From an uncultured Bacteroidales bacterium (GTDB taxonomy: Bacteria; Bacteroidota; Bacteroidia; Bacteroidales; Paludibacteraceae), in contig CADCBB010000012.1 of NCBI GenBank assembly GCA_902799555.1, forward strand, positions 1-47,514: DNA of 47,514 bases, read 5' to 3'. Shown here one piece after another: positions 1-47,514 of the stretch. The position numbers and the translations under genes are program-made. Position 1 is the first letter of the stretch. Every line of letters begins with the position of its first letter. The notes under the pieces were generated by a model. The model was given only the letters and a program-made list of their open reading frames with translations. It made no database searches and was not told the origin of the DNA.

Positions 1-702
1 GGTATCGGTCACGGTAACTTGGCAGCTCGTCTGCTGCGCGAGGAGACACAGTGCTTTGCTTTCCTGGCAGGTCACGAGTCTTTCGCAGCTGCTGAGGGCG
101 CTATCAAGATTGCCGAGATGGCGAACAAAGTTCGTAAGAACCCGCTTCGTTGCATCCTCAACGGTCTGGGCAAAGACGCTGCTATGATCATCAGCCGTAT
201 CAACGGTTTCACCTATGTACAGACCGAGTTCGACTATTTCACGGGCGAACTGAAGATCGTTCGTAAGAAAGCATACAGCGATGGTCCGCGTGCGAAAGTG
301 AACTGCTACGGTGCAGACGATGTTCGTGAGGGCGTTGCTATCCTCTGGCACGAGAACGTGGATGTATCGATTACCGGTAACTCGACCAACCCGACCCGTT
401 TCCAACACCCGGTAGCAGGTACGTATAAGAAAGAGCGTATCCTGGCCGGCAAGCCGTACTTCAGCGTCGCTTCCGGTGGTGGTACAGGTCGTACCTTGCA
501 CCCGGATAACATGGCTGCAGGTCCTGCTTCCTATGGTATGACCGACACCCTCGGTCGTATGCACAGCGACGCTCAGTTTGCAGGTTCGAGCTCCGTGCCC
601 GCACACGTAGAGATGATGGGCTTCCTCGGTATCGGTAACAACCCGATGGTAGGATGTACCGTTGCTTGCGCTGTGAACGTTGCACTCGCGCTGAACAAGT
701 AA
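1..702 (+). CDS. GGGtGRT family protein, 3' part
   Basis: The reading frame is open from the first base of the window, so the gene starts upstream; 233 residues and the stop are present. The naming motif GGGTGRT is visible, followed by a very conserved stretch (HPDNMAAGPASYGMTD, then SDAQFAGSSSVPAHVEMMG). This identifies the GGGtGRT protein family, which is found in Bacteroidetes, Clostridia and archaea and has no established biochemical role. Family members are, from memory, about 330 residues, so roughly the first 100 are missing here. There is no signal peptide in the visible part and the composition is that of a soluble cytoplasmic protein. The family call is firm; the function is unknown. 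Confidence 0.88.
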   Translation, partial: GIGHGNLAARLLREETQCFAFLAGHESFAAAEGAIKIAEMANKVRKNPLRCILNGLGKDAAMIISRINGFTYVQTEFDYFTGELKIVRKKAYSDGPRAKVNCYGADDVREGVAILWHENVDVSITGNSTNPTRFQHPVAGTYKKERILAGKPYFSVASGGGTGRTLHPDNMAAGPASYGMTDTLGRMHSDAQFAGSSSVPAHVEMMGFLGIGNNPMVGCTVACAVNVALALNK

Positions 703-733
703 TTTAGAATTAAAATTAAGAATTTTAAATTTA
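703..733. repeat. AT-rich degenerate repeat between two genes
   Basis: Immediately after the stop codon the gap holds imperfect copies of AATTAAAATT and AATTTTAAATT, which can also pair with each other. It is a weak example of the short-word arrays seen elsewhere in the window. Confidence 0.4.
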
Positions 734-748
734 GGTTGATCAATTGAG

Positions 749-1261
749 ATGAAAAAAATTCTTTTAATTGCTGTTTTGGCTGTAGCGAGCCTTGTAGCCT
801 ATGCGCAACCGCGCGCTATCGGTGTTAACCTTGGTCCTTGGTCTTCGTTCTCGTATCAGCACGGGTTAGGAGAGGCCAACATGTTGGATGTAGCCGCTAA
901 CGTCTTTCTGCCTATCCAATCTCCGCACATTGGTGTCGGTGGTCACGTTACCTATGATTGGATCGATCCGTTTAACGCTGTCGTTCCTTGGAATGAGCAG
1001 GGTGAATGGCACTGGTACATGGGTGTCGGTGGTTCCGGTGGTTATGGTCTTCCTTTAAAGAGCGAAGCTAAAGGTTGGTGGTACGCCGGTGTAGCAGGTC
1101 ATATCGGTATTGAGTATGACTTCTGGTTCCCGCTCCAACTTTCGTTGGATTGGCGTCCGTCTCTCGGAGTTAGTAACGACTACATTTTTAACGGAGGAAA
1201 ACTTGGATTTAACATTCCTGGTTTATATGGTATCCAACTCGGTGTTCGCTACAAATTTTAA
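749..1261 (+). CDS. small secreted outer-membrane beta-barrel-like protein
   Basis: A 170-residue protein with a clear signal peptide (KKILLIAVLAVASLVAYAQ, cleavage after about residue 19). The mature part alternates aromatic and polar residues in short strands, is rich in Gly, Trp and Tyr, and ends in GVRYKF with a terminal Phe. This is the usual signature of an outer-membrane barrel recognised by the Bam complex. At about 150 mature residues it would form a small eight-strand-type barrel. No family is recognised and no substrate can be inferred. It stands alone between the GGGtGRT gene and a strong terminator, so it is probably monocistronic or the end of that unit. Confidence 0.75.
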   Translation: MKKILLIAVLAVASLVAYAQPRAIGVNLGPWSSFSYQHGLGEANMLDVAANVFLPIQSPHIGVGGHVTYDWIDPFNAVVPWNEQGEWHWYMGVGGSGGYGLPLKSEAKGWWYAGVAGHIGIEYDFWFPLQLSLDWRPSLGVSNDYIFNGGKLGFNIPGLYGIQLGVRYKF

Positions 1262-1265
1262 TGCA

Positions 1266-1307
1266 AAGAGTCCACGGTCTTGCGAGATCGTGGGCTCTTC
1301 TGCTTTT
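1266..1307 (+). terminator. rho-independent terminator
   Basis: A 15-bp stem (1266-1280 paired with 1285-1299, two G-U pairs) closes a TGCG tetraloop and is followed by CTGCTTTT. It ends the barrel-like gene and separates it from the exported cluster. Confidence 0.85.
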
Positions 1308-1371
1308 AACCTTAACTAATGACATACATTTTGTTCTAACTAAAGCAGAAAAATATTTAAAACACTATCAT

Positions 1372-1866
1372 ATGAAAAAACTTCTTCTTTCGCTACTCGT
1401 TGTAGCATTGTGCATGCCGGTAATGGCGGGCGCAAAGAAACAAGCAGACAAGGACACGCAACAGTTCCGCTATGACATTGAGTGCGCCGGTAATGCTGTT
1501 CAAGGCACGTATCTCGTGAAGGTATGGAGCTATTCCAAGAAAGCTAATATCGCAGAGAATCAATGTCGCAAGAATGCCGTACACGGTGTCATCTTCAAGG
1601 GTTACGGAGGCGGTCAAGGTTGCGTTTCCCAGCGTCCGATGGCTAACATTCCGGGTATTGAGACCCAGTACAAAGAGTATTTCGACAGCTTCTTCGCAGA
1701 AGGCGGTGAATACCAAAAATACGCGTCTATCATCGAAGGTTCGACGGAAGTAGTCAAAGTAGGTAAAGAATACAAGGTGGGCAAGATCGTGAGCGTGCGC
1801 AAGGATGATCTGCGTAGAGCTCTTGAAGCCGCCGGCATCATTCGTGGATTGAATAGTGGTTTTTAA
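1372..1866 (+). CDS. exported protein of unknown function, first gene of a five-gene envelope cluster
   Basis: The open frame reaches back to 1261, but the ATG at 1372 begins a textbook signal peptide (MKKLLLSLLVVALCMPVMAGA) and is the likely start, giving 164 residues. The mature protein starts with a charged linker, then an alpha/beta core containing GTYLVKVWSYSKKANIAE and ends in a Gly-rich tail. It is a paralogue of the next gene: both carry an EYF/DYF-x-x-FF-x-x-x-G motif near residue 105 and a conserved D-x-L-x-x-x-L-x-x-x-G-I-I helix near the C-terminus. The fold may resemble the LPP20/FlgT N-terminal type, which is inference. I believe close relatives are common in Bacteroidales. The role is unknown. 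Confidence 0.75.
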   Translation: MKKLLLSLLVVALCMPVMAGAKKQADKDTQQFRYDIECAGNAVQGTYLVKVWSYSKKANIAENQCRKNAVHGVIFKGYGGGQGCVSQRPMANIPGIETQYKEYFDSFFAEGGEYQKYASIIEGSTEVVKVGKEYKVGKIVSVRKDDLRRALEAAGIIRGLNSGF

Positions 1867-1869
1867 TCT

Positions 1870-1905
1870 CGTCATAACGTCATGACGACATAACGACATT
1901 ACGAC
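1870..1905. repeat. 8-nt tandem array, CGTCATAA word
   Basis: About 4.5 imperfect copies of the 8-nt unit CGTCATAA (CGTCATAA, CGTCATGA, CGACATAA, CGACATTA, CGAC) fill the gap from just after the stop codon to the base before the next ATG. Confidence 0.85.
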
Positions 1906-1906
1906 A

Positions 1907-2398
1907 ATGAAAAAATTATCATTTATCATAGCCGCTTTCGCAATGATTTGTCTTGCGTCTTGCGGAACCAAAAGCTCTCAAGCGTACTATGACGCGCCGA
2001 GCCAGTTACTCAGTTCCAACTACGATGGCACATTTGTCATTCGCACGCAGGTACGTGCCCGCAATGCTGCTATCGCCTTCACCGATGCACAACGCAAAGT
2101 AGTGCAAGAGGTTATTTTTGACGGTATCCAATCCGCTCACTCCGGAACAGAGGGACTCAAGCCGCTCTGCTTTGACAAGAATGCCAAAGAGAAACACGAG
2201 GATTATTTCCGTGTGTTCTTCCAAGACAACGGTCCGTGGAAAAAATATGTTGACCTGCGTGACAAACGTACAACCACGACCCGTTACCAACGTGACGGTC
2301 GTCAGATGATCGAGACCGTAACTGTTTCGGTAGACCGTGCGGCTCTCAAAGATCGTCTCGTGGCAGATGGTATCATCCCGCCCGGAGGACGCTATTAA
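1907..2398 (+). CDS. exported lipoprotein, paralogue of the preceding gene
   Basis: A 163-residue protein with a lipoprotein signal peptide: hydrophobic FIIAAFAMICLAS followed by Cys at residue 19. The mature part shares the layout of its upstream neighbour (the gene at 1372), including DYFRVFF near residue 102 and the C-terminal helix RAALKDRLVADGIIP. The pair therefore arose by duplication, with one copy soluble or periplasmic and the other membrane-anchored. The 5' gap is entirely occupied by an 8-nt tandem array. The function is not known. Pairing of a lipoprotein with a soluble paralogue, followed by three more exported proteins, suggests subunits of one envelope complex. Confidence 0.72.
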   Translation: MKKLSFIIAAFAMICLASCGTKSSQAYYDAPSQLLSSNYDGTFVIRTQVRARNAAIAFTDAQRKVVQEVIFDGIQSAHSGTEGLKPLCFDKNAKEKHEDYFRVFFQDNGPWKKYVDLRDKRTTTTRYQRDGRQMIETVTVSVDRAALKDRLVADGIIPPGGRY

Positions 2399-2416
2399 AG
2401 TTGAAAGTTGATAGTT
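2396..2416. repeat. 7-nt tandem array, AAAGTTG word
   Basis: Two full and one partial copies of AAAGTTG start on the stop codon of the preceding gene. The same word recurs at 31463-31486 (minus strand) and 34615-34643. Just downstream, 2439-2454 holds a short inverted repeat TTTGAC/GTCAAA. Confidence 0.65.
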
Positions 2417-2464
2417 CTTAACCCTAAAGGGTACGATTATTTGACAAGTCAAATTTTGAAAGTT

Positions 2465-3415
2465 ATGAAAAAGTCAATATTTACTCTCGCATTGGCGCTG
2501 GTAGCGTTGGTAGCGAGCGCACAGATCAAGAAACCGGAATTGATGGTGATTCCGTCCGATGTATGGTGTATCTCCAACGGTTATTACACCGAAGTAGAGA
2601 ACATGGGAATGACCACCAAGGTACCCAATTACAAACAAGCGCTGCAAGAGAACATGGGTCTCAAGGTGGCGATTGCCAAGATCAACGACCTCATGGCAGA
2701 GCGTCAGTTCCCGCTTAAGAGCCTTGAGCAGACACTCAAGAACATCGAGCAACAACGCATGGAGGACAACCTCACGATGAGCAAGTCCGGCAACGAATTG
2801 GCAGAGTCTCCTCTTGACGAAGTAGCACGTATGGCCAAAGCGGATATCATCCTCGAACTCAGTTGGGAGATGAAAGACTTCGGTCCCAAACACTCGCTGA
2901 CTTATATCCTCGAGGCCCGCGATGCCTATACCGCTAAAACCATCGGCTCTTCGGCCGGTACGGGTGCTCCTTCCATCTCCGCTGATGTAGATGTACTGCT
3001 GGAAGAAGCCATCGTTGCCAACATGGATAACCTCAACAACCGTCTCATGGATCATTTCACCGAGATGCAGAATATCGGCCGTGAGATAAGCCTCGATATC
3101 AAGGTATTCGCCAACAACGCCCGCGGTATTGACCTGGAGAGCGAGTTCGGCGGAGAGGAGTTGGTGGATCTGATTGAGACCTGGTTGCAACTCAACACGG
3201 TGCAAGGCCGTTTCACCCGTGAGTACTCCAGCGAGAACGTAGCCCGTTTTACGCAGGTACGTATTCCTGTTTACGACGAACGCGGACGCGCTATCGATGC
3301 GAACGGCTTCGCTAAACAGTTGACCAAACACCTCAAAGGCGAACCGTTCTATATCCCCGCAAAAGTGCTTGTCAAAGGTCTTGGAAGAGCGGTTATTATC
3401 CTTGGTGAGAAATAA
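2465..3415 (+). CDS. DUF6175-like exported protein
   Basis: The start is the ATG at 2465, which opens a signal peptide (KKSIFTLALALVALVASAQ); the upstream extension of the frame runs through intergenic repeat and is not credible. The 316-residue protein shows the KPELMVIPSDVWC start, a predicted helical region (residues 50-110), then LAESPLDEVARMAKADIILEL. From memory this matches the Bacteroidetes family DUF6175. The central part, with an A-x-AD-I-I-x-x-L core, resembles the nucleotide-free LpoB/TolB-like fold, which is inference. It sits third in a five-gene exported cluster. The biochemical role is unknown. Confidence 0.72.
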   Translation: MKKSIFTLALALVALVASAQIKKPELMVIPSDVWCISNGYYTEVENMGMTTKVPNYKQALQENMGLKVAIAKINDLMAERQFPLKSLEQTLKNIEQQRMEDNLTMSKSGNELAESPLDEVARMAKADIILELSWEMKDFGPKHSLTYILEARDAYTAKTIGSSAGTGAPSISADVDVLLEEAIVANMDNLNNRLMDHFTEMQNIGREISLDIKVFANNARGIDLESEFGGEELVDLIETWLQLNTVQGRFTREYSSENVARFTQVRIPVYDERGRAIDANGFAKQLTKHLKGEPFYIPAKVLVKGLGRAVIILGEK

Positions 3416-3420
3416 AAAAC

Positions 3421-3456
3421 CTCGTCATATCGACATAACGTCATAACGTCATAACG
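3421..3456. repeat. 8-nt tandem array, CGTCATAA word
   Basis: Four near-perfect copies of the 8-nt unit CGTCATAA lie between the DUF6175-like stop codon and the ATG at 3467. The unit is identical to that at 1870-1905 and 35164-35183. Confidence 0.85.
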
Positions 3457-3466
3457 AAAAATCATT

Positions 3467-4405
3467 ATGAAAAAAATCTTTTCTATATTCGTAGCCGCGC
3501 TGATGAGCGCAACTATGATGGCTGCAGAGACGGAGTATCTGCCAATATCCGTTTACGCGCTCGATGAGACCGAGAGTTTTCCTGCCGGTGCCAAAGCGAT
3601 GATTGAGAATAAGTTGACCCAACTGCTCACCCAAAACGGCATAGCAGGTATGGATTATCTCGGTCAGTTCGTCCTCACCGTTTCCACGACTCCGCTTGAC
3701 AAAGATGTTATCCCCGGACCTCCAATGAAGATTTCGGAGAAGATGGAGATGAACCTTTATATCGTGGATGCTTATGCCAAGACGATCTTCAGTTCTACTT
3801 CCATGACCGTACGTGGTCTGGGTGAGACGGAGAACAAATGCTATCTCAATGCCATCAGCCATATGCCGCTGCAGACTCCGCAGATGGCACAGTTCATCAA
3901 GGATGGCAAGGCAAAAATCATCGAATACTATGATCACGAGGCAGAGGCTATGCTGAAGAAAGCACGTTATTTAGCTCAGCAGAAGAATTACGAAGAGGCA
4001 TTGTCTATCGTCACCCTCATCCCGCAACAAAGCAAGCATTTCGATGCTGCTTTAGCGGCAGGTCTGGAGATTTATCAGATGTATATCAACAACGAGTGTG
4101 TAAAGAACCTCGCGGCTGCTCGTCAGGCATGGGCTGCAGAGCAGAACTCGAAGGGTGCATATGCCGCAGGTGAATTCCTAGCGAACATTCTCCCGGACGC
4201 AGGTTGTTACGACGAGGCGATGGACCTCTATAATGAAATCAAGGGTAAGGTGCTTGACGATTGGAAGTTTGAGATGAAGAAATACCAGGACGGTATTGAC
4301 CTCGAGAAACTGCGTATCGACGCTGCTCGCCAGGTAGGCGTTGCGTATGGAAGACATCAACCGGCTCAAACCACTTCCATCGAATTCCTCAGAACGTTAC
4401 TCTAA
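3467..4405 (+). CDS. exported LpoB/FlgT-like protein with helical repeats, cluster gene four
   Basis: A 312-residue protein with a signal peptide (KKIFSIFVAALMSATMMAA). Residues 20-150 form an alpha/beta domain: LPISVYALDETESFPAGAKAMIENKLTQLL, then IAGMDYLGQFVLTVST. This resembles the LpoB/CsgG-related domain used by periplasmic scaffold proteins. Residues 160-300 are all-helical with TPR-like spacing (ARYLAQQKNYEEALSIVTLI, then a second copy around AGCYDEAMDLYNEIKGKVLD). The stop overlaps the next ATG by one base (TAATG), so the two are translationally coupled. It looks like a scaffold or binding subunit. No enzyme motif is visible. Confidence 0.7.
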   Translation: MKKIFSIFVAALMSATMMAAETEYLPISVYALDETESFPAGAKAMIENKLTQLLTQNGIAGMDYLGQFVLTVSTTPLDKDVIPGPPMKISEKMEMNLYIVDAYAKTIFSSTSMTVRGLGETENKCYLNAISHMPLQTPQMAQFIKDGKAKIIEYYDHEAEAMLKKARYLAQQKNYEEALSIVTLIPQQSKHFDAALAAGLEIYQMYINNECVKNLAAARQAWAAEQNSKGAYAAGEFLANILPDAGCYDEAMDLYNEIKGKVLDDWKFEMKKYQDGIDLEKLRIDAARQVGVAYGRHQPAQTTSIEFLRTLL

Positions 4406-5724
4406 TGCGTAAAACGATTTTAAGTATCCTTTGTGTCTGTGCGGTGCTTGCCGTGCAGGCGCAAAGTAATATGGAATATCGTCGCAATTCGCTTGCGATG
4501 ATGCTGGTCTATCACCCTGAAGATGAGTTCGGCGGCGAGATATACAAAGCCTTCGACTCCCTTCCTATTCCCGATAAGTATGACGACCATACCATCGAAG
4601 GGATGCGCGTCATTAACAATCGTACGGTAGGGGGTATTCAGAAACGTGACTCCGGCTATTATAAGGCAGTTTTTGGCCATCAACTGAATGAGAAAGAGGT
4701 TCTGGCCAATGCACAATATACGGAAGATCTGCTAAACCGGCAAGAGATGGGAAAAAAGATGGTAGCCAAATGGTTCGGTCTCAGCGGTCACGACGTAAAC
4801 GATGCCACATTCAATACGGAGCTCATCCAGACCCGCGGACAATATAATGCCTCCGATGTAGATGTCGCGCTTGCTCTGCAGACAACACGCGGTTTAGCCA
4901 CTTTGAGCGATGCCGGAGAAGAGTTATTGGGCCAAACCTTTGTGCTGGTCAATGATGTAACATACACTACCGCAGAGCAGGATGCCGCAGTCGCTAAACT
5001 GACGATGGGTATTGTAGGTGGCGTATTTGATATCTTTACAGGGGGATCTGCCGGTAGAGATTTAGCAAAAGTAGGAGGAGAAATAGCGGATAGTTTCACC
5101 GGCTTCAACGTCAAAACCCATTCGTACCTTTACCAATTGGTCTGGAATGACTCCATTGCCGCTATTTTCTACACCCAGCATTACACCGGCCAACCCGATT
5201 CCGCAAAAATAGAGGCATTCCTAAAAGACAAAACAACCTACCGTCTCAAATACGTTGCACACGAATATGAGTTTGACAAAAAGGCTGTGCTAAAAGGCGA
5301 ATATGAGCGGACGGAGTTGGTGCGTACTATTTGTGCCCGTTCGATGGATAAAAACATCGTGGCGCTGGCTAAACAGTACGAAGACTTCAAAGTGAAGACT
5401 CCGGTCTATAGTGTACTGACCAATGAGAAAGGTAAAATTGAAGGCTACGCCGCCAAGATTGGAATGAAAGAGGGTATCAATGAGAACTCTAAGTTCCAGG
5501 TTATCCAACGGATACAAGACCCCGAGACCGGTAAGACGACCTATAAATATATCGCTACCGTCAAACCGAAGAAAGGATTAATATGGGATAACCGCTATAA
5601 CGCCGTGCTCGAAAAAGCCGATGGCGCTACCCTTCCCTATACCACTTTCGTTAAGACCGGCGGAGGAGAGATTCTTCCGGGTATGCTGCTTATCGAAGGT
5701 AAATATAAGAAAGTCACGGAATAA
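4405..5724 (+). CDS. exported protein with C-terminal FlgT-like domain, cluster gene five
   Basis: A 439-residue protein with signal peptide KTILSILCVCAVLAVQAQ, coupled by one-base overlap to the upstream gene. Around residues 195-225 there is a glycine-rich, mildly hydrophobic segment (MGIVGGVFDIFTGGSAG) that could insert in or lie on a membrane. The last 100 residues contain a pattern (GYAAKIGMKEGINENSKFQVIQ) typical of SH3-like domains at the end of FlgT-type proteins. That similarity is an inference from pattern only. It is the last gene of the cluster and is followed by a good terminator. It is conserved-looking but not functionally assigned. Confidence 0.7.
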   Translation: MRKTILSILCVCAVLAVQAQSNMEYRRNSLAMMLVYHPEDEFGGEIYKAFDSLPIPDKYDDHTIEGMRVINNRTVGGIQKRDSGYYKAVFGHQLNEKEVLANAQYTEDLLNRQEMGKKMVAKWFGLSGHDVNDATFNTELIQTRGQYNASDVDVALALQTTRGLATLSDAGEELLGQTFVLVNDVTYTTAEQDAAVAKLTMGIVGGVFDIFTGGSAGRDLAKVGGEIADSFTGFNVKTHSYLYQLVWNDSIAAIFYTQHYTGQPDSAKIEAFLKDKTTYRLKYVAHEYEFDKKAVLKGEYERTELVRTICARSMDKNIVALAKQYEDFKVKTPVYSVLTNEKGKIEGYAAKIGMKEGINENSKFQVIQRIQDPETGKTTYKYIATVKPKKGLIWDNRYNAVLEKADGATLPYTTFVKTGGGEILPGMLLIEGKYKKVTE

Positions 5725-5725
5725 C

Positions 5726-5762
5726 AAAGAAGGGCTCGTCTCCCGACGAACCCTTTCTTTTT
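5726..5762 (+). terminator. rho-independent terminator of the exported cluster
   Basis: A stem-loop with arms AAGAAGGG-x-TCGTC and GACGA-x-CCCTTCTT (one mismatch, one bulge) around a TCCC loop ends in a T-run. The following 5763-5850 holds nothing I can identify. Confidence 0.8.
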
Positions 5763-5851
5763 AACAAACAATCTCTATTTAATTCACTCACTAATTAAGT
5801 GTACACCCTATATATGCAAATACCGTGCCAAACTTATTTTTCGTAAAAATA

Positions 5852-5883
5852 TTTGCACAATTCAAAAAAAAGCAGTACCTTTG
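5852..5883 (+). promoter_or_regulatory. Bacteroidetes promoter of tyrS
   Basis: -33 TTTG (5852-5855), 20-bp spacer, -7 TACCTTTG (5876-5883). The spacer contains TCAAAAAAAAGCAG, identical to the tRNA-Gln and secG promoters. Initiation just downstream makes the TTG start at 5881 impossible and supports the ATG at 5905. Confidence 0.85.
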
Positions 5884-5904
5884 CACCCGCAAATTGAAAA
5901 GAAT

Positions 5905-7200
5905 ATGAAGAATTTTGTAGAAGAACTCCGTTGGAGAGGCATGTTACAGGATATTATGCCCGGTACGGAGGAACAATTGATGAAAGAAATGACTACCGCC
6001 TACGTAGGTATCGACCCCACAGCGGACAGTCTGCATATCGGTCACTTGTGCGGAATTATGATGCTGCGTCACCTGCAGGCCTGCGGCCACAAACCGATCG
6101 CGCTCATTGGTGGTGCAACCGGTATGATCGGTGATCCATCCGGAAAATCGGCTGAGCGTAACCTGCTGACCGAAGAGATCCTCCGCCACAACGTGGCATG
6201 TATCCGCGAACAGTTGGAGCATTTTCTCGATTTTAACAGCGACGCCCCCAATGCCGCTGAGTTGGTGAACAACTACGATTGGATGAAGGATTACACCTTT
6301 ATTAATTTCACGCGCGATATCGGCAAACTCATCACCGTCAACTACATGATGGCGAAGGACTCTGTCAAGAAACGCTTCAACGGCGAGTTCTCGCAGGGTA
6401 TGTCGTTCACGGAATTCACGTATCAGTTGCTGCAAGGATATGATTTCGTGTACCTGAACGAGCATAAGAACTGCCTCCTCCAAATGGGCGGTTCAGACCA
6501 GTGGGGTAACATCACTACCGGTATTGAGTTAATGCGCAAGATGAACGGCAAAACTGCCTTCGCCCTTACCTGCCCGCTGATCACCAAAGCCGATGGCGGT
6601 AAGTTCGGCAAGACCGAGAGCGGCAATGTTTGGCTCAGCAAGAAATACACGAGTCCGTATAAGTTCTTCCAGTTCTGGATGAACGTGAGCGACGACGATG
6701 CAAAGCGCTATATCAAGATCTTCACGAGCCTCAGCCGCGAAGAGATTGAGGCGCTGATTAAAGAGCACGAAGAGGCTCCGCACTTGCGCGTGCTGCAGAA
6801 ACGTTTGGCGAAAGAGGTGACGTGCATGGTTCACTCCGAAGCAGATTACAATGCAGCTGTCGAAGCATCTAATATATTATTCGGAAACGCGACCGCAGAC
6901 GCGTTGCGCGCGTTAGATGAGGCTACTTTCCTCGATGTCTTCAACGGTGTCGAGACCTATGAGATCTCGATGGACGAACTCAAAGCCGGTATCGGTCCGT
7001 TGGACTTGCTGGCTGAAAAGACGCATATCTTCCCGAGTAAGGGTGAGGCACGTAAGATGATTCAGGCGAACGGTTTCTCGATGAACAAAGAGAAACTGAC
7101 CGATCCTGCTACTCCGATCACCGATGCAGCCCTGCTCAACGGAAAGTACATCCTCTTCCAAAAAGGTAAGAAAAATTACTATCTCGTTATAGCAAAATAA
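5905..7200 (+). CDS. tyrS: tyrosyl-tRNA synthetase
   Basis: Charges tRNA-Tyr with tyrosine using ATP in the cytoplasm. The 431-residue class I synthetase has HIGH at 44-47, the tyrosine-pocket region [10 protein letters not shown] near 193-202, the second signature as KFGKT at 232-236, and a C-terminal S4 RNA-binding domain starting about residue 365 ([15 protein letters not shown]). Length and order match the bacterial TyrRS family. The ATG at 5905 is chosen because the frame upstream overlaps the promoter -7 box. It is preceded by its own promoter and followed by another for tRNA-Gln, so it is probably a single-gene transcript. Confidence 0.97.
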
Positions 7201-7228
7201 CGTTTTTTCGAAAAAAAGTGCAAAAATA

Positions 7229-7260
7229 TTTGCGTATATCAAAAAAAAGCAGTACTTTTG
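7229..7260 (+). promoter_or_regulatory. promoter of the tRNA-Gln/rplY transcript
   Basis: -33 TTTG (7229-7232), 20-bp spacer, -7 TACTTTTG (7253-7260). The spacer shares TCAAAAAAAAGCAG with the tyrS and secG promoters. The tRNA begins 21 bases after the -7 box. Confidence 0.85.
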
Positions 7261-7280
7261 CACGCTTTTTCGAAAAGTGC

Positions 7281-7351
7281 TGTCCACTCGTATATCGGTA
7301 TTACACCGGATTTTGGTTCCGAGAAGCGAGGTTCGACTCCTCGGTGGACAA
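7281..7351 (+). tRNA. tRNA-Gln (anticodon TTG)
   Basis: A full 71-nt cloverleaf can be folded by eye. The acceptor stem pairs TGTCCAC with GTGGACA, the D arm has GG at the usual place, and the anticodon loop TTTTGGT gives TTG. The T arm is CGAGG-TTCGACT-CCTCG and the discriminator base is A. The D stem has a T-T pair at its end and the anticodon stem starts with a C-A mismatch. CCA is not encoded. No terminator follows, so read-through into rplY is likely. Confidence 0.9.
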
Positions 7352-7376
7352 CAAAAAGGGATTAACCCCACCCTGA

Positions 7377-7460
7377 CCCTCCCCTCATGGGAGGGAATTT
7401 AATGAAAAGGGGTTCGTGTGATGGGATACGGGCAGCGTCACAGGAAAATTACTGCCCCAT
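7377..7460 (+). other. structured leader upstream of the L25 gene
   Basis: The 133 bases between tRNA-Gln and the L25 gene contain two hairpins. The first is CCCTCCC/GGGAGGG (7377-7383 with 7389-7395). The second is GGGCAG/CTGCCC (7430-7435 with 7452-7457), extendable by ATGGG/CCCAT with a bulge. There is no T-run. It may be a ribosomal-protein leader or simply tRNA trailer sequence; no known RNA family is recognised. Confidence 0.4.
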
Positions 7461-7484
7461 ATTGAGTAACACAATTTTTTAATC

Positions 7485-8042
7485 ATGAAAGAATTTGCAT
7501 TAGTAGGTACTCCGCGTAGCGAGTACGGAAAGAAAGCTGCTAAAGCTTTCCGCGCAGAGGAATTGATTCCTTGCAACATTTATGGTTGTGGTCTGAGCTG
7601 CACTTTCACAGTAGCAGCAGGTGACGTTCGTAAGCTGATCTACAGCCCGGACACTCAGATCGTTGATCTCACTGTTGGTGACACCAAGACCAAAGCTATC
7701 GTTAAGGAGCTTCAGTTCCACCCGATTGATGGTAAGACGCTGCACATTGACTTCCTCGCAGTAGATGAGAAGAAGCCGGTAGTAGTTGAGATTCCTATCC
7801 AACTGAACGGTCTTGCTGAAGGTGTTAAAGCCGGTGGTAAACTGGTTCAGAACATGCGCAAACTCAAAGCAAAAGGTATCTACACCGCATTCCCTGATCG
7901 TATCAACATCGACGTTACCGAGCTTGGTCTTGGTAAGAAGATCGCCGTTGCTGACGTGAAGGTAGAGGGCTTGAGCTTCGTTAACCCTGCTGACGCTTGC
8001 GTCGCTGAGGTGAAGGCAACACGCCAGAGCAAACAAGCTTAA
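7485..8042 (+). CDS. rplY: 50S ribosomal protein L25/general stress protein Ctc
   Basis: Binds 5S rRNA in the large subunit. The 185-residue protein is the long TL5/CTC form. The N-terminal beta domain covers residues 1-95 (YGKKAAKAFRAEELIPCNIYG, then KAIVKELQFHPIDGKTLHIDF), and a C-terminal beta domain runs to about 180 (PIQLNGLAEGVKAGGKL, then DVTELGLGKKIAV). Both parts are intact and the length is normal. It probably shares the tRNA-Gln promoter because no closer promoter is visible, and it ends in a strong terminator. Confidence 0.95.
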   Translation: MKEFALVGTPRSEYGKKAAKAFRAEELIPCNIYGCGLSCTFTVAAGDVRKLIYSPDTQIVDLTVGDTKTKAIVKELQFHPIDGKTLHIDFLAVDEKKPVVVEIPIQLNGLAEGVKAGGKLVQNMRKLKAKGIYTAFPDRINIDVTELGLGKKIAVADVKVEGLSFVNPADACVAEVKATRQSKQA

Positions 8043-8046
8043 TGAT

Positions 8047-8078
8047 AAGGGCGGGCGTTAAGCTCGCCCTTAATTTTT
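8047..8078 (+). terminator. rho-independent terminator of rplY
   Basis: Stem AAGGGCG-GGC with GCT-CGCCCTT around GTTAA, followed by AATTTTT. It separates rplY from pth. Confidence 0.85.
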
Positions 8079-8086
8079 AAAACACT

Positions 8087-8653
8087 ATGGCAAAGTTTTT
8101 AATCGTTGGTTTAGGCAATATAGGTGACGAGTACGCAGGTACGCGCCATAACATCGGCTTTATGATGATCGATGCTTTTGCTGCATCGAAAGACGCCAAG
8201 TGGGAAGATAAGCGGTACGGGTTCGTGGCGAAATGTCGTGTTAAGAATGCCGAGCTCGTACTGCTTAAACCTTCCACGTATATGAACCTCAGCGGTAACG
8301 CCGTGCGTTATTGGTTGCAACAGGAGAAGATACCGGTGGAAAACATGCTGGTACTGGTGGATGACCTCAACCTACCGTTTGGTACGATCCGGATTCGCAA
8401 ACAGGGTTCTAACGGCGGTCATAACGGACTCGGTAACATTCAATCCGTTTTAGGTACCGAGAACTACGCACGCGTACGTTTCGGTATAGGAAACGAGTAC
8501 ACACGCGGAACGCAGATCAATTTTGTGCTCGGCGAATGGACCGATGAAGAGAAAAAGACCATCGATGAGCGTCTCAAAGTGACCTCCGAGATCATTCCGT
8601 CCTTCTGTCTTCAAGGCATCGACCGCACCATGAATCAGTTTAATAACAAATGA
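8087..8653 (+). CDS. pth: peptidyl-tRNA hydrolase
   Basis: Releases tRNA from peptidyl-tRNAs dropped by the ribosome. The 188-residue protein matches the family length. It shows [22 protein letters not shown] with the conserved Asn11 and catalytic His21. The conserved [10 protein letters not shown] block, then [12 protein letters not shown] with the family Asp, and GSNGGHNGL follow. Its last codon overlaps the next start as ATGA, so it heads a tightly packed run pth, S4 protein, DUF4924, nth. No separate promoter is clear in the 8 bases after the rplY terminator; some transcription may read through that terminator. Confidence 0.96.
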
Positions 8654-9060
8654 GCGAAGTTCGTGTCGATAAATATCTCTGGGCTATGCGGATCTATAAG
8701 ACCCGCTCTATCGCCGCTGATGCCTGCAAGAACGGGCGTATCACGATGAATGGCGTCCAACTCAAGCCCAGCCGCACCTTTAAGATCGGCGATACGTTCA
8801 ACGTGCGCAAAGGTCCGATCACTTATACCTATAAGGTACTTCAACTGACGGAGAACCGCTTAGGCGCCAAACTCGTGCCCGAATACATGCAGGATTGCAC
8901 GTCTCCGCAACAACTCGAACTGCTCGAACTGGCACGCCTGGCCGGTAATGGCGGTAGGGATAGAGGCACCGGAAGACCGACAAAGAAAGACAGACGAGAT
9001 ATTGAGGTTTTTATGTCTGAGATTGACGATTGGACGAATGACGATTTAACGATTGATTGA
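8650..9060 (+). CDS. S4-domain RNA-binding protein, Hsp15-like
   Basis: A 136-residue protein whose first 60 residues are an S4 domain ([20 protein letters not shown], then [20 protein letters not shown]), the arrangement of heat-shock protein 15 (HslR), which binds stalled 50S subunits carrying peptidyl-tRNA. Position directly after pth, with a 4-base overlap, fits a role in rescue of stalled ribosomes. The basic middle ([16 protein letters not shown]) is typical. The last 15 residues are acidic and are encoded by a tandem GATTGACG-type array, so this tail has probably been altered by the repeat rather than conserved. Confidence 0.85.
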
Positions 9061-9067
9061 CGATTGA
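9021..9067. repeat. 7-8-nt tandem array, ACGATTG word, running through a stop codon
   Basis: About six imperfect copies of ACGATTG/ACGATTTA cover the last codons of the S4 gene, its stop codon and the gap before DUF4924. The same word flanks the four-helix-bundle gene at 24609-24671 and, inverted, 25035-25096. Confidence 0.8.
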
Positions 9068-9080
9068 ATTCATTGTTCGA

Positions 9081-9539
9081 ATGAAATCTAAAAAAGACAA
9101 TATAGCGGAATATATTCTCTATTTATGGCAAATGGAGGACTACCTGCGGGCGTTTCCGCAGAATGCGGAGGCTACGCCTGAATTACATGACCTCAACGAG
9201 ATGATGCATCGCGAAGGTATCGTAGAGGGTGGTCATTTGGCCTTAGCCAATAATGCGCTTGCGGAACTGATTGACCTGCATACGACCCTTCTTAACGAAG
9301 ATGCCATGTATCGCGCCGCCATCATTCGCTTGCAGCCGAGTCTGAATCTGCTGAAGGCCAAAACCGACCGTCCTACGATGTCGGATATCGAAGCATGCCT
9401 CGTGCTGCTCTACCAGATTATGATGCTTCGTCTTCAGAAAAAGGAGATCACCCCGGAGACTGCTTCCGTGCAACAACAGGCGACGCAAGTACTCACATTC
9501 TTAAGCCGCACCTATCATGACGACCAAACAGCGGTTTGA
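9081..9539 (+). CDS. DUF4924 family protein
   Basis: A 152-residue, all-helical, soluble protein beginning KSKKDNIAEYILYLWQMEDYLRA. From memory this start and the NEMMHREGI block match the Bacteroidetes-specific family DUF4924, whose role is not known. The frame opens at a TTG at 9057, but that lies in the repeat array; the ATG at 9081 is preferred. It overlaps the start of nth by 23 bases, so the two are likely co-translated. The neighbourhood (pth, S4 protein, nth) suggests a housekeeping role without specifying which. Confidence 0.8.
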   Translation: MKSKKDNIAEYILYLWQMEDYLRAFPQNAEATPELHDLNEMMHREGIVEGGHLALANNALAELIDLHTTLLNEDAMYRAAIIRLQPSLNLLKAKTDRPTMSDIEACLVLLYQIMMLRLQKKEITPETASVQQQATQVLTFLSRTYHDDQTAV

Positions 9540-10152
9540 AAATATATTAGCTTGGTTTGAAGCGAACATGCCGGTCGCAGAGAGTGAGTTGGTATTTGCC
9601 AACCCCTTCCAATGCTTGGTGGCTGTAATGCTCTCCGCCCAATGTACGGACAAGCGTGTCAATATGGTTACTCCGGCTCTCTTTGCCGCATACCCGACCC
9701 CGGAATCCTTAGCAAAAGCGACAAGCGACGAGGTCTTTGAGTATGTCAAATCGGTCAGTTACCCGCGTTCCAAATCAGAACATCTGGTGCAGATGGCACA
9801 ACGCCTCGTGGAGGTTTATCATGGTGAAGTTCCCGATACTATCGAAGATTTGCAGACGCTGCAAGGGGTAGGTCGCAAGACCGCGAATGTCGTTTGTGCA
9901 GTTATATGGAATCAACCGACGATGGCGGTGGATACGCATATCTTCCGTGTGAGCGAACGTCTCGGACTTACAACGAATAGTAAGAACCCCTTACAGACAG
10001 AAAAACAATTAGTTAAGTATATTCCTGCTTCTGTCATCCCCAAAGCCCATCATTGGCTTCTGCTACACGGCCGGTATGTATGCCAAGCCCGAAAGCCGAA
10101 ATGCGAGGCGTGTGGAATTCGCGAATTTTGTCGCTATTACGAAAAAAAATGA
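9517..10152 (+). CDS. nth: endonuclease III (DNA glycosylase/AP lyase)
   Basis: Removes oxidised pyrimidines and cleaves abasic sites in base-excision repair. All diagnostic residues of the 211-residue family are present. The helix-hairpin-helix LQGVGRKTANVV carries catalytic Lys121, and VDTHIFRVSERLGL carries Asp139. The C-terminal iron-sulfur loop is Cys189-x6-Cys196-x2-Cys199-x5-Cys205. It begins inside the DUF4924 gene. The gene is followed, after an AT-rich gap, by the recA promoter; no convincing terminator is seen. Confidence 0.96.
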   Translation: MTTKQRFENILAWFEANMPVAESELVFANPFQCLVAVMLSAQCTDKRVNMVTPALFAAYPTPESLAKATSDEVFEYVKSVSYPRSKSEHLVQMAQRLVEVYHGEVPDTIEDLQTLQGVGRKTANVVCAVIWNQPTMAVDTHIFRVSERLGLTTNSKNPLQTEKQLVKYIPASVIPKAHHWLLLHGRYVCQARKPKCEACGIREFCRYYEKK

Positions 10153-10213
10153 CATAACATTTCTTAACTCACAAAGCTCGTACGATTAATTTAATAAAAA
10201 ATTTATTAAATTC

Positions 10214-10244
10214 TTGCGTATGTCATTTTTTTTGTGTACCTTTG
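10214..10244 (+). promoter_or_regulatory. recA promoter
   Basis: -33 TTG (10214-10216), 20-bp spacer beginning CGTATGTC, -7 TACCTTTG (10237-10244). The -33 extension TTGCGTATGT is shared with the RseC-like gene promoter, and closely with tRNA-Gln. Confidence 0.85.
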
Positions 10245-10255
10245 CAGTCGATATT

Positions 10256-10275
10256 ACGTTATTACGTAATAACGT
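10256..10275. promoter_or_regulatory. 20-bp perfect palindrome in the recA leader
   Basis: ACGTTATTACGTAATAACGT is identical to its reverse complement. It lies 12 bases after the -7 box and 29 bases before the recA ATG, so it is transcribed or at the initiation site. It could be a repressor operator, an RNA hairpin, or a product of the TTACG-type tandem word in the same leader (10251-10281). Confidence 0.5.
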
Positions 10276-10304
10276 TATTACGAACATTTAAAAATCACAA
10301 TATT

Positions 10305-11345
10305 ATGGCAGAGAAACAAGCACCATCGGCAGATAAGCTCAAAGCATTGCAGGCTGCGATGGCGAAGATTGACAAAGAATATGGCAAAGGTGCCATCATG
10401 AAATTGGGTGACGAGAGTATTGAGAACGTTCCCGTTATTCCGACCGGAAGTCTGGGTCTGAACTACGCGTTGGGCGTAGGCGGTTACCCGAAAGGACGTA
10501 TCATCGAGATCTACGGCCCGGAGTCATCCGGTAAGACCACTCTCGCTATCCACGCGATGGCGGAGGTGCAAAAACAAGGTGGTATTGCGGCGATCATCGA
10601 TGCCGAGCATGCTTTCGACCGTTTCTATGCAGAGAAACTCGGTGTGAACATCGCTGAACTGCTGATTGCTCAACCGGATAGCGGTGAGCAAGCACTGGAT
10701 ATCGCGGACGAGTTGATTCGTTCGGCAGCTGTGGACCTCATCGTTATTGACTCTGTAGCGGCATTGACGCCGAAAGCAGAGATCGCCGGTGAGATGGGAG
10801 ATAATAAGGTAGGATTGCAGGCACGTCTGATGAGTCAGGCGCTGCGTAAGATGACCGCTTCTGTGAATAAAACCGGTACTACCGTCATCTTCATCAACCA
10901 GTTGCGAGAAAAAATCGGTGTGATGTTCGGTAACCCTGAGACCACTACCGGCGGTAACGCCCTCAAGTTCTACGCTTCCGTTCGTTTGGATATCCGTCGT
11001 ACGGGTCAGATCAAAGACGGTGAAACGATTAAGGGCAACCAAGTGCGCGTGAAAGTAGTGAAGAACAAAGTAGCGCCTCCGTTCAAGAAAGCAGAATTCG
11101 ATCTAATGTTCAACGAAGGTATCTCGCGTATCGGTGAGATTTTGGACTTTGCGGTTGCTACCGAGGTTATCAAGAAGAGCGGTTCCTTCTTCAGTTATGG
11201 AGACACCAAACTCGGTCAGGGTCGCGACAAAGTGAAAGATGTGTTGGCAGAGAACCCGGATCTGTGCGATGAACTGGAAGCAAAGATCAGCGAGAAAGTG
11301 AAAGAATTGGGTCTTGAGGCCGTTCTCAGTAAGATTGGAAAGTAA
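10305..11345 (+). CDS. recA: recombinase RecA
   Basis: Forms filaments on single-stranded DNA for homologous recombination and SOS signalling. The 346-residue protein has Walker [10 protein letters not shown] at 71-79, Walker [13 protein letters not shown], loop 1 and loop 2 regions ([10 protein letters not shown] and [31 protein letters not shown]) and the C-terminal regulatory domain. The ATG at 10305 is used because the frame further upstream crosses the promoter. No LexA gene is in the window. The leader palindrome is the only visible candidate control site. Confidence 0.98.
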
Positions 11346-11371
11346 TCTAGAGGCTCGACACCCGGATATTC

Positions 11372-12880
11372 ATGGATAGCGTCCAGTATATTCTTTCTCC
11401 CCGCGAGGCGTTTATCGCTGAGCAACAATGGCGGGTGGTGAAACGTTCAGTAGATGCACGGCAGCGAGAGTTGCGCGTGCATCTTACTATTCTAACGGAC
11501 GAGAACGGAAAGCCTATCCCGAAAGATGCGCCTATTCCGCTCTATGCACCGCCTGTCTTCCAAGACGTACATCAGGCAAAGCGGTCAGTGACTATCATTG
11601 GCGCAGGTCCGGCAGGACTTTTTGCGGCATTGACATTGCTTGAGCATGGGATCAAACCGATTATTTATGAACGGGGAAAGGAAGTGAGTGAACGCAAGAA
11701 AGATATCGCTTTGCTGAATCGAAATGAGGGTTTGAATCCTGAATCCAACTATTGTTTCGGCGAAGGTGGGGCAGGGACATTCTCGGATGGAAAACTTTTC
11801 TCCCGCTCGAAGAAAAGGGGAAACATGCAGCGGGTAATGGAACTATTCCATTATTTCGGTGCACCCGACACGGTGCTGTACGAAGCACATGCCCATATCG
11901 GTTCCGATAAACTCCCCTCTATCATTCGCAATATGCGAGAATGTATCCTTGCGCATGGCGGAGAGATTCACTTTGAGACTTGCGTGAGAAGTCTCAAAGA
12001 GTGGAAAATGGAAAATGGAAAATGGAAAATTCCATTAATCTTGGCGATCGGCCATTCAGCACACGATACGTATCGGATGTTAGCGGAAGAGGGTGTGAAG
12101 TTAGAGACGAAGGGTTTTGCGATGGGCGTTCGTGCAGAACACCCGCAGGCACTCATCAATAAATTAATGTACCATCTTAAGCCATCAGCCATCAGCCGTC
12201 AGGATTCAGAACTTATTGAGTACGTCGGCAATGCCTCGTATAGTTTAGTAACGCAGGTCGATGGTCGAGGCGTTTATTCGTTCTGTATGTGTCCGGGCGG
12301 ACATATTGTGCCGGCAGGCAGCGAAGCGGGTAGTTGTGTTGTGAATGGAATGAGTGCGAGTCATCGTAATTCACCTTATGCCAACTCAGGAATGGTCGTT
12401 CAGATCAATCCGGAAGATATACCCGGCGACGATCCGCTACGTGGATTAGCGTTCCAAGAAGAATTAGAACGTCTCGCGTTTGAGCATGGCGGTCCGCAAG
12501 CCCAAGCTCCCGCCCAACGTCTTCGCGATTTTGTAGAGGGTCGTGCCTCCAAAGATCTGCCGGCATGCAGTTACTTGCCGGGCATTATACCGAGTAGGTT
12601 GGACCAATGGTTACCGGCGCATATCGGTAAACGCTTGCAACAGGGTTTTGGGGATTTCGATAAGAAATACCCGGGCTTTCTGACGAATGATGCTGTCATC
12701 GTAGGTGTGGAGAGTCGAAGCAGCAGTGCGGTACGTATCCCGCGAGATCCGGAAACCTTACAATCGGTGAGTACTCCCCTGCTCTATCCCTGCGGCGAAG
12801 GAGCAGGTTACGCAGGAGGCATCACGAGTTCTGCTTTGGATGGCATCAATGCAGCACTCAAGATTGCGGAGTTGGCATAA
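11372..12880 (+). CDS. FAD-dependent dehydrogenase, COG2509 type, carrying two in-frame tandem arrays
   Basis: A 502-residue flavoprotein with the dinucleotide fold VTIIGAGPAGLFAA (GxGxxG at 77-82). The ESNYCFGEGGAGTFSDGKL block is typical of the uncharacterised FAD-dependent dehydrogenases grouped in COG2509. The C-terminal FAD-contact motif LYPCGEGAGYAGGITSSALDG is also present. The substrate is unknown. Two short stretches are alien to the family pattern: residues 211-220, encoded by four copies of the 7-nt unit TGGAAAA, and residues around 270-277, encoded by three copies of GCCATCA-like 7-nt units. The reading frame is intact, but copy-number change in either array would shift it. It starts 26 bases after recA. 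Confidence 0.9.
   Translation: MDSVQYILSPREAFIAEQQWRVVKRSVDARQRELRVHLTILTDENGKPIPKDAPIPLYAPPVFQDVHQAKRSVTIIGAGPAGLFAALTLLEHGIKPIIYERGKEVSERKKDIALLNRNEGLNPESNYCFGEGGAGTFSDGKLFSRSKKRGNMQRVMELFHYFGAPDTVLYEAHAHIGSDKLPSIIRNMRECILAHGGEIHFETCVRSLKEWKMENGKWKIPLILAIGHSAHDTYRMLAEEGVKLETKGFAMGVRAEHPQALINKLMYHLKPSAISRQDSELIEYVGNASYSLVTQVDGRGVYSFCMCPGGHIVPAGSEAGSCVVNGMSASHRNSPYANSGMVVQINPEDIPGDDPLRGLAFQEELERLAFEHGGPQAQAPAQRLRDFVEGRASKDLPACSYLPGIIPSRLDQWLPAHIGKRLQQGFGDFDKKYPGFLTNDAVIVGVESRSSSAVRIPRDPETLQSVSTPLLYPCGEGAGYAGGITSSALDGINAALKIAELA
12002..12031. repeat. 7-nt tandem array TGGAAAA x4 inside a coding region
   Basis: Four perfect copies of TGGAAAA plus TT lie inside the FAD-dehydrogenase gene and encode a Trp/Met/Lys-rich loop. 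Seven is not a multiple of three, so gain or loss of one unit would break the frame. Confidence 0.9.
12181..12203. repeat. 7-nt tandem array GCCATCA x3 inside a coding region
   Basis: GCCATCA, GCCATCA, GCCGTCA, GG in the same gene as the preceding array. Three units add 21 bases, keeping the frame. Confidence 0.85.
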
Positions 12881-12888
12881 TTATTGAT

Positions 12889-12927
12889 ACTAGATTCCTA
12901 GAGCCCTAGGATCCTAGAACCCTAGAA
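12889..12927. repeat. 8-nt tandem array with CCTAG core
   Basis: Four to five copies of TAGAxxCC (the x positions vary) occupy most of the gap between the FAD dehydrogenase and the GH28 gene. Confidence 0.8.
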
Positions 12928-12948
12928 AACAACAAAAACAGTAATATT

Positions 12949-14442
12949 ATGAAAAAAGTCCTTCTCTCCGCCCTACTATTGGGCGCGGCGCTGATGGTAA
13001 GCGCACAAAGTAAGTACGACCATTACTACACCAACCTGCCGATTGAGATCGAGCGTGTGCAGGAGGTCAAGTTCCCTGCAACATCCGTTAACATCGCGCA
13101 ATACGGAGCAGTGCCTGATGGTAAGACCGATTGCGGTGAGGCCATCAACAAAGCCATCAAAGAACTTAGCAAGCAAGGCGGTGGACACGTCATCGTTCCG
13201 CGCGGTGTATGGAAAACGGGTCCGATTCAATTACGCAGTAACATTGACTTGCACTTGAGTAAAGGTGCTACGCTGCTCTTCAGCGAGAACAAAGAACTAT
13301 ACGTACAGAAAGGTGACAGTCTGCGTGACGGAAGTAAGAAATGCTACGCGTTGATTCGTGCGTCCAAATGCGAGAATATCGGTATCACCGGTAAAGGCGT
13401 GATCGACGGACAAGGCTTTATTTGGCGTCCGATCAAAGAGAAGAAACTCAAGAAAGGCGGTGCCGCTGAGTTTTGGGACGAAGCATTGGCATTAGGCGGT
13501 ACGATCAAACCGGACGACAAGACCTATAGTCTCTGGTATCCGTTTAATCTGAAGCCGGAACTGGGTATCCCCAATATCGCTGCTACGCCTGAGATCCAAG
13601 AGAAAATGCGTCCGCATTTGGTGAACATTACTGACTCGAAAAACGTGATCGTAGAGGGTGTCACCCTACGCAACAGTCCGAAGTTCCACCTCGTTCCGAC
13701 ACGTATCCAAAACCTCATCATTGAGAACGTCACCATCGATTGTCCGTGGTGGGCACAGAACGGCGACGCGATGGATCCGGGTAACGTACAGGTTGCTCTC
13801 ATCGCCGGCTGTCATGTGAGCGCTGGTGACGATGGTATCTGTATGAAAGGCGGTGTAGGCGAGAAGGGTGTAGAGGCTGGTCCTCAACGCGATTTCCTCA
13901 TCACGAACGATACGGTTTATCGTGCTCACGGTGGTTTTGTAATCGGTTCTGAGTTCTGCGGCGGTATGCAGCGTCTGATCGTGAAGGATTGTATGTTCGA
14001 TGGTACTGATATCGGTTGCCGTTTCAAATCGGCACCGGGTCGTGGCGGTTGGTGCGAAGATATCTACTGCTATAACATTACGATGAAGGATATCCGCGAA
14101 GCAGCTGTGCTCTTCCAATCGGGTTACGCTGATCGTTCGGCAGGTGGTCGCGGTGCTACAGATACAGACGATAAGAGTAAGTTCTATCCTGAATGGAGCA
14201 ATTTCACCTTCCGCAATATCACTTGCGTCAATGCACGAAAGGCGGTAGATATGGTCGGTCTGAAAGGTCTGCCGGTTCATGACATCCTCTTCGATGGCGT
14301 TAGCTTCTATGGCGTTCGTGAAGGAATGACGATTGACTATGCCGAGAAGATCACTTTCCAGAACTGCATCATTACCCCGCAGAAAGAGAACGAGATCAAG
14401 CATAGCAAGAACCTCCTTTGGAATGGAAGTCCGCTGGAGTAA
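12949..14442 (+). CDS. GH28 family glycoside hydrolase (polygalacturonase-like), secreted
   Basis: A 497-residue protein with signal peptide KKVLLSALLLGAALMVSAQ. The beta-helix start (VNIAQYGAVPDGKTDCGEAINKAI) and active-site region identify glycoside hydrolase family 28, which hydrolyses alpha-galacturonosyl links in pectin. The catalytic Asp positions correspond to NGDAMD (271-276) and GDDG (293-296). The usual GHG appears as HGG (327-329) and RIK as RFK (358-360). Variants of this kind occur in the exo-acting and rhamnogalacturonan branches, so the exact linkage is open. It is transcribed away from the SusCD genes but lies next to them, and likely works on oligosaccharides they import. Confidence 0.9.
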   Translation: MKKVLLSALLLGAALMVSAQSKYDHYYTNLPIEIERVQEVKFPATSVNIAQYGAVPDGKTDCGEAINKAIKELSKQGGGHVIVPRGVWKTGPIQLRSNIDLHLSKGATLLFSENKELYVQKGDSLRDGSKKCYALIRASKCENIGITGKGVIDGQGFIWRPIKEKKLKKGGAAEFWDEALALGGTIKPDDKTYSLWYPFNLKPELGIPNIAATPEIQEKMRPHLVNITDSKNVIVEGVTLRNSPKFHLVPTRIQNLIIENVTIDCPWWAQNGDAMDPGNVQVALIAGCHVSAGDDGICMKGGVGEKGVEAGPQRDFLITNDTVYRAHGGFVIGSEFCGGMQRLIVKDCMFDGTDIGCRFKSAPGRGGWCEDIYCYNITMKDIREAAVLFQSGYADRSAGGRGATDTDDKSKFYPEWSNFTFRNITCVNARKAVDMVGLKGLPVHDILFDGVSFYGVREGMTIDYAEKITFQNCIITPQKENEIKHSKNLLWNGSPLE

Positions 14443-14463
14443 AGGCAAATACATAGCAACAAT

Positions 14464-14488
14464 AAAGGCTCGCGATGCGAGCCTTTTT
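14464..14488 (+). terminator. rho-independent terminator of the GH28 gene
   Basis: AAAGGCTCGC (14464-14473) pairs with GCGAGCCTTT (14477-14486), then TT. The stem is almost identical to the terminator at 14789-14812 serving the opposite strand. Confidence 0.9.
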
Positions 14489-14489
14489 G

Positions 14490-14788
14490 ATGAATGAGAT
14501 GTCGGTATGTCGCTATTTGAAGATGATACTTTGAAACTTTGAAACTTTAATGATACTTTATAAAAGATTGTAAATAAATAGCTTAACAAAGAAAGTATCA
14601 AAGTTTCATAGTCTCACGACAAATTTTAAAAGCGACACAGCGACATGACAAATTTTGAATGATGGATTGAGCCGCTTCGCTGAATGATGGGAATGATGAG
14701 GTTAGGGAGACGGAGGGGTAATAACGAGCAAATAACCAAGTAATATCTAAGTAATAACTAGCTGTTGATAGCTAAAAGGGAAAACAAA
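14490..14788. other. gene-free interval of degenerate repeats and a long hairpin
   Basis: No credible gene is seen on either strand. The sequence is mostly short degenerate words: ACTTTGAA repeats (14526-14548), GCGACA (14632-14646), AATGATG (14658-14700) and GTAATA/ACTAAG-like words (14726-14762). TGAAACTTT and GATACTTT (14540-14559) can pair with AAAGTATC and AAAGTTTCA (14592-14608), giving a 17-bp stem with a three-base bulge. Confidence 0.6.
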
Positions 14789-14812
14789 AAAGGCTCGCAG
14801 TTGCGAGCCTTT
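14789..14812 (-). terminator. rho-independent terminator of the minus-strand secreted protein
   Basis: Read on the minus strand, AAAGGCTCGC and GCGAGCC form the stem around AACT, ending in a run of six T. It lies 19 bases after the stop codon. Confidence 0.88.
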
Positions 14813-14830
14813 AGAAATGTCCGTTAGGGA

Positions 14831-15508
14831 TTAGAGACGTGTGCCAAGAGCGTTGTACTCTACACCATTCTTTCGGATGATGAGTTGACCGTCACGGTAG
14901 AACTTCTCAACCTTAACAGCAGCGTTGGTGTTGTTGATACCTTGAGCATCAGCAGGAAGAATAGCACCAATCTTCCAAACGAGTTTTGCGGTTGTACCTT
15001 CCTCTCCATTGTCAGAACGAATAACAATAGCGGAACCACTTGCCTCTAATTCAGTGTATACATCCTTATTTTCACCCCAACCCTTGAGATCAATTGTAGT
15101 TTTGCCTTTTACGCCCTCTACACCAATACCACTAATTGCATCCTGAGCATAGACAAGTACTTTTTCACCAGCAGTAGTCGGAATAGTGACCAAACGACGT
15201 ACACCATTCGGAGAGATGTAAGTTTTTGTAGTTTTGAAAGCTACTTTACCAGCTTGTTGATCAGAATAAGAGAACTCTACACCGCCTATTTCGAAACCCA
15301 TTTCGCCTGCTTCTGTGTTCTTGATCTCATACTTATGATCAGTTGCATCAGTCTCATTAAGGGTAACATTAACAGCTGTATTCAAAAGACCTTCATCATG
15401 AATTTTTGTACCGAGAGAACCATCACGGAAATCAAAACCAGTGAAAGAAGCGGCATTAAGAGCCATTGTAGCTGCTACGGCAGCTGCGAAGAGGAAAATT
15501 TTCTTCAT
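14831..15508 (-). CDS. secreted protein of unknown function with C-terminal Bacteroidales tag
   Basis: A 225-residue protein with signal peptide KKIFLFAAAVAATMALNAA. The mature part is beta-rich, polar and without cysteines or catalytic motifs, suggesting a jelly-roll or carbohydrate-contacting fold; I do not recognise a family. The last 26 residues (core GQLIIRKNGVEYNALGTRL) match the ends of the two BspA-like proteins at 40684 and 43234 and look like a surface-sorting or assembly tag. It has its own promoter and terminator and lies between the GH28 and pectate lyase genes, so a role in pectin binding is plausible but unproven. Confidence 0.75.
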   Translation of the reverse strand: MKKIFLFAAAVAATMALNAASFTGFDFRDGSLGTKIHDEGLLNTAVNVTLNETDATDHKYEIKNTEAGEMGFEIGGVEFSYSDQQAGKVAFKTTKTYISPNGVRRLVTIPTTAGEKVLVYAQDAISGIGVEGVKGKTTIDLKGWGENKDVYTELEASGSAIVIRSDNGEEGTTAKLVWKIGAILPADAQGINNTNAAVKVEKFYRDGQLIIRKNGVEYNALGTRL

Positions 15509-15570
15509 AATTTTAAAATTTAAAAGTTAATATTAAAGTTAATTGTGACATTCGTTTTACAAATACGCCG

Positions 15571-15601
15571 CAAAGGTACTACAAATTTTGGAAATAAACA
15601 A
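15571..15601 (-). promoter_or_regulatory. promoter of the tagged secreted protein
   Basis: On the minus strand: -33 TTG (15599-15601), 20-bp spacer, -7 TACCTTTG (15571-15578). The leader is about 60 bases. Confidence 0.82.
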
Positions 15602-15637
15602 GTATATATTGCCAAAAAAAGTGTATTTTTTGCATTT

Positions 15638-17077
15638 TTAATATAAGTATGCTACAATTGCGTTAAGATAGACCTCCAAATTCGTGAATCCATCTACGAA
15701 AGAAGACAAATATGCATCGGAATATTTATGAGGATCCATCCCATACTCAATCTCCCATTCATCTGGAATTGCGTCACCATCTGAATCAATCGGAGGAACC
15801 CCGGGATCGAGTTCCGGGAAGCCACCCACATCGGATGGTTTATCAATTAACTTTCCTGTTCCATTGCGAACCTCATCTATAATGCGTAAATCCACTGCAT
15901 CACGATGAAGCGAGCAACCGGCTTTTGCAAGAACGGTCTTATAAGCATCCTCTGCAGATTCTTCATTTGTCAGCAAAGTAAGTCCATCTGTCCATCGCGA
16001 AGTTGCTTTTACCGCATCCGTTTTAACGGTTGAACCACTCCAGTTGTCGTTCGTCACTTCCGTTGAGCCGTACATATAATTCCCGACAAGATAAATCTTT
16101 GGTCCTTCAACCGTTCCTCCAGGGGAAGAAACGCAGTTAGAACAAGAGACGGTCGGATCAATGAGACGTGTCTTCTTGGATGTTGCTGGTCCGTACTTAT
16201 AGTAATTATTGACGAAATTGATATGCCTTCCTCCAGCACCTTTATTTGTTCCTTCGCCTCCATAAGTAGAGTTGCCTCCCCAGTTATAGACTACATTATT
16301 GACATAGTCAATCGGGCCGGCACATTTGACATTCACATAATCATGGTCAAACCGCGGATTACGGCTATCGTGATGAGCTAACAAATTATGATGGAAGGTT
16401 GCATTCTTTCCTCCCCAAATACCACCATAACCATGAGCTCCTTTCACGTGTCCCGCATTACGTAGGGACTCGGTTATGAAGCAATATTGAAGGGTAAAAT
16501 TTTCATTCCCATAACAAGACACACATTCATCTACAGACCATGAACAAGAGAGGTGGTCGAGGACAATATTTTTACTATCATTAACAGAAAGTGCATCATA
16601 ATCCGTTTCTCTATCCTTTTTAAGGGATTCGTTCCCTAATCTAAAACGTAAGAAGCGAATAATAACATTATTTGCCGCCTTAATTAAAAGGGGGTAGTCT
16701 GCGATGCAGATTCCGTCTCCTGGAGCAGATTGCCCCGCTATAGTAATATTTCCTTTTGAGAGCGTGAGTGGTTTCTTCAAATGAATCGTGCCTGCAACAT
16801 TGAAAATTACAGTTCTCGCTTCTCCTTGCTCTATAGCATAACGAAGTGTTCCTGGAATAGGTTTATTATCAGCAGGGTTGATTGAATCAACCAACGTAGT
16901 TACTACATAAATTGTACCACCTTTTCCTCCTGTTGTACTAAATGCGCCACCATGAATATAGTGACACGCATTAACAAGTACCGGGTCTTCTTTTGATGGT
17001 TTATCCGGTCCTTCTGTATGGCACGCGCCAAACAGAAGGATCGGAAATAAGAATATTGCAAAATGCTTAATAGCCAT
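15638..17077 (-). CDS. pectate lyase lipoprotein, PL1-like
   Basis: Cleaves galacturonan by beta-elimination, usually with calcium. The ATG at 17077 gives 479 residues and a good lipoprotein signal (FAIFLFPILLFGAC, Cys19). The frame extends further upstream only inside the SusD gene. After Cys19 an acidic stretch (PSKEDP) resembles the surface-export signal of Bacteroidetes lipoproteins. The beta-helix carries the PL1-type block DALSVNDSKNIVLDHLSCSW followed by SVDE, and later HHDSRNPRFDH, which supplies likely calcium and catalytic residues. Near the end, DSDGDAIPDEWE is a thrombospondin-3-like calcium loop with a helix after it. The start overlaps the susD stop by 11 bases, so it is co-translated with SusC and SusD. 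Confidence 0.88.
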   Translation of the reverse strand: MAIKHFAIFLFPILLFGACHTEGPDKPSKEDPVLVNACHYIHGGAFSTTGGKGGTIYVVTTLVDSINPADNKPIPGTLRYAIEQGEARTVIFNVAGTIHLKKPLTLSKGNITIAGQSAPGDGICIADYPLLIKAANNVIIRFLRFRLGNESLKKDRETDYDALSVNDSKNIVLDHLSCSWSVDECVSCYGNENFTLQYCFITESLRNAGHVKGAHGYGGIWGGKNATFHHNLLAHHDSRNPRFDHDYVNVKCAGPIDYVNNVVYNWGGNSTYGGEGTNKGAGGRHINFVNNYYKYGPATSKKTRLIDPTVSCSNCVSSPGGTVEGPKIYLVGNYMYGSTEVTNDNWSGSTVKTDAVKATSRWTDGLTLLTNEESAEDAYKTVLAKAGCSLHRDAVDLRIIDEVRNGTGKLIDKPSDVGGFPELDPGVPPIDSDGDAIPDEWEIEYGMDPHKYSDAYLSSFVDGFTNLEVYLNAIVAYLY

Positions 17078-19037
17078 AGTTATTCCACAAGACTCCATTG
17101 GATGCTCCAATATTGGTTGAGAAAATTGGCCAATATTGTCTGGATTCCAGTTTTTCATCGCTTACATAAATAGGATAGTTACTTTCGCTAAGTATATAAC
17201 CTTTCTTTTCTGAAGTATAAATATCCTTAGCCTGCCATCCATTTTCTTTTTTAAATGCTGCAGGACGTGAGTTTTCGCCTTTACAAATACCCCAGATGCT
17301 ATCCATTACAAACCCACCAAGTTCAGTATCAAAACGATATTTGTAATAAATCGAGTCACCTATTCCTAATTCTGCACGCGTTTCTGGAACAGACATTTTA
17401 CGAATGAGATCCTGAGCAGCTTTCATCTTCTCTTGTAAGTTACCCCAACGCATCAAATCATATTTACGTACATACTCACCACAGAACTCAAATGCACGCT
17501 CTTGCATGATTGCCTCCATTGTCAAGTCACCAGCTGAAATGGGAGCCACACCTGCTCGGTTTCTTATCTTATTGAATTGAGCAACAGGATCCAGACCAGT
17601 GTTGTTAACTGGTTTATCAGCTGAAATGCCACCGAGAGAAGCCTCTGCGAACATTAACAACACATCTGCATAACGAATAATAGGGAAGTCAACACCGTCA
17701 TCCGTGGAAGAAAGAGAACGTCCTTCAGCCATCCATTCAAAACGATATTTTGCCACATAGAATGTGCCAATCTGGTTGTGTTTCTGATACAGTTTATACT
17801 CTTTTGCATCATATCCTGGGAATACAATAGGGCGTACAGAGTCTCCACTTATTTCATCACTACCATCATTATATTGCCATTGTCCAGTAACAAATGTCAC
17901 ATCACGACGTTTATCATTTTTATCGAACTCATAAACGAGAATCGGAGATATACATACGTGACCATTAGAAGAACCACCATTAGAGAAGCCATGAAGATGT
18001 CCAGCCACAGATGTTGCACCTGATGAAGTAGATGCAGAAGGAAGCTTCGGCGCATTATAGTTCAAAACCTGTCCGCGTGCTGCATCCGCGAAAGGAAGAA
18101 CCCAAATATGCTCCATCTCTTTATAGGAAACCACGTCGGCGCATATTTGTTTAAATGGTTTTGCGAAATCACTAGCAAGCTTGTAATCCTCATTTTTGAT
18201 AATCGTAGCACAAGCCTCTAATGCTTCTTTATATACTTCTTGACGAAGCGTGACATCTTCAATATTATAGCGAACACTATAACCAGAAGGATCTTCGACA
18301 GTTTGGGGTCTTACCGCTTTACCTGCGTACATTAAGTCTGCACGAGCGAGTAACGCCAAAGCAGCTGCTCTACTCGGACGCCCCACATTATTTGCCGCTG
18401 CGCCTTTACGATCCTGCGACCACGGCAGATAATTGGCAGCCAAGTTGAGATCCTTGCGTATCTGCTCGTAAATCACATTTCTATCACTTTTAGGCATCTT
18501 GATACCATCAGGATCTTTTTCAAGACTAACAAAACGCGCTGGCACATCTCCCCAATATTTCACTTGTTCAAGGAAAGCAAAAGAACGTAGAAAATATGCC
18601 TCTCCAAGAAACTCTCTCATAGTGGCATTATGCTCTATATCTCCATAAGTCTCCAAGCCCTCGATGATTCTGTTACAACGCTCTATCATCGTGTTCAGAT
18701 ATGACCAAATATCCGAGCCATTAGTGTTAGAGACACGGCTATTGGATATAGAACAATCATACATCATGAGCTCTTGTTCGCCATTTGTTGATGTCGATTT
18801 TGTACTATACTCAATATCGGTGTTGAGTCCGGTAAAACCACATGCAATACGATTACGATAGGAATTGTTAGCCCCTATCAAATTATATACACCAAAAATT
18901 GCCTGCTCTGCATTTGTCGGACTAGAAAAAACCGATGCTTTATCCATAGCTGATGGAGACTCGTTATTCAAGAAACTGTCACAGCTCACCATTAAAGCCG
19001 AGGCAAAGAGTACGCATAAAAACTTACTGTATTTCAT
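17067..19037 (-). CDS. SusD/RagB family nutrient-binding outer membrane lipoprotein
   Basis: The lid of a SusCD transporter, capturing oligosaccharides at the surface. The 656-residue protein has a lipoprotein signal (FLCVLFASALMVSC, Cys19). The mature start DSFLNNESPSAMDKASVFSS, a TPR-rich helical core (GEAYFLRSFAFLEQVKYWGDVP), and the C-terminal SusD pattern (AFEFCGEYVRKYDLMRWGNLQ) are all as expected, though the length is at the long end of the family. It lies 23 bases after susC and overlaps the pectate lyase, so the ligand is probably a pectin fragment. Confidence 0.95.
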   Translation of the reverse strand: MKYSKFLCVLFASALMVSCDSFLNNESPSAMDKASVFSSPTNAEQAIFGVYNLIGANNSYRNRIACGFTGLNTDIEYSTKSTSTNGEQELMMYDCSISNSRVSNTNGSDIWSYLNTMIERCNRIIEGLETYGDIEHNATMREFLGEAYFLRSFAFLEQVKYWGDVPARFVSLEKDPDGIKMPKSDRNVIYEQIRKDLNLAANYLPWSQDRKGAAANNVGRPSRAAALALLARADLMYAGKAVRPQTVEDPSGYSVRYNIEDVTLRQEVYKEALEACATIIKNEDYKLASDFAKPFKQICADVVSYKEMEHIWVLPFADAARGQVLNYNAPKLPSASTSSGATSVAGHLHGFSNGGSSNGHVCISPILVYEFDKNDKRRDVTFVTGQWQYNDGSDEISGDSVRPIVFPGYDAKEYKLYQKHNQIGTFYVAKYRFEWMAEGRSLSSTDDGVDFPIIRYADVLLMFAEASLGGISADKPVNNTGLDPVAQFNKIRNRAGVAPISAGDLTMEAIMQERAFEFCGEYVRKYDLMRWGNLQEKMKAAQDLIRKMSVPETRAELGIGDSIYYKYRFDTELGGFVMDSIWGICKGENSRPAAFKKENGWQAKDIYTSEKKGYILSESNYPIYVSDEKLESRQYWPIFSTNIGASNGVLWNNYGY

Positions 19038-19060
19038 AATGATATATAATTATTCAGTTA

Positions 19061-22000
19061 TTATTCAAATGACAGATTTACACCAAAGTTAAATCCACGG
19101 CTCTTCGGAAATGCAGAATAGTCAATACCAATTGCTAACGGGTTTACTTTCGATCGTGTATCAACCTCCGGATCTAAGCCGCTATATTTAGTAGCGCAGA
19201 ATAGGTTTGACGCAGAGAAGAAGATTCGACAAGTAGAAATGTGTGCCTTTTCTGTCCATTTACGAGCCAACGTATAGCCTATATTAAGAGAAGCTAAACG
19301 GAGATACGATGCATCTTCCACATACTTATCTGTTAATACAAGCGATGTACAATACGGGTTAGCACTTGTAGCATTAGCATTTTGTTCATCTACGTAAGCT
19401 GCCATGGCTTTATATGCATCACCAGTCAAGTTGTTACCGCTGTACGCAGCTGCAAAATTATGCATAAAGTTACCATTCTCATCAAATAGAGAATAACGTT
19501 TCCCATATGCTTGCGAAGCTAACAAGTTACGGTTACGGGTAGAACTACATACAGTGGAATAGTCCAATGCCGCCATATTGACAACATCATTACCGATAGA
19601 GTATGTGAAATTAGCTGCGAAATCAACCTTACCCCAATTATCTCCACCGACAAACCAGTTAATATTAAAACCACCAGTTACAACAGGCAATGTGTTGCCT
19701 ATTTTTTGTAAATTATATTTTCCGTCTTCATCCTTGACAATCTTTGGCATACCCGGATACGCGATACCTAAAGGAGTTTCTATTGCTTTTCCTTCGGCAT
19801 CCTTCCAGCCTCCCATTGCACCAGTACTCTTATTATATGATGCAAAATCAGAAGCTGTATACCATCCATCCGTCTTATAGCCGTAAACATCTCCAACTGC
19901 AGAACCTGGGGTCAACATATATTCATACTCCTGCGTATAATACGTTGAGAAACAGCCTGAAGCCACTTGGTACGAATCCATACCACCAAGATTCACCACC
20001 TTGTTATAATTGTATGCGATATTTGCATCAACCGTCAGTCCGTAAGAAAGTTCCTTCGAGCGTCTGTCTAAGATGACGCCTTTTATAGAAAACTCTACAC
20101 CCTTATTATCGGTGGATCCGATATTACGGTATTGATAGTTATATCCGCCTGTCGCCAGACGATACCGAAGGATAAGATCGTTTGTATTATTCCAATACAA
20201 ATCAATGGCACCACTCAAGCGTTCATTGAAGAAACCATAGTCAATTCCAAAATCACGAGTGATGGTAGTCTCCCATTTAAGTTTTGGGTTTGCTGCAATT
20301 AGATAGTTACTCGTACCATTTTGACCATCAGTAAGCACGGTACCCATTCCTTGCATATAGGGAGATTGAGATGCCAAATAGTCAAAATGGAGATAACCAA
20401 GATCTACTTGATTATTACCTACGGTACCATACGAAAGACGGAATTTTAAGTTAGAGAGCCAAGAAGACGCGCCCTGCATAAACTCTTCATCCACCATGCG
20501 CCATGCTACTGCCACCGACGGGAAGAAGCCCCATTGATTGCCTTTTGTGAAACGAGAAGAAGCATCCGCACGGAATGTTCCAGTAATATAATAACGTCCT
20601 TTGTAGTTGTAGTTTGCACGAGCAAAGAAAGAAAGCATGTTGTCAGTCGGATCCACATAGTTCTTGATGGTCGATTTTTGGGCTTGCCCCAACAAACTAA
20701 ACACTTGTTTTCCTGATAGTGTTGGATCAAATCCAAAACCATTAATTGTTCTGATTTCACCTTTATTAATTGTCTGCTCCTCACCTAACAAAAGCGAAAA
20801 ATCATGTGCATTGTCCACAAATTTCTGCGCATATTCAAAGGTGTTGGTTTGCTTCAAGCGAGAGGTCACATCATTTGTTGATACAGAGTGCCCAAATCCT
20901 TTGCCAGTTTGAGCGTTTCCTTCACCTTGACGTGCATAGAAAGTAGTCGGTCCGTAAAAACGATCTTGGGATACGACCCGATTTTCATAGCCTATTTCTG
21001 CTTTCAATGTAAAGTATTTTAAGAATTTATAACTTACATATCCGTTCAAAGTAAGTTTATTATCTACTTTCTTCTTATAACTATCATCTACAGCAATAAT
21101 CGGATTCCAAAGGTTACCAAGATCTGTATCATCTTCCATGTCTTTGATGTATGCTTCAATACCCGGAAGCGGAACAAAACTTACTGCATTGCGCAAACGA
21201 CTCTCACTTGTCGAACCAGCATCTTGAGCACTATTAGTTCCCGCGCCCAACACATTGGTGTTTGTATATCGGGCAGTTGCTGCAATAGTTAAATTTTTAA
21301 TCGGTTTGAACTTTGTCTTAAGAGAAAGGTTATTGCGGGTATAGTTCGAACCATACATGATTGAATTATCATCGATGCGATTGTATGAAAAGTTGAAGTT
21401 CGCGGACTTCATACCTCCAGATACATTAAAAGTATGATTGGAATTCAGATGATTTCCACCGAAAGTTGCCTCCTGCCAGTCTATATCGCCATTTTTATCT
21501 TTGTAAGAATGGTATAATTCCATATCCATATTAGGAAATGCTGCGGAAAGAGCAGACTCGTCTGTCCGGAAGTTTCTCCATTGATCTATAACGCTACTGA
21601 AAGTGCCATGAGACTTCTCGGTTTTGTTATACCCAAGACGGTCATAATATTTATAGAAGTTATCCAACAACTTTTCGTCTTGTCCTTTTCCATCAAAGTA
21701 CGCATATTCATACTGCATACGCAGATAATCCTCTCCATCCATCATATTATATTTTTTTGCTATATGACGCCATCCCATATATCCTGTATAATCTGCATGA
21801 ATAGTCATCTTCTCCCCATCAGCCGATTGCGTATCCTTGGTAGTAATAATGATTACACCGTTTGCGCCCTGCGCACCATAGATAGCGGTAGCCGCAGCAT
21901 CCTTCAACACGTCCATCGAAGCGATATCACCCGGAGCAATATCCGAAATGCTCGAAACAGGGAAACCGTCCACGATATACAACGGGTCATTGCTTTGCGT

Positions 22001-22519
22001 CAACGACGTACCGCCACGCACACGGATTTTTACGTCTGCATCCGGGCTACCCTCGGTCGTTGTCACCGACACACCAGCCAGTTTTCCTTGCAGCGCCTCA
22101 GAAGCCGAAGCTACAGGAATGTCCTTCAATTGATCCGCATTAACGGAACTAACCGCTGTTACCAGGTCGCGTTTCTTCGTCGTACCGTAACCGGTTACCA
22201 CCACTTCCTCAAGCACCTCACTATTCTCTGCGAGGACAACATTCATTACATCACCGGTGATGTTCAGCTCTTGCGTCTGCATACCGATGTAGGAGAAGAT
22301 AAGCACCTTCGCATCATCCGGCACCTCGAGGGTATAATTACCGTCGAAATCCGTCACTGTACCAATCGTGGTACCTTTAACCACCACGGAAGCAGAGATA
22401 ATTGTCTCTCCCGTCGGATCCTTCACTGTTCCGGTTACCACACGCGCCTCAACAGCCATGCCCATCAAAAGCAAAGCTGAAAGCATCATGGTACGGAACA
22501 AACTGGAATTCAGTTTCAT
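19061..22519 (-). CDS. SusC/RagA family TonB-linked outer membrane transporter
   Basis: Imports the oligosaccharide held by SusD using TonB energy. The start at 22519 opens a signal peptide (LFRTMMLSALLLMGMAVEA); upstream frame crosses the promoter. Then come a carboxypeptidase-D-like domain (residues 27-105, TGTVKDPTGETIISASVVVKG), a TonB box (EEVVVTGYGTTKK), and a plug with the SusC signature (IRVRGGTSLTQSNDPLYIVDG, then DVLKDAAATAIYGAQGANGVII). A barrel follows, ending in GVNLSFE. With 1152 residues it is of normal size. It is the first gene of the susC, susD, pectate lyase unit. No regulator for the locus is in the window. Confidence 0.96.
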   Translation of the reverse strand: MKLNSSLFRTMMLSALLLMGMAVEARVVTGTVKDPTGETIISASVVVKGTTIGTVTDFDGNYTLEVPDDAKVLIFSYIGMQTQELNITGDVMNVVLAENSEVLEEVVVTGYGTTKKRDLVTAVSSVNADQLKDIPVASASEALQGKLAGVSVTTTEGSPDADVKIRVRGGTSLTQSNDPLYIVDGFPVSSISDIAPGDIASMDVLKDAAATAIYGAQGANGVIIITTKDTQSADGEKMTIHADYTGYMGWRHIAKKYNMMDGEDYLRMQYEYAYFDGKGQDEKLLDNFYKYYDRLGYNKTEKSHGTFSSVIDQWRNFRTDESALSAAFPNMDMELYHSYKDKNGDIDWQEATFGGNHLNSNHTFNVSGGMKSANFNFSYNRIDDNSIMYGSNYTRNNLSLKTKFKPIKNLTIAATARYTNTNVLGAGTNSAQDAGSTSESRLRNAVSFVPLPGIEAYIKDMEDDTDLGNLWNPIIAVDDSYKKKVDNKLTLNGYVSYKFLKYFTLKAEIGYENRVVSQDRFYGPTTFYARQGEGNAQTGKGFGHSVSTNDVTSRLKQTNTFEYAQKFVDNAHDFSLLLGEEQTINKGEIRTINGFGFDPTLSGKQVFSLLGQAQKSTIKNYVDPTDNMLSFFARANYNYKGRYYITGTFRADASSRFTKGNQWGFFPSVAVAWRMVDEEFMQGASSWLSNLKFRLSYGTVGNNQVDLGYLHFDYLASQSPYMQGMGTVLTDGQNGTSNYLIAANPKLKWETTITRDFGIDYGFFNERLSGAIDLYWNNTNDLILRYRLATGGYNYQYRNIGSTDNKGVEFSIKGVILDRRSKELSYGLTVDANIAYNYNKVVNLGGMDSYQVASGCFSTYYTQEYEYMLTPGSAVGDVYGYKTDGWYTASDFASYNKSTGAMGGWKDAEGKAIETPLGIAYPGMPKIVKDEDGKYNLQKIGNTLPVVTGGFNINWFVGGDNWGKVDFAANFTYSIGNDVVNMAALDYSTVCSSTRNRNLLASQAYGKRYSLFDENGNFMHNFAAAYSGNNLTGDAYKAMAAYVDEQNANATSANPYCTSLVLTDKYVEDASYLRLASLNIGYTLARKWTEKAHISTCRIFFSASNLFCATKYSGLDPEVDTRSKVNPLAIGIDYSAFPKSRGFNFGVNLSFE

Positions 22520-22600
22520 AAAGAGAATTTGTTTGTTGATATTAAATTTATTTGTTTGTTTTTCCTCCTTCATACGCACATACGCGTTACAAATCGGCTG

Positions 22601-22608
22601 CAAAGGTA
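22601..22608 (-). promoter_or_regulatory. probable -7 element of the susC operon
   Basis: TACCTTTG on the minus strand, 82 bases before the susC start. No -33 TTG exists at the usual 20-bp distance, which suggests the promoter needs an activator or an alternative sigma factor. Confidence 0.65.
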
Positions 22609-22684
22609 CAAAAAAACCGTCAACTTTATGTGGAAAAATTGACGGAAATAATGCATAATAGTGCATTTTTGCTAAATCGACTTG

Positions 22685-24604
22685 TCAAAATGGCTCTTGA
22701 TAGGTGCAACCCTCTCTCCAACGGGAACAACCGTAACGGGTATTTCCACGAATGATCAAACCCTGACGACATACCGGACAGAGCATGCCGGCTTTGTTCG
22801 TCTTCACATCTTTAACCACTCCGGAGGTCATCTCTTTGAGTTCTGCCAAGAAATCCTGTGCGGTATATTCTCCACGCTCTATCTCCCTTAGTTTCTTCTC
22901 CCAAAGACCGGTCAACTCTGCCGATTTGAGTAATGGAGAGATGATCAAATGAATGAGGTTGATGCCTGTTTCTGTGGCACGCAGGGACTTACCTTGCTTG
23001 ACGATATACTTGCGTTGGTAGAGTTTTTCGATGATGGCCGCACGCGTAGAAGGACGGCCGATACCATTCTCTTTCATCGCCTCGCGCAACTCATCGTTCT
23101 CCACCGTCTTACCGGCTGTCTCCATAGCACGAAGGAGCGTTGCTTCTGTGTAATATTTCGGTGGCGTAGTCGTCTTCTCTTTCAAAACCGGCTCATGAGG
23201 ACCGCTCTCGCCTTTCACAAATGCCGGAAGTGATTTGGATGTTTCATCATTCGCATCATTATCATCATTGAGTTCGCTCTGCGAACGATCATTCTCAAAG
23301 ACCACGCGCCATCCCGGCTTCAGCACTTCGCGACCGGTCACCTTAAAATCGATCTCACCCGCTTTTGCCAATACCGTCGTGTTGCTCACCTCGCATTCGG
23401 GATAGAAGACAGCGATATAGTGGAGCGCCACCAGGTCATACACTTTCTTCTCATCGGCCGTCAATCCTTCCGGGCGTTGACCGGTAGGGATGATCGCATG
23501 GTGGTCCGTAACTTTCTTATTGTCAAATACTTTCTTGGACTTCGGCAGCTTAGTTCCCAATAGCGGTGTTATCGCCGGGAAATAATCCTTGATACCCGCC
23601 AAGGTAGCCGGCACTTTCGGATACAGGTCATCGCTCAGATAGGTTGTATCCACACGCGGATAGGTCGTCACGCGTTTCTCATAAAGCGATTGAATGAGTT
23701 GGAGCGTCTGTTCCGCCGAGAAACCGAATTTCTTGTTGCAATCAACCTGCAGAGAGGTCAGGTCATACAGCTTGGGCGCGTACTCAAGCCCTTTTTTCTT
23801 CTCCACCGAAGTAATAGTCAGCGGCAGATCTTTGATACTGTCCACCAATGCCTGCCCTTGTTCTTCCGATGTGATGGCATAGTCATCTTCCTCTACCGGC
23901 AGCTGGGCACTAAAGAGCGTATCACGGTAATTCGTTTTGAGTTCCCAATACGTCCGCGGTACAAAATGTTCGATTTCGGCCTGACGTTTAACCACCAGCG
24001 CCAAAGTCGGTGTCTGCACGCGTCCTACGGAAAGCACCTGCCTGTCGCGCCCGCGCCCGCTCGCGTACCTTATTGTATATGCACGCGTAGCGTTCATTCC
24101 CAATAACCAATCCCCTATCGCGCGCATCATTCCCGCTTCATAGAGATGCTGGTATTCCGATTGATCTTTGAGTTGTTTGAATCCTTCACGGATCGCCTCT
24201 TCTGTCAACGAGTTTACCCATAGGCGCTTCACCGGACACTTGCATCCCGCCTGCTGATAAACCCATCGCTGAATCAACTCTCCTTCCTGACCGGCATCAC
24301 CGCAGTTGATTACCTCGTCGGCTTGCTCGATCAGACTCTTGATTACATTAAACTGTTTGTGTACACCCGCGTCACCGGACACTTTGATGGAAAAACGCGG
24401 CGGAATCATCGGCAGCGAACTTAGGCTCCAGGCTTTCCATTGCTCCGTATATTCCTGCGGATCCAGCAACGCACACAAGTGGCCAAATGTCCAGGTCACC
24501 TGATATCCGTTCCCTTCAAAATAGCCATCGTGCTTCTGCTTAGCACCCAGCACATTGGCTATATAAGCTCCCACAGAGGGTTTCTCCGCTACACAAACAA
24601 CCAT
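22685..24604 (-). CDS. topB: DNA topoisomerase III
   Basis: Type IA enzyme that decatenates DNA through a transient tyrosine link. The 639-residue protein starts with the toprim domain (VCVAEKPSVGAYIANVLGA, then acidic GDAGQEGE at 102-109) and has the catalytic motif TTYPRVDT with Tyr315. It ends with a four-cysteine zinc motif (CPVCRQG, then YGCSRWREGC). Order and length fit chromosomal TopB. It is the last gene of a minus-strand run starting at wza, separated from its upstream neighbour by a repeat array. No clear terminator is seen before the SusC promoter region. Confidence 0.95.
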   Translation of the reverse strand: MVVCVAEKPSVGAYIANVLGAKQKHDGYFEGNGYQVTWTFGHLCALLDPQEYTEQWKAWSLSSLPMIPPRFSIKVSGDAGVHKQFNVIKSLIEQADEVINCGDAGQEGELIQRWVYQQAGCKCPVKRLWVNSLTEEAIREGFKQLKDQSEYQHLYEAGMMRAIGDWLLGMNATRAYTIRYASGRGRDRQVLSVGRVQTPTLALVVKRQAEIEHFVPRTYWELKTNYRDTLFSAQLPVEEDDYAITSEEQGQALVDSIKDLPLTITSVEKKKGLEYAPKLYDLTSLQVDCNKKFGFSAEQTLQLIQSLYEKRVTTYPRVDTTYLSDDLYPKVPATLAGIKDYFPAITPLLGTKLPKSKKVFDNKKVTDHHAIIPTGQRPEGLTADEKKVYDLVALHYIAVFYPECEVSNTTVLAKAGEIDFKVTGREVLKPGWRVVFENDRSQSELNDDNDANDETSKSLPAFVKGESGPHEPVLKEKTTTPPKYYTEATLLRAMETAGKTVENDELREAMKENGIGRPSTRAAIIEKLYQRKYIVKQGKSLRATETGINLIHLIISPLLKSAELTGLWEKKLREIERGEYTAQDFLAELKEMTSGVVKDVKTNKAGMLCPVCRQGLIIRGNTRYGCSRWREGCTYQEPF

Positions 24605-24608
24605 AATT

Positions 24609-24671
24609 ATTGACGATTGACAAATTTACGATGTACGATTTATGTACGATTTGATTAATTTACGATTGACG
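24609..24671. repeat. tandem array, ACGATTGAC/TACGATT words, plus orientation
   Basis: At least five copies of ACGATT with variable joints (ATTGACGATTGAC, TTTACGATG, TACGATTTATG, TACGATTTG, TTTACGATTGAC) fill the gap between topB and the four-helix-bundle gene and include the last codons of the latter. Confidence 0.8.
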
Positions 24672-25034
24672 TTCCTTTGCATCTATTGTTTTCCTTATTG
24701 TTAAAATGGAACGTGTTACAATTCGTCTTAATTCAACACTTTCGTCATACAAGTCTTCCACTTGTGTCCGAGGCAGAAGTTCTGCATCCATAATGACGCT
24801 TAACCAATGTGACGTTTCATCTATCTCTTCCTCTACCATTTTCAGTTTGTTTAGAAAATCTTTATTCGATTTTGCCAAACAGGCTGCTCTATAATTAGCA
24901 GCCGGAGAAGTCCCGGAACGAACTATCTGCTTTGCAATTGCATTTCCCGCAATGTTATTCGGCATTGTATTTACAAGCCCAATAATTTTGATAGAAAACT
25001 TTCTAAATCTCTCTTTCAGTTCGTCTGTAGTCAT
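24660..25034 (-). CDS. four-helix-bundle protein (23S rRNA intervening-sequence/S23 type)
   Basis: A 124-residue, all-helical protein. The first helix (KERFRKFSIKIIGLVNTMP) leads to the family block AIAKQIVRSGTSPAANYRAAC and then FLNKLKMVEEEIDETSHWL. This is the pattern of the four-helix-bundle family first described from intervening sequences in 23S rRNA genes and related to the Avd accessory protein of retroelements. Members are scattered in genomes and their role is not settled. Here it sits between two tandem arrays of the same word in opposite orientation, which suggests it was acquired as a cassette. It interrupts an otherwise sensible wza, wzc, topB order. Confidence 0.88.
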   Translation of the reverse strand: MTTDELKERFRKFSIKIIGLVNTMPNNIAGNAIAKQIVRSGTSPAANYRAACLAKSNKDFLNKLKMVEEEIDETSHWLSVIMDAELLPRTQVEDLYDESVELRRIVTRSILTIRKTIDAKERQS

Positions 25035-25096
25035 AAATCGTCAATATTTTTCAATTGTCAATCAATCGTACCTCGTCAATCGTCCAATCGTCAATC
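25035..25096. repeat. tandem array, GTCAATCGTC word, minus orientation
   Basis: Five or more copies of the reverse complement of the word at 24609-24671 (TCGTCAAT, TCAATTGTCAAT, AATCGTAC, CTCGTCAATCG, TCCAATCGTCAATC). It starts directly upstream of the four-helix-bundle ATG. Confidence 0.8.
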
Positions 25097-25105
25097 AAAA
25101 GAATC

Positions 25106-27379
25106 TCATTTCTTTTGACCACCGTATCCGTAGCCGGCACGCAACCCTTTGACACCGTTCAGCACGCAAGCCACATTATGCATCCGCTGCTGCTCAACTA
25201 CGTTATTGATATACTCGACCATCTCGCTCGGCGTGTACTTGTATCGGCAAACGAAGAGCGTCAAGTCTGCTATGCGGTCTAACTGATAGGTGTCGCTTAC
25301 CAAAGCTACCGGCGCCGTATCGACGATGATATAATCGTACTGCTTACGTAACTCGCTGAACAATTCATCCACACGCTCCGAGAGCAGCAACTCTGCCGGA
25401 TTCGGAGGTACCGTACCACACGGAATCAGATCCAGATTCTTATGCTCACCACTCGGCACAATAATATCCTCCATTGCCATCTCCGGTTCAGCCAGATAAT
25501 CCGTCAGATGCCCTTTATCCTTCAACCCGAAATACGTAGCCAACATCGGTTTGCGGATATCCATACCTACCAATACCACTTTCTTGCCCAAGATAGCCAA
25601 CGACAAAGCAATATTGCTGGATACGTACGATTTACCGTCTCCGTTGATACAACTGGTCACCAAGATAACAGGGTTCTTCGCTTCCGACGGCAGCACAAAC
25701 CGCAGGTTCGTACGAATCAAGCGGAACAATTCTGCCGAAACGGTCGACTCACCTTCATGGATAGCGATATGCGCATTGCGTGAGTTCTGCACTAACTGGC
25801 CTAACATCGGCGCTTTAATGTGTTGCTCAAACTCCTTTGCATCATCAATCGTATCGTTAAACAGCACGTACAAGTAAAGCAATCCGGCCGGAATCATCAA
25901 ACCGAGGAATATGCAAATCACAAGCAGTTTGATTAGTTTCGGACTCTGGCTACGCACGTCGCGTTGCGGCATATCCAAGATCTTCGCCGGCATCGTAGTC
26001 GCCGCTAACATCAACGCGTTCTCTTCGCGTTTTTCATATAGATAGATATATAACTGCTCCTTGATCTTCTGCTGACGCAAAACCCGAACATACTCACGTT
26101 CGCGCTCCGGTGCGTCCTGTATCTGACGATTGAACTTCGTATCCTGTGCCTGCAAACTGCGCTGACGTATCTTCAGGCTCTCCCGTACCGACCCTATCGT
26201 CTCCATGATATTCTGACGCATAGTAGCCAATTGGGCGTTCATCTGTTCAATAACAGGGTTGTCTTCCGTAGCCGTTCTCAATATTCGCATCCGCTGCAAC
26301 TGCAAAGCGTTATACTCCGACAAACCGCTGGATAAGGATGCATCCGTCACGCCGATATTGGCAGGAATCAAGCTGTTCCGTTTGGTCTCATCCCGTAAGA
26401 AATCATCGATATAATCTACCAGACTTAACTGCGTCTCGATCTCCGCCATCGCCCTTTGCTCCTGGCTGCTGGCTTGCAAGAATAAATTCGCCTGCGCCTT
26501 CAGGTCCGCAATATTATTCTTCTCCTTATAATCCGAAACCGCCTCTTCCGCTTCACCCAACTCTTTGCTGATGATGGCCAAACGCTCGTCGATAAACGCC
26601 GCCGTATTGGTTGCCAGCAGGTTCTTATCTACAATCGCGTTCAGGTTATACTGCTCAATCATCTGATGCAGCAGGGCTTTGTCGCGTTCCGGATTCGTAG
26701 ATACCGTGGATAACTTAATGATATTCGATTCTTTCTTATTGAGCGCTACCGTAATATCACTCTGATAACCGGCTACCACTAATTCCTTGCGTTTATGCAC
26801 TACCCGATAGGCAGTATCCAAACTCAACGGGCGATTCGCATGGATCAACAAGGTTCCGACTCCCGTCTCAATCGGTGCGCTCAGATCCGCCACGCGGCGC
26901 GTCGAACGGCTAAAGAAACCCATTTTTGTCTTCACCGTATAACCTCTCTTAGTTGGTTTTACCTTGACAATAAACGGTTTGATTTTCGCATCTGTGGTCA
27001 AAGACAAATAGTCTATCGTCAATGCCGGATTACGGAATTCACCTTCCCAACGCAAGCCTCCTCGTTTGGAGGAAGCATCCCAAATATTCAAGGCATCGAT
27101 CGCCTGGTACAACAAACCGCGCGAAGAAAAAACAACCACCTCATCCTCTGCGGCCGTATTGCCGGACAGCCCTAACATGGAAAGCGCATTCAAGCTGGTC
27201 TCACCATCCTTCTGACGTAACATCACACTGGCATCCGTCTTCCATTTCGGTGTCTTACGTAAAAAATACGCCGTACCCAACAGCACACACACGCTTACAC
27301 CCACAACGAACCACCACCAGTGCTCCCATACCAAACGCAAAATCTTGCGTACATCTATCTCGTTGGTCCTATTTTCCAT
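25106..27379 (-). CDS. polysaccharide co-polymerase with BY-kinase domain (Wzc-like)
   Basis: Controls chain length and export of capsular or exopolysaccharide through tyrosine autophosphorylation. The 757-residue protein has an N-terminal Wzz domain with a membrane helix (residues 18-40, WWWFVVGVSVCVLLGTAYFL), a long periplasmic coiled-coil region (about 260-430), and a second helix near 480-505 (LIKLLVICIFLGLMIPAGLLYLYV). The C-terminal kinase has Walker A GDGKS (580-584), Walker A' LVGMDIRKP (603-611) and Walker B YIIVDTAP (683-690). The tail has only two tyrosines (750, 752) in a GYGYGG context, a short version of the usual cluster. It starts five bases after wza. Confidence 0.93.
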   Translation of the reverse strand: MENRTNEIDVRKILRLVWEHWWWFVVGVSVCVLLGTAYFLRKTPKWKTDASVMLRQKDGETSLNALSMLGLSGNTAAEDEVVVFSSRGLLYQAIDALNIWDASSKRGGLRWEGEFRNPALTIDYLSLTTDAKIKPFIVKVKPTKRGYTVKTKMGFFSRSTRRVADLSAPIETGVGTLLIHANRPLSLDTAYRVVHKRKELVVAGYQSDITVALNKKESNIIKLSTVSTNPERDKALLHQMIEQYNLNAIVDKNLLATNTAAFIDERLAIISKELGEAEEAVSDYKEKNNIADLKAQANLFLQASSQEQRAMAEIETQLSLVDYIDDFLRDETKRNSLIPANIGVTDASLSSGLSEYNALQLQRMRILRTATEDNPVIEQMNAQLATMRQNIMETIGSVRESLKIRQRSLQAQDTKFNRQIQDAPEREREYVRVLRQQKIKEQLYIYLYEKREENALMLAATTMPAKILDMPQRDVRSQSPKLIKLLVICIFLGLMIPAGLLYLYVLFNDTIDDAKEFEQHIKAPMLGQLVQNSRNAHIAIHEGESTVSAELFRLIRTNLRFVLPSEAKNPVILVTSCINGDGKSYVSSNIALSLAILGKKVVLVGMDIRKPMLATYFGLKDKGHLTDYLAEPEMAMEDIIVPSGEHKNLDLIPCGTVPPNPAELLLSERVDELFSELRKQYDYIIVDTAPVALVSDTYQLDRIADLTLFVCRYKYTPSEMVEYINNVVEQQRMHNVACVLNGVKGLRAGYGYGGQKK

Positions 27380-27384
27380 TTTGC

Positions 27385-28176
27385 TTACTTTTTAACAACC
27401 GTAACAATAACCGTAGCCGCACTCAAAGCGGTCGATACTACACTCAACCATAAACCGGCGTTGGTACTATTGATCGCACGCACCGAGTTCGGCGACACAT
27501 AGATCACGTCATTTTGCTGCAAATAATAATAGGGCGAAGTATACAGATCTGCGCTACGCAGATCCACACGCGCCATCTCCAATTTTCCTTCCACCTCACG
27601 CGTCACCAGCACATTATCGCGACGACCGTAAGGAGTCAAATCGCCGGCTGCTGCTAAGGCTTCAAGAATCGTGATTCGTCCCTTAGCCATCCCAACTTGC
27701 CCGGGACGAGCCACTTCACCCATCACGGACACTTTCGCTCCGATCAAGTTCACCTGAACCAAGGGGTTCACGATCTGCGCCTCCAATTTTTTCTTTATTG
27801 CCTCTTCCACTTCCGGACGTTTCAGACCGGCTACACGGATTTTACCCAGGACCGGCAATTCAATATCGCCTGCCTCATCCACCATATAATACTGCAACAT
27901 CGGAGTCGTTTGAACCTGCGTCGAACCCGGGGTGGCAAATACTGCTACCGGCAGATTATACGGAGCAACGGCCTCCTTATCCAACGCTGAAACAAAAACA
28001 GTCAGCGCGTCACCACTACGAATAATCGTCTCTGTTTGGGGAACGAAATGCGCATTGACAGAATCCACCTTCGCTCCATCCACATCTTGCAGATACGTAA
28101 TTTGTTTTTGCGTCACACAACTCGCAGCCAGAATGGCCACCATACCCAACGCAAAAAGTCTAATCGCTTTATACAT
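27385..28176 (-). CDS. polysaccharide export lipoprotein (Wza-like)
   Basis: Forms the outer-membrane or periplasmic channel for polysaccharide export with the Wzc-like partner downstream. The 263-residue protein has a lipobox (LGMVAILAASC) followed by the family start VTQKQITYLQDVDG. It has the poly_export core (IRSGDALTVFVSALD), then SLBB repeats (INPLVQVNLIGAKVSVMGEV as VNLIGAKVSVMGEVARPG, and TILEALAAAGDLTPYGRRDNVLV). A C-terminal helix (SVVSTALSAATVIVTVVKK) is typical of Bacteroidetes members. It has its own promoter facing that of the sigma-54-type regulator. Glycosyltransferases are not in the window. Confidence 0.93.
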   Translation of the reverse strand: MYKAIRLFALGMVAILAASCVTQKQITYLQDVDGAKVDSVNAHFVPQTETIIRSGDALTVFVSALDKEAVAPYNLPVAVFATPGSTQVQTTPMLQYYMVDEAGDIELPVLGKIRVAGLKRPEVEEAIKKKLEAQIVNPLVQVNLIGAKVSVMGEVARPGQVGMAKGRITILEALAAAGDLTPYGRRDNVLVTREVEGKLEMARVDLRSADLYTSPYYYLQQNDVIYVSPNSVRAINSTNAGLWLSVVSTALSAATVIVTVVKK

Positions 28177-28205
28177 AATTTCGCAGTTTTTCCTAATTTA
28201 GCGTG

Positions 28206-28236
28206 CAAAATTACGAAATTAATTTGATATACACAA
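28206..28236 (-). promoter_or_regulatory. promoter of the wza operon
   Basis: Minus strand: -33 TTG (28234-28236), 20-bp spacer, -7 TAATTTTG (28206-28213). It is divergent from the regulator promoter 27 bases away, so shared control is possible. Confidence 0.75.
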
Positions 28237-28261
28237 GTTTTTTTACTTTTTTAAGCAAAAT

Positions 28262-28279
28262 ATTTGCATATATGCAAAT
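28262..28279. promoter_or_regulatory. 18-bp perfect palindrome over the regulator promoter
   Basis: ATTTGCATATATGCAAAT equals its own reverse complement. It covers the -33 box and half the spacer of the regulator promoter and lies 26 bases from the wza -33 box. It is a good candidate operator for control of one or both transcripts. Confidence 0.6.
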
Positions 28280-28294
28280 TTTGTAGTACTTTTG
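28263..28294 (+). promoter_or_regulatory. promoter of the sigma-54-type regulator
   Basis: -33 TTTG (28263-28266), 20-bp spacer, -7 TACTTTTG (28287-28294), then the ATG at 28318. Confidence 0.85.
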
Positions 28295-28317
28295 CATGAC
28301 ATTTTGTCAGTTTTAGT

Positions 28318-29478
28318 ATGACACCGCAAGAATTATTAAGTATCAAGCAGCGTTTTGGGATCATCGGACAGAGTCCGCTTCTCAACCGCGATATCGAAAT
28401 AGCCGTGCAAGTTGCGCGTACCGATTTAAGTGTGCTCATCACCGGAGAATCCGGTGTCGGTAAAGAGCATTTCCCGAAAATCATACACGCTTTCTCGGCA
28501 CGCAAACATGGACCGTATTTCGCCGTTAACTGCGGAGCTATCCCGGAAGGAACCATCGATTCGGAACTCTTCGGACACGAGAAAGGCGCCTTCACGGATG
28601 CCAAAAATGAACATAAAGGTTATTTCGAGATAGCCGACGGCGGTACGCTCTTCCTCGACGAAGTAGGTGAATTGCCGCTTCAGACCCAAGTGCGCTTACT
28701 GCGTGTATTGGAAACCGGCGAATACCTGCGCATGGGATCCAGCCAGGTACGAAAAACGAATGTACGTGTCGTGGCGGCTACCAACCTCAATATGCGGCAA
28801 GCCACCGATGACGGGCGTTTCCGCGAAGACCTCTACTACCGTCTCAATACCATTGAGATACGCGTACCTGCCTTGCGTGAACGCAAAGAGGACATCCCCC
28901 TGCTCTTCCGTAAGTTTGCCGTGGATTTCTGCACGCGCTACCAGATGCCGCCCCTCTCGCTTAACGAGGAAGCGACACGCTTGCTGCAAAACAGCTATTG
29001 GAGGGGAAACATCCGTCAACTCAAGAACTTAGCAGAACAGATCGCAACCATCGAGTTAGACCACCAAATAAGCGCCGAGACCTTACAGCGTTACTTACCC
29101 GCCGAGGAGAACCAACAGGGACTCGTCCTTCGCGCGCCGAAAGAACCCGCCGGAAAAGACTACTCGCACGAGATCAGCATTCTCTATAACATGGTGATGC
29201 AGAACAAGAAAGACCTCGAGGAACTCAAACAAATGCTGCTAAGCGGACGGCAAGAAGTCATCTCCGCACCGCGCCATGAAGAAGAAGTGCATCCCTCTCG
29301 TGACACCGAAGAGATCATACCTATCGAAGAAGATAGCCTCCGTGTGGACGACAGCGAGAAAGAACTCATCAGACGCGCACTCGAACTCTCTGGAGGTAAT
29401 CGCAAAGAGGCGGCTGCACGACTCGGACGATCCGAAAGAACATTATACCGCAAAATCAAGGAGTATGGCTTGGAGTAA
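28318..29478 (+). CDS. sigma-54-dependent-type AAA+ transcriptional activator without receiver domain
   Basis: Family members use ATP to open sigma-54 promoters. The 386-residue protein begins almost directly with the AAA+ domain: Walker A GESGVGKE (43-50), the sigma-contact loop GAFTDA (90-95), Walker B LFLDEVGE (111-118), the sensor ATNLNMRQA and the arginine-finger region FREDLYYRLNTIEIR. An acidic linker (about 270-340) leads to a Fis-type helix-turn-helix (GGNRKEAAARLGRSERTLYR). There is no N-terminal sensory or receiver domain, so activity may be set by expression or a partner. The canonical loop is GAFTGA; here Gly is replaced by Asp. The gene order regulator, lptE, secG is, I believe, common in Bacteroidales. 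Confidence 0.9.
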   Translation: MTPQELLSIKQRFGIIGQSPLLNRDIEIAVQVARTDLSVLITGESGVGKEHFPKIIHAFSARKHGPYFAVNCGAIPEGTIDSELFGHEKGAFTDAKNEHKGYFEIADGGTLFLDEVGELPLQTQVRLLRVLETGEYLRMGSSQVRKTNVRVVAATNLNMRQATDDGRFREDLYYRLNTIEIRVPALRERKEDIPLLFRKFAVDFCTRYQMPPLSLNEEATRLLQNSYWRGNIRQLKNLAEQIATIELDHQISAETLQRYLPAEENQQGLVLRAPKEPAGKDYSHEISILYNMVMQNKKDLEELKQMLLSGRQEVISAPRHEEEVHPSRDTEEIIPIEEDSLRVDDSEKELIRRALELSGGNRKEAAARLGRSERTLYRKIKEYGLE

Positions 29479-30049
29479 TCAAAAACACGGCAACGACACG
29501 GTATCGACACGGTATCGGAATGTGGTTAAGTACTTGGTAAGTACAGGTCAAGTACTATGCATCTGCGGCTTGATCCTATTCTCGTTCACCGGCTGTTCGA
29601 TCAGTTATAAGTTCAACGGCGCCAACATCAACTACCAGACCACCCACTCTATCTCCATCGCTGACTTTCCCAACAATGCCGCGATGGTGAACCCGAACTT
29701 GAGTCCCAAACTGTCGGAAGGCATCCGTGACCTTTTCCAACGGCAGACACGACTGCAAGTCCTCAACAAAGGTGGCGATCTGGAACTCGAAGGAGAGATC
29801 ACCGGATACGAAATCAGCCAAGGAGCTATCGGCGCCAACAGCTATGCTACCGAGAGCAAACTGACCATTCGCGTAACGGTGCATTTTACCAATAATGTCT
29901 ATCCCGAAGAGTCGTTTGATAAGACCTATTCGGCCTCCCAGACCTTCGATGCCAACGTCCTTTTGACGGATATACAGGACGAGTTATGCGACATCATCAT
30001 CACGGAAATAGCCGAAAATATTTACAATGACACCGTTGCAAAATGGTAA
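29465..30049 (+). CDS. lptE: LptE-like lipopolysaccharide assembly lipoprotein
   Basis: LptE plugs the LptD barrel that inserts lipopolysaccharide in the outer membrane. The body fits the Bacteroidetes LptE family: lipobox ICGLILFSFTGC, then SISYKFNGANINY, DFPNNAAMVNPNLSPKLSEG, a strand pair LELEGEITGYEIS, and a C-terminal helix with EIAENIYNDTVAKW. The ATG at 29465 (inside the last codons of the regulator) gives 194 residues but a 44-residue leader to the Cys. A GTG at 29522 would give a normal-length leader. The extra leader is encoded by two 11-nt tandem arrays, so the GTG start may be the real one. Confidence 0.85.
   Translation: MAWSNQKHGNDTVSTRYRNVVKYLVSTGQVLCICGLILFSFTGCSISYKFNGANINYQTTHSISIADFPNNAAMVNPNLSPKLSEGIRDLFQRQTRLQVLNKGGDLELEGEITGYEISQGAIGANSYATESKLTIRVTVHFTNNVYPEESFDKTYSASQTFDANVLLTDIQDELCDIIITEIAENIYNDTVAKW
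29485..29556. repeat. two 11-nt tandem arrays at the lptE 5' end
   Basis: 29485-29518 holds copies of ACACGGTATCG; 29526-29556 holds copies of AAGTACTTGGT/AAGTACAGGTC. They lie directly after the regulator stop codon and within the possible LptE leader. Confidence 0.8.
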
Positions 30050-30065
30050 AAAAATCGACAAAGGC

Positions 30066-30096
30066 TTGCATAATTCAAAAAAAAGCAGTACCTTTG
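30066..30096 (+). promoter_or_regulatory. secG promoter
   Basis: -33 TTG (30066-30068), 20-bp spacer with TCAAAAAAAAGCAG, -7 TACCTTTG (30089-30096). The leader up to the ATG contains an AT-rich word repeat (30112-30140, TTATAAATCATAAATTATAA). Confidence 0.85.
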
Positions 30097-30148
30097 CAGC
30101 CGATTTTGTTAAATTTGAAATTATAAATCATAAATTATAAGTAAAAAC

Positions 30149-30460
30149 ATGTACATTTTTATTACTATCTTAATCGTTATCGCTGCTATCCTGCTGACCC
30201 TTCTGGTGTTGGTTCAGAATAGTAAAGGCGGTGGCTTGGCAGCCGGTTTCGCGAGCGGCAACCAAGTAATGGGTGCTCCCAAGACTGCTGACTTTTTGGA
30301 GAAAGCTACTTGGACGCTCGTAGCACTCATCGTAGTCTTCAGCGTAGCTGCTGTTGGATTCAACAAAGGCCAAGAAACTGTAGGCGAAGATCAATCGGCT
30401 ATCGTCATCGACGAAGCTCCTGCTGCTCCGGCTGCAGAACTGCCGGTAGAGGGTGAGTAA
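30149..30460 (+). CDS. secG: preprotein translocase subunit SecG
   Basis: Small membrane subunit of the SecYEG channel. The 103-residue protein has two membrane helices (residues 2-24, YIFITILIVIAAILLTLLVLV, and 50-72, TWTLVALIVVFSVAAVGF) flanking the family signature QNSKGGGLAAGFASGNQVMGA. The acidic, Ala/Pro-rich C-terminal tail is common in Bacteroidetes SecG. It has its own promoter and terminator. Confidence 0.95.
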   Translation: MYIFITILIVIAAILLTLLVLVQNSKGGGLAAGFASGNQVMGAPKTADFLEKATWTLVALIVVFSVAAVGFNKGQETVGEDQSAIVIDEAPAAPAAELPVEGE

Positions 30461-30481
30461 TTCAACCGCTCCCCAACAACA

Positions 30482-30520
30482 AAAAAACGCCCGATGGATT
30501 TTTTCCATTGAGCGTTTTTT
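30482..30520. terminator. bidirectional rho-independent terminator between secG and trxB
   Basis: AAAAACGC-x-CGATGGA pairs with TCCATTG-x-GCGTTTTT around a T-rich loop, with one mismatch and one wobble. A-runs and T-runs on both sides suit both converging genes. Confidence 0.85.
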
Positions 30521-30535
30521 ATTGTTCTTTATCGC

Positions 30536-31465
30536 TTACAGACTCTTGATATACTTGTCTGCCTCAATCGCCGCTTTAGCGCCTGAACCGGCTGCCACGA
30601 TCGCCTGACGGTAATGAGGATCAGCACAGTCTCCGGCCGCAAAAACACCCGGCACATTCGTCCGCGGACTATCGCCATCTACCAGAATATAACCCTCTGC
30701 ATCGCGATTCAAATAGTCCTTGAACAAATCCGTATTCGGATGATGACCGATTGCCAGGAAGAAGCCGTCAATAGCGATATGACGCATTTCCTCATCCGCT
30801 TCACCCTTGCGATAAATCAGATCGGCGCCCTGTACCTTACCTTCACCGGTCAACTGAAGCGTGTTATGCTCGAAAAGCACCTCAATCTTCGGGTTATTGA
30901 GCACGCGTTGCTGCATGATCTCCGACGCACGCAAGTACGGTTTGCGAACGATCATATACACTTTCTCACAAAGGCCAGCCAAGTAGTTCGCCTCCTCGCA
31001 TGCCGTGTCACCTCCACCTACTACGGCTACCGTTTTCTTGCGGTAGAAGAACCCGTCGCAAGTCGCACAGGCACTCACGCCTCGACCGCGGTACGTACGC
31101 TCCGACTCTAAACCTAAATACTTCGCCGAAGCTCCCGTTGCGATAATAACCGCATCCGCTTCATATTCCATCTCATCTTCTACGATCACCTTCTTCGGGG
31201 ATGTAGAAAAATCCACTTTCGTCACAATACCCGACACAAACTGCGTACCGAAACGCTCTGCCTGACGACGCATATCGTCCATCATCGTGAACGGTTCTAC
31301 ACCATCCGGATAGCCGGGGAAATTTTCCACTTCGGTCGTAGTCGTCAACTGCCCGCCCAACTGCGGACCCTCAATCAGCACCGGCTCCAAGTTCGCACGA
31401 CTCGCATAGATAGCGGCCGTGTATCCTGCCGGACCTGAACCTATAATCAAACACTTTACTTTCAT
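30536..31465 (-). CDS. trxB: thioredoxin reductase
   Basis: Reduces thioredoxin with NADPH through FAD and a redox disulfide. The 309-residue protein shows the FAD fold CLIIGSGPAGYTAA, the active site Cys133-Ala-Thr-Cys136 followed by DGF, the second nucleotide fold VAVVGGGDTACEEA, and the C-terminal FAD motif VFAAGDCADPHYRQ. The cofactor-selecting segment reads VRKPYLRAS, keeping one of the usual basic residues of NADPH-type enzymes. It lies upstream of the lolA-like gene's stop on the same strand, downstream of ftsK and lolA, so it may be the end of that operon. Confidence 0.96.
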   Translation of the reverse strand: MKVKCLIIGSGPAGYTAAIYASRANLEPVLIEGPQLGGQLTTTTEVENFPGYPDGVEPFTMMDDMRRQAERFGTQFVSGIVTKVDFSTSPKKVIVEDEMEYEADAVIIATGASAKYLGLESERTYRGRGVSACATCDGFFYRKKTVAVVGGGDTACEEANYLAGLCEKVYMIVRKPYLRASEIMQQRVLNNPKIEVLFEHNTLQLTGEGKVQGADLIYRKGEADEEMRHIAIDGFFLAIGHHPNTDLFKDYLNRDAEGYILVDGDSPRTNVPGVFAAGDCADPHYRQAIVAAGSGAKAAIEADKYIKSL

Positions 31466-31486
31466 TCTTTCACTCTTTCAACTTTA
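31463..31486. repeat. 7-nt word array at the lolA-like/trxB junction
   Basis: On the minus strand, AAGTTGA, AAGAGTG, AAAGAATG, AAAG fill the gap from the LolA-like stop codon to the trxB ATG. The word is related to the arrays at 2396 and 34615. Confidence 0.6.
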
Positions 31487-32047
31487 TAGACGCATATCAT
31501 TGACAAAGGTCTCTTTGTCTGCTTTAATCACATATTCTTCTTTCGTATTCACAAACTTCGGCTCTTTGAATTTGAGCGTCGAAATTTTCTTTCCTTCTTT
31601 GATCTCTGCCTGCAGAGGCATCTGGTCGCTGTTTCGTACAATCAGCACAAACCGGTTAATACCGATCGATTGATCTTTCGGCGTCAAGGTTACCGTCGTC
31701 TGCTTACCGTCACTGCTGGCTTTCTCTACCACATTGCAGGCCAGTATCAGCGCTTTTGCATACAGCAACGGATTCGCCTCCGTCAGTTCTGCCTCCGTCG
31801 GATTCGTCAACGTCAATTCATCGGTGTCCGGCGAATACATATACATCGTCTTTCCATCATAGGCGGCCTGGATATTGAACATCTCCAAACGGAATAACTG
31901 ACCGTGCATGGTCAGCGAACCCGGAAAGTTCATCGGGGCATTCACCTCTTCGCTTACCGTCACTACAAAATCCGACTGCAAGGTCTTCGTCTCCAAGTTC
32001 GTCAAGAAACTCGTGAGAACCGATAATATTACTAATAATGTCGTCAT
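31484..32047 (-). CDS. LolA-like lipoprotein carrier, exported
   Basis: A 187-residue protein with a hydrophobic leader (TTLLVILSVLTSFLT). The mature part has the LolA-like half-barrel pattern: SDFVVTVSEEVNAPMNFPGSLTMHGQLFRLEMFNIQ (as a strand series), YDGKTMYMYSPDTDELTLTNP, and a closing QAEIKEGKKISTLKF. LolA carries lipoproteins across the periplasm. Its start overlaps the ftsK stop by four bases, and in Bacteroidetes a LolA-like gene next to ftsK is, from memory, a recurring arrangement. Whether it transports lipoproteins or another lipid is not shown. Confidence 0.82.
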   Translation of the reverse strand: MTTLLVILSVLTSFLTNLETKTLQSDFVVTVSEEVNAPMNFPGSLTMHGQLFRLEMFNIQAAYDGKTMYMYSPDTDELTLTNPTEAELTEANPLLYAKALILACNVVEKASSDGKQTTVTLTPKDQSIGINRFVLIVRNSDQMPLQAEIKEGKKISTLKFKEPKFVNTKEEYVIKADKETFVNDMRL

Positions 32048-34578
32048 TTCACACCTAATTCTTCCAATAGTTTCTCCAAGGCATCCAGATCCGTAATGAG
32101 TACATCCCTACCCTTCGGACCCTTATTCGGCCCTACCACTCCGGCTGCTTCCAGCTGGTCGCTCAACTTACCGGCACGGTTATAGCCGATCTCAAACGCA
32201 CGCTGCAATCGACTCGTTGAACCCTCTTGCTTGCTGACCACATACCGTGCCACATCGGCAAACATCGGATCCAGACGCTTCAGATCCACTGCACCCGGTG
32301 CGAGCGCCTCACCTTCACCGCCTTCGCCTACATATTCCGGCAACTGGTACGGCTCGGTATAACGCTGTTGTTTACTGATATGCTTGACGATCTCGTCCAC
32401 CTCCGGCGTATCGACAAACGCACACTGCACACGCGTGATGCTGGCGTTACCGGCATACAGCGAGTCTCCGCGACCGATCAACTGCTCCGCGCCCTTGGCA
32501 TCCAGCACCGTTCGCGAGTCAATCACACTCTGCGTACGCAACGCGATACGCGTCGGGATATTAGCCTTAATCACACCTGTGACGATGTTCACCGACGGAC
32601 GTTGTGTAGCCAAAATCATATGCATACCTACCGCACGCGCTTTCTGCGTGATACGTGCAATCGGCGTCTCCACCTGCTTACCCGCCTGCATGATGAAATC
32701 ACCATACTCATCAATGATGATCACGATATACGGCAGGTACTGGTGATGCAGACTGTCCGCCACCAACTTGGCTGGATTCAGACGACGTCTCACGAACTTA
32801 TCGTTATAATCCTCCAAGTTACGTACACCGGCGTCCATGAGCAGTTTATAGCGGTTCTCCATCTCGATCACCAGCGAGTTCAAAGTGTTAACCACCTTGT
32901 CGCAATCGGTGATGACGATCTGCTCCGGATCGGTGTCCGGCATCGCCGCCAGGTAATGTTTCAACAGCGGTTTGTATGGCGCGAACTCAACCATCTTCGG
33001 ATCCACCATCACCAACTTCAACTCCGCCGGATGTTTCTTGTACAGCAGCGAAGTGATGATCGCGTTAATCGCCACCGACTTACCCGTACCGGTAGCACCG
33101 GCTACCAACAAGTGCGGCGTCTTCGCGAGATCGAACATAAACACCTCGTTCGTGATCGTTCGGCCGTACGCGATCGGCAACTTCATCTTCTGCTCCTCTT
33201 GGAAACGCTTGGATGCGATCACCGAGTGCATGCTCACTACCTGCGGTTTCTCGTTTGGCACCTCAATACCGATCGTTCCCTTACCCGGCATCGGCGCGAT
33301 GATACGAATACCCGTCGCACTCAGACTCATCATAATATCGTTCTCCAGCGCTTGGATCTTCGCCACACGGATACCTGCTTTCGGCACGATTTCATAGAGC
33401 GTCACGGTCGGTCCTACCGTTGCTTTGATGCTATCAATTTCTATGCCATAGTTGCGCAAGGTCGTCACGATACGTGCGCCGTTCGCACGCTGCTCTTCCT
33501 GGTCAATGATCGGCGCATTCTCATTGTCATACACCTTCAGCAGGTTCAGACTCGGGAACTTAAAGAACTCCAGATCTTTACGCGGGTCGTACGGACCTAA
33601 CTTCTCCAACAACTTATCAGGATCTTTGTCGTACAACTCCTCTTCAACCACATCCTGTATCTCCAACTTCGCGTCCTTATCTCCTTCGTCCTCTATCGGT
33701 TCTTCCACCGGCAGCGGTTCATCGCCTAAAGGTTCATCCGTCGCTTCCGGCTCTTCTGTCACCGGTTCAATCGTGAACGCTACATCTTCCGGCTTCTCGT
33801 CGTCTTTCGGCGCTTCTTCAATAGGGATATCTACCACGATCTCGCCTCCTTCCGGCTCTGCAGGGGTCTCCGGCGTTTCGGGTTCTTCGGGCTCTACTTT
33901 CGGCTTCTTGGCAAACAAGCCTGCCACCCATGCACCGAACGCTTTGCAGCGATCAATAAAACGAGGGTCGGTCACAATCAGGAAGATCGTCAGCGAAGCC
34001 AGCAGAATCAATCCCGTTCCCAACTCACGCACATAGCCAACTAACCATTGGGCACAGGTTGCGCCAAACGCACCGCCCCAAAGGAACACGCCCAATTGAT
34101 GCACCATGTTATGGGCAAAACCCAGCGTGATAGAACCCCATAACACCCAGAAAGCACCGCTGATAAACAACTTCAAAGCCGGAATGTCCTTGAGCACATG
34201 CATCAGACGCAAGGCATAAACGCCCACGAGAAGAACCGGCAGAATAGACACAAAACCAAAACTGCCGTCAATCAGAAAGGCCGCTAACATCGCACCCGGC
34301 AAACCCAACATATTGCGGATCTGCAAACGGTTCGCAATTCGATCCGGCCTATCCATCGACAGGATCGATTGGTCGTACGTGCCGGTGAATAGGTAACTGA
34401 CATACGCCAGCAAAGCGATCACACTAAACGTCAACAGCACAATACCCAACACCATGCGGGTCTCGCGCGCCTTAAAGAAACGCTGTACCGCTTCCCAGGC
34501 ATTGGGTTTCTCCACTTTGATGGCTCTCGGAGCGGAATCAACAGGAGTATTGGAAATCTTCGATGAGGTTCTGGGCAT
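32044..34578 (-). CDS. ftsK: DNA translocase FtsK/SpoIIIE
   Basis: Pumps the chromosome terminus through the closing septum and links division to dimer resolution. The 844-residue protein has four or five N-terminal membrane helices (within residues 42-205), a very acidic Pro/Glu linker (about 227-325), and the motor with Walker A GATGTGKS (494-501) and Walker B YIVIIIDEYGDF. A C-terminal winged-helix gamma domain (FEIGYNRAGKLSDQLEAAGVV) completes it. The order matches the short-linker FtsK of Bacteroidetes. A very long open frame on the opposite strand is only a shadow of this gene. Confidence 0.96.
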   Translation of the reverse strand: MPRTSSKISNTPVDSAPRAIKVEKPNAWEAVQRFFKARETRMVLGIVLLTFSVIALLAYVSYLFTGTYDQSILSMDRPDRIANRLQIRNMLGLPGAMLAAFLIDGSFGFVSILPVLLVGVYALRLMHVLKDIPALKLFISGAFWVLWGSITLGFAHNMVHQLGVFLWGGAFGATCAQWLVGYVRELGTGLILLASLTIFLIVTDPRFIDRCKAFGAWVAGLFAKKPKVEPEEPETPETPAEPEGGEIVVDIPIEEAPKDDEKPEDVAFTIEPVTEEPEATDEPLGDEPLPVEEPIEDEGDKDAKLEIQDVVEEELYDKDPDKLLEKLGPYDPRKDLEFFKFPSLNLLKVYDNENAPIIDQEEQRANGARIVTTLRNYGIEIDSIKATVGPTVTLYEIVPKAGIRVAKIQALENDIMMSLSATGIRIIAPMPGKGTIGIEVPNEKPQVVSMHSVIASKRFQEEQKMKLPIAYGRTITNEVFMFDLAKTPHLLVAGATGTGKSVAINAIITSLLYKKHPAELKLVMVDPKMVEFAPYKPLLKHYLAAMPDTDPEQIVITDCDKVVNTLNSLVIEMENRYKLLMDAGVRNLEDYNDKFVRRRLNPAKLVADSLHHQYLPYIVIIIDEYGDFIMQAGKQVETPIARITQKARAVGMHMILATQRPSVNIVTGVIKANIPTRIALRTQSVIDSRTVLDAKGAEQLIGRGDSLYAGNASITRVQCAFVDTPEVDEIVKHISKQQRYTEPYQLPEYVGEGGEGEALAPGAVDLKRLDPMFADVARYVVSKQEGSTSRLQRAFEIGYNRAGKLSDQLEAAGVVGPNKGPKGRDVLITDLDALEKLLEELGVK

Positions 34579-34598
34579 ATTATCTCAAATTTAGCGTG

Positions 34599-34606
34599 CA
34601 AAGGTA
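34599..34606 (-). promoter_or_regulatory. -7 element of the ftsK operon
   Basis: TACCTTTG on the minus strand, 20 bases before the ftsK ATG. No -33 TTG is present at 20 bp; that position lies inside the AGTTGAA tandem array at 34615-34643. Confidence 0.7.
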
Positions 34607-34614
34607 CGAAAAAA

Positions 34615-34643
34615 AGTTGAATGTTAAAAGTTGAAAGTTGAAA
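34615..34643. repeat. 7-nt tandem array, GTTGAAA word
   Basis: GTTGAAT, GTTAAAA, GTTGAAA, GTTGAAA in the divergent gap between ftsK and the RseC-like gene, where the -33 box of ftsK would be expected. Confidence 0.8.
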
Positions 34644-34698
34644 TTTTCGTACTTTTTGACAAAAAAGGTGTAATTTTTTATAAAAAGTACGCGCGCAC

Positions 34699-34729
34699 TT
34701 GCGTATGTAAAAAAGATTTAGTATCTTTG
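34699..34729 (+). promoter_or_regulatory. promoter of the rseC-rnf operon
   Basis: -33 TTG (34699-34701), 20-bp spacer starting CGTATGTA, -7 TATCTTTG (34722-34729); ATG 15 bases further on. Confidence 0.82.
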
Positions 34730-34743
34730 CAGCCGCAAAAATT

Positions 34744-35163
34744 ATGAGCATGGACGAACTAATCAGACATGAAGGTATAGTGCTGAGCATCAATGGCGAA
34801 AAAGCGCACGTGCAGATAGTGCAGACCAGCGCCTGTTCGGCATGCAAAGCTCGCTCGATGTGTATGTCGTCCGAGAGTCAAAGTAAAGAGATGGATGCAA
34901 TCATGTTGGAGCCTATGAAAATAGGCGACAAGGTAGAGGTAGAAGTTCGCGAACGTCTGGCTTGGAAGGCCGTACTACTCGCGTATATTCTGCCTTTTAT
35001 TGTGATGCTCGCCATCATCGCCATCCTGGATTTTTCTACCGATTGGTCCGAAGCCGTCGTCGGAACACTCTCCCTCTGCGGCATTGCGCTGTACTACATC
35101 GGCCTCAGCGTGTTTAGAAACCGCTTGCAGAAACAATTCTCCTTCACAGCCCGAAAAATTTAG
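34744..35163 (+). CDS. RseC/MucC-like membrane protein
   Basis: A 139-residue protein with the SoxR-reducing-system RseC layout. A soluble N-terminal part carries a cysteine group (Cys31-x2-Cys34-x5-Cys40, with Cys-Ser-Ala-Cys context). Two membrane helices follow (about 78-97 LLAYILPFIVMLAIIAIL, and 103-122), with a basic C-terminus. RseC is tied to Rnf-like complexes in other bacteria, and here it directly precedes rnfB under the operon promoter. It may assist the maturation or tuning of the Rnf complex. A second ATG two codons in is also possible as a start. Confidence 0.88.
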   Translation: MSMDELIRHEGIVLSINGEKAHVQIVQTSACSACKARSMCMSSESQSKEMDAIMLEPMKIGDKVEVEVRERLAWKAVLLAYILPFIVMLAIIAILDFSTDWSEAVVGTLSLCGIALYYIGLSVFRNRLQKQFSFTARKI

Positions 35164-35183
35164 GTCGTCATAACGTCATAACG
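35164..35183. repeat. 8-nt tandem array, CGTCATAA word
   Basis: GTCGTCATAACGTCATAACG directly after the RseC-like stop codon; same word as at 1870-1905 and 3421-3456, some 31-33 kb away. Confidence 0.8.
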
Positions 35184-35218
35184 CAAAAAATAATAATAAC
35201 TTAAAAAATATCAAAAAC

Positions 35219-35629
35219 ATGAATTTAATTCTGATTTCAATGGGAGTCTTGGGTGTGATCGCCTTCCTGGCAGCTTGCCTGCTGTATGTGGTCAGCCTGT
35301 ACTTCAAAGTGGAAGAAGATCCGCGCATTGACCTTGTGACCGCTGTGTTACCGGGTGCTAACTGCGGCGGATGCGGATTCGCCGGTTGCCGTAACTTCGC
35401 GGAAGCGTGTGTCAAAGCAGGCAACACGGACGGTTTGGCTTGTCCTGTAGGTGGTGATCCTACGATGGATGAGGTGAAGAAGATCCTGACGCCTGCGGCG
35501 GAGGGAGAAGAGGCTGCTGCGGCTGCAGAAGGTGGCAAGAAAGAGGGCTTTGACCCGGTTATTGCCGCTAAGATCAAAGCGCTGCCGACACCGAGAGCTG
35601 TCTTCCCGCTGGCATTAGGTATTAAATGA
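35219..35629 (+). CDS. rnfB: RnfB, shortened form lacking the ferredoxin domains
   Basis: RnfB takes electrons from ferredoxin and passes them into the Rnf complex. This copy has only 136 residues: a membrane helix (6-27), the EDPRI segment, and the cysteine domain that binds one 4Fe-4S cluster (Cys49, 52, 57, 75, in ANCGGCGFAGC), then an Ala/Glu-rich linker and a short tail. Bacteroidetes RnfB proteins known to me are near 290 residues and continue with several CxxCxxCxxxCP ferredoxin motifs; none occurs here or in the 53 bases before rnfC. The gene ends exactly where a 7-nt tandem array starts. All other subunits are complete. Confidence 0.9.
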   Translation: MNLILISMGVLGVIAFLAACLLYVVSLYFKVEEDPRIDLVTAVLPGANCGGCGFAGCRNFAEACVKAGNTDGLACPVGGDPTMDEVKKILTPAAEGEEAAAAAEGGKKEGFDPVIAAKIKALPTPRAVFPLALGIK

Positions 35630-35678
35630 CCAAATGGTCAAATAAATGGTAAATGGTAAATGACCAAATGGTAAATGG
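35627..35678. repeat. 7-nt tandem array, AATGGTA word, starting on the rnfB stop codon
   Basis: About seven imperfect copies of AATGGTA/AAATGGTC fill the whole gap between rnfB and rnfC, beginning with the TGA stop itself. Confidence 0.88.
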
Positions 35679-35682
35679 AATT

Positions 35683-37038
35683 ATGAAGACATTTAAAATA
35701 GGCGGAGTTCATCCGCATGACAACAAACAATTCTCCGCACACCAGCGTATCACGGAGTGCCCGCTGCCTAAGCAGGCCATCATCCCGCTCGTGCAACATA
35801 TCGGTGCACCGGCGCAGGCTGTTGTGGAAGTCGGAGCGAAAGTAAAAGTAGGCGAACTGCTGGCGAAAGCCGGTGGATTCGTGAGTGCGAACATCTGCTC
35901 GCCGGTAAGTGGTACCGTTACCAAGATTGGTGATTGGACCGACGCTTGGGGTGCCCCTGGGCAGGCCATATTCATCGATGTAGAAGGAGATGTGTGGATG
36001 CCGGAGATCGACCGTACGCCGGACCTCATCCGTTCGTGTGCCCTCGAGCCCAAAGCGATCATCGATAAGATCGCAGCTGCCGGTATCGTAGGTCTCGGTG
36101 GTGCTTGCTTCCCGACCCACGTCAAACTGCTGCCGCCTCCGGGTAAGAAAGCAGAAGTGCTCATCGTCAACGGTGTAGAGTGCGAACCCTACCTGACCTG
36201 TGACCATCAGCTGATGTTGGAGCATGGCGAAGAGATCATCGTCGGTATCGAGATTCTCAAGCGTGCCCTCGGTGTAGATCGCGCCATCATCGGTATCGAG
36301 AACAACAAGAAGGATGCGATCGAGCATATGACCAAGTTGGCGCAATCCAAACTGGGCATCGAGGTCGTTCCTCTCAAACTCAAATATCCGCAAGGTGGAG
36401 AGAAACAACTCATCGACGCTTGTATCGGTCGTCAGGTACCTTCGGGTGCGCTGCCGATTGAGGTAGGCGCTGTAGTGGATAACGTCGCTACGATCTATGC
36501 CGTTTACGAGGCCGTTCAGAAGAATAAACCGCTCATCAGCCGCGTCATGACCGTTACCGGTAAGAAAGTCGCTAAACCGGGTAACTACTCCGTTCGTTTC
36601 GGTACGCCGATCGAGGAGGTCATCGCCCTCGCAGGTGGTGTACCGGTGGATACCGGTAAGATCATTGGCGGCGGTCCGATGATGGGTCGCGCCATGGATC
36701 ATATCGAAGGCATGCCGGCGAATAAACGCCTCAGCGGCCTGCTCTTCTTGCCCGAAGCGGAATCGATTCGTCCGGAGGAAGAGAACTGTATCCGTTGTGG
36801 TAAGTGCGTTCAGGCTTGCCCGATGGGTCTCGAACCCTATCTGCTCCAGCGAATGAGTCAACTCGAGATGTGGGAAGACTGCGAGAAGCACGACGTCATG
36901 GACTGCATCGACTGCGGTTGCTGCGTCTTCGCTTGTCCTGCCCATCGTCGTCTGCTCGACGGTATCCGTCCTGCCAAAGCAAAAGTCGGCGCTATCCTCC
37001 GCGAACGTGCCGCCGCTGCCGCAGCTGAGAAGAAATAA
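35683..37038 (+). CDS. rnfC: Rnf complex subunit C
   Basis: NADH/NAD-interacting subunit of the ion-pumping ferredoxin:NAD oxidoreductase. The ATG at 35683 gives 451 residues; the longer frame runs through the repeat array. It shows the RnfC N-terminal domain (GGVHPHDNKQFSA), a lipoyl-like segment (GFVSANICSPVSGTV), the FMN/NADH-binding SLBB region (GLGGACFPTHVKL, then NGVECEPYLTCDH), and two 4Fe-4S motifs (Cys369, 372, 375, 379 and Cys408, 411, 414, 418). The length is typical and no extra ferredoxin module has been fused to compensate for the short RnfB. Confidence 0.96.
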   Translation: MKTFKIGGVHPHDNKQFSAHQRITECPLPKQAIIPLVQHIGAPAQAVVEVGAKVKVGELLAKAGGFVSANICSPVSGTVTKIGDWTDAWGAPGQAIFIDVEGDVWMPEIDRTPDLIRSCALEPKAIIDKIAAAGIVGLGGACFPTHVKLLPPPGKKAEVLIVNGVECEPYLTCDHQLMLEHGEEIIVGIEILKRALGVDRAIIGIENNKKDAIEHMTKLAQSKLGIEVVPLKLKYPQGGEKQLIDACIGRQVPSGALPIEVGAVVDNVATIYAVYEAVQKNKPLISRVMTVTGKKVAKPGNYSVRFGTPIEEVIALAGGVPVDTGKIIGGGPMMGRAMDHIEGMPANKRLSGLLFLPEAESIRPEEENCIRCGKCVQACPMGLEPYLLQRMSQLEMWEDCEKHDVMDCIDCGCCVFACPAHRRLLDGIRPAKAKVGAILRERAAAAAAEKK

Positions 37039-37040
37039 AT

Positions 37041-37070
37041 CACCAATTACAAATCACAAATTACAAATAT
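37041..37070. repeat. 7-nt tandem array, AATTACA word
   Basis: AATTACA, AATCACA, AATTACA, AATATA occupy the rnfC-rnfD gap. Confidence 0.8.
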
Positions 37071-37073
37071 AAA

Positions 37074-38060
37074 ATGAAAAATTTTATAGTAGCTCCGGCT
37101 CCTCACGCACACAGCGGTGACAGCGTTCGTAGGAACATGTTACTCGTCATTCTCGCGCTGCTGCCCGCTTACGTGGTATCAGTGATCGAGTTTGGTGTAG
37201 GAGCTCTCATCACGGCCGCTATCTCGGTTTGCGCTTGTGTGCTTACCGAATGGTGCATCAGCCGTTTCTTGCTCAAAGAGCAAAGACAAACCATCGGCGA
37301 CCTCTCTGCAGTCCTCACGGGTCTGCTGCTCGCCTTCAACCTCCCGTCCAGTCTCGATTGGTGGATCGTACTGATCGGTGCAGTGGTAGCTATCGGTGTA
37401 GGTAAGATGTCCTTCGGCGGTCTGGGACAAAACCCCTTCAACCCCGCGCTCGTAGGTCGTGTATTCCTGCTCATCTCCTTCCCGGCACAGATGACCACTT
37501 GGCCTGTTCCGCAAGGATTCAACACATCGTACCTCGACGCTGAGACAGGTGCTACCCCGCTCTATTACCTCAAGCATATCGCTAAAACAGGTGATACATC
37601 GCTCGTAGATCAACTGCCGGCTCTTAAGGACGCCTTCCTCGGTGTTATGGGCGGTTCGCTCGGTGAGGTCTGCGCACTCGCACTCATCATCGGCGGTCTC
37701 TTCCTCATCTGCTGCCGCGTCATCACATGGCATATCCCGGTATCTATCATCGCTACCGTAGCCCTCTTCGCTTGGATCGGTACACCGGCCGGCATGGAAG
37801 CGCACCAATACGTAGCGTACGAACTCCTCTCCGGTGGTCTGATGCTCGGTGCTTTCTTCATGGCTACCGACTATGTCACCAGTCCGATGAGCGCCTGGGG
37901 TAAGATCATCTTCGGTATCGGCATCGGCTTCATCATGATGGTCATCCGTACCTGGGGTGCATATCCCGAAGGAATGTCATTCGCTATCCTCATCATGAAC
38001 GCTTGCGTTCCATTGTTGAACAAGATTCGTCCGCAACGTTTCGGCGAGAAGAAAAAATAA
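37074..38060 (+). CDS. rnfD: Rnf complex subunit D
   Basis: Integral membrane subunit with a covalent FMN. The 328-residue protein has about nine hydrophobic helices (for example 22-40, 83-110 and the last near 285-310). The signatures SGDSVRRNMLLV and GGLGQNPFNPALVGRVFL are typical of the RnfD/NqrB family. The flavin site is TGATPL with Thr161 as the likely attachment residue. It starts 35 bases after rnfC and is followed closely by rnfG. Confidence 0.96.
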   Translation: MKNFIVAPAPHAHSGDSVRRNMLLVILALLPAYVVSVIEFGVGALITAAISVCACVLTEWCISRFLLKEQRQTIGDLSAVLTGLLLAFNLPSSLDWWIVLIGAVVAIGVGKMSFGGLGQNPFNPALVGRVFLLISFPAQMTTWPVPQGFNTSYLDAETGATPLYYLKHIAKTGDTSLVDQLPALKDAFLGVMGGSLGEVCALALIIGGLFLICCRVITWHIPVSIIATVALFAWIGTPAGMEAHQYVAYELLSGGLMLGAFFMATDYVTSPMSAWGKIIFGIGIGFIMMVIRTWGAYPEGMSFAILIMNACVPLLNKIRPQRFGEKKK

Positions 38061-38072
38061 GGAGGTACGACT

Positions 38073-38654
38073 ATGGCAAAATTAGAAAGTACATTCAAGA
38101 ATATGGTGCTCAGCCTCGTCATCATCTCGATGGTGGCTGCAGGCGCATTGGCCGGTGTCTATATGCTGACGCTCGGTAATATTGAAGCACAGAAGAAAGC
38201 GAAACAAGAGGCTGCCAAGCAGGCTGTGCTCGCCGGTCATGAAGACGGCTATGCTGTCGAGACCGCTGTGGACGGTTTCGGCGGTACCTTCCGCGTAATG
38301 GTCGGCTTTGACCAGGAAGGCAACATCCTCGGCTACGAGATCCTCGAGCATCAAGAGACTCCGGGTCTGGGTTCGCACATGGAGCATTGGTTCAAGAACG
38401 CCGACAAACCCGGTCAGAACATCATCGGCCGCAAAGCTGGCGCACTCCAAGTATCTAAAGACGGTGGTGACGTAGATGCTATCACAGCCGCTACTATCAC
38501 CAGCCGCGCCTTCCTCAAGGCAGTCAACCAAGCCTACGCAGAGCAGTTCGGTGTAGAAGCACATACCGGTGCCAGCCAACTGAACAAAGAGGAAGCGGTT
38601 GAAGAAGAGGTTGTAATTGTTGAACAAGAAGAAGTAGAAGTTAAGGAGGATTAA
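38073..38654 (+). CDS. rnfG: Rnf complex subunit G
   Basis: Periplasm-facing subunit with a covalently bound FMN. The 193-residue protein has one membrane helix (11-33) and the FMN-binding domain (FVGFDQEGNILGYEILEHQETPGLG as VMVGFDQEGNILGYEI then ETPGLG). The attachment motif DAITAATITS lies at 135-144, where Thr143 should carry the flavin; Ser-Gly of the canonical SGAT motif are Thr-Ala here. The C-terminus is a highly acidic Glu/Val tail (EEAVEEEVVIVEQEEVEVKED). Confidence 0.94.
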   Translation: MAKLESTFKNMVLSLVIISMVAAGALAGVYMLTLGNIEAQKKAKQEAAKQAVLAGHEDGYAVETAVDGFGGTFRVMVGFDQEGNILGYEILEHQETPGLGSHMEHWFKNADKPGQNIIGRKAGALQVSKDGGDVDAITAATITSRAFLKAVNQAYAEQFGVEAHTGASQLNKEEAVEEEVVIVEQEEVEVKED

Positions 38655-38656
38655 CT

Positions 38657-39244
38657 ATGAGTAACGGATTGAAAGTTTTAACGAACGGCATTCTCAAAGA
38701 GAATCCGACCTTTGTACTGGTACTCGGTATGTGTCCGACCCTGGCCACCACCACCAGTGCTATCAACGGTATGTCGATGGGCTTGGCTACCATGTTCGTG
38801 CTCATCTGCTCGAATGTAGTGATCTCGCTCCTCAAGAACCTCATCCCGGATAAAGTACGTATCCCGGCGTTCATCGTCGTCATCGCTACCTTCGTGACCC
38901 TCGTACAGCTCCTTATGCAGGCTTACCTGCCCGCTATCTACGACGTGCTGGGCTTGTTTATCCCGCTGATCGTAGTGAACTGTATCGTTCTCGGTCGTGC
39001 AGAGGCTTTTGCAGCGAAAAACAGCGTAGGCCTCAGCGCACTCGACGGAATCGGTATGGGTCTTGGTTTTACCCTCGCCCTCACCCTTCTCGGTGCAGTT
39101 CGCGAACTGCTCGGAACAGGTGCTTGCTTTGGCTTCCACCTCTTCCCGGATAACTACGGCGCACTGGTCTTCGTCCTCGCCCCGGGTGCCTTCATCGCCC
39201 TCGCTTACTTGATGGTTATTATTAACAAATTACAGAAGAAATAA
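38657..39244 (+). CDS. rnfE: Rnf complex subunit E
   Basis: A 195-residue, six-helix membrane subunit, paralogous to RnfA. The family start (NGLKVLTNGILKENPTFVLVLGMCPTLATT) and the central cysteine (PLIVVNCIVLGRAEAFA) that helps hold the intramembrane iron-sulfur cluster shared with RnfA are both present. The start is two bases after the rnfG stop and the rnfA ATG follows two bases after its own stop, so the block is translationally coupled. Confidence 0.96.
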   Translation: MSNGLKVLTNGILKENPTFVLVLGMCPTLATTTSAINGMSMGLATMFVLICSNVVISLLKNLIPDKVRIPAFIVVIATFVTLVQLLMQAYLPAIYDVLGLFIPLIVVNCIVLGRAEAFAAKNSVGLSALDGIGMGLGFTLALTLLGAVRELLGTGACFGFHLFPDNYGALVFVLAPGAFIALAYLMVIINKLQKK

Positions 39245-39246
39245 TT

Positions 39247-39840
39247 ATGGTATACTTTTTGATTTTCATCTCTGCGATATTTGTTAATAATATCGTATTG
39301 AGCCAGTTCTTGGGTATTTGCCCGTTCCTCGGCGTCAGCAAGAAGATCGACACCGCCATGGGTATGAGTGCCGCTGTGGTATTCGTCCTCACCTTGGCAA
39401 CCGTCGTGACCTATCTGCTGCAGATGTTACTCGTTGCTTGGGGACTCGAGTTCCTCCAGACCATCCTCTTCATCCTCATCATCGCTGCCCTCGTGCAGAT
39501 GATCGAGATCATCCTGAAGAAGATTAGTCCGTCGCTTTATCAGGCACTCGGCGTCTTCCTACCGCTGATCACCACCAACTGCTGTATTCTCGGTGTAGCT
39601 ATTCTCGTAGCTAACGGTACCGAGAAACTGCCGATGGGCGCTGAGCACGGTATGTTAACCGGCACACTCTTCGCTTTCGCAACCGCACTCGGCTTCGGTC
39701 TCGCACTCATCCTCTTCGCAGGTATCCGCGAGCAATTAGCCCTTGCCAAAGTGCCCGAAGCAATGAAGGGCACACCTATCGCCCTTCTCACCGCCGGCCT
39801 CCTCGCCATGGCCTTCATGGGCTTCAGCGGAGTAGTATAA
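39247..39840 (+). CDS. rnfA: Rnf complex subunit A
   Basis: A 197-residue, six-helix membrane subunit paired in inverted topology with RnfE. The start (YFLIFISAIFVNNIVLSQFL, then GICPFLGVSKK) and the central block (PLITTNCCILGVAI) carry the cysteines that ligate the membrane iron-sulfur cluster. It is the last gene of the Rnf operon; a hairpin follows at 39858, then tRNA-Ala. Confidence 0.97.
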   Translation: MVYFLIFISAIFVNNIVLSQFLGICPFLGVSKKIDTAMGMSAAVVFVLTLATVVTYLLQMLLVAWGLEFLQTILFILIIAALVQMIEIILKKISPSLYQALGVFLPLITTNCCILGVAILVANGTEKLPMGAEHGMLTGTLFAFATALGFGLALILFAGIREQLALAKVPEAMKGTPIALLTAGLLAMAFMGFSGVV

Positions 39841-39857
39841 ATTCTATTCAATTAAAA

Positions 39858-39887
39858 GGTACGCGCACGCTCATACGTGTGCGTACC
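39858..39887. other. 12-bp hairpin between rnfA and tRNA-Ala
   Basis: GGTACGCGCACG pairs with CGTGTGCGTACC (one G-U) around CTCATA. On the plus strand no T-run follows, and the tRNA starts three bases later. On the minus strand the stem is followed by TTTTAAT. It may be a weak terminator for either strand or a processing signal for the tRNA 5' end. Confidence 0.6.
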
Positions 39888-39890
39888 TAC

Positions 39891-39964
39891 GGGGTATTAG
39901 CTCATCTGGCTAGAGCGCGACACTGGCAGTGTCGAGGTGAGCGGTTCGAGTCCGCTATACTCCA
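39891..39964 (+). tRNA. tRNA-Ala (anticodon GGC)
   Basis: A 74-nt cloverleaf. The acceptor stem GGGGTAT/ATACTCC includes the alanine identity pair G3-U70. The D arm is GCTC/GAGC, the anticodon stem CGACA/TGTCG has loop CTGGCAG (anticodon GGC), the T arm is AGCGG-TTCGAGT-CCGCT, and the discriminator base is A. CCA is not fully encoded. A run of six T follows. Confidence 0.93.
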
Positions 39965-39974
39965 CATTTTTTCC

Positions 39975-40011
39975 CATCGTCATCTCGTCATGACCTCATA
40001 GCATCATAACG
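39975..40011. repeat. 8-nt spaced TCAT array
   Basis: TCAT occurs every eight bases (CGTCATCT, CGTCATGA, CCTCATAG, CATCATAA, CG). Its last 17 bases, CCTCATAGCATCATAAC (39994-40010), recur exactly at 40389-40405. The following 40012-40130 holds only small hairpins (for example CCGCA/TGCGG at 40070-40084). Confidence 0.82.
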
Positions 40012-40131
40012 AATTTTTGGAACCATACTGGTTAAAACCCACGCTTTGCGGCTAAAAAATCAAAATAAACCGCAAAAAATGCGGCTTAAGATACCGCGAA
40101 TCGTGACATTGCTGATTTGGTGACGAAGAAG

Positions 40132-40380
40132 ATGTTGCGACCTGTACAAGGCAATGTTCGGAATATTGCTTATAATTTGTGTTATGATCCGCATAGTTCG
40201 CTGCCTTTTGATAACGTACATATCGAGGAACATGATGGACAGAAATATATCTGTATTACCTACAAACAACAATCATATAGCGAACGTCTTACAGAAGGCG
40301 ACCTACAGAGCTTGACTCAAGCAGAACGTACGAAAGAGGATATGGCATACAAATACTTCGCTTATCTTGCCTTGTTATAA
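40132..40380 (+). CDS. small hypothetical protein between repeat copies
   Basis: An 82-residue frame from the ATG at 40132 (a GTG at 40120 is an alternative). It encodes a mixed polar protein with a plausible amphipathic beta section (HDGQKYICITYKQQSYSERL) and a C-terminal helix with DMAYKYFAYLALL. No signal peptide and no family are recognised. It is bounded by two exact copies of a 17-base word (39994 and 40389). No promoter of the usual type is seen. It could be a small regulator or a cassette gene; it may also be non-coding. Confidence 0.45.
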   Translation: MLRPVQGNVRNIAYNLCYDPHSSLPFDNVHIEEHDGQKYICITYKQQSYSERLTEGDLQSLTQAERTKEDMAYKYFAYLALL

Positions 40381-40405
40381 CATCCTCTCCTCATAGCATC
40401 ATAAC
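40381..40405. repeat. second copy of the CCTCATAGCATCATAAC word
   Basis: Starts directly after the stop codon of the small ORF. The last 17 bases are identical to 39994-40010. Confidence 0.82.
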
Positions 40406-40443
40406 AAAAAAGCGGCATCCCGCTTTTCACAAAGAAGGATGCC
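40406..40443 (-). terminator. rho-independent terminator of the BspA-like operon
   Basis: On the minus strand GGCATCC (from 40443) pairs with GGATGCC (to 40414), followed by GCTTTTTT. It ends the transcript that includes the small protein at 40518-40673. The bases 40444-40517 hold one further hairpin (CCACGC/GCGTGTGG) and no gene. Confidence 0.8.
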
Positions 40444-40517
40444 TTAGAAAAGATTTTTTCTTAATTCCACACGCCATTGCGTGGGGTTGGTATGTATATA
40501 TAACGATGTTGTTTTCG

Positions 40518-40673
40518 TTAGCGAGCGTCACCTTGCGGACCACCCGTATCAGGGATAGGAGTTCCGCTCCAAGAAGGAGTACCACTACTTACTACCTGCA
40601 TAAGAGAGCATGCAGGAACCATATCAATTGCCTGAACAACAGGCGTGCTATAATTCATTTTCATATTGCTCAT
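40518..40673 (-). CDS. 51-residue small protein, YxxP type
   Basis: A short frame starting 10 bases after the stop of the 838-residue BspA-like gene. It begins MSNMKMNYSTPVVQAIDMVP and continues with a Cys-Ser-Leu segment and a Gly/Pro/Ser/Thr-rich tail (SGTPSWSGTPIPDTGGPQG). The pattern (basic start, Tyr-x-x-Pro, a Val/Ile heptad, Cys, then a flexible Gly-rich tail) is shared with the 44-residue protein at 46498. I believe such peptides are frequent and unassigned in Bacteroidales. A RiPP-like precursor, a small surface component or a regulator are all possible; nothing in the window decides. Confidence 0.6.
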   Translation of the reverse strand: MSNMKMNYSTPVVQAIDMVPACSLMQVVSSGTPSWSGTPIPDTGGPQGDAR

Positions 40674-40683
40674 AGATTTTTAG

Positions 40684-43200
40684 TTATTTAACAATTTGAC
40701 CTGCTGCATTATAGCGTACGCCCTCGCGGATGATAACGAGTTGACCGTTTTCAATTGTCTTAACGACACCATTCTCAACGGCTGCGTTCTCTACACCGGT
40801 AGTGGTCTTCTCGCCGAATACGATGCGAGCACCCATACCACGGCGCGGAGCGTTATTTGCGCTACCGCCTACATATACGCGGAAGTAAGCACGGAAGCCC
40901 TTCATGTTCGTTACATCGTTAGCGATCGGCCAACGGAATTGGTTACCTGCGATGAGGTAGAGGTTGCAATAGTCAGAACTCAACTCATCCTCTTTCTCAA
41001 TATGCTTCATACCAAGGAAACCCTTGAACTCAACGTTACCCGTTGCACCTTGTACGCTCAAACCGGTAGTTTGGGTGATTACGATGTTCTTGAACTCCAT
41101 TTCTTCGAGGATCTCGCCGGTGTTTGCCCAACGGATGAAGTACGGTTTACCTGCCTCCATGTGGTCGGTCGGAGTAACAACCATGTCGAGCGAAGCACTG
41201 CTACCGGACATATCTACGTTAGCGTGGTCGAACTCAAAGATCTCACCACCTTCCAGCGGAGTTCCATCGAGCGTTGCCAAAGCGAACGGAAGACAGATCG
41301 TATTCAGATAACCGTCTTTGTAGAGTTTACGTTGGATCGTGAGGTTGGTAGTAACGGTCTGTACTTCAGGGTTAGCCTCAGCTTCTGCTGCTGTTTGCAT
41401 CATGGCTTCCAGAGTAGCTTGTATATCAGCCTCACTGGTCTCCTCGCTCTCAAGAGAAGCTACGTTCACATTGTCTTGGTCTGCAGCCTCAGCGTCCTCA
41501 TCGAAATAGAAGAAGGTATTCCATTTAGCAGCGCGATATGCGTTACGAGCAGCGTACGATACATAGAGAATACGCGTGTCGTTCTTCATCGGGAATGCGC
41601 GATAGAAACCATCCAAATCAACCGGAGTTGCTGCACGGCTGATAACCGATGTAATACCGTTACAGTTTAGGAATGCGTCCTCTTCGATAGCGGTAACAGA
41701 AGCCGGAATCGTCACTTTCTCAATTCCTTGGAGACCTCCGAACAGAGCAGCAGGGATACGCGTTACACCATCTGCGATAACAACCTCTTTGAGAGTCGTA
41801 TTGTCGGTATCAAAAGCAGATGTACCTTGACCGGTACCATAAAGGATCGCATCGTATTGCTCTTGCGTGATAGCACCTGCAAGAAGCAGAGCGTCCAAGT
41901 CTTCTTTACTAAAGCTAATAGACATACCGATACCTTCGGTCATATCCTCTTTGTGGAGGTCAACTGCCAAGGTCAGCTTTTCTACAGATGTGTTTCCAGC
42001 AAATGCGTGATACTCGATCGAGTTAACAGCATAGGTATAACCTTCGTACTCAACAGTAGCCGGGATAGTGATCTCTGCCGGAGTACCTGCGATACCGGTA
42101 ACTTGAGCGGTCTTAGTACCATTACCACGGAGGTAATACGTCAAATCACCAATCTCTACATCTACAGCGTACGGAGCAACGCCCTTGTTGATATGATCTG
42201 CATATGCGCTCCAAGCAGCCTTGTAAGCGTTCTCTAACTCACTTACCACATTGATCGTGTAGTCAGCAGGCAGACCATTGAATACGTTAGCACCCAGGGT
42301 AGCAGGAGTAGTAGCCGAAACCTCAACGATATAGAGGTTTGCACAACCGCTGAAAGCGCCATCACCGATCTTGGTGATGTAGGACGGAATGTCGTAACGA
42401 TCGAAAGTAGCGTTTGCGAAAGCGTTAGCAGCCAACTCCGTTACATTCCATACCATACCTTTGTAAACGACTTTGTCTTTGAAGCGAGTCTCAAGACCAC
42501 TCGTTCTCTTAACCGACATCGTGCGGTCCTCTACGTTAACTACCGCGTAGGTGAAACCACCGTCTACAACTTCCTCGCCAACAGTAGCGAGTACCGGAGC
42601 ACCTTCTGCAAAGTACTGTACATAGCCATCATTGTCTTGATTAGCGCCCCAATAAGTCTGATAAGCGTTCAAGCTTCCTGCCGGAACATAGATGTGCTCC
42701 AAGCTTGCGCAAGCGTTGAACGGAACGTCCCAACCGCCGTTGTTCAGGAACTCAAACGGCTCCTCACCCAGGAGGTAAACGTTTTGCAAACCTGCGCCAT
42801 TGAAGGCGTTCTTGCGAATGTACTTTACTTTCGCAGGAATGATTACCTCTTCCAGAGCGGTACAACCGGCAAATGCATACTTACCGATAACGAAGCTATC
42901 GGTCGGGAGTTGTACAGTAGCCAGATGAGTAAAGCCATTGAAAGCATACTCTGCGATGAAGGTTACGTTGTGCTCAAACACAACAGCTGTAACTTCATCT
43001 TTCCAGCAGTCCCAAGGAGCAGGATTCAGCGCATCATACGATGCCATCACACCTGAACCATAGAAAGACAGAACACCCTCATTGTAGGTCCATGCGATCA
43101 GATTTTGATCATCGTAACCGCAATTACCACCTCTTTCGCAGTCAGCATAAAGACTAACTGCACAGCACATAGCTGCCAAAAAGAATGCAATTTTCTTCAT
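40684..43200 (-). CDS. BspA-type leucine-rich-repeat surface protein, 838 residues
   Basis: Signal peptide KKIAFFLAAMCCAVSLYA, then repeated LRR_5 units in which cysteine, aromatic and hydrophobic spacing follows the BspA pattern (for example KYAFAGCTALEEVIIPAKVKYI and DGAFSGCANLYIVEVS). Several repeat blocks are separated by linkers that contain a Gly-x-Tyr-type strand domain (EVVDGGFTYAVVN). The last 300 residues are beta-rich. The final 26 residues carry the tag GQLVIIREGVRYNAAGQIVK. BspA-like proteins mediate adhesion to host or matrix proteins. It follows the 1072-residue paralogue by 33 bases, so both are in one operon. Confidence 0.85.
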   Translation of the reverse strand: MKKIAFFLAAMCCAVSLYADCERGGNCGYDDQNLIAWTYNEGVLSFYGSGVMASYDALNPAPWDCWKDEVTAVVFEHNVTFIAEYAFNGFTHLATVQLPTDSFVIGKYAFAGCTALEEVIIPAKVKYIRKNAFNGAGLQNVYLLGEEPFEFLNNGGWDVPFNACASLEHIYVPAGSLNAYQTYWGANQDNDGYVQYFAEGAPVLATVGEEVVDGGFTYAVVNVEDRTMSVKRTSGLETRFKDKVVYKGMVWNVTELAANAFANATFDRYDIPSYITKIGDGAFSGCANLYIVEVSATTPATLGANVFNGLPADYTINVVSELENAYKAAWSAYADHINKGVAPYAVDVEIGDLTYYLRGNGTKTAQVTGIAGTPAEITIPATVEYEGYTYAVNSIEYHAFAGNTSVEKLTLAVDLHKEDMTEGIGMSISFSKEDLDALLLAGAITQEQYDAILYGTGQGTSAFDTDNTTLKEVVIADGVTRIPAALFGGLQGIEKVTIPASVTAIEEDAFLNCNGITSVISRAATPVDLDGFYRAFPMKNDTRILYVSYAARNAYRAAKWNTFFYFDEDAEAADQDNVNVASLESEETSEADIQATLEAMMQTAAEAEANPEVQTVTTNLTIQRKLYKDGYLNTICLPFALATLDGTPLEGGEIFEFDHANVDMSGSSASLDMVVTPTDHMEAGKPYFIRWANTGEILEEMEFKNIVITQTTGLSVQGATGNVEFKGFLGMKHIEKEDELSSDYCNLYLIAGNQFRWPIANDVTNMKGFRAYFRVYVGGSANNAPRRGMGARIVFGEKTTTGVENAAVENGVVKTIENGQLVIIREGVRYNAAGQIVK

Positions 43201-43233
43201 GATTTTGTTAATTTAGTTAATTAATAATATTAA

Positions 43234-46200
43234 TTATAATCTTTTTCCATCAATAGCATATTTTTCTCCATTCCGAATGATAATAATTTTACCATTCTCA
43301 AGAATTTTTGTAGTTTGTACATTGTTACTTTGTACATTCTCTACGTCTGTTGGAACGGGACGACCAAAGACGAAGCGTGCCGGAGCATTGTTGGCTCCAC
43401 TCTTGGCTTCGAAGTATGCACGGAACGGATTAATAGTCTGCTCGGCCTCAGTTGTTCCTTCCAGATTCGGATAGAAAAGCGAGTTGCCGGCGCCAAGGAA
43501 CAAGTAGTTCGATGCGTGATTCAAACGAGTCGGTTGCAACGTACCATGTAATACGAACGTACCTGCATCCAAATCAACAGGCTCTTCTACCGCTGTATTT
43601 AATAATACATCGTTGAATACCAATTTGTCCAAGTTCTCTGCATCAGGCGCTCCTTCCGTATATGCGAAGAAATATGGCACACCAGCTTGCATAGAGGTTA
43701 CAGGACTTAATGTCAGCAGTTTCTCTTCCGATACCCCCTCTTCTGCTGTGAACGCATAGATAGTAGCACCGTTCAAATCACTATTGGCAATTTGACTTGC
43801 ACTCAGCGCAAACGGCAGACATATCGTATTCAAATTACCGTTAGCCTGTATCGGACGAGCAATAGTAAATTGTCCGATTTCTGTACCTATTCCGCCATTA
43901 GCCTCTGCCATACCTTCCAATTTTTCTTGCGTGATATCTGCCGAGGCATCGCTACATACAGCCACAATTTCGTCTTCCTTGTCACTTGCGATAGGATAAT
44001 AAACCATCGTGCAACCATCGTAAGTAATAGGCAGCCCCATGAAGCTACCACTTGATGACGGCAGACTTTCACCCCATACCAGTTTATATGTCTCAAGGGC
44101 AGACTCTGGCACAGAAATATCCAAATAACCTTCAATAGGATACAATGTGCAACCACCAAATACCTGCGTTGCCAAAGTCGGCGGTGTGGTAGCCAAAACC
44201 TTCATCTCCTTTAATTTCGAGCATCCCGAGAATGCGGAAGTTCCAATCGTTGTGATAGTACTCGGTATCGAAACGGTTCGCAAGTTGGTATTTTCAAAGA
44301 ATGCTGATTTTCCTATGGTGGTCAATCCTTCCGGCATTATCACTTCTGTGATTTGTCTGGAAAGACCTGCTTTAATCCAAGGCACTTCTTCATATGATGC
44401 AAACTCCGTCATAGCGCCGGTTCCTTCGATTGTCAATACGTAAGTATCGGGATCAACTATCCATGTCAAGTTCGCTCCACATGTACCGCTCGGCGTACAT
44501 TCAACGGCCTCTCCGTTAACACTGGTCTTGTAGATATATGCATTGCCAGCAGGACTATAGAAACCGAACGCATTCGCATAGTCGCAAACCACAGCAACTG
44601 GAGCAACAAAGGTTGCCTCATCAGGGAATACGTTACCATACGGAACGGTAGGAGGAGTATTGCCTTCGAAGATAAAGGTAGCCAAATTATCGCTGGAAGC
44701 AAAAGCCCCATACGCTATTGTTGCGACATTAGCCGGAATGGTGATGCTTTCTATAACATCATTGGAAGCAAACGCATCCTTTCCGATAGATGTAATACTA
44801 TTCGGCAGCGTAATCTCTTCAAATTTACAATATTCAAAGAGTTCATCACTAATCGCGGTAAGCTGGCTATTGGCTTCGAACGTTACAGATGTCAAATGAT
44901 TCGCATTATAGAACACACCGGTTCCAAGAGAGGTGACTGTCGCTGGAATAGTTGCAGAAGTTAGTTGAGAACAATCACCGAATGCATATTCACCGATAGT
45001 TTGCAAACTGCTTGGGAAAGTCGGTGTAGCTGTTACATGACAGCCACGGAAGGCATTGTCGCCTATATGTTGCAGATTAGAAGCCGTAAAATTAATGGAG
45101 GTAATTTCATTCAATAATTCATCCCAAGGAGTATACCATTCGATAGAGAAACCTACCTTTTCGCTGGTGTAGTCCGTCATAGTAGTACCTGTACCGGAAA
45201 TAGTCAGAACATGATTATCGTACGACCAGTTAAGATTCGTTCCGCAAGTACCGGAAGTAACAGCTGCTACAGTGAACTCAAAATTCTCTGTGCCCCATGC
45301 ACTCTCATAAGCTGTCTTAGCTGCAGCAGAAGGAACTGTTACAGGAATAGGGTCATTGTAAAATTTACCGTACCTGTTATTAAAAGTGGTATTTGTAATG
45401 GAGGGTACAGTTTCCGCTTCCATGATTAATGTAGTGGATTTCCCTGCACCTGAAAGAGAAAATGCATAATTTCCCATTGAAAGTCCATTACCGGCTTGTA
45501 TAGTAATTTGGGATATCCCAATGCAATTCGTGAAAGCGGCTTCACCTATTGACGTAACACTCGCAGCAATTGTTATATCTGGCAGGCTACTGCAATTTAA
45601 AAAGGCGTTTACTCCAATGGAAGTCAGTGAAGTTGGCAACGATAGGAATTCCAGATTTGGACATAAAGCGAAAGCGCCCTCTCCGATGGTAGTAACGTTG
45701 TTAGCTATCGACACCATCTCAATACTATTCACCCAATCTTTCCAAGGTGCTGTAGAAACGTAAGCATTATTTGCCACAGCAAGCGCATAATCAGGAATAA
45801 TTGTTCCCGTACCGCTAATGGTTAGTTTCTTCAGATCATCATCATATTCCCAATGCAGATTTGTTCCAAAATCTCCTTCAGTCGCAATGACTTGACCTTG
45901 TCCTTCTTCTGTCAATTTAGTCCCATCCCAACCGGCACTAACGTACTTTAACTTTGTGCCTCCGGGAACTATAACCGTTGCCGTACTATTGGCACCAAAC
46001 ACATTTGTGAAAGACGAAATGGTAATTGCAGCATCAGACCCTGGATCAGGCAAGTTCAGCGTACCAGTGAAACCAACAAATGCTCCATCTTTGATGGATT
46101 TGACAAGTTGCATAGGGGCATTGTTTATTGGGGATGTATTTCCTCCCAAATTAATACTTGTGAACTTCTTTTCTATAGTTAATTCTCCTGACGAAGAGCC

Positions 46201-46452
46201 TGTATAACCGGAAACTCTAATATCTGTAGTTCCGCCCCCCATTGATGTACCCATAGCAGGTAAAGCCATCCACGTTGGTTGACCAAATGTTACAACATCT
46301 ATTTCATACCTTACGTTGTTATAGGCTCCACTTACGCTTTGCGCTTGGAAAGGAGTTCCAGAAGCAGGTGGAGTAACTGATAAGGTCGCGTCCCCCCACG
46401 CATTCGCTGCGCAGAAGAGAATTCCTAAAACAAAAAGACTAATTTTTTTCAT
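43234..46452 (-). CDS. BspA-type leucine-rich-repeat surface protein, 1072 residues
   Basis: Signal peptide KKISLFVLGILFCAANAWG, a beta-sandwich-like N-terminal domain (about 20-190), then three blocks of LRR_5 repeats. Each block opens with a short domain reading GTCGANLTW or GTCGTNLNWSYDNHVLTISG, a unit repeated at about 405 and 660. Repeat examples are IGEGAFALCPNLEFLSLPTSL and IGDNAFRGCHVTATPTFPSSL. A C-terminal beta-rich region contains FTIARPIQANGNLNTICLPFAL, closely matching the 838-residue paralogue. The last 26 residues carry the tag GKIIIIRNGEKYAIDGKRL. Likely a surface adhesin-like protein; no enzyme motif is visible. Confidence 0.85.
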   Translation of the reverse strand: MKKISLFVLGILFCAANAWGDATLSVTPPASGTPFQAQSVSGAYNNVRYEIDVVTFGQPTWMALPAMGTSMGGGTTDIRVSGYTGSSSGELTIEKKFTSINLGGNTSPINNAPMQLVKSIKDGAFVGFTGTLNLPDPGSDAAITISSFTNVFGANSTATVIVPGGTKLKYVSAGWDGTKLTEEGQGQVIATEGDFGTNLHWEYDDDLKKLTISGTGTIIPDYALAVANNAYVSTAPWKDWVNSIEMVSIANNVTTIGEGAFALCPNLEFLSLPTSLTSIGVNAFLNCSSLPDITIAASVTSIGEAAFTNCIGISQITIQAGNGLSMGNYAFSLSGAGKSTTLIMEAETVPSITNTTFNNRYGKFYNDPIPVTVPSAAAKTAYESAWGTENFEFTVAAVTSGTCGTNLNWSYDNHVLTISGTGTTMTDYTSEKVGFSIEWYTPWDELLNEITSINFTASNLQHIGDNAFRGCHVTATPTFPSSLQTIGEYAFGDCSQLTSATIPATVTSLGTGVFYNANHLTSVTFEANSQLTAISDELFEYCKFEEITLPNSITSIGKDAFASNDVIESITIPANVATIAYGAFASSDNLATFIFEGNTPPTVPYGNVFPDEATFVAPVAVVCDYANAFGFYSPAGNAYIYKTSVNGEAVECTPSGTCGANLTWIVDPDTYVLTIEGTGAMTEFASYEEVPWIKAGLSRQITEVIMPEGLTTIGKSAFFENTNLRTVSIPSTITTIGTSAFSGCSKLKEMKVLATTPPTLATQVFGGCTLYPIEGYLDISVPESALETYKLVWGESLPSSSGSFMGLPITYDGCTMVYYPIASDKEDEIVAVCSDASADITQEKLEGMAEANGGIGTEIGQFTIARPIQANGNLNTICLPFALSASQIANSDLNGATIYAFTAEEGVSEEKLLTLSPVTSMQAGVPYFFAYTEGAPDAENLDKLVFNDVLLNTAVEEPVDLDAGTFVLHGTLQPTRLNHASNYLFLGAGNSLFYPNLEGTTEAEQTINPFRAYFEAKSGANNAPARFVFGRPVPTDVENVQSNNVQTTKILENGKIIIIRNGEKYAIDGKRL

Positions 46453-46497
46453 TGTATTTGTTTTTTTTATTATGTTACTAAATAATGTTAATCTTGA

Positions 46498-46632
46498 TTA
46501 AAATGCGTTCATCGGTTTTTCCGTTTTATCGGAATCTGGCATTGATAATTTGGTTTCGCCACTTCCGCATAATACTGACCCTAATTCGATGTGCGCGACA
46601 TCACATAAGGGAATCTCATACAATTTTTTCAT
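46498..46632 (-). CDS. 44-residue small protein, YxxP type
   Basis: A short frame 45 bases upstream of the 1072-residue BspA-like gene, starting KKLYEIPLCDVAHIELGSVL and continuing Cys-Gly-Ser-Gly with a charged, flexible tail to a final Phe. It shares with the protein at 40518 a Tyr-x-x-Pro near residues 5-8, an Ile/Val/Leu heptad to about residue 20, then Cys and a Gly/Ser segment. The leader (AAACAACAAAACAAATTT before the ATG) is A-rich, as usual for translated genes in this phylum. The role is unknown. Confidence 0.6.
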   Translation of the reverse strand: MKKLYEIPLCDVAHIELGSVLCGSGETKLSMPDSDKTEKPMNAF

Positions 46633-46666
46633 AAATTTGTTTTGTTGTTTGTTTTATGAGCCTTGC

Positions 46667-46682
46667 GGCTCAGTTAATTATT
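46667..46682. repeat. GGCTCAGTTAATTATT, copy 1 of a leader element
   Basis: This 16-base element in the leader of the 44-residue protein recurs with one change at 47349-47364, in the leader of the frameshifted membrane protein. It is part of a TGAGCC/GGCTCA hairpin here. Confidence 0.5.
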
Positions 46683-46740
46683 TTGTTAATTGTCTTTCAA
46701 TCACACTATCGGATTACCGAAAATTCATTCATGCAGATCA

Positions 46741-47284
46741 TTATTGATGATACGAGAGTCCTTCATCTTCGTCTTGCTTAACCTCCATCAGTCTACGGAC
46801 AGTACTGTTGCGAATGGAAAGCATCGTTACTAATACCACAACCGGAAGCAGGGCTATCCAATTGGGATATAGAATTAAAAAAATATTCCTGCGACAATCG
46901 AATCGCATAGTACATCATGATCAGATAATACGTTCCGGCAGCAAAGGCGGTAATGGTACAAATAAGAATACGAAGCCTGTGGAGCGAATAAAAAACGGTA
47001 CAAACAATACATCCGATCAAAATCGCTAAGGCTCCATAGAAAAAACCTTTGACCGACATCGTGCCCATCAGTTTATCTATACCGGTAGCCATTTCTATAT
47101 GATGCACCTCAAACGTGCGCGTCGTCATGACATAGGTTCTGGTGTTCTCTAAGCCCTTCTCGTCTATAAAATTGAAAACCGGCTTATTGAGCAGAATTAT
47201 CGACGAAACGATAGCGAGAACAAGCCGTCCCCACTTAAGAAGAAGTCGATTTCTCTTGCTTTTATTCTTATTCTTTCCTGCCAT
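46741..47284 (-). pseudogene. four-helix membrane protein split by a frameshift, DUF4293-like
   Basis: Read as one frame from the ATG at 47284 the product has 163 residues and ends in an unlikely tail (QLDSPASGCGISNDAF). In the frame entered by skipping one base at the A7 run (46877-46883 on the plus strand, T7 in the gene), the sequence continues as a proper fourth membrane helix (WIALLPVVVLVTMLSI), then a basic segment and a stop at 46741. Helices are near residues 20-34, 75-97 and 100-125. The four-helix layout and basic end resemble the DUF4293 family; that link is tentative. This may be a true frameshift, phase variation or a sequencing error. Confidence 0.6.
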
Positions 47285-47348
47285 ATTTTCTTTCTTTTTA
47301 CGGTAATCCAATATGTCAATGTCCATCTGCCGGCTTTTTATAACCTCC

Positions 47349-47364
47349 GGCTCGGTTAATTATT
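47349..47364. repeat. GGCTCGGTTAATTATT, copy 2 of a leader element
   Basis: One base differs from 46667-46682. It lies about 65 bases upstream of the membrane-protein start, in the same orientation relative to the gene as copy 1. Confidence 0.5.
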
Positions 47365-47393
47365 AATCGTTTTGTTGTTTCGTTTGCACGCAC

Positions 47394-47430
47394 AAAAAAG
47401 CGGCAATCCGCTTTAATTGGATTACCGCTT
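47394..47430 (-). terminator. rho-independent terminator of the gene at the right edge
   Basis: On the minus strand AAGCGGTAATCC and GGATTGCCGCTT form a stem with one mismatch, loop AATTAAAGC-like, and a run of T follows. Confidence 0.8.
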
Positions 47431-47449
47431 AAAATATTGTTCTTATTCT

Positions 47450-47514
47450 CTATTCGTACAATAAACTCGATGGAATAGACTGCCGGGTATCGTAGAAATC
47501 AACTATGATTATTG
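47450..47514 (-). CDS. C-terminal fragment of an unidentified gene
   Basis: The minus-strand frame entering at the right edge encodes 20 residues, ending in VDFYDTRQSIPSSLLYE before a TAG, and is followed by a good terminator. The product cannot be assigned from this tail. Confidence 0.5.
   Translation of the reverse strand, partial: IIIVDFYDTRQSIPSSLLYE

Follow-up and report, generated by a model that had tools for sequence, protein, structure and literature searches.

The stretch of DNA that we analyzed (the window; 47,514 nt of contig CADCBB010000012.1 from an uncultured Bacteroidales bacterium of the Paludibacteraceae) carries many short tandem arrays, and the question is how such repeats arise and spread. 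An earlier note had described them as degenerate arrays with periods of 7, 8, or 11 nt. Using TRF and an independent self-match scan, we found repeats at or within ~30 nt of every coordinate named in that note (Table 1). Those at 35164 (2.2 units) and 2396 (2.9 units) and the 11-nt match at 24631 (2.0 units) were weak in TRF. The inverted ACGATTG site, which had been placed at 25035, lies at 25062 to 25096.

Table 1. Tandem arrays in the window. G118 and G015 are genomes of relatives.
Array	Position	Strand	Context
8-nt CGTCATAA/CGTCATGA/CGACATAA/CGACATTA	1870..1906	+	Occupies gap as far as next ATG
7-nt AAAGTTG, 2.9 units	2397..2416	+	Overlaps stop codon of ORF 1907-2398
8-nt, CGTCATAA family	3422..3456	+	
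ACGATTG/GATTGAC (7/8/15 nt)	9021..9067	+	Mostly within 3' end of ORF 8650-9060 (S4-domain protein)
8-nt CGTTATTA	10249..10282	+	In leader of ORF 10305-11345; G118 identical, G015 with one substitution
7-nt TGGAAAA, 4.1 units	12002..12030	+	Within ORF 11372-12880; encodes WKMENGKWK; common to G118; different sequence, 15 nt longer, in G015
7-nt AGCCATC	12180..12202	+	Within ORF 11372-12880; common to G118; G015 30 nt shorter
8-nt CTAG plus 4 variable	12890..12927	+	Same gap holds 7-nt AATTAAR array in G118 and G015
8-nt TGAAACTT	14524..14548		
11-nt AATAACCAAGT	14720..14760		Retained in G118 and G015
ACGATTG/ACGATTT, 7/8/11-nt spacing	24609..24667		Left of ORF 24660-25034, enters its 3' end
CAATCGT (ACGATTG inverted)	25062..25096		Right of ORF 24660-25034
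11-nt ACACGGTATCG, 3 units	29485..29517	+	Within predicted ORF 29465-30049 (uncertain start codon)
TAAGTACTAGG at 11-nt spacing	29527..29557	+	Within predicted ORF 29465-30049
7-nt AAATTAT	30111..30140	+	secG leader; absent in G118 and G015, with one AAATTAA-like stretch instead
8-nt CTTTCACT	31459..31480	-	Spans start of ORF 30536-31465 (pyridine nucleotide-disulphide oxidoreductase)
7-nt AAAGTTG	34613..34646		Divergent ftsK-rseC gap
8-nt CGTCATAA, 2.2 units	35166..35183	+	Part of ~30-nt block directly after rseC stop; block missing in G118 and G015
7-nt AATGGTA/AATGACC	35632..35678	+	Spans rnfB-rnfC gap and rnfC start
7-nt AATTACA/AATCACA	37037..37068	+	rnfC-rnfD gap; G118 and G015 have other words
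Degenerate, CGTCATAA family	39975..40011	+	Identified by eye downstream of tRNA-Ala; G015 (L162) has a similar array

The earlier note had named shuffled sequence as a check on chance. We found 40 arrays at a score of at least 14 across 145 gaps (38,535 nt) in a 446.5-kb sample of the window's own genome, and ten dinucleotide-preserving shuffles of these gaps gave 0. The short arrays are thus confirmed by both scans and by the shuffles. Their periods were 8 (17 arrays), 7 (16), 11 (4), and 9, 10, and 15 (1 each); none had a period of 5, 6, 12, 13, or 14. A typical array has ~4 units whether the period is 7 (~30 nt), 8, or 11. One explanation is replication slippage alone, in which the polymerase tandemly duplicates a local stretch of 7, 8, or 11 nt and the copies diverge afterwards. 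The head-to-tail arrangement, the low copy number, and the predominance of period 7 fit slippage, and a proposal that polymerase contact length favors heptamers is quoted in PMC4692102. The whole-unit counts for period 7 (37 arrays of 3 units, 49 of 4, and 15 of 5) have a four-unit mode unlike a decaying distribution, although the score threshold trims the short side. Variation is fixed to certain positions of the unit, as had been claimed (period-7 concentration, 1416 versus 1122; sd, 21); duplication of variant units can also yield this pattern.

The arrays had been said to fill intergenic gaps, and their density in G000 is 1.78 per kb in gaps versus 0.09 per kb in coding sequence. Confinement to gaps is not supported, because arrays also lie in frame within genes: those at 9021 and 29485 sit inside predicted ORFs, and two coding arrays (12002 and 12180) had been missed. 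The 170 arrays that we found in 1116 kb of coding sequence include 112 of period 7, a length not divisible by three. Coding arrays of period 7, 8, 11, or 14 reach 92 (G000) and 126 (G118) per Mb, whereas 20 stretches from other Bacteroidota yielded a single array in 272 kb (4 per Mb); across the same genome comparison, coding arrays with 3n periods range from 11 to 47 per Mb. When coding regions were compared, the lengths differed in 179 cases, 170 of them by a multiple of three. In TatD, arrays occupy two sites in two species, and three homologues have neither. Of the 61 genus genomes, 10 carry a 27-nt block, with as many as 8 copies in a single genome and 29 in total; 28 of the 29 sit in open frames, where they encode [E/K/Q]LKIKNE[K/E]L.

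Nearly all of the genomes are MAGs and their genes were called by a custom script, so we considered an assembly or gene-calling artifact. This is largely refuted and extremely improbable: some homologous arrays are identical in separate genomes, stops are avoided in the 28 open frames of the 27-nt block, and gap arrays of the same type are present in Paludibacter sp. 221 (L131), whose record is not labeled a MAG.

Arrays had also been reported to begin often on or just after a stop codon. Within 3 nt of a stop we found 69% of period-8 arrays versus 44% under random placement in the same gaps, and 53% versus 49% for period 7. Thus, only period 8 shows a stop preference, and the claim stands for that period but not for period 7. 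A sense-strand stop bias was seen up to 15 nt from the upstream stop (42 versus 12) and was absent farther from it (15 versus 11) and in divergent gaps (8 versus 7). Because the bias is confined to the neighborhood of the upstream stop, we concluded that the stop-codon position of arrays is largely constraint.

That the bias is only local also speaks against selected regulatory or binding arrays, whose words would be read by species-specific DNA- or RNA-binding factors, for example in translation between cistrons, a role proposed for TAACTGA repeats (PMC4679880). Such selection might account for the arrays in 79 of 184 co-directional gaps of 30 to 60 nt and for the orientation of GTTGAAA-type words in gaps (16 sense versus 2 antisense, as word-by-array counts), but AATTAAR words take both orientations there (27 versus 18), and the same words also occur in coding sequence. 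Leader arrays at 10249 and at contig 13:77334 and most 11-nt arrays are retained among relatives, so some arrays may be functional. Yet within the genus homologous gaps carry different words or none, and we regard regulatory selection as a quite unlikely explanation, even with the concerted unit changes described below counted in its favor.

Recurrence of the same word far apart held up. The genome has four exact matches to CGTCATAACGTCATAA, two of which fall in the window. The degenerate family-A pattern has 35 matches in the window's own genome (17 forward and 18 reverse, with some sites counted on both strands), 25 in G015, and 1 in each of two other genomes; none of the remaining 37 (of 41) genomes has a match, and the pattern read backwards, used as a control, gave 0. 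Repertoires differ between species: CGWYATDA accounts for 18/111 in G000 versus 2/103 in G118, and AATTAAR for 2/111 versus 19/103. With near-duplicate records removed, unit order is shared by 121 pairs of unlinked gap arrays (50 arrays), compared with 48 in shuffled (maximum, 62) and 50 in unit-reversed (maximum, 59) controls. The same word and unit order at unlinked places speaks against slippage alone. Only 21 of the 121 pairs lie within one genome, so the repeats may belong to an old stock spread across the genus instead of being fresh copies. For coding arrays, shared order was not above the reversed control (23 versus 18.2; maximum, 27).

Gap arrays turn over faster than their surroundings. 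In relatives with 90 to 97% identical flanks, 7- and 8-nt gap arrays were retained in 40 of 112 comparisons, compared with 78 to 86% for non-array gap sequence, the pairs not being independent of one another. With flank identity of at least 97% or below 86%, arrays and control segments were retained about or nearly equally. Filled and empty homologous sites were seen in gaps and in coding sequence. The word exchange at the same gap that the earlier note had suggested looking for was found among relatives: whole arrays are swapped for another word at 95 to 98% flank identity, and at ~4 loci a change at one unit position is present in all units. Such concerted changes are poorly explained by simple copying or slippage.

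The earlier note had held that more than plain slippage is involved. For most sites this is upheld: the exact unit is missing at the empty homologous site for 47 of 57 arrays, and shared order exceeds its controls. For some sites slippage remains. The exact unit is present at 10 of the 57 empty sites (contig 13:14611 in G118 is an example) when 1.9 were expected, and thus local slippage plays a part; a unit with at most one mismatch is present at 22, with 12.9 expected. For part of the sites, the presence of the unit favors slippage or loss that left a unit behind. Differences in array length and sequence between close relatives also fit slippage, whereas replacement of an entire array does not, and slippage alone is an unlikely source of the arrays.

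A mobile element is another candidate, in which a specific enzyme (a reverse transcriptase, as for DGR- or retron-type elements; a REP-associated transposase; or another) writes the arrays. Filled and empty sites, the dispersed 27-nt block, and in-frame insertion would suit it. However, reverse transcriptase (PF00078) was found in 4 of 8 genomes and not in the array-bearing G006, G070, G108, and G112 (drafts 82 to 96% complete), and Y1_Tnp scored above the cut-off in 1 of the 8 incomplete genomes and below it in two more. Because the genomes are incomplete drafts, absence of these enzymes carries little weight. Inspection by eye turned up no terminal repeats or target duplications at the arrays. 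We consider a mobile element improbable, and we rejected REP elements mobilized by RAYT in particular, given a Y1 transposase above the cut-off in 1 of 8 incomplete genomes and arrays in which no palindromy was noted.

The reading that we favor, tentatively and at somewhat short of even odds, is a clade-specific, high-density repeat of the heptanucleotide (STRR-like) type that is copied, rewritten, and lost where reading frames tolerate it. Most new arrays would arise at sites without an exact copy of the word, apparently copied from arrays elsewhere in the genome or genus; the copying step may be short-patch, non-homologous copying from a template. We saw no copying event and traced no donor for any single array, which counts against template copying. 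A minority of arrays may expand through slippage of a unit already at the site. Arrays, once present, are rewritten or lost faster than adjacent sequence, and selection would set where they persist: in gaps, in leaders, at gene ends when they supply the stop codon, and within genes provided that they keep the frame and use stop-avoiding unit variants. Word repertoires drift, so that each species has its own dialect. We infer that the arrays have no dedicated function. A stronger claim is possible but doubtful: that this clade of Bacteroidota has an active process that, at any site tolerating it (also, in frame, in loops of essential enzymes), writes a word of 7, 8, or 11 nt in about four copies, with unit number rather than length fixed, rewrites all units of an existing array at the same unit position, draws on a word stock particular to each species, and needs no reverse transcriptase or RAYT.

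Heptamer repeats are already known in several phyla. The arrays of these rumen Bacteroidales let close species be compared on the birth and spread of such repeats: among relatives whose flanks are 90 to 97% identical, corresponding gaps and codons hold different words, and filled, empty, and rewritten states are therefore directly comparable. The in-frame arrays also supply housekeeping enzymes with new peptides. A preference for four units that extends to AT-rich words speaks against G-quadruplexes as the general reason for it.

In heterocystous cyanobacteria, short tandemly repeated repetitive (STRR) sequences form degenerate heptanucleotide arrays dispersed in intergenic DNA. Our arrays likewise consist of head-to-tail degenerate 7-nt units in many dispersed copies and thus belong with heptanucleotide tandem repeats (STRR in the broad sense), but they come from another phylum, periods 8 and 11 form a large share, and coding arrays are prominent. 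Rickettsia palindromic elements are small dispersed sequences inserted, with the reading frame kept, at tolerated positions of many genes. We also found in-frame insertion in many unrelated ORFs; the Rickettsia elements, however, are palindromic and longer than our ~30-nt arrays, which are without palindromy. Identity with them was rejected because the 27-nt block, read directly, is not self-complementary.

The earlier note knew of no named element with these features, but tandem heptanucleotide and octanucleotide repeats have been described: heptanucleotides between co-directional genes in Xanthomonas and Nostoc (PMC4692102) and likewise in Beggiatoaceae, in cyanobacteria, and in five Bacteroidetes (PMC4679880), as well as both unit lengths in Geobacter (PMC2700814). 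The Geobacter metallireducens families have 16 to 49 dispersed sites with three to five tandem 7- or 8-nt units and, like our arrays, lie between genes, one family also within genes. They have a fixed consensus and are annotated as predicted regulator-binding sites or regulatory elements; relative to that account of the families, word turnover is described only here (PMC2700814). The GGGNATC heptameric G-rich repeats (Rehm et al. 2015, PMC4692102) resemble our arrays in their tandem 7-nt units, found across the genome, in which some positions are constant and others vary, and in a four-unit preference and length and sequence variation among close relatives. They lie mostly between aligned ORFs, as many of our arrays do. 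As described there, they form a single type of G-rich word that is associated with G-quadruplexes and depleted from coding regions, unlike our arrays, which comprise many mostly AT-rich words with periods of 7, 8, or 11, species dialects, and frequent in-frame coding arrays. We did not assign our arrays to that class: they do not carry a G-tract in each unit, the listed words are mostly AT-rich, and the sense G content of the arrays is 0.12 to 0.19.

The TAACTGA direct repeats (MacGregor 2015, PMC4679880) are also heptamer sets, with two to six copies near starts and stops and with stops in all three frames; mobility was considered for them, and other heptamers were noted alongside. One genome has 24 sets in or overlapping 25 ORFs, and reverse repeats in 11 ORFs (PMC4679880). 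TAACTGA was rejected as the main family here, since three tandem copies occur in 1 of 61 genus genomes and none in the window's own genome. That system is a single word, whereas ours is a multi-word lexicon. Beyond the TAACTGA repeats, our analysis adds this lexicon, word exchange between relatives, the rate of turnover, and the density at which coding arrays occur.

Tandem arrays are present at or near every coordinate named in the earlier note on the window, which is contig 12 of the 82 in the 2.34-Mb draft assembly of its genome (G000). Its SusC/SusD genes, together with the nearest named records (mostly MAGs from rumen and gut assigned to Bacteroidales or Paludibacteraceae), put it in Bacteroidota. 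G118 and G015 are close relatives, and G006, G070, G003, G002, G050, and G059 are among the further members of its genus. A 446.5-kb sample with 145 gaps, 38.5 kb in all, yielded 40 arrays at a score of at least 14, versus none in ten dinucleotide shuffles of the same gaps; the arrays are real. Their periods were 7 (16 arrays), 8 (17), and 11 nt (4), with one each of 9, 10, and 15. The unit number was about four at any period (medians of 4.3, 4.0, and 3.8 for 7, 8, and 11 nt), although the detection threshold cuts off short arrays in these medians. In a 1.86-Mb genus sample, with gaps of up to 500 nt counted, arrays occupied 79 of the 184 co-directional gaps of 30 to 60 nt, and 11-nt arrays lay mainly in longer gaps. 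Some other Bacteroidota have arrays in their gaps too, at a density of 0.24 per gap-kb compared with 1.78 in G000 (gaps of up to 700 nt). Array counts vary with the score threshold of each analysis and, where so stated, cover the named periods only; they come from draft genomes of one genus, in comparisons that are not independent. Genes were called with our own script, which missed some, such as the one between topB and the wzc-like gene. Stretches L087 and L097, on the same contigs as the stretches from genomes G108 and G134, were left out. L083, whose contig is also that of the G050 stretch, was included in the concerted-change comparison and the non-array control; the main turnover, empty-site, and unit-order counts were redone without it, and the control was kept as it was.

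The earlier note also linked arrays to stop codons. A sense-stop excess was indeed found (57 sense-only versus 23 antisense-only arrays overall), yet it is confined to arrays no more than 15 nt from the upstream stop, and we rejected a general function as stops in all frames. We take the bias to reflect constraint and labeling, because a stop-free array would lengthen the ORF and be counted as coding.

Array sites with coordinates, in the window unless stated otherwise
Position	Feature	Relatives or remarks
9021; 29485	Arrays inside predicted ORFs	Listed in the earlier note
12002; 12180	Arrays inside predicted ORFs	Not listed in the earlier note
10249-10282	Leader array (family A)	Identical in G118
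11372-12880	ORF	Hairpin-like element in the G015 homologue (L163)
24605-25105	ACGATTG/ACGATTT arrays in inverted orientation, flanking ORF 24660-25034	G118 and G015: short gap without a homologue of the ORF, yet with repeat units
34613-34646	ftsK-rseC gap array	All units changed at one unit position
35164	~30-nt block with CGTCATAA directly 3' of the rseC stop	G118 and G015 without the block; following leader common
Contig 13 of G000, 37403-38119	Coding site	All units changed at one unit position
Contig 13 of G000, 52306	Gap array, CGTCATGA	G118 and G015, AATTAAG; G006, CGAGACCA; G003, no array
Contig 13 of G000, 77334-77366	Leader array (family A)	Identical in G118
Bacteroidia genome G193:C1, 711644 and 711729 (L233)	Gap block TTTTTAATTCGTAATTTTTAATT twice, inverted, ~85 nt apart	

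Intergenic gaps, to which the arrays had been assigned, are not their sole location, since four in the window lie inside predicted ORFs. The coding sequence sampled in nine genus members (1,116 kb) held 170 arrays, of which 112 had period 7 and 27 had a period that is a multiple of three. Per Mb, G000 had 92 coding arrays of period 7, 8, 11, or 14 and its close relative G118 had 126; the figure was 49 in other near clade members, 24 in more distant members, and 42 in 20 further genus stretches, versus 4, from a single array, in 20 stretches taken from other Bacteroidota. Arrays with periods that are multiples of three ranged from 11 to 47 per Mb across the same groups, and codon-shuffled coding sequence gave one array in six groups. 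Net insertions inside genes include 24, 30, 33, 36, 39, and 42 nt. Of 179 length differences in coding comparisons, 170 were multiples of three; the other nine probably stem from genes called wrongly or from flank ends that were extrapolated. Five species carried five different words at one and the same coding position, and two of these words differ at a single base in each unit. In the G015 homologue of one window ORF and at other coding sites, variable positions that hold arrays in other species are occupied by short hairpin-like elements (such as CCTAACCTCCCCACAAGGGGAGGG).

One 27-nt block, built from AATTAAA units plus one AATGAAR unit, has 29 copies, which are spread over 10 of the 61 genus genomes scanned (G050 has 8, G059 has 7, and G000 has none), versus 0 for the block read backwards; G118, outside the 61-genome draw, also has copies. 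Twenty-eight copies lie in open frames of at least 100 codons, on one strand and in one frame, and encode [E/K/Q]LKIKNE[K/E]L, with the AATGAAR variant unit at the position otherwise read TAA. The shared frame arises because stops close the other forward frames; the informative point is strand only, 28 versus 0 in the single open reverse frame. No in-frame ATG lies upstream of the block in stretches L275, L288, and L295, and in L275 and L295 a plausible ATG follows it closely, so that two or three of the 28 copies counted as coding may belong to a leader. Ten of the 28 proteins could be named: RapZ-like, RlmD, AlaRS, DXS, MATE transporter, mannose-1-phosphate guanylyltransferase-like protein, galactokinase, GluRS, QueA, and TatD. 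Homologues, some distant, were available for 21 of the 28, and several other species have a different array-like peptide at the block site. The G050 TatD carries array inserts at two sites; in G059 the first site holds the same word rearranged and the second another word, and three homologues lack both inserts. A predicted TatD structure (mean pLDDT, 82.9) places insert one within a loop that runs from a helix to the following strand, and the second covers the last helix turn and a low-confidence stretch before the next strand. In TIM barrels, the helix-to-next-strand side points away from the active site.

Word exchange between relatives at the same gap, a check proposed in the earlier note, was found at contig 13 and in the rnfC-rnfD gap, where G000, G118, and G015 each have a different word despite 95 to 98% identical flanks; by eye, more words occur there elsewhere in the genus. 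One explanation is replication slippage of a local unit. The exact unit was present at the empty homologous site for 10 of 57 arrays, where randomly drawn arrays would give 1.9; when one mismatch was allowed, the count was 22 (12.9 expected). This raised the weight of slippage, to which some sites are attributed, and slightly lowered that of copying, of enzyme-driven writing, and of an active repeat-writing process. Most empty sites, however, are seedless, the minority with a unit reflecting slippage or loss that left a unit behind, and we regard slippage as an unlikely general explanation.

Arrays also turn over quickly. At 90 to 97% flank identity, 7- and 8-nt gap arrays were retained in 40 of 112 comparisons, versus 78% (n = 23) and 86% (n = 36) for 32-nt non-array gap segments; at 86 to 90% the figures were 27 of 212 versus 48% (n = 42). 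Arrays and controls behaved alike at 97% or above (23 of 28 versus 88%, n = 16), and retention was low in both below 86% (5 to 7% versus 7 to 13%). Coding arrays were retained in 10 of 22 comparisons at 90 to 97%, and 11-nt arrays in 8 of 9 at 90 to 94%; the comparisons are not independent. About half of homologous gaps at 76 to 86% flank identity held another array, so that loss is accompanied by renewed gain. Two leader arrays, unlike many others, are identical in G118 and may serve some purpose. The ORF between topB and the wzc-like gene belongs to the 23S rRNA-intervening-sequence protein family.

Word usage differs between genomes. CGWYATDA (family A) accounted for 18 of the 111 arrays in G000 and for 2 of the 103 in G118 (p = 2.6e-4), and AATTAAR arrays made up 2 and 19, respectively (p = 3.6e-5). 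AGCTAAC accounted for 5 of 60 arrays in G015 and none in the other two. Small samples can mislead, since CGWYATDA was found in 2 of the 60 G015 arrays and in 25 pattern matches genome-wide. In gaps, 121 non-orthologous array pairs (50 arrays; 21 same-genome pairs) had a nonperiodic 26-mer in common, versus 48 after unit shuffling and 50 after unit reversal. Coding arrays showed no such excess over the reversed control (23 versus 18.2; maximum, 27). A phylum-wide pattern scan for one gap block matched 1 of 296 genomes.

The data fit a copying process filtered by selection, a reading we hold tentatively, at slightly less than an even chance. Arrays of about four units would be written at new sites, then altered or lost fast, and would persist where reading frames stay unbroken. 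We infer copying because many sites are seedless, unit order is shared in gaps, and genomes have their own dialects; a donor was traced for no array. That a specific enzyme-driven mobile element writes the arrays is quite improbable: within the limits of draft genomes, neither RT nor RAYT was supported as the writer. A phage vehicle was set aside as well; by count, six viral-contig scans of 2.9 million contigs gave 2, 1, 0, 8, 4, and 33 stretches. The idea that changed arrays lie in a patch of recombination or mutagenesis was rejected on the G000-G118 identity beside them: 0.850 in the first 15 nt, 0.896 at 15 to 30 nt, and 0.953 at 30 to 60 nt, versus 0.895, 0.913, and 0.921 in array-free gaps.

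Concerted change at one unit position gave p < 0.05 in 8 of 45 rows, which, with two pairs read both ways, amounts to about four loci. All units had changed between G112 (L177) and L088, at a contig 13 coding site, and in the ftsK-rseC gap, in one case with a unit-specific variant retained. These loci are an unexplained residue outside the copying model. An active process that writes arrays of about four units and rewrites all units at one position, without RT or RAYT, seems doubtful.

Tandem heptamers have been described in Xanthomonas and Nostoc (PMC4692102), in Beggiatoaceae, cyanobacteria, and five Bacteroidetes (PMC4679880), and in Geobacter (PMC2700814). PMC4692102 links a four-unit preference, shared by the AT-rich words here, to G-quadruplexes, and PMC4679880 already describes a three-frame stop and heptamer sets in ORFs. 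Our literature search, with most subscription journals outside its scope, found no paper with such dense coding arrays of many words and none on same-site word replacement between relatives. Tandem heptamers are thus already known; the dense multi-word coding arrays and the replacement of words at the same site are apparently new.
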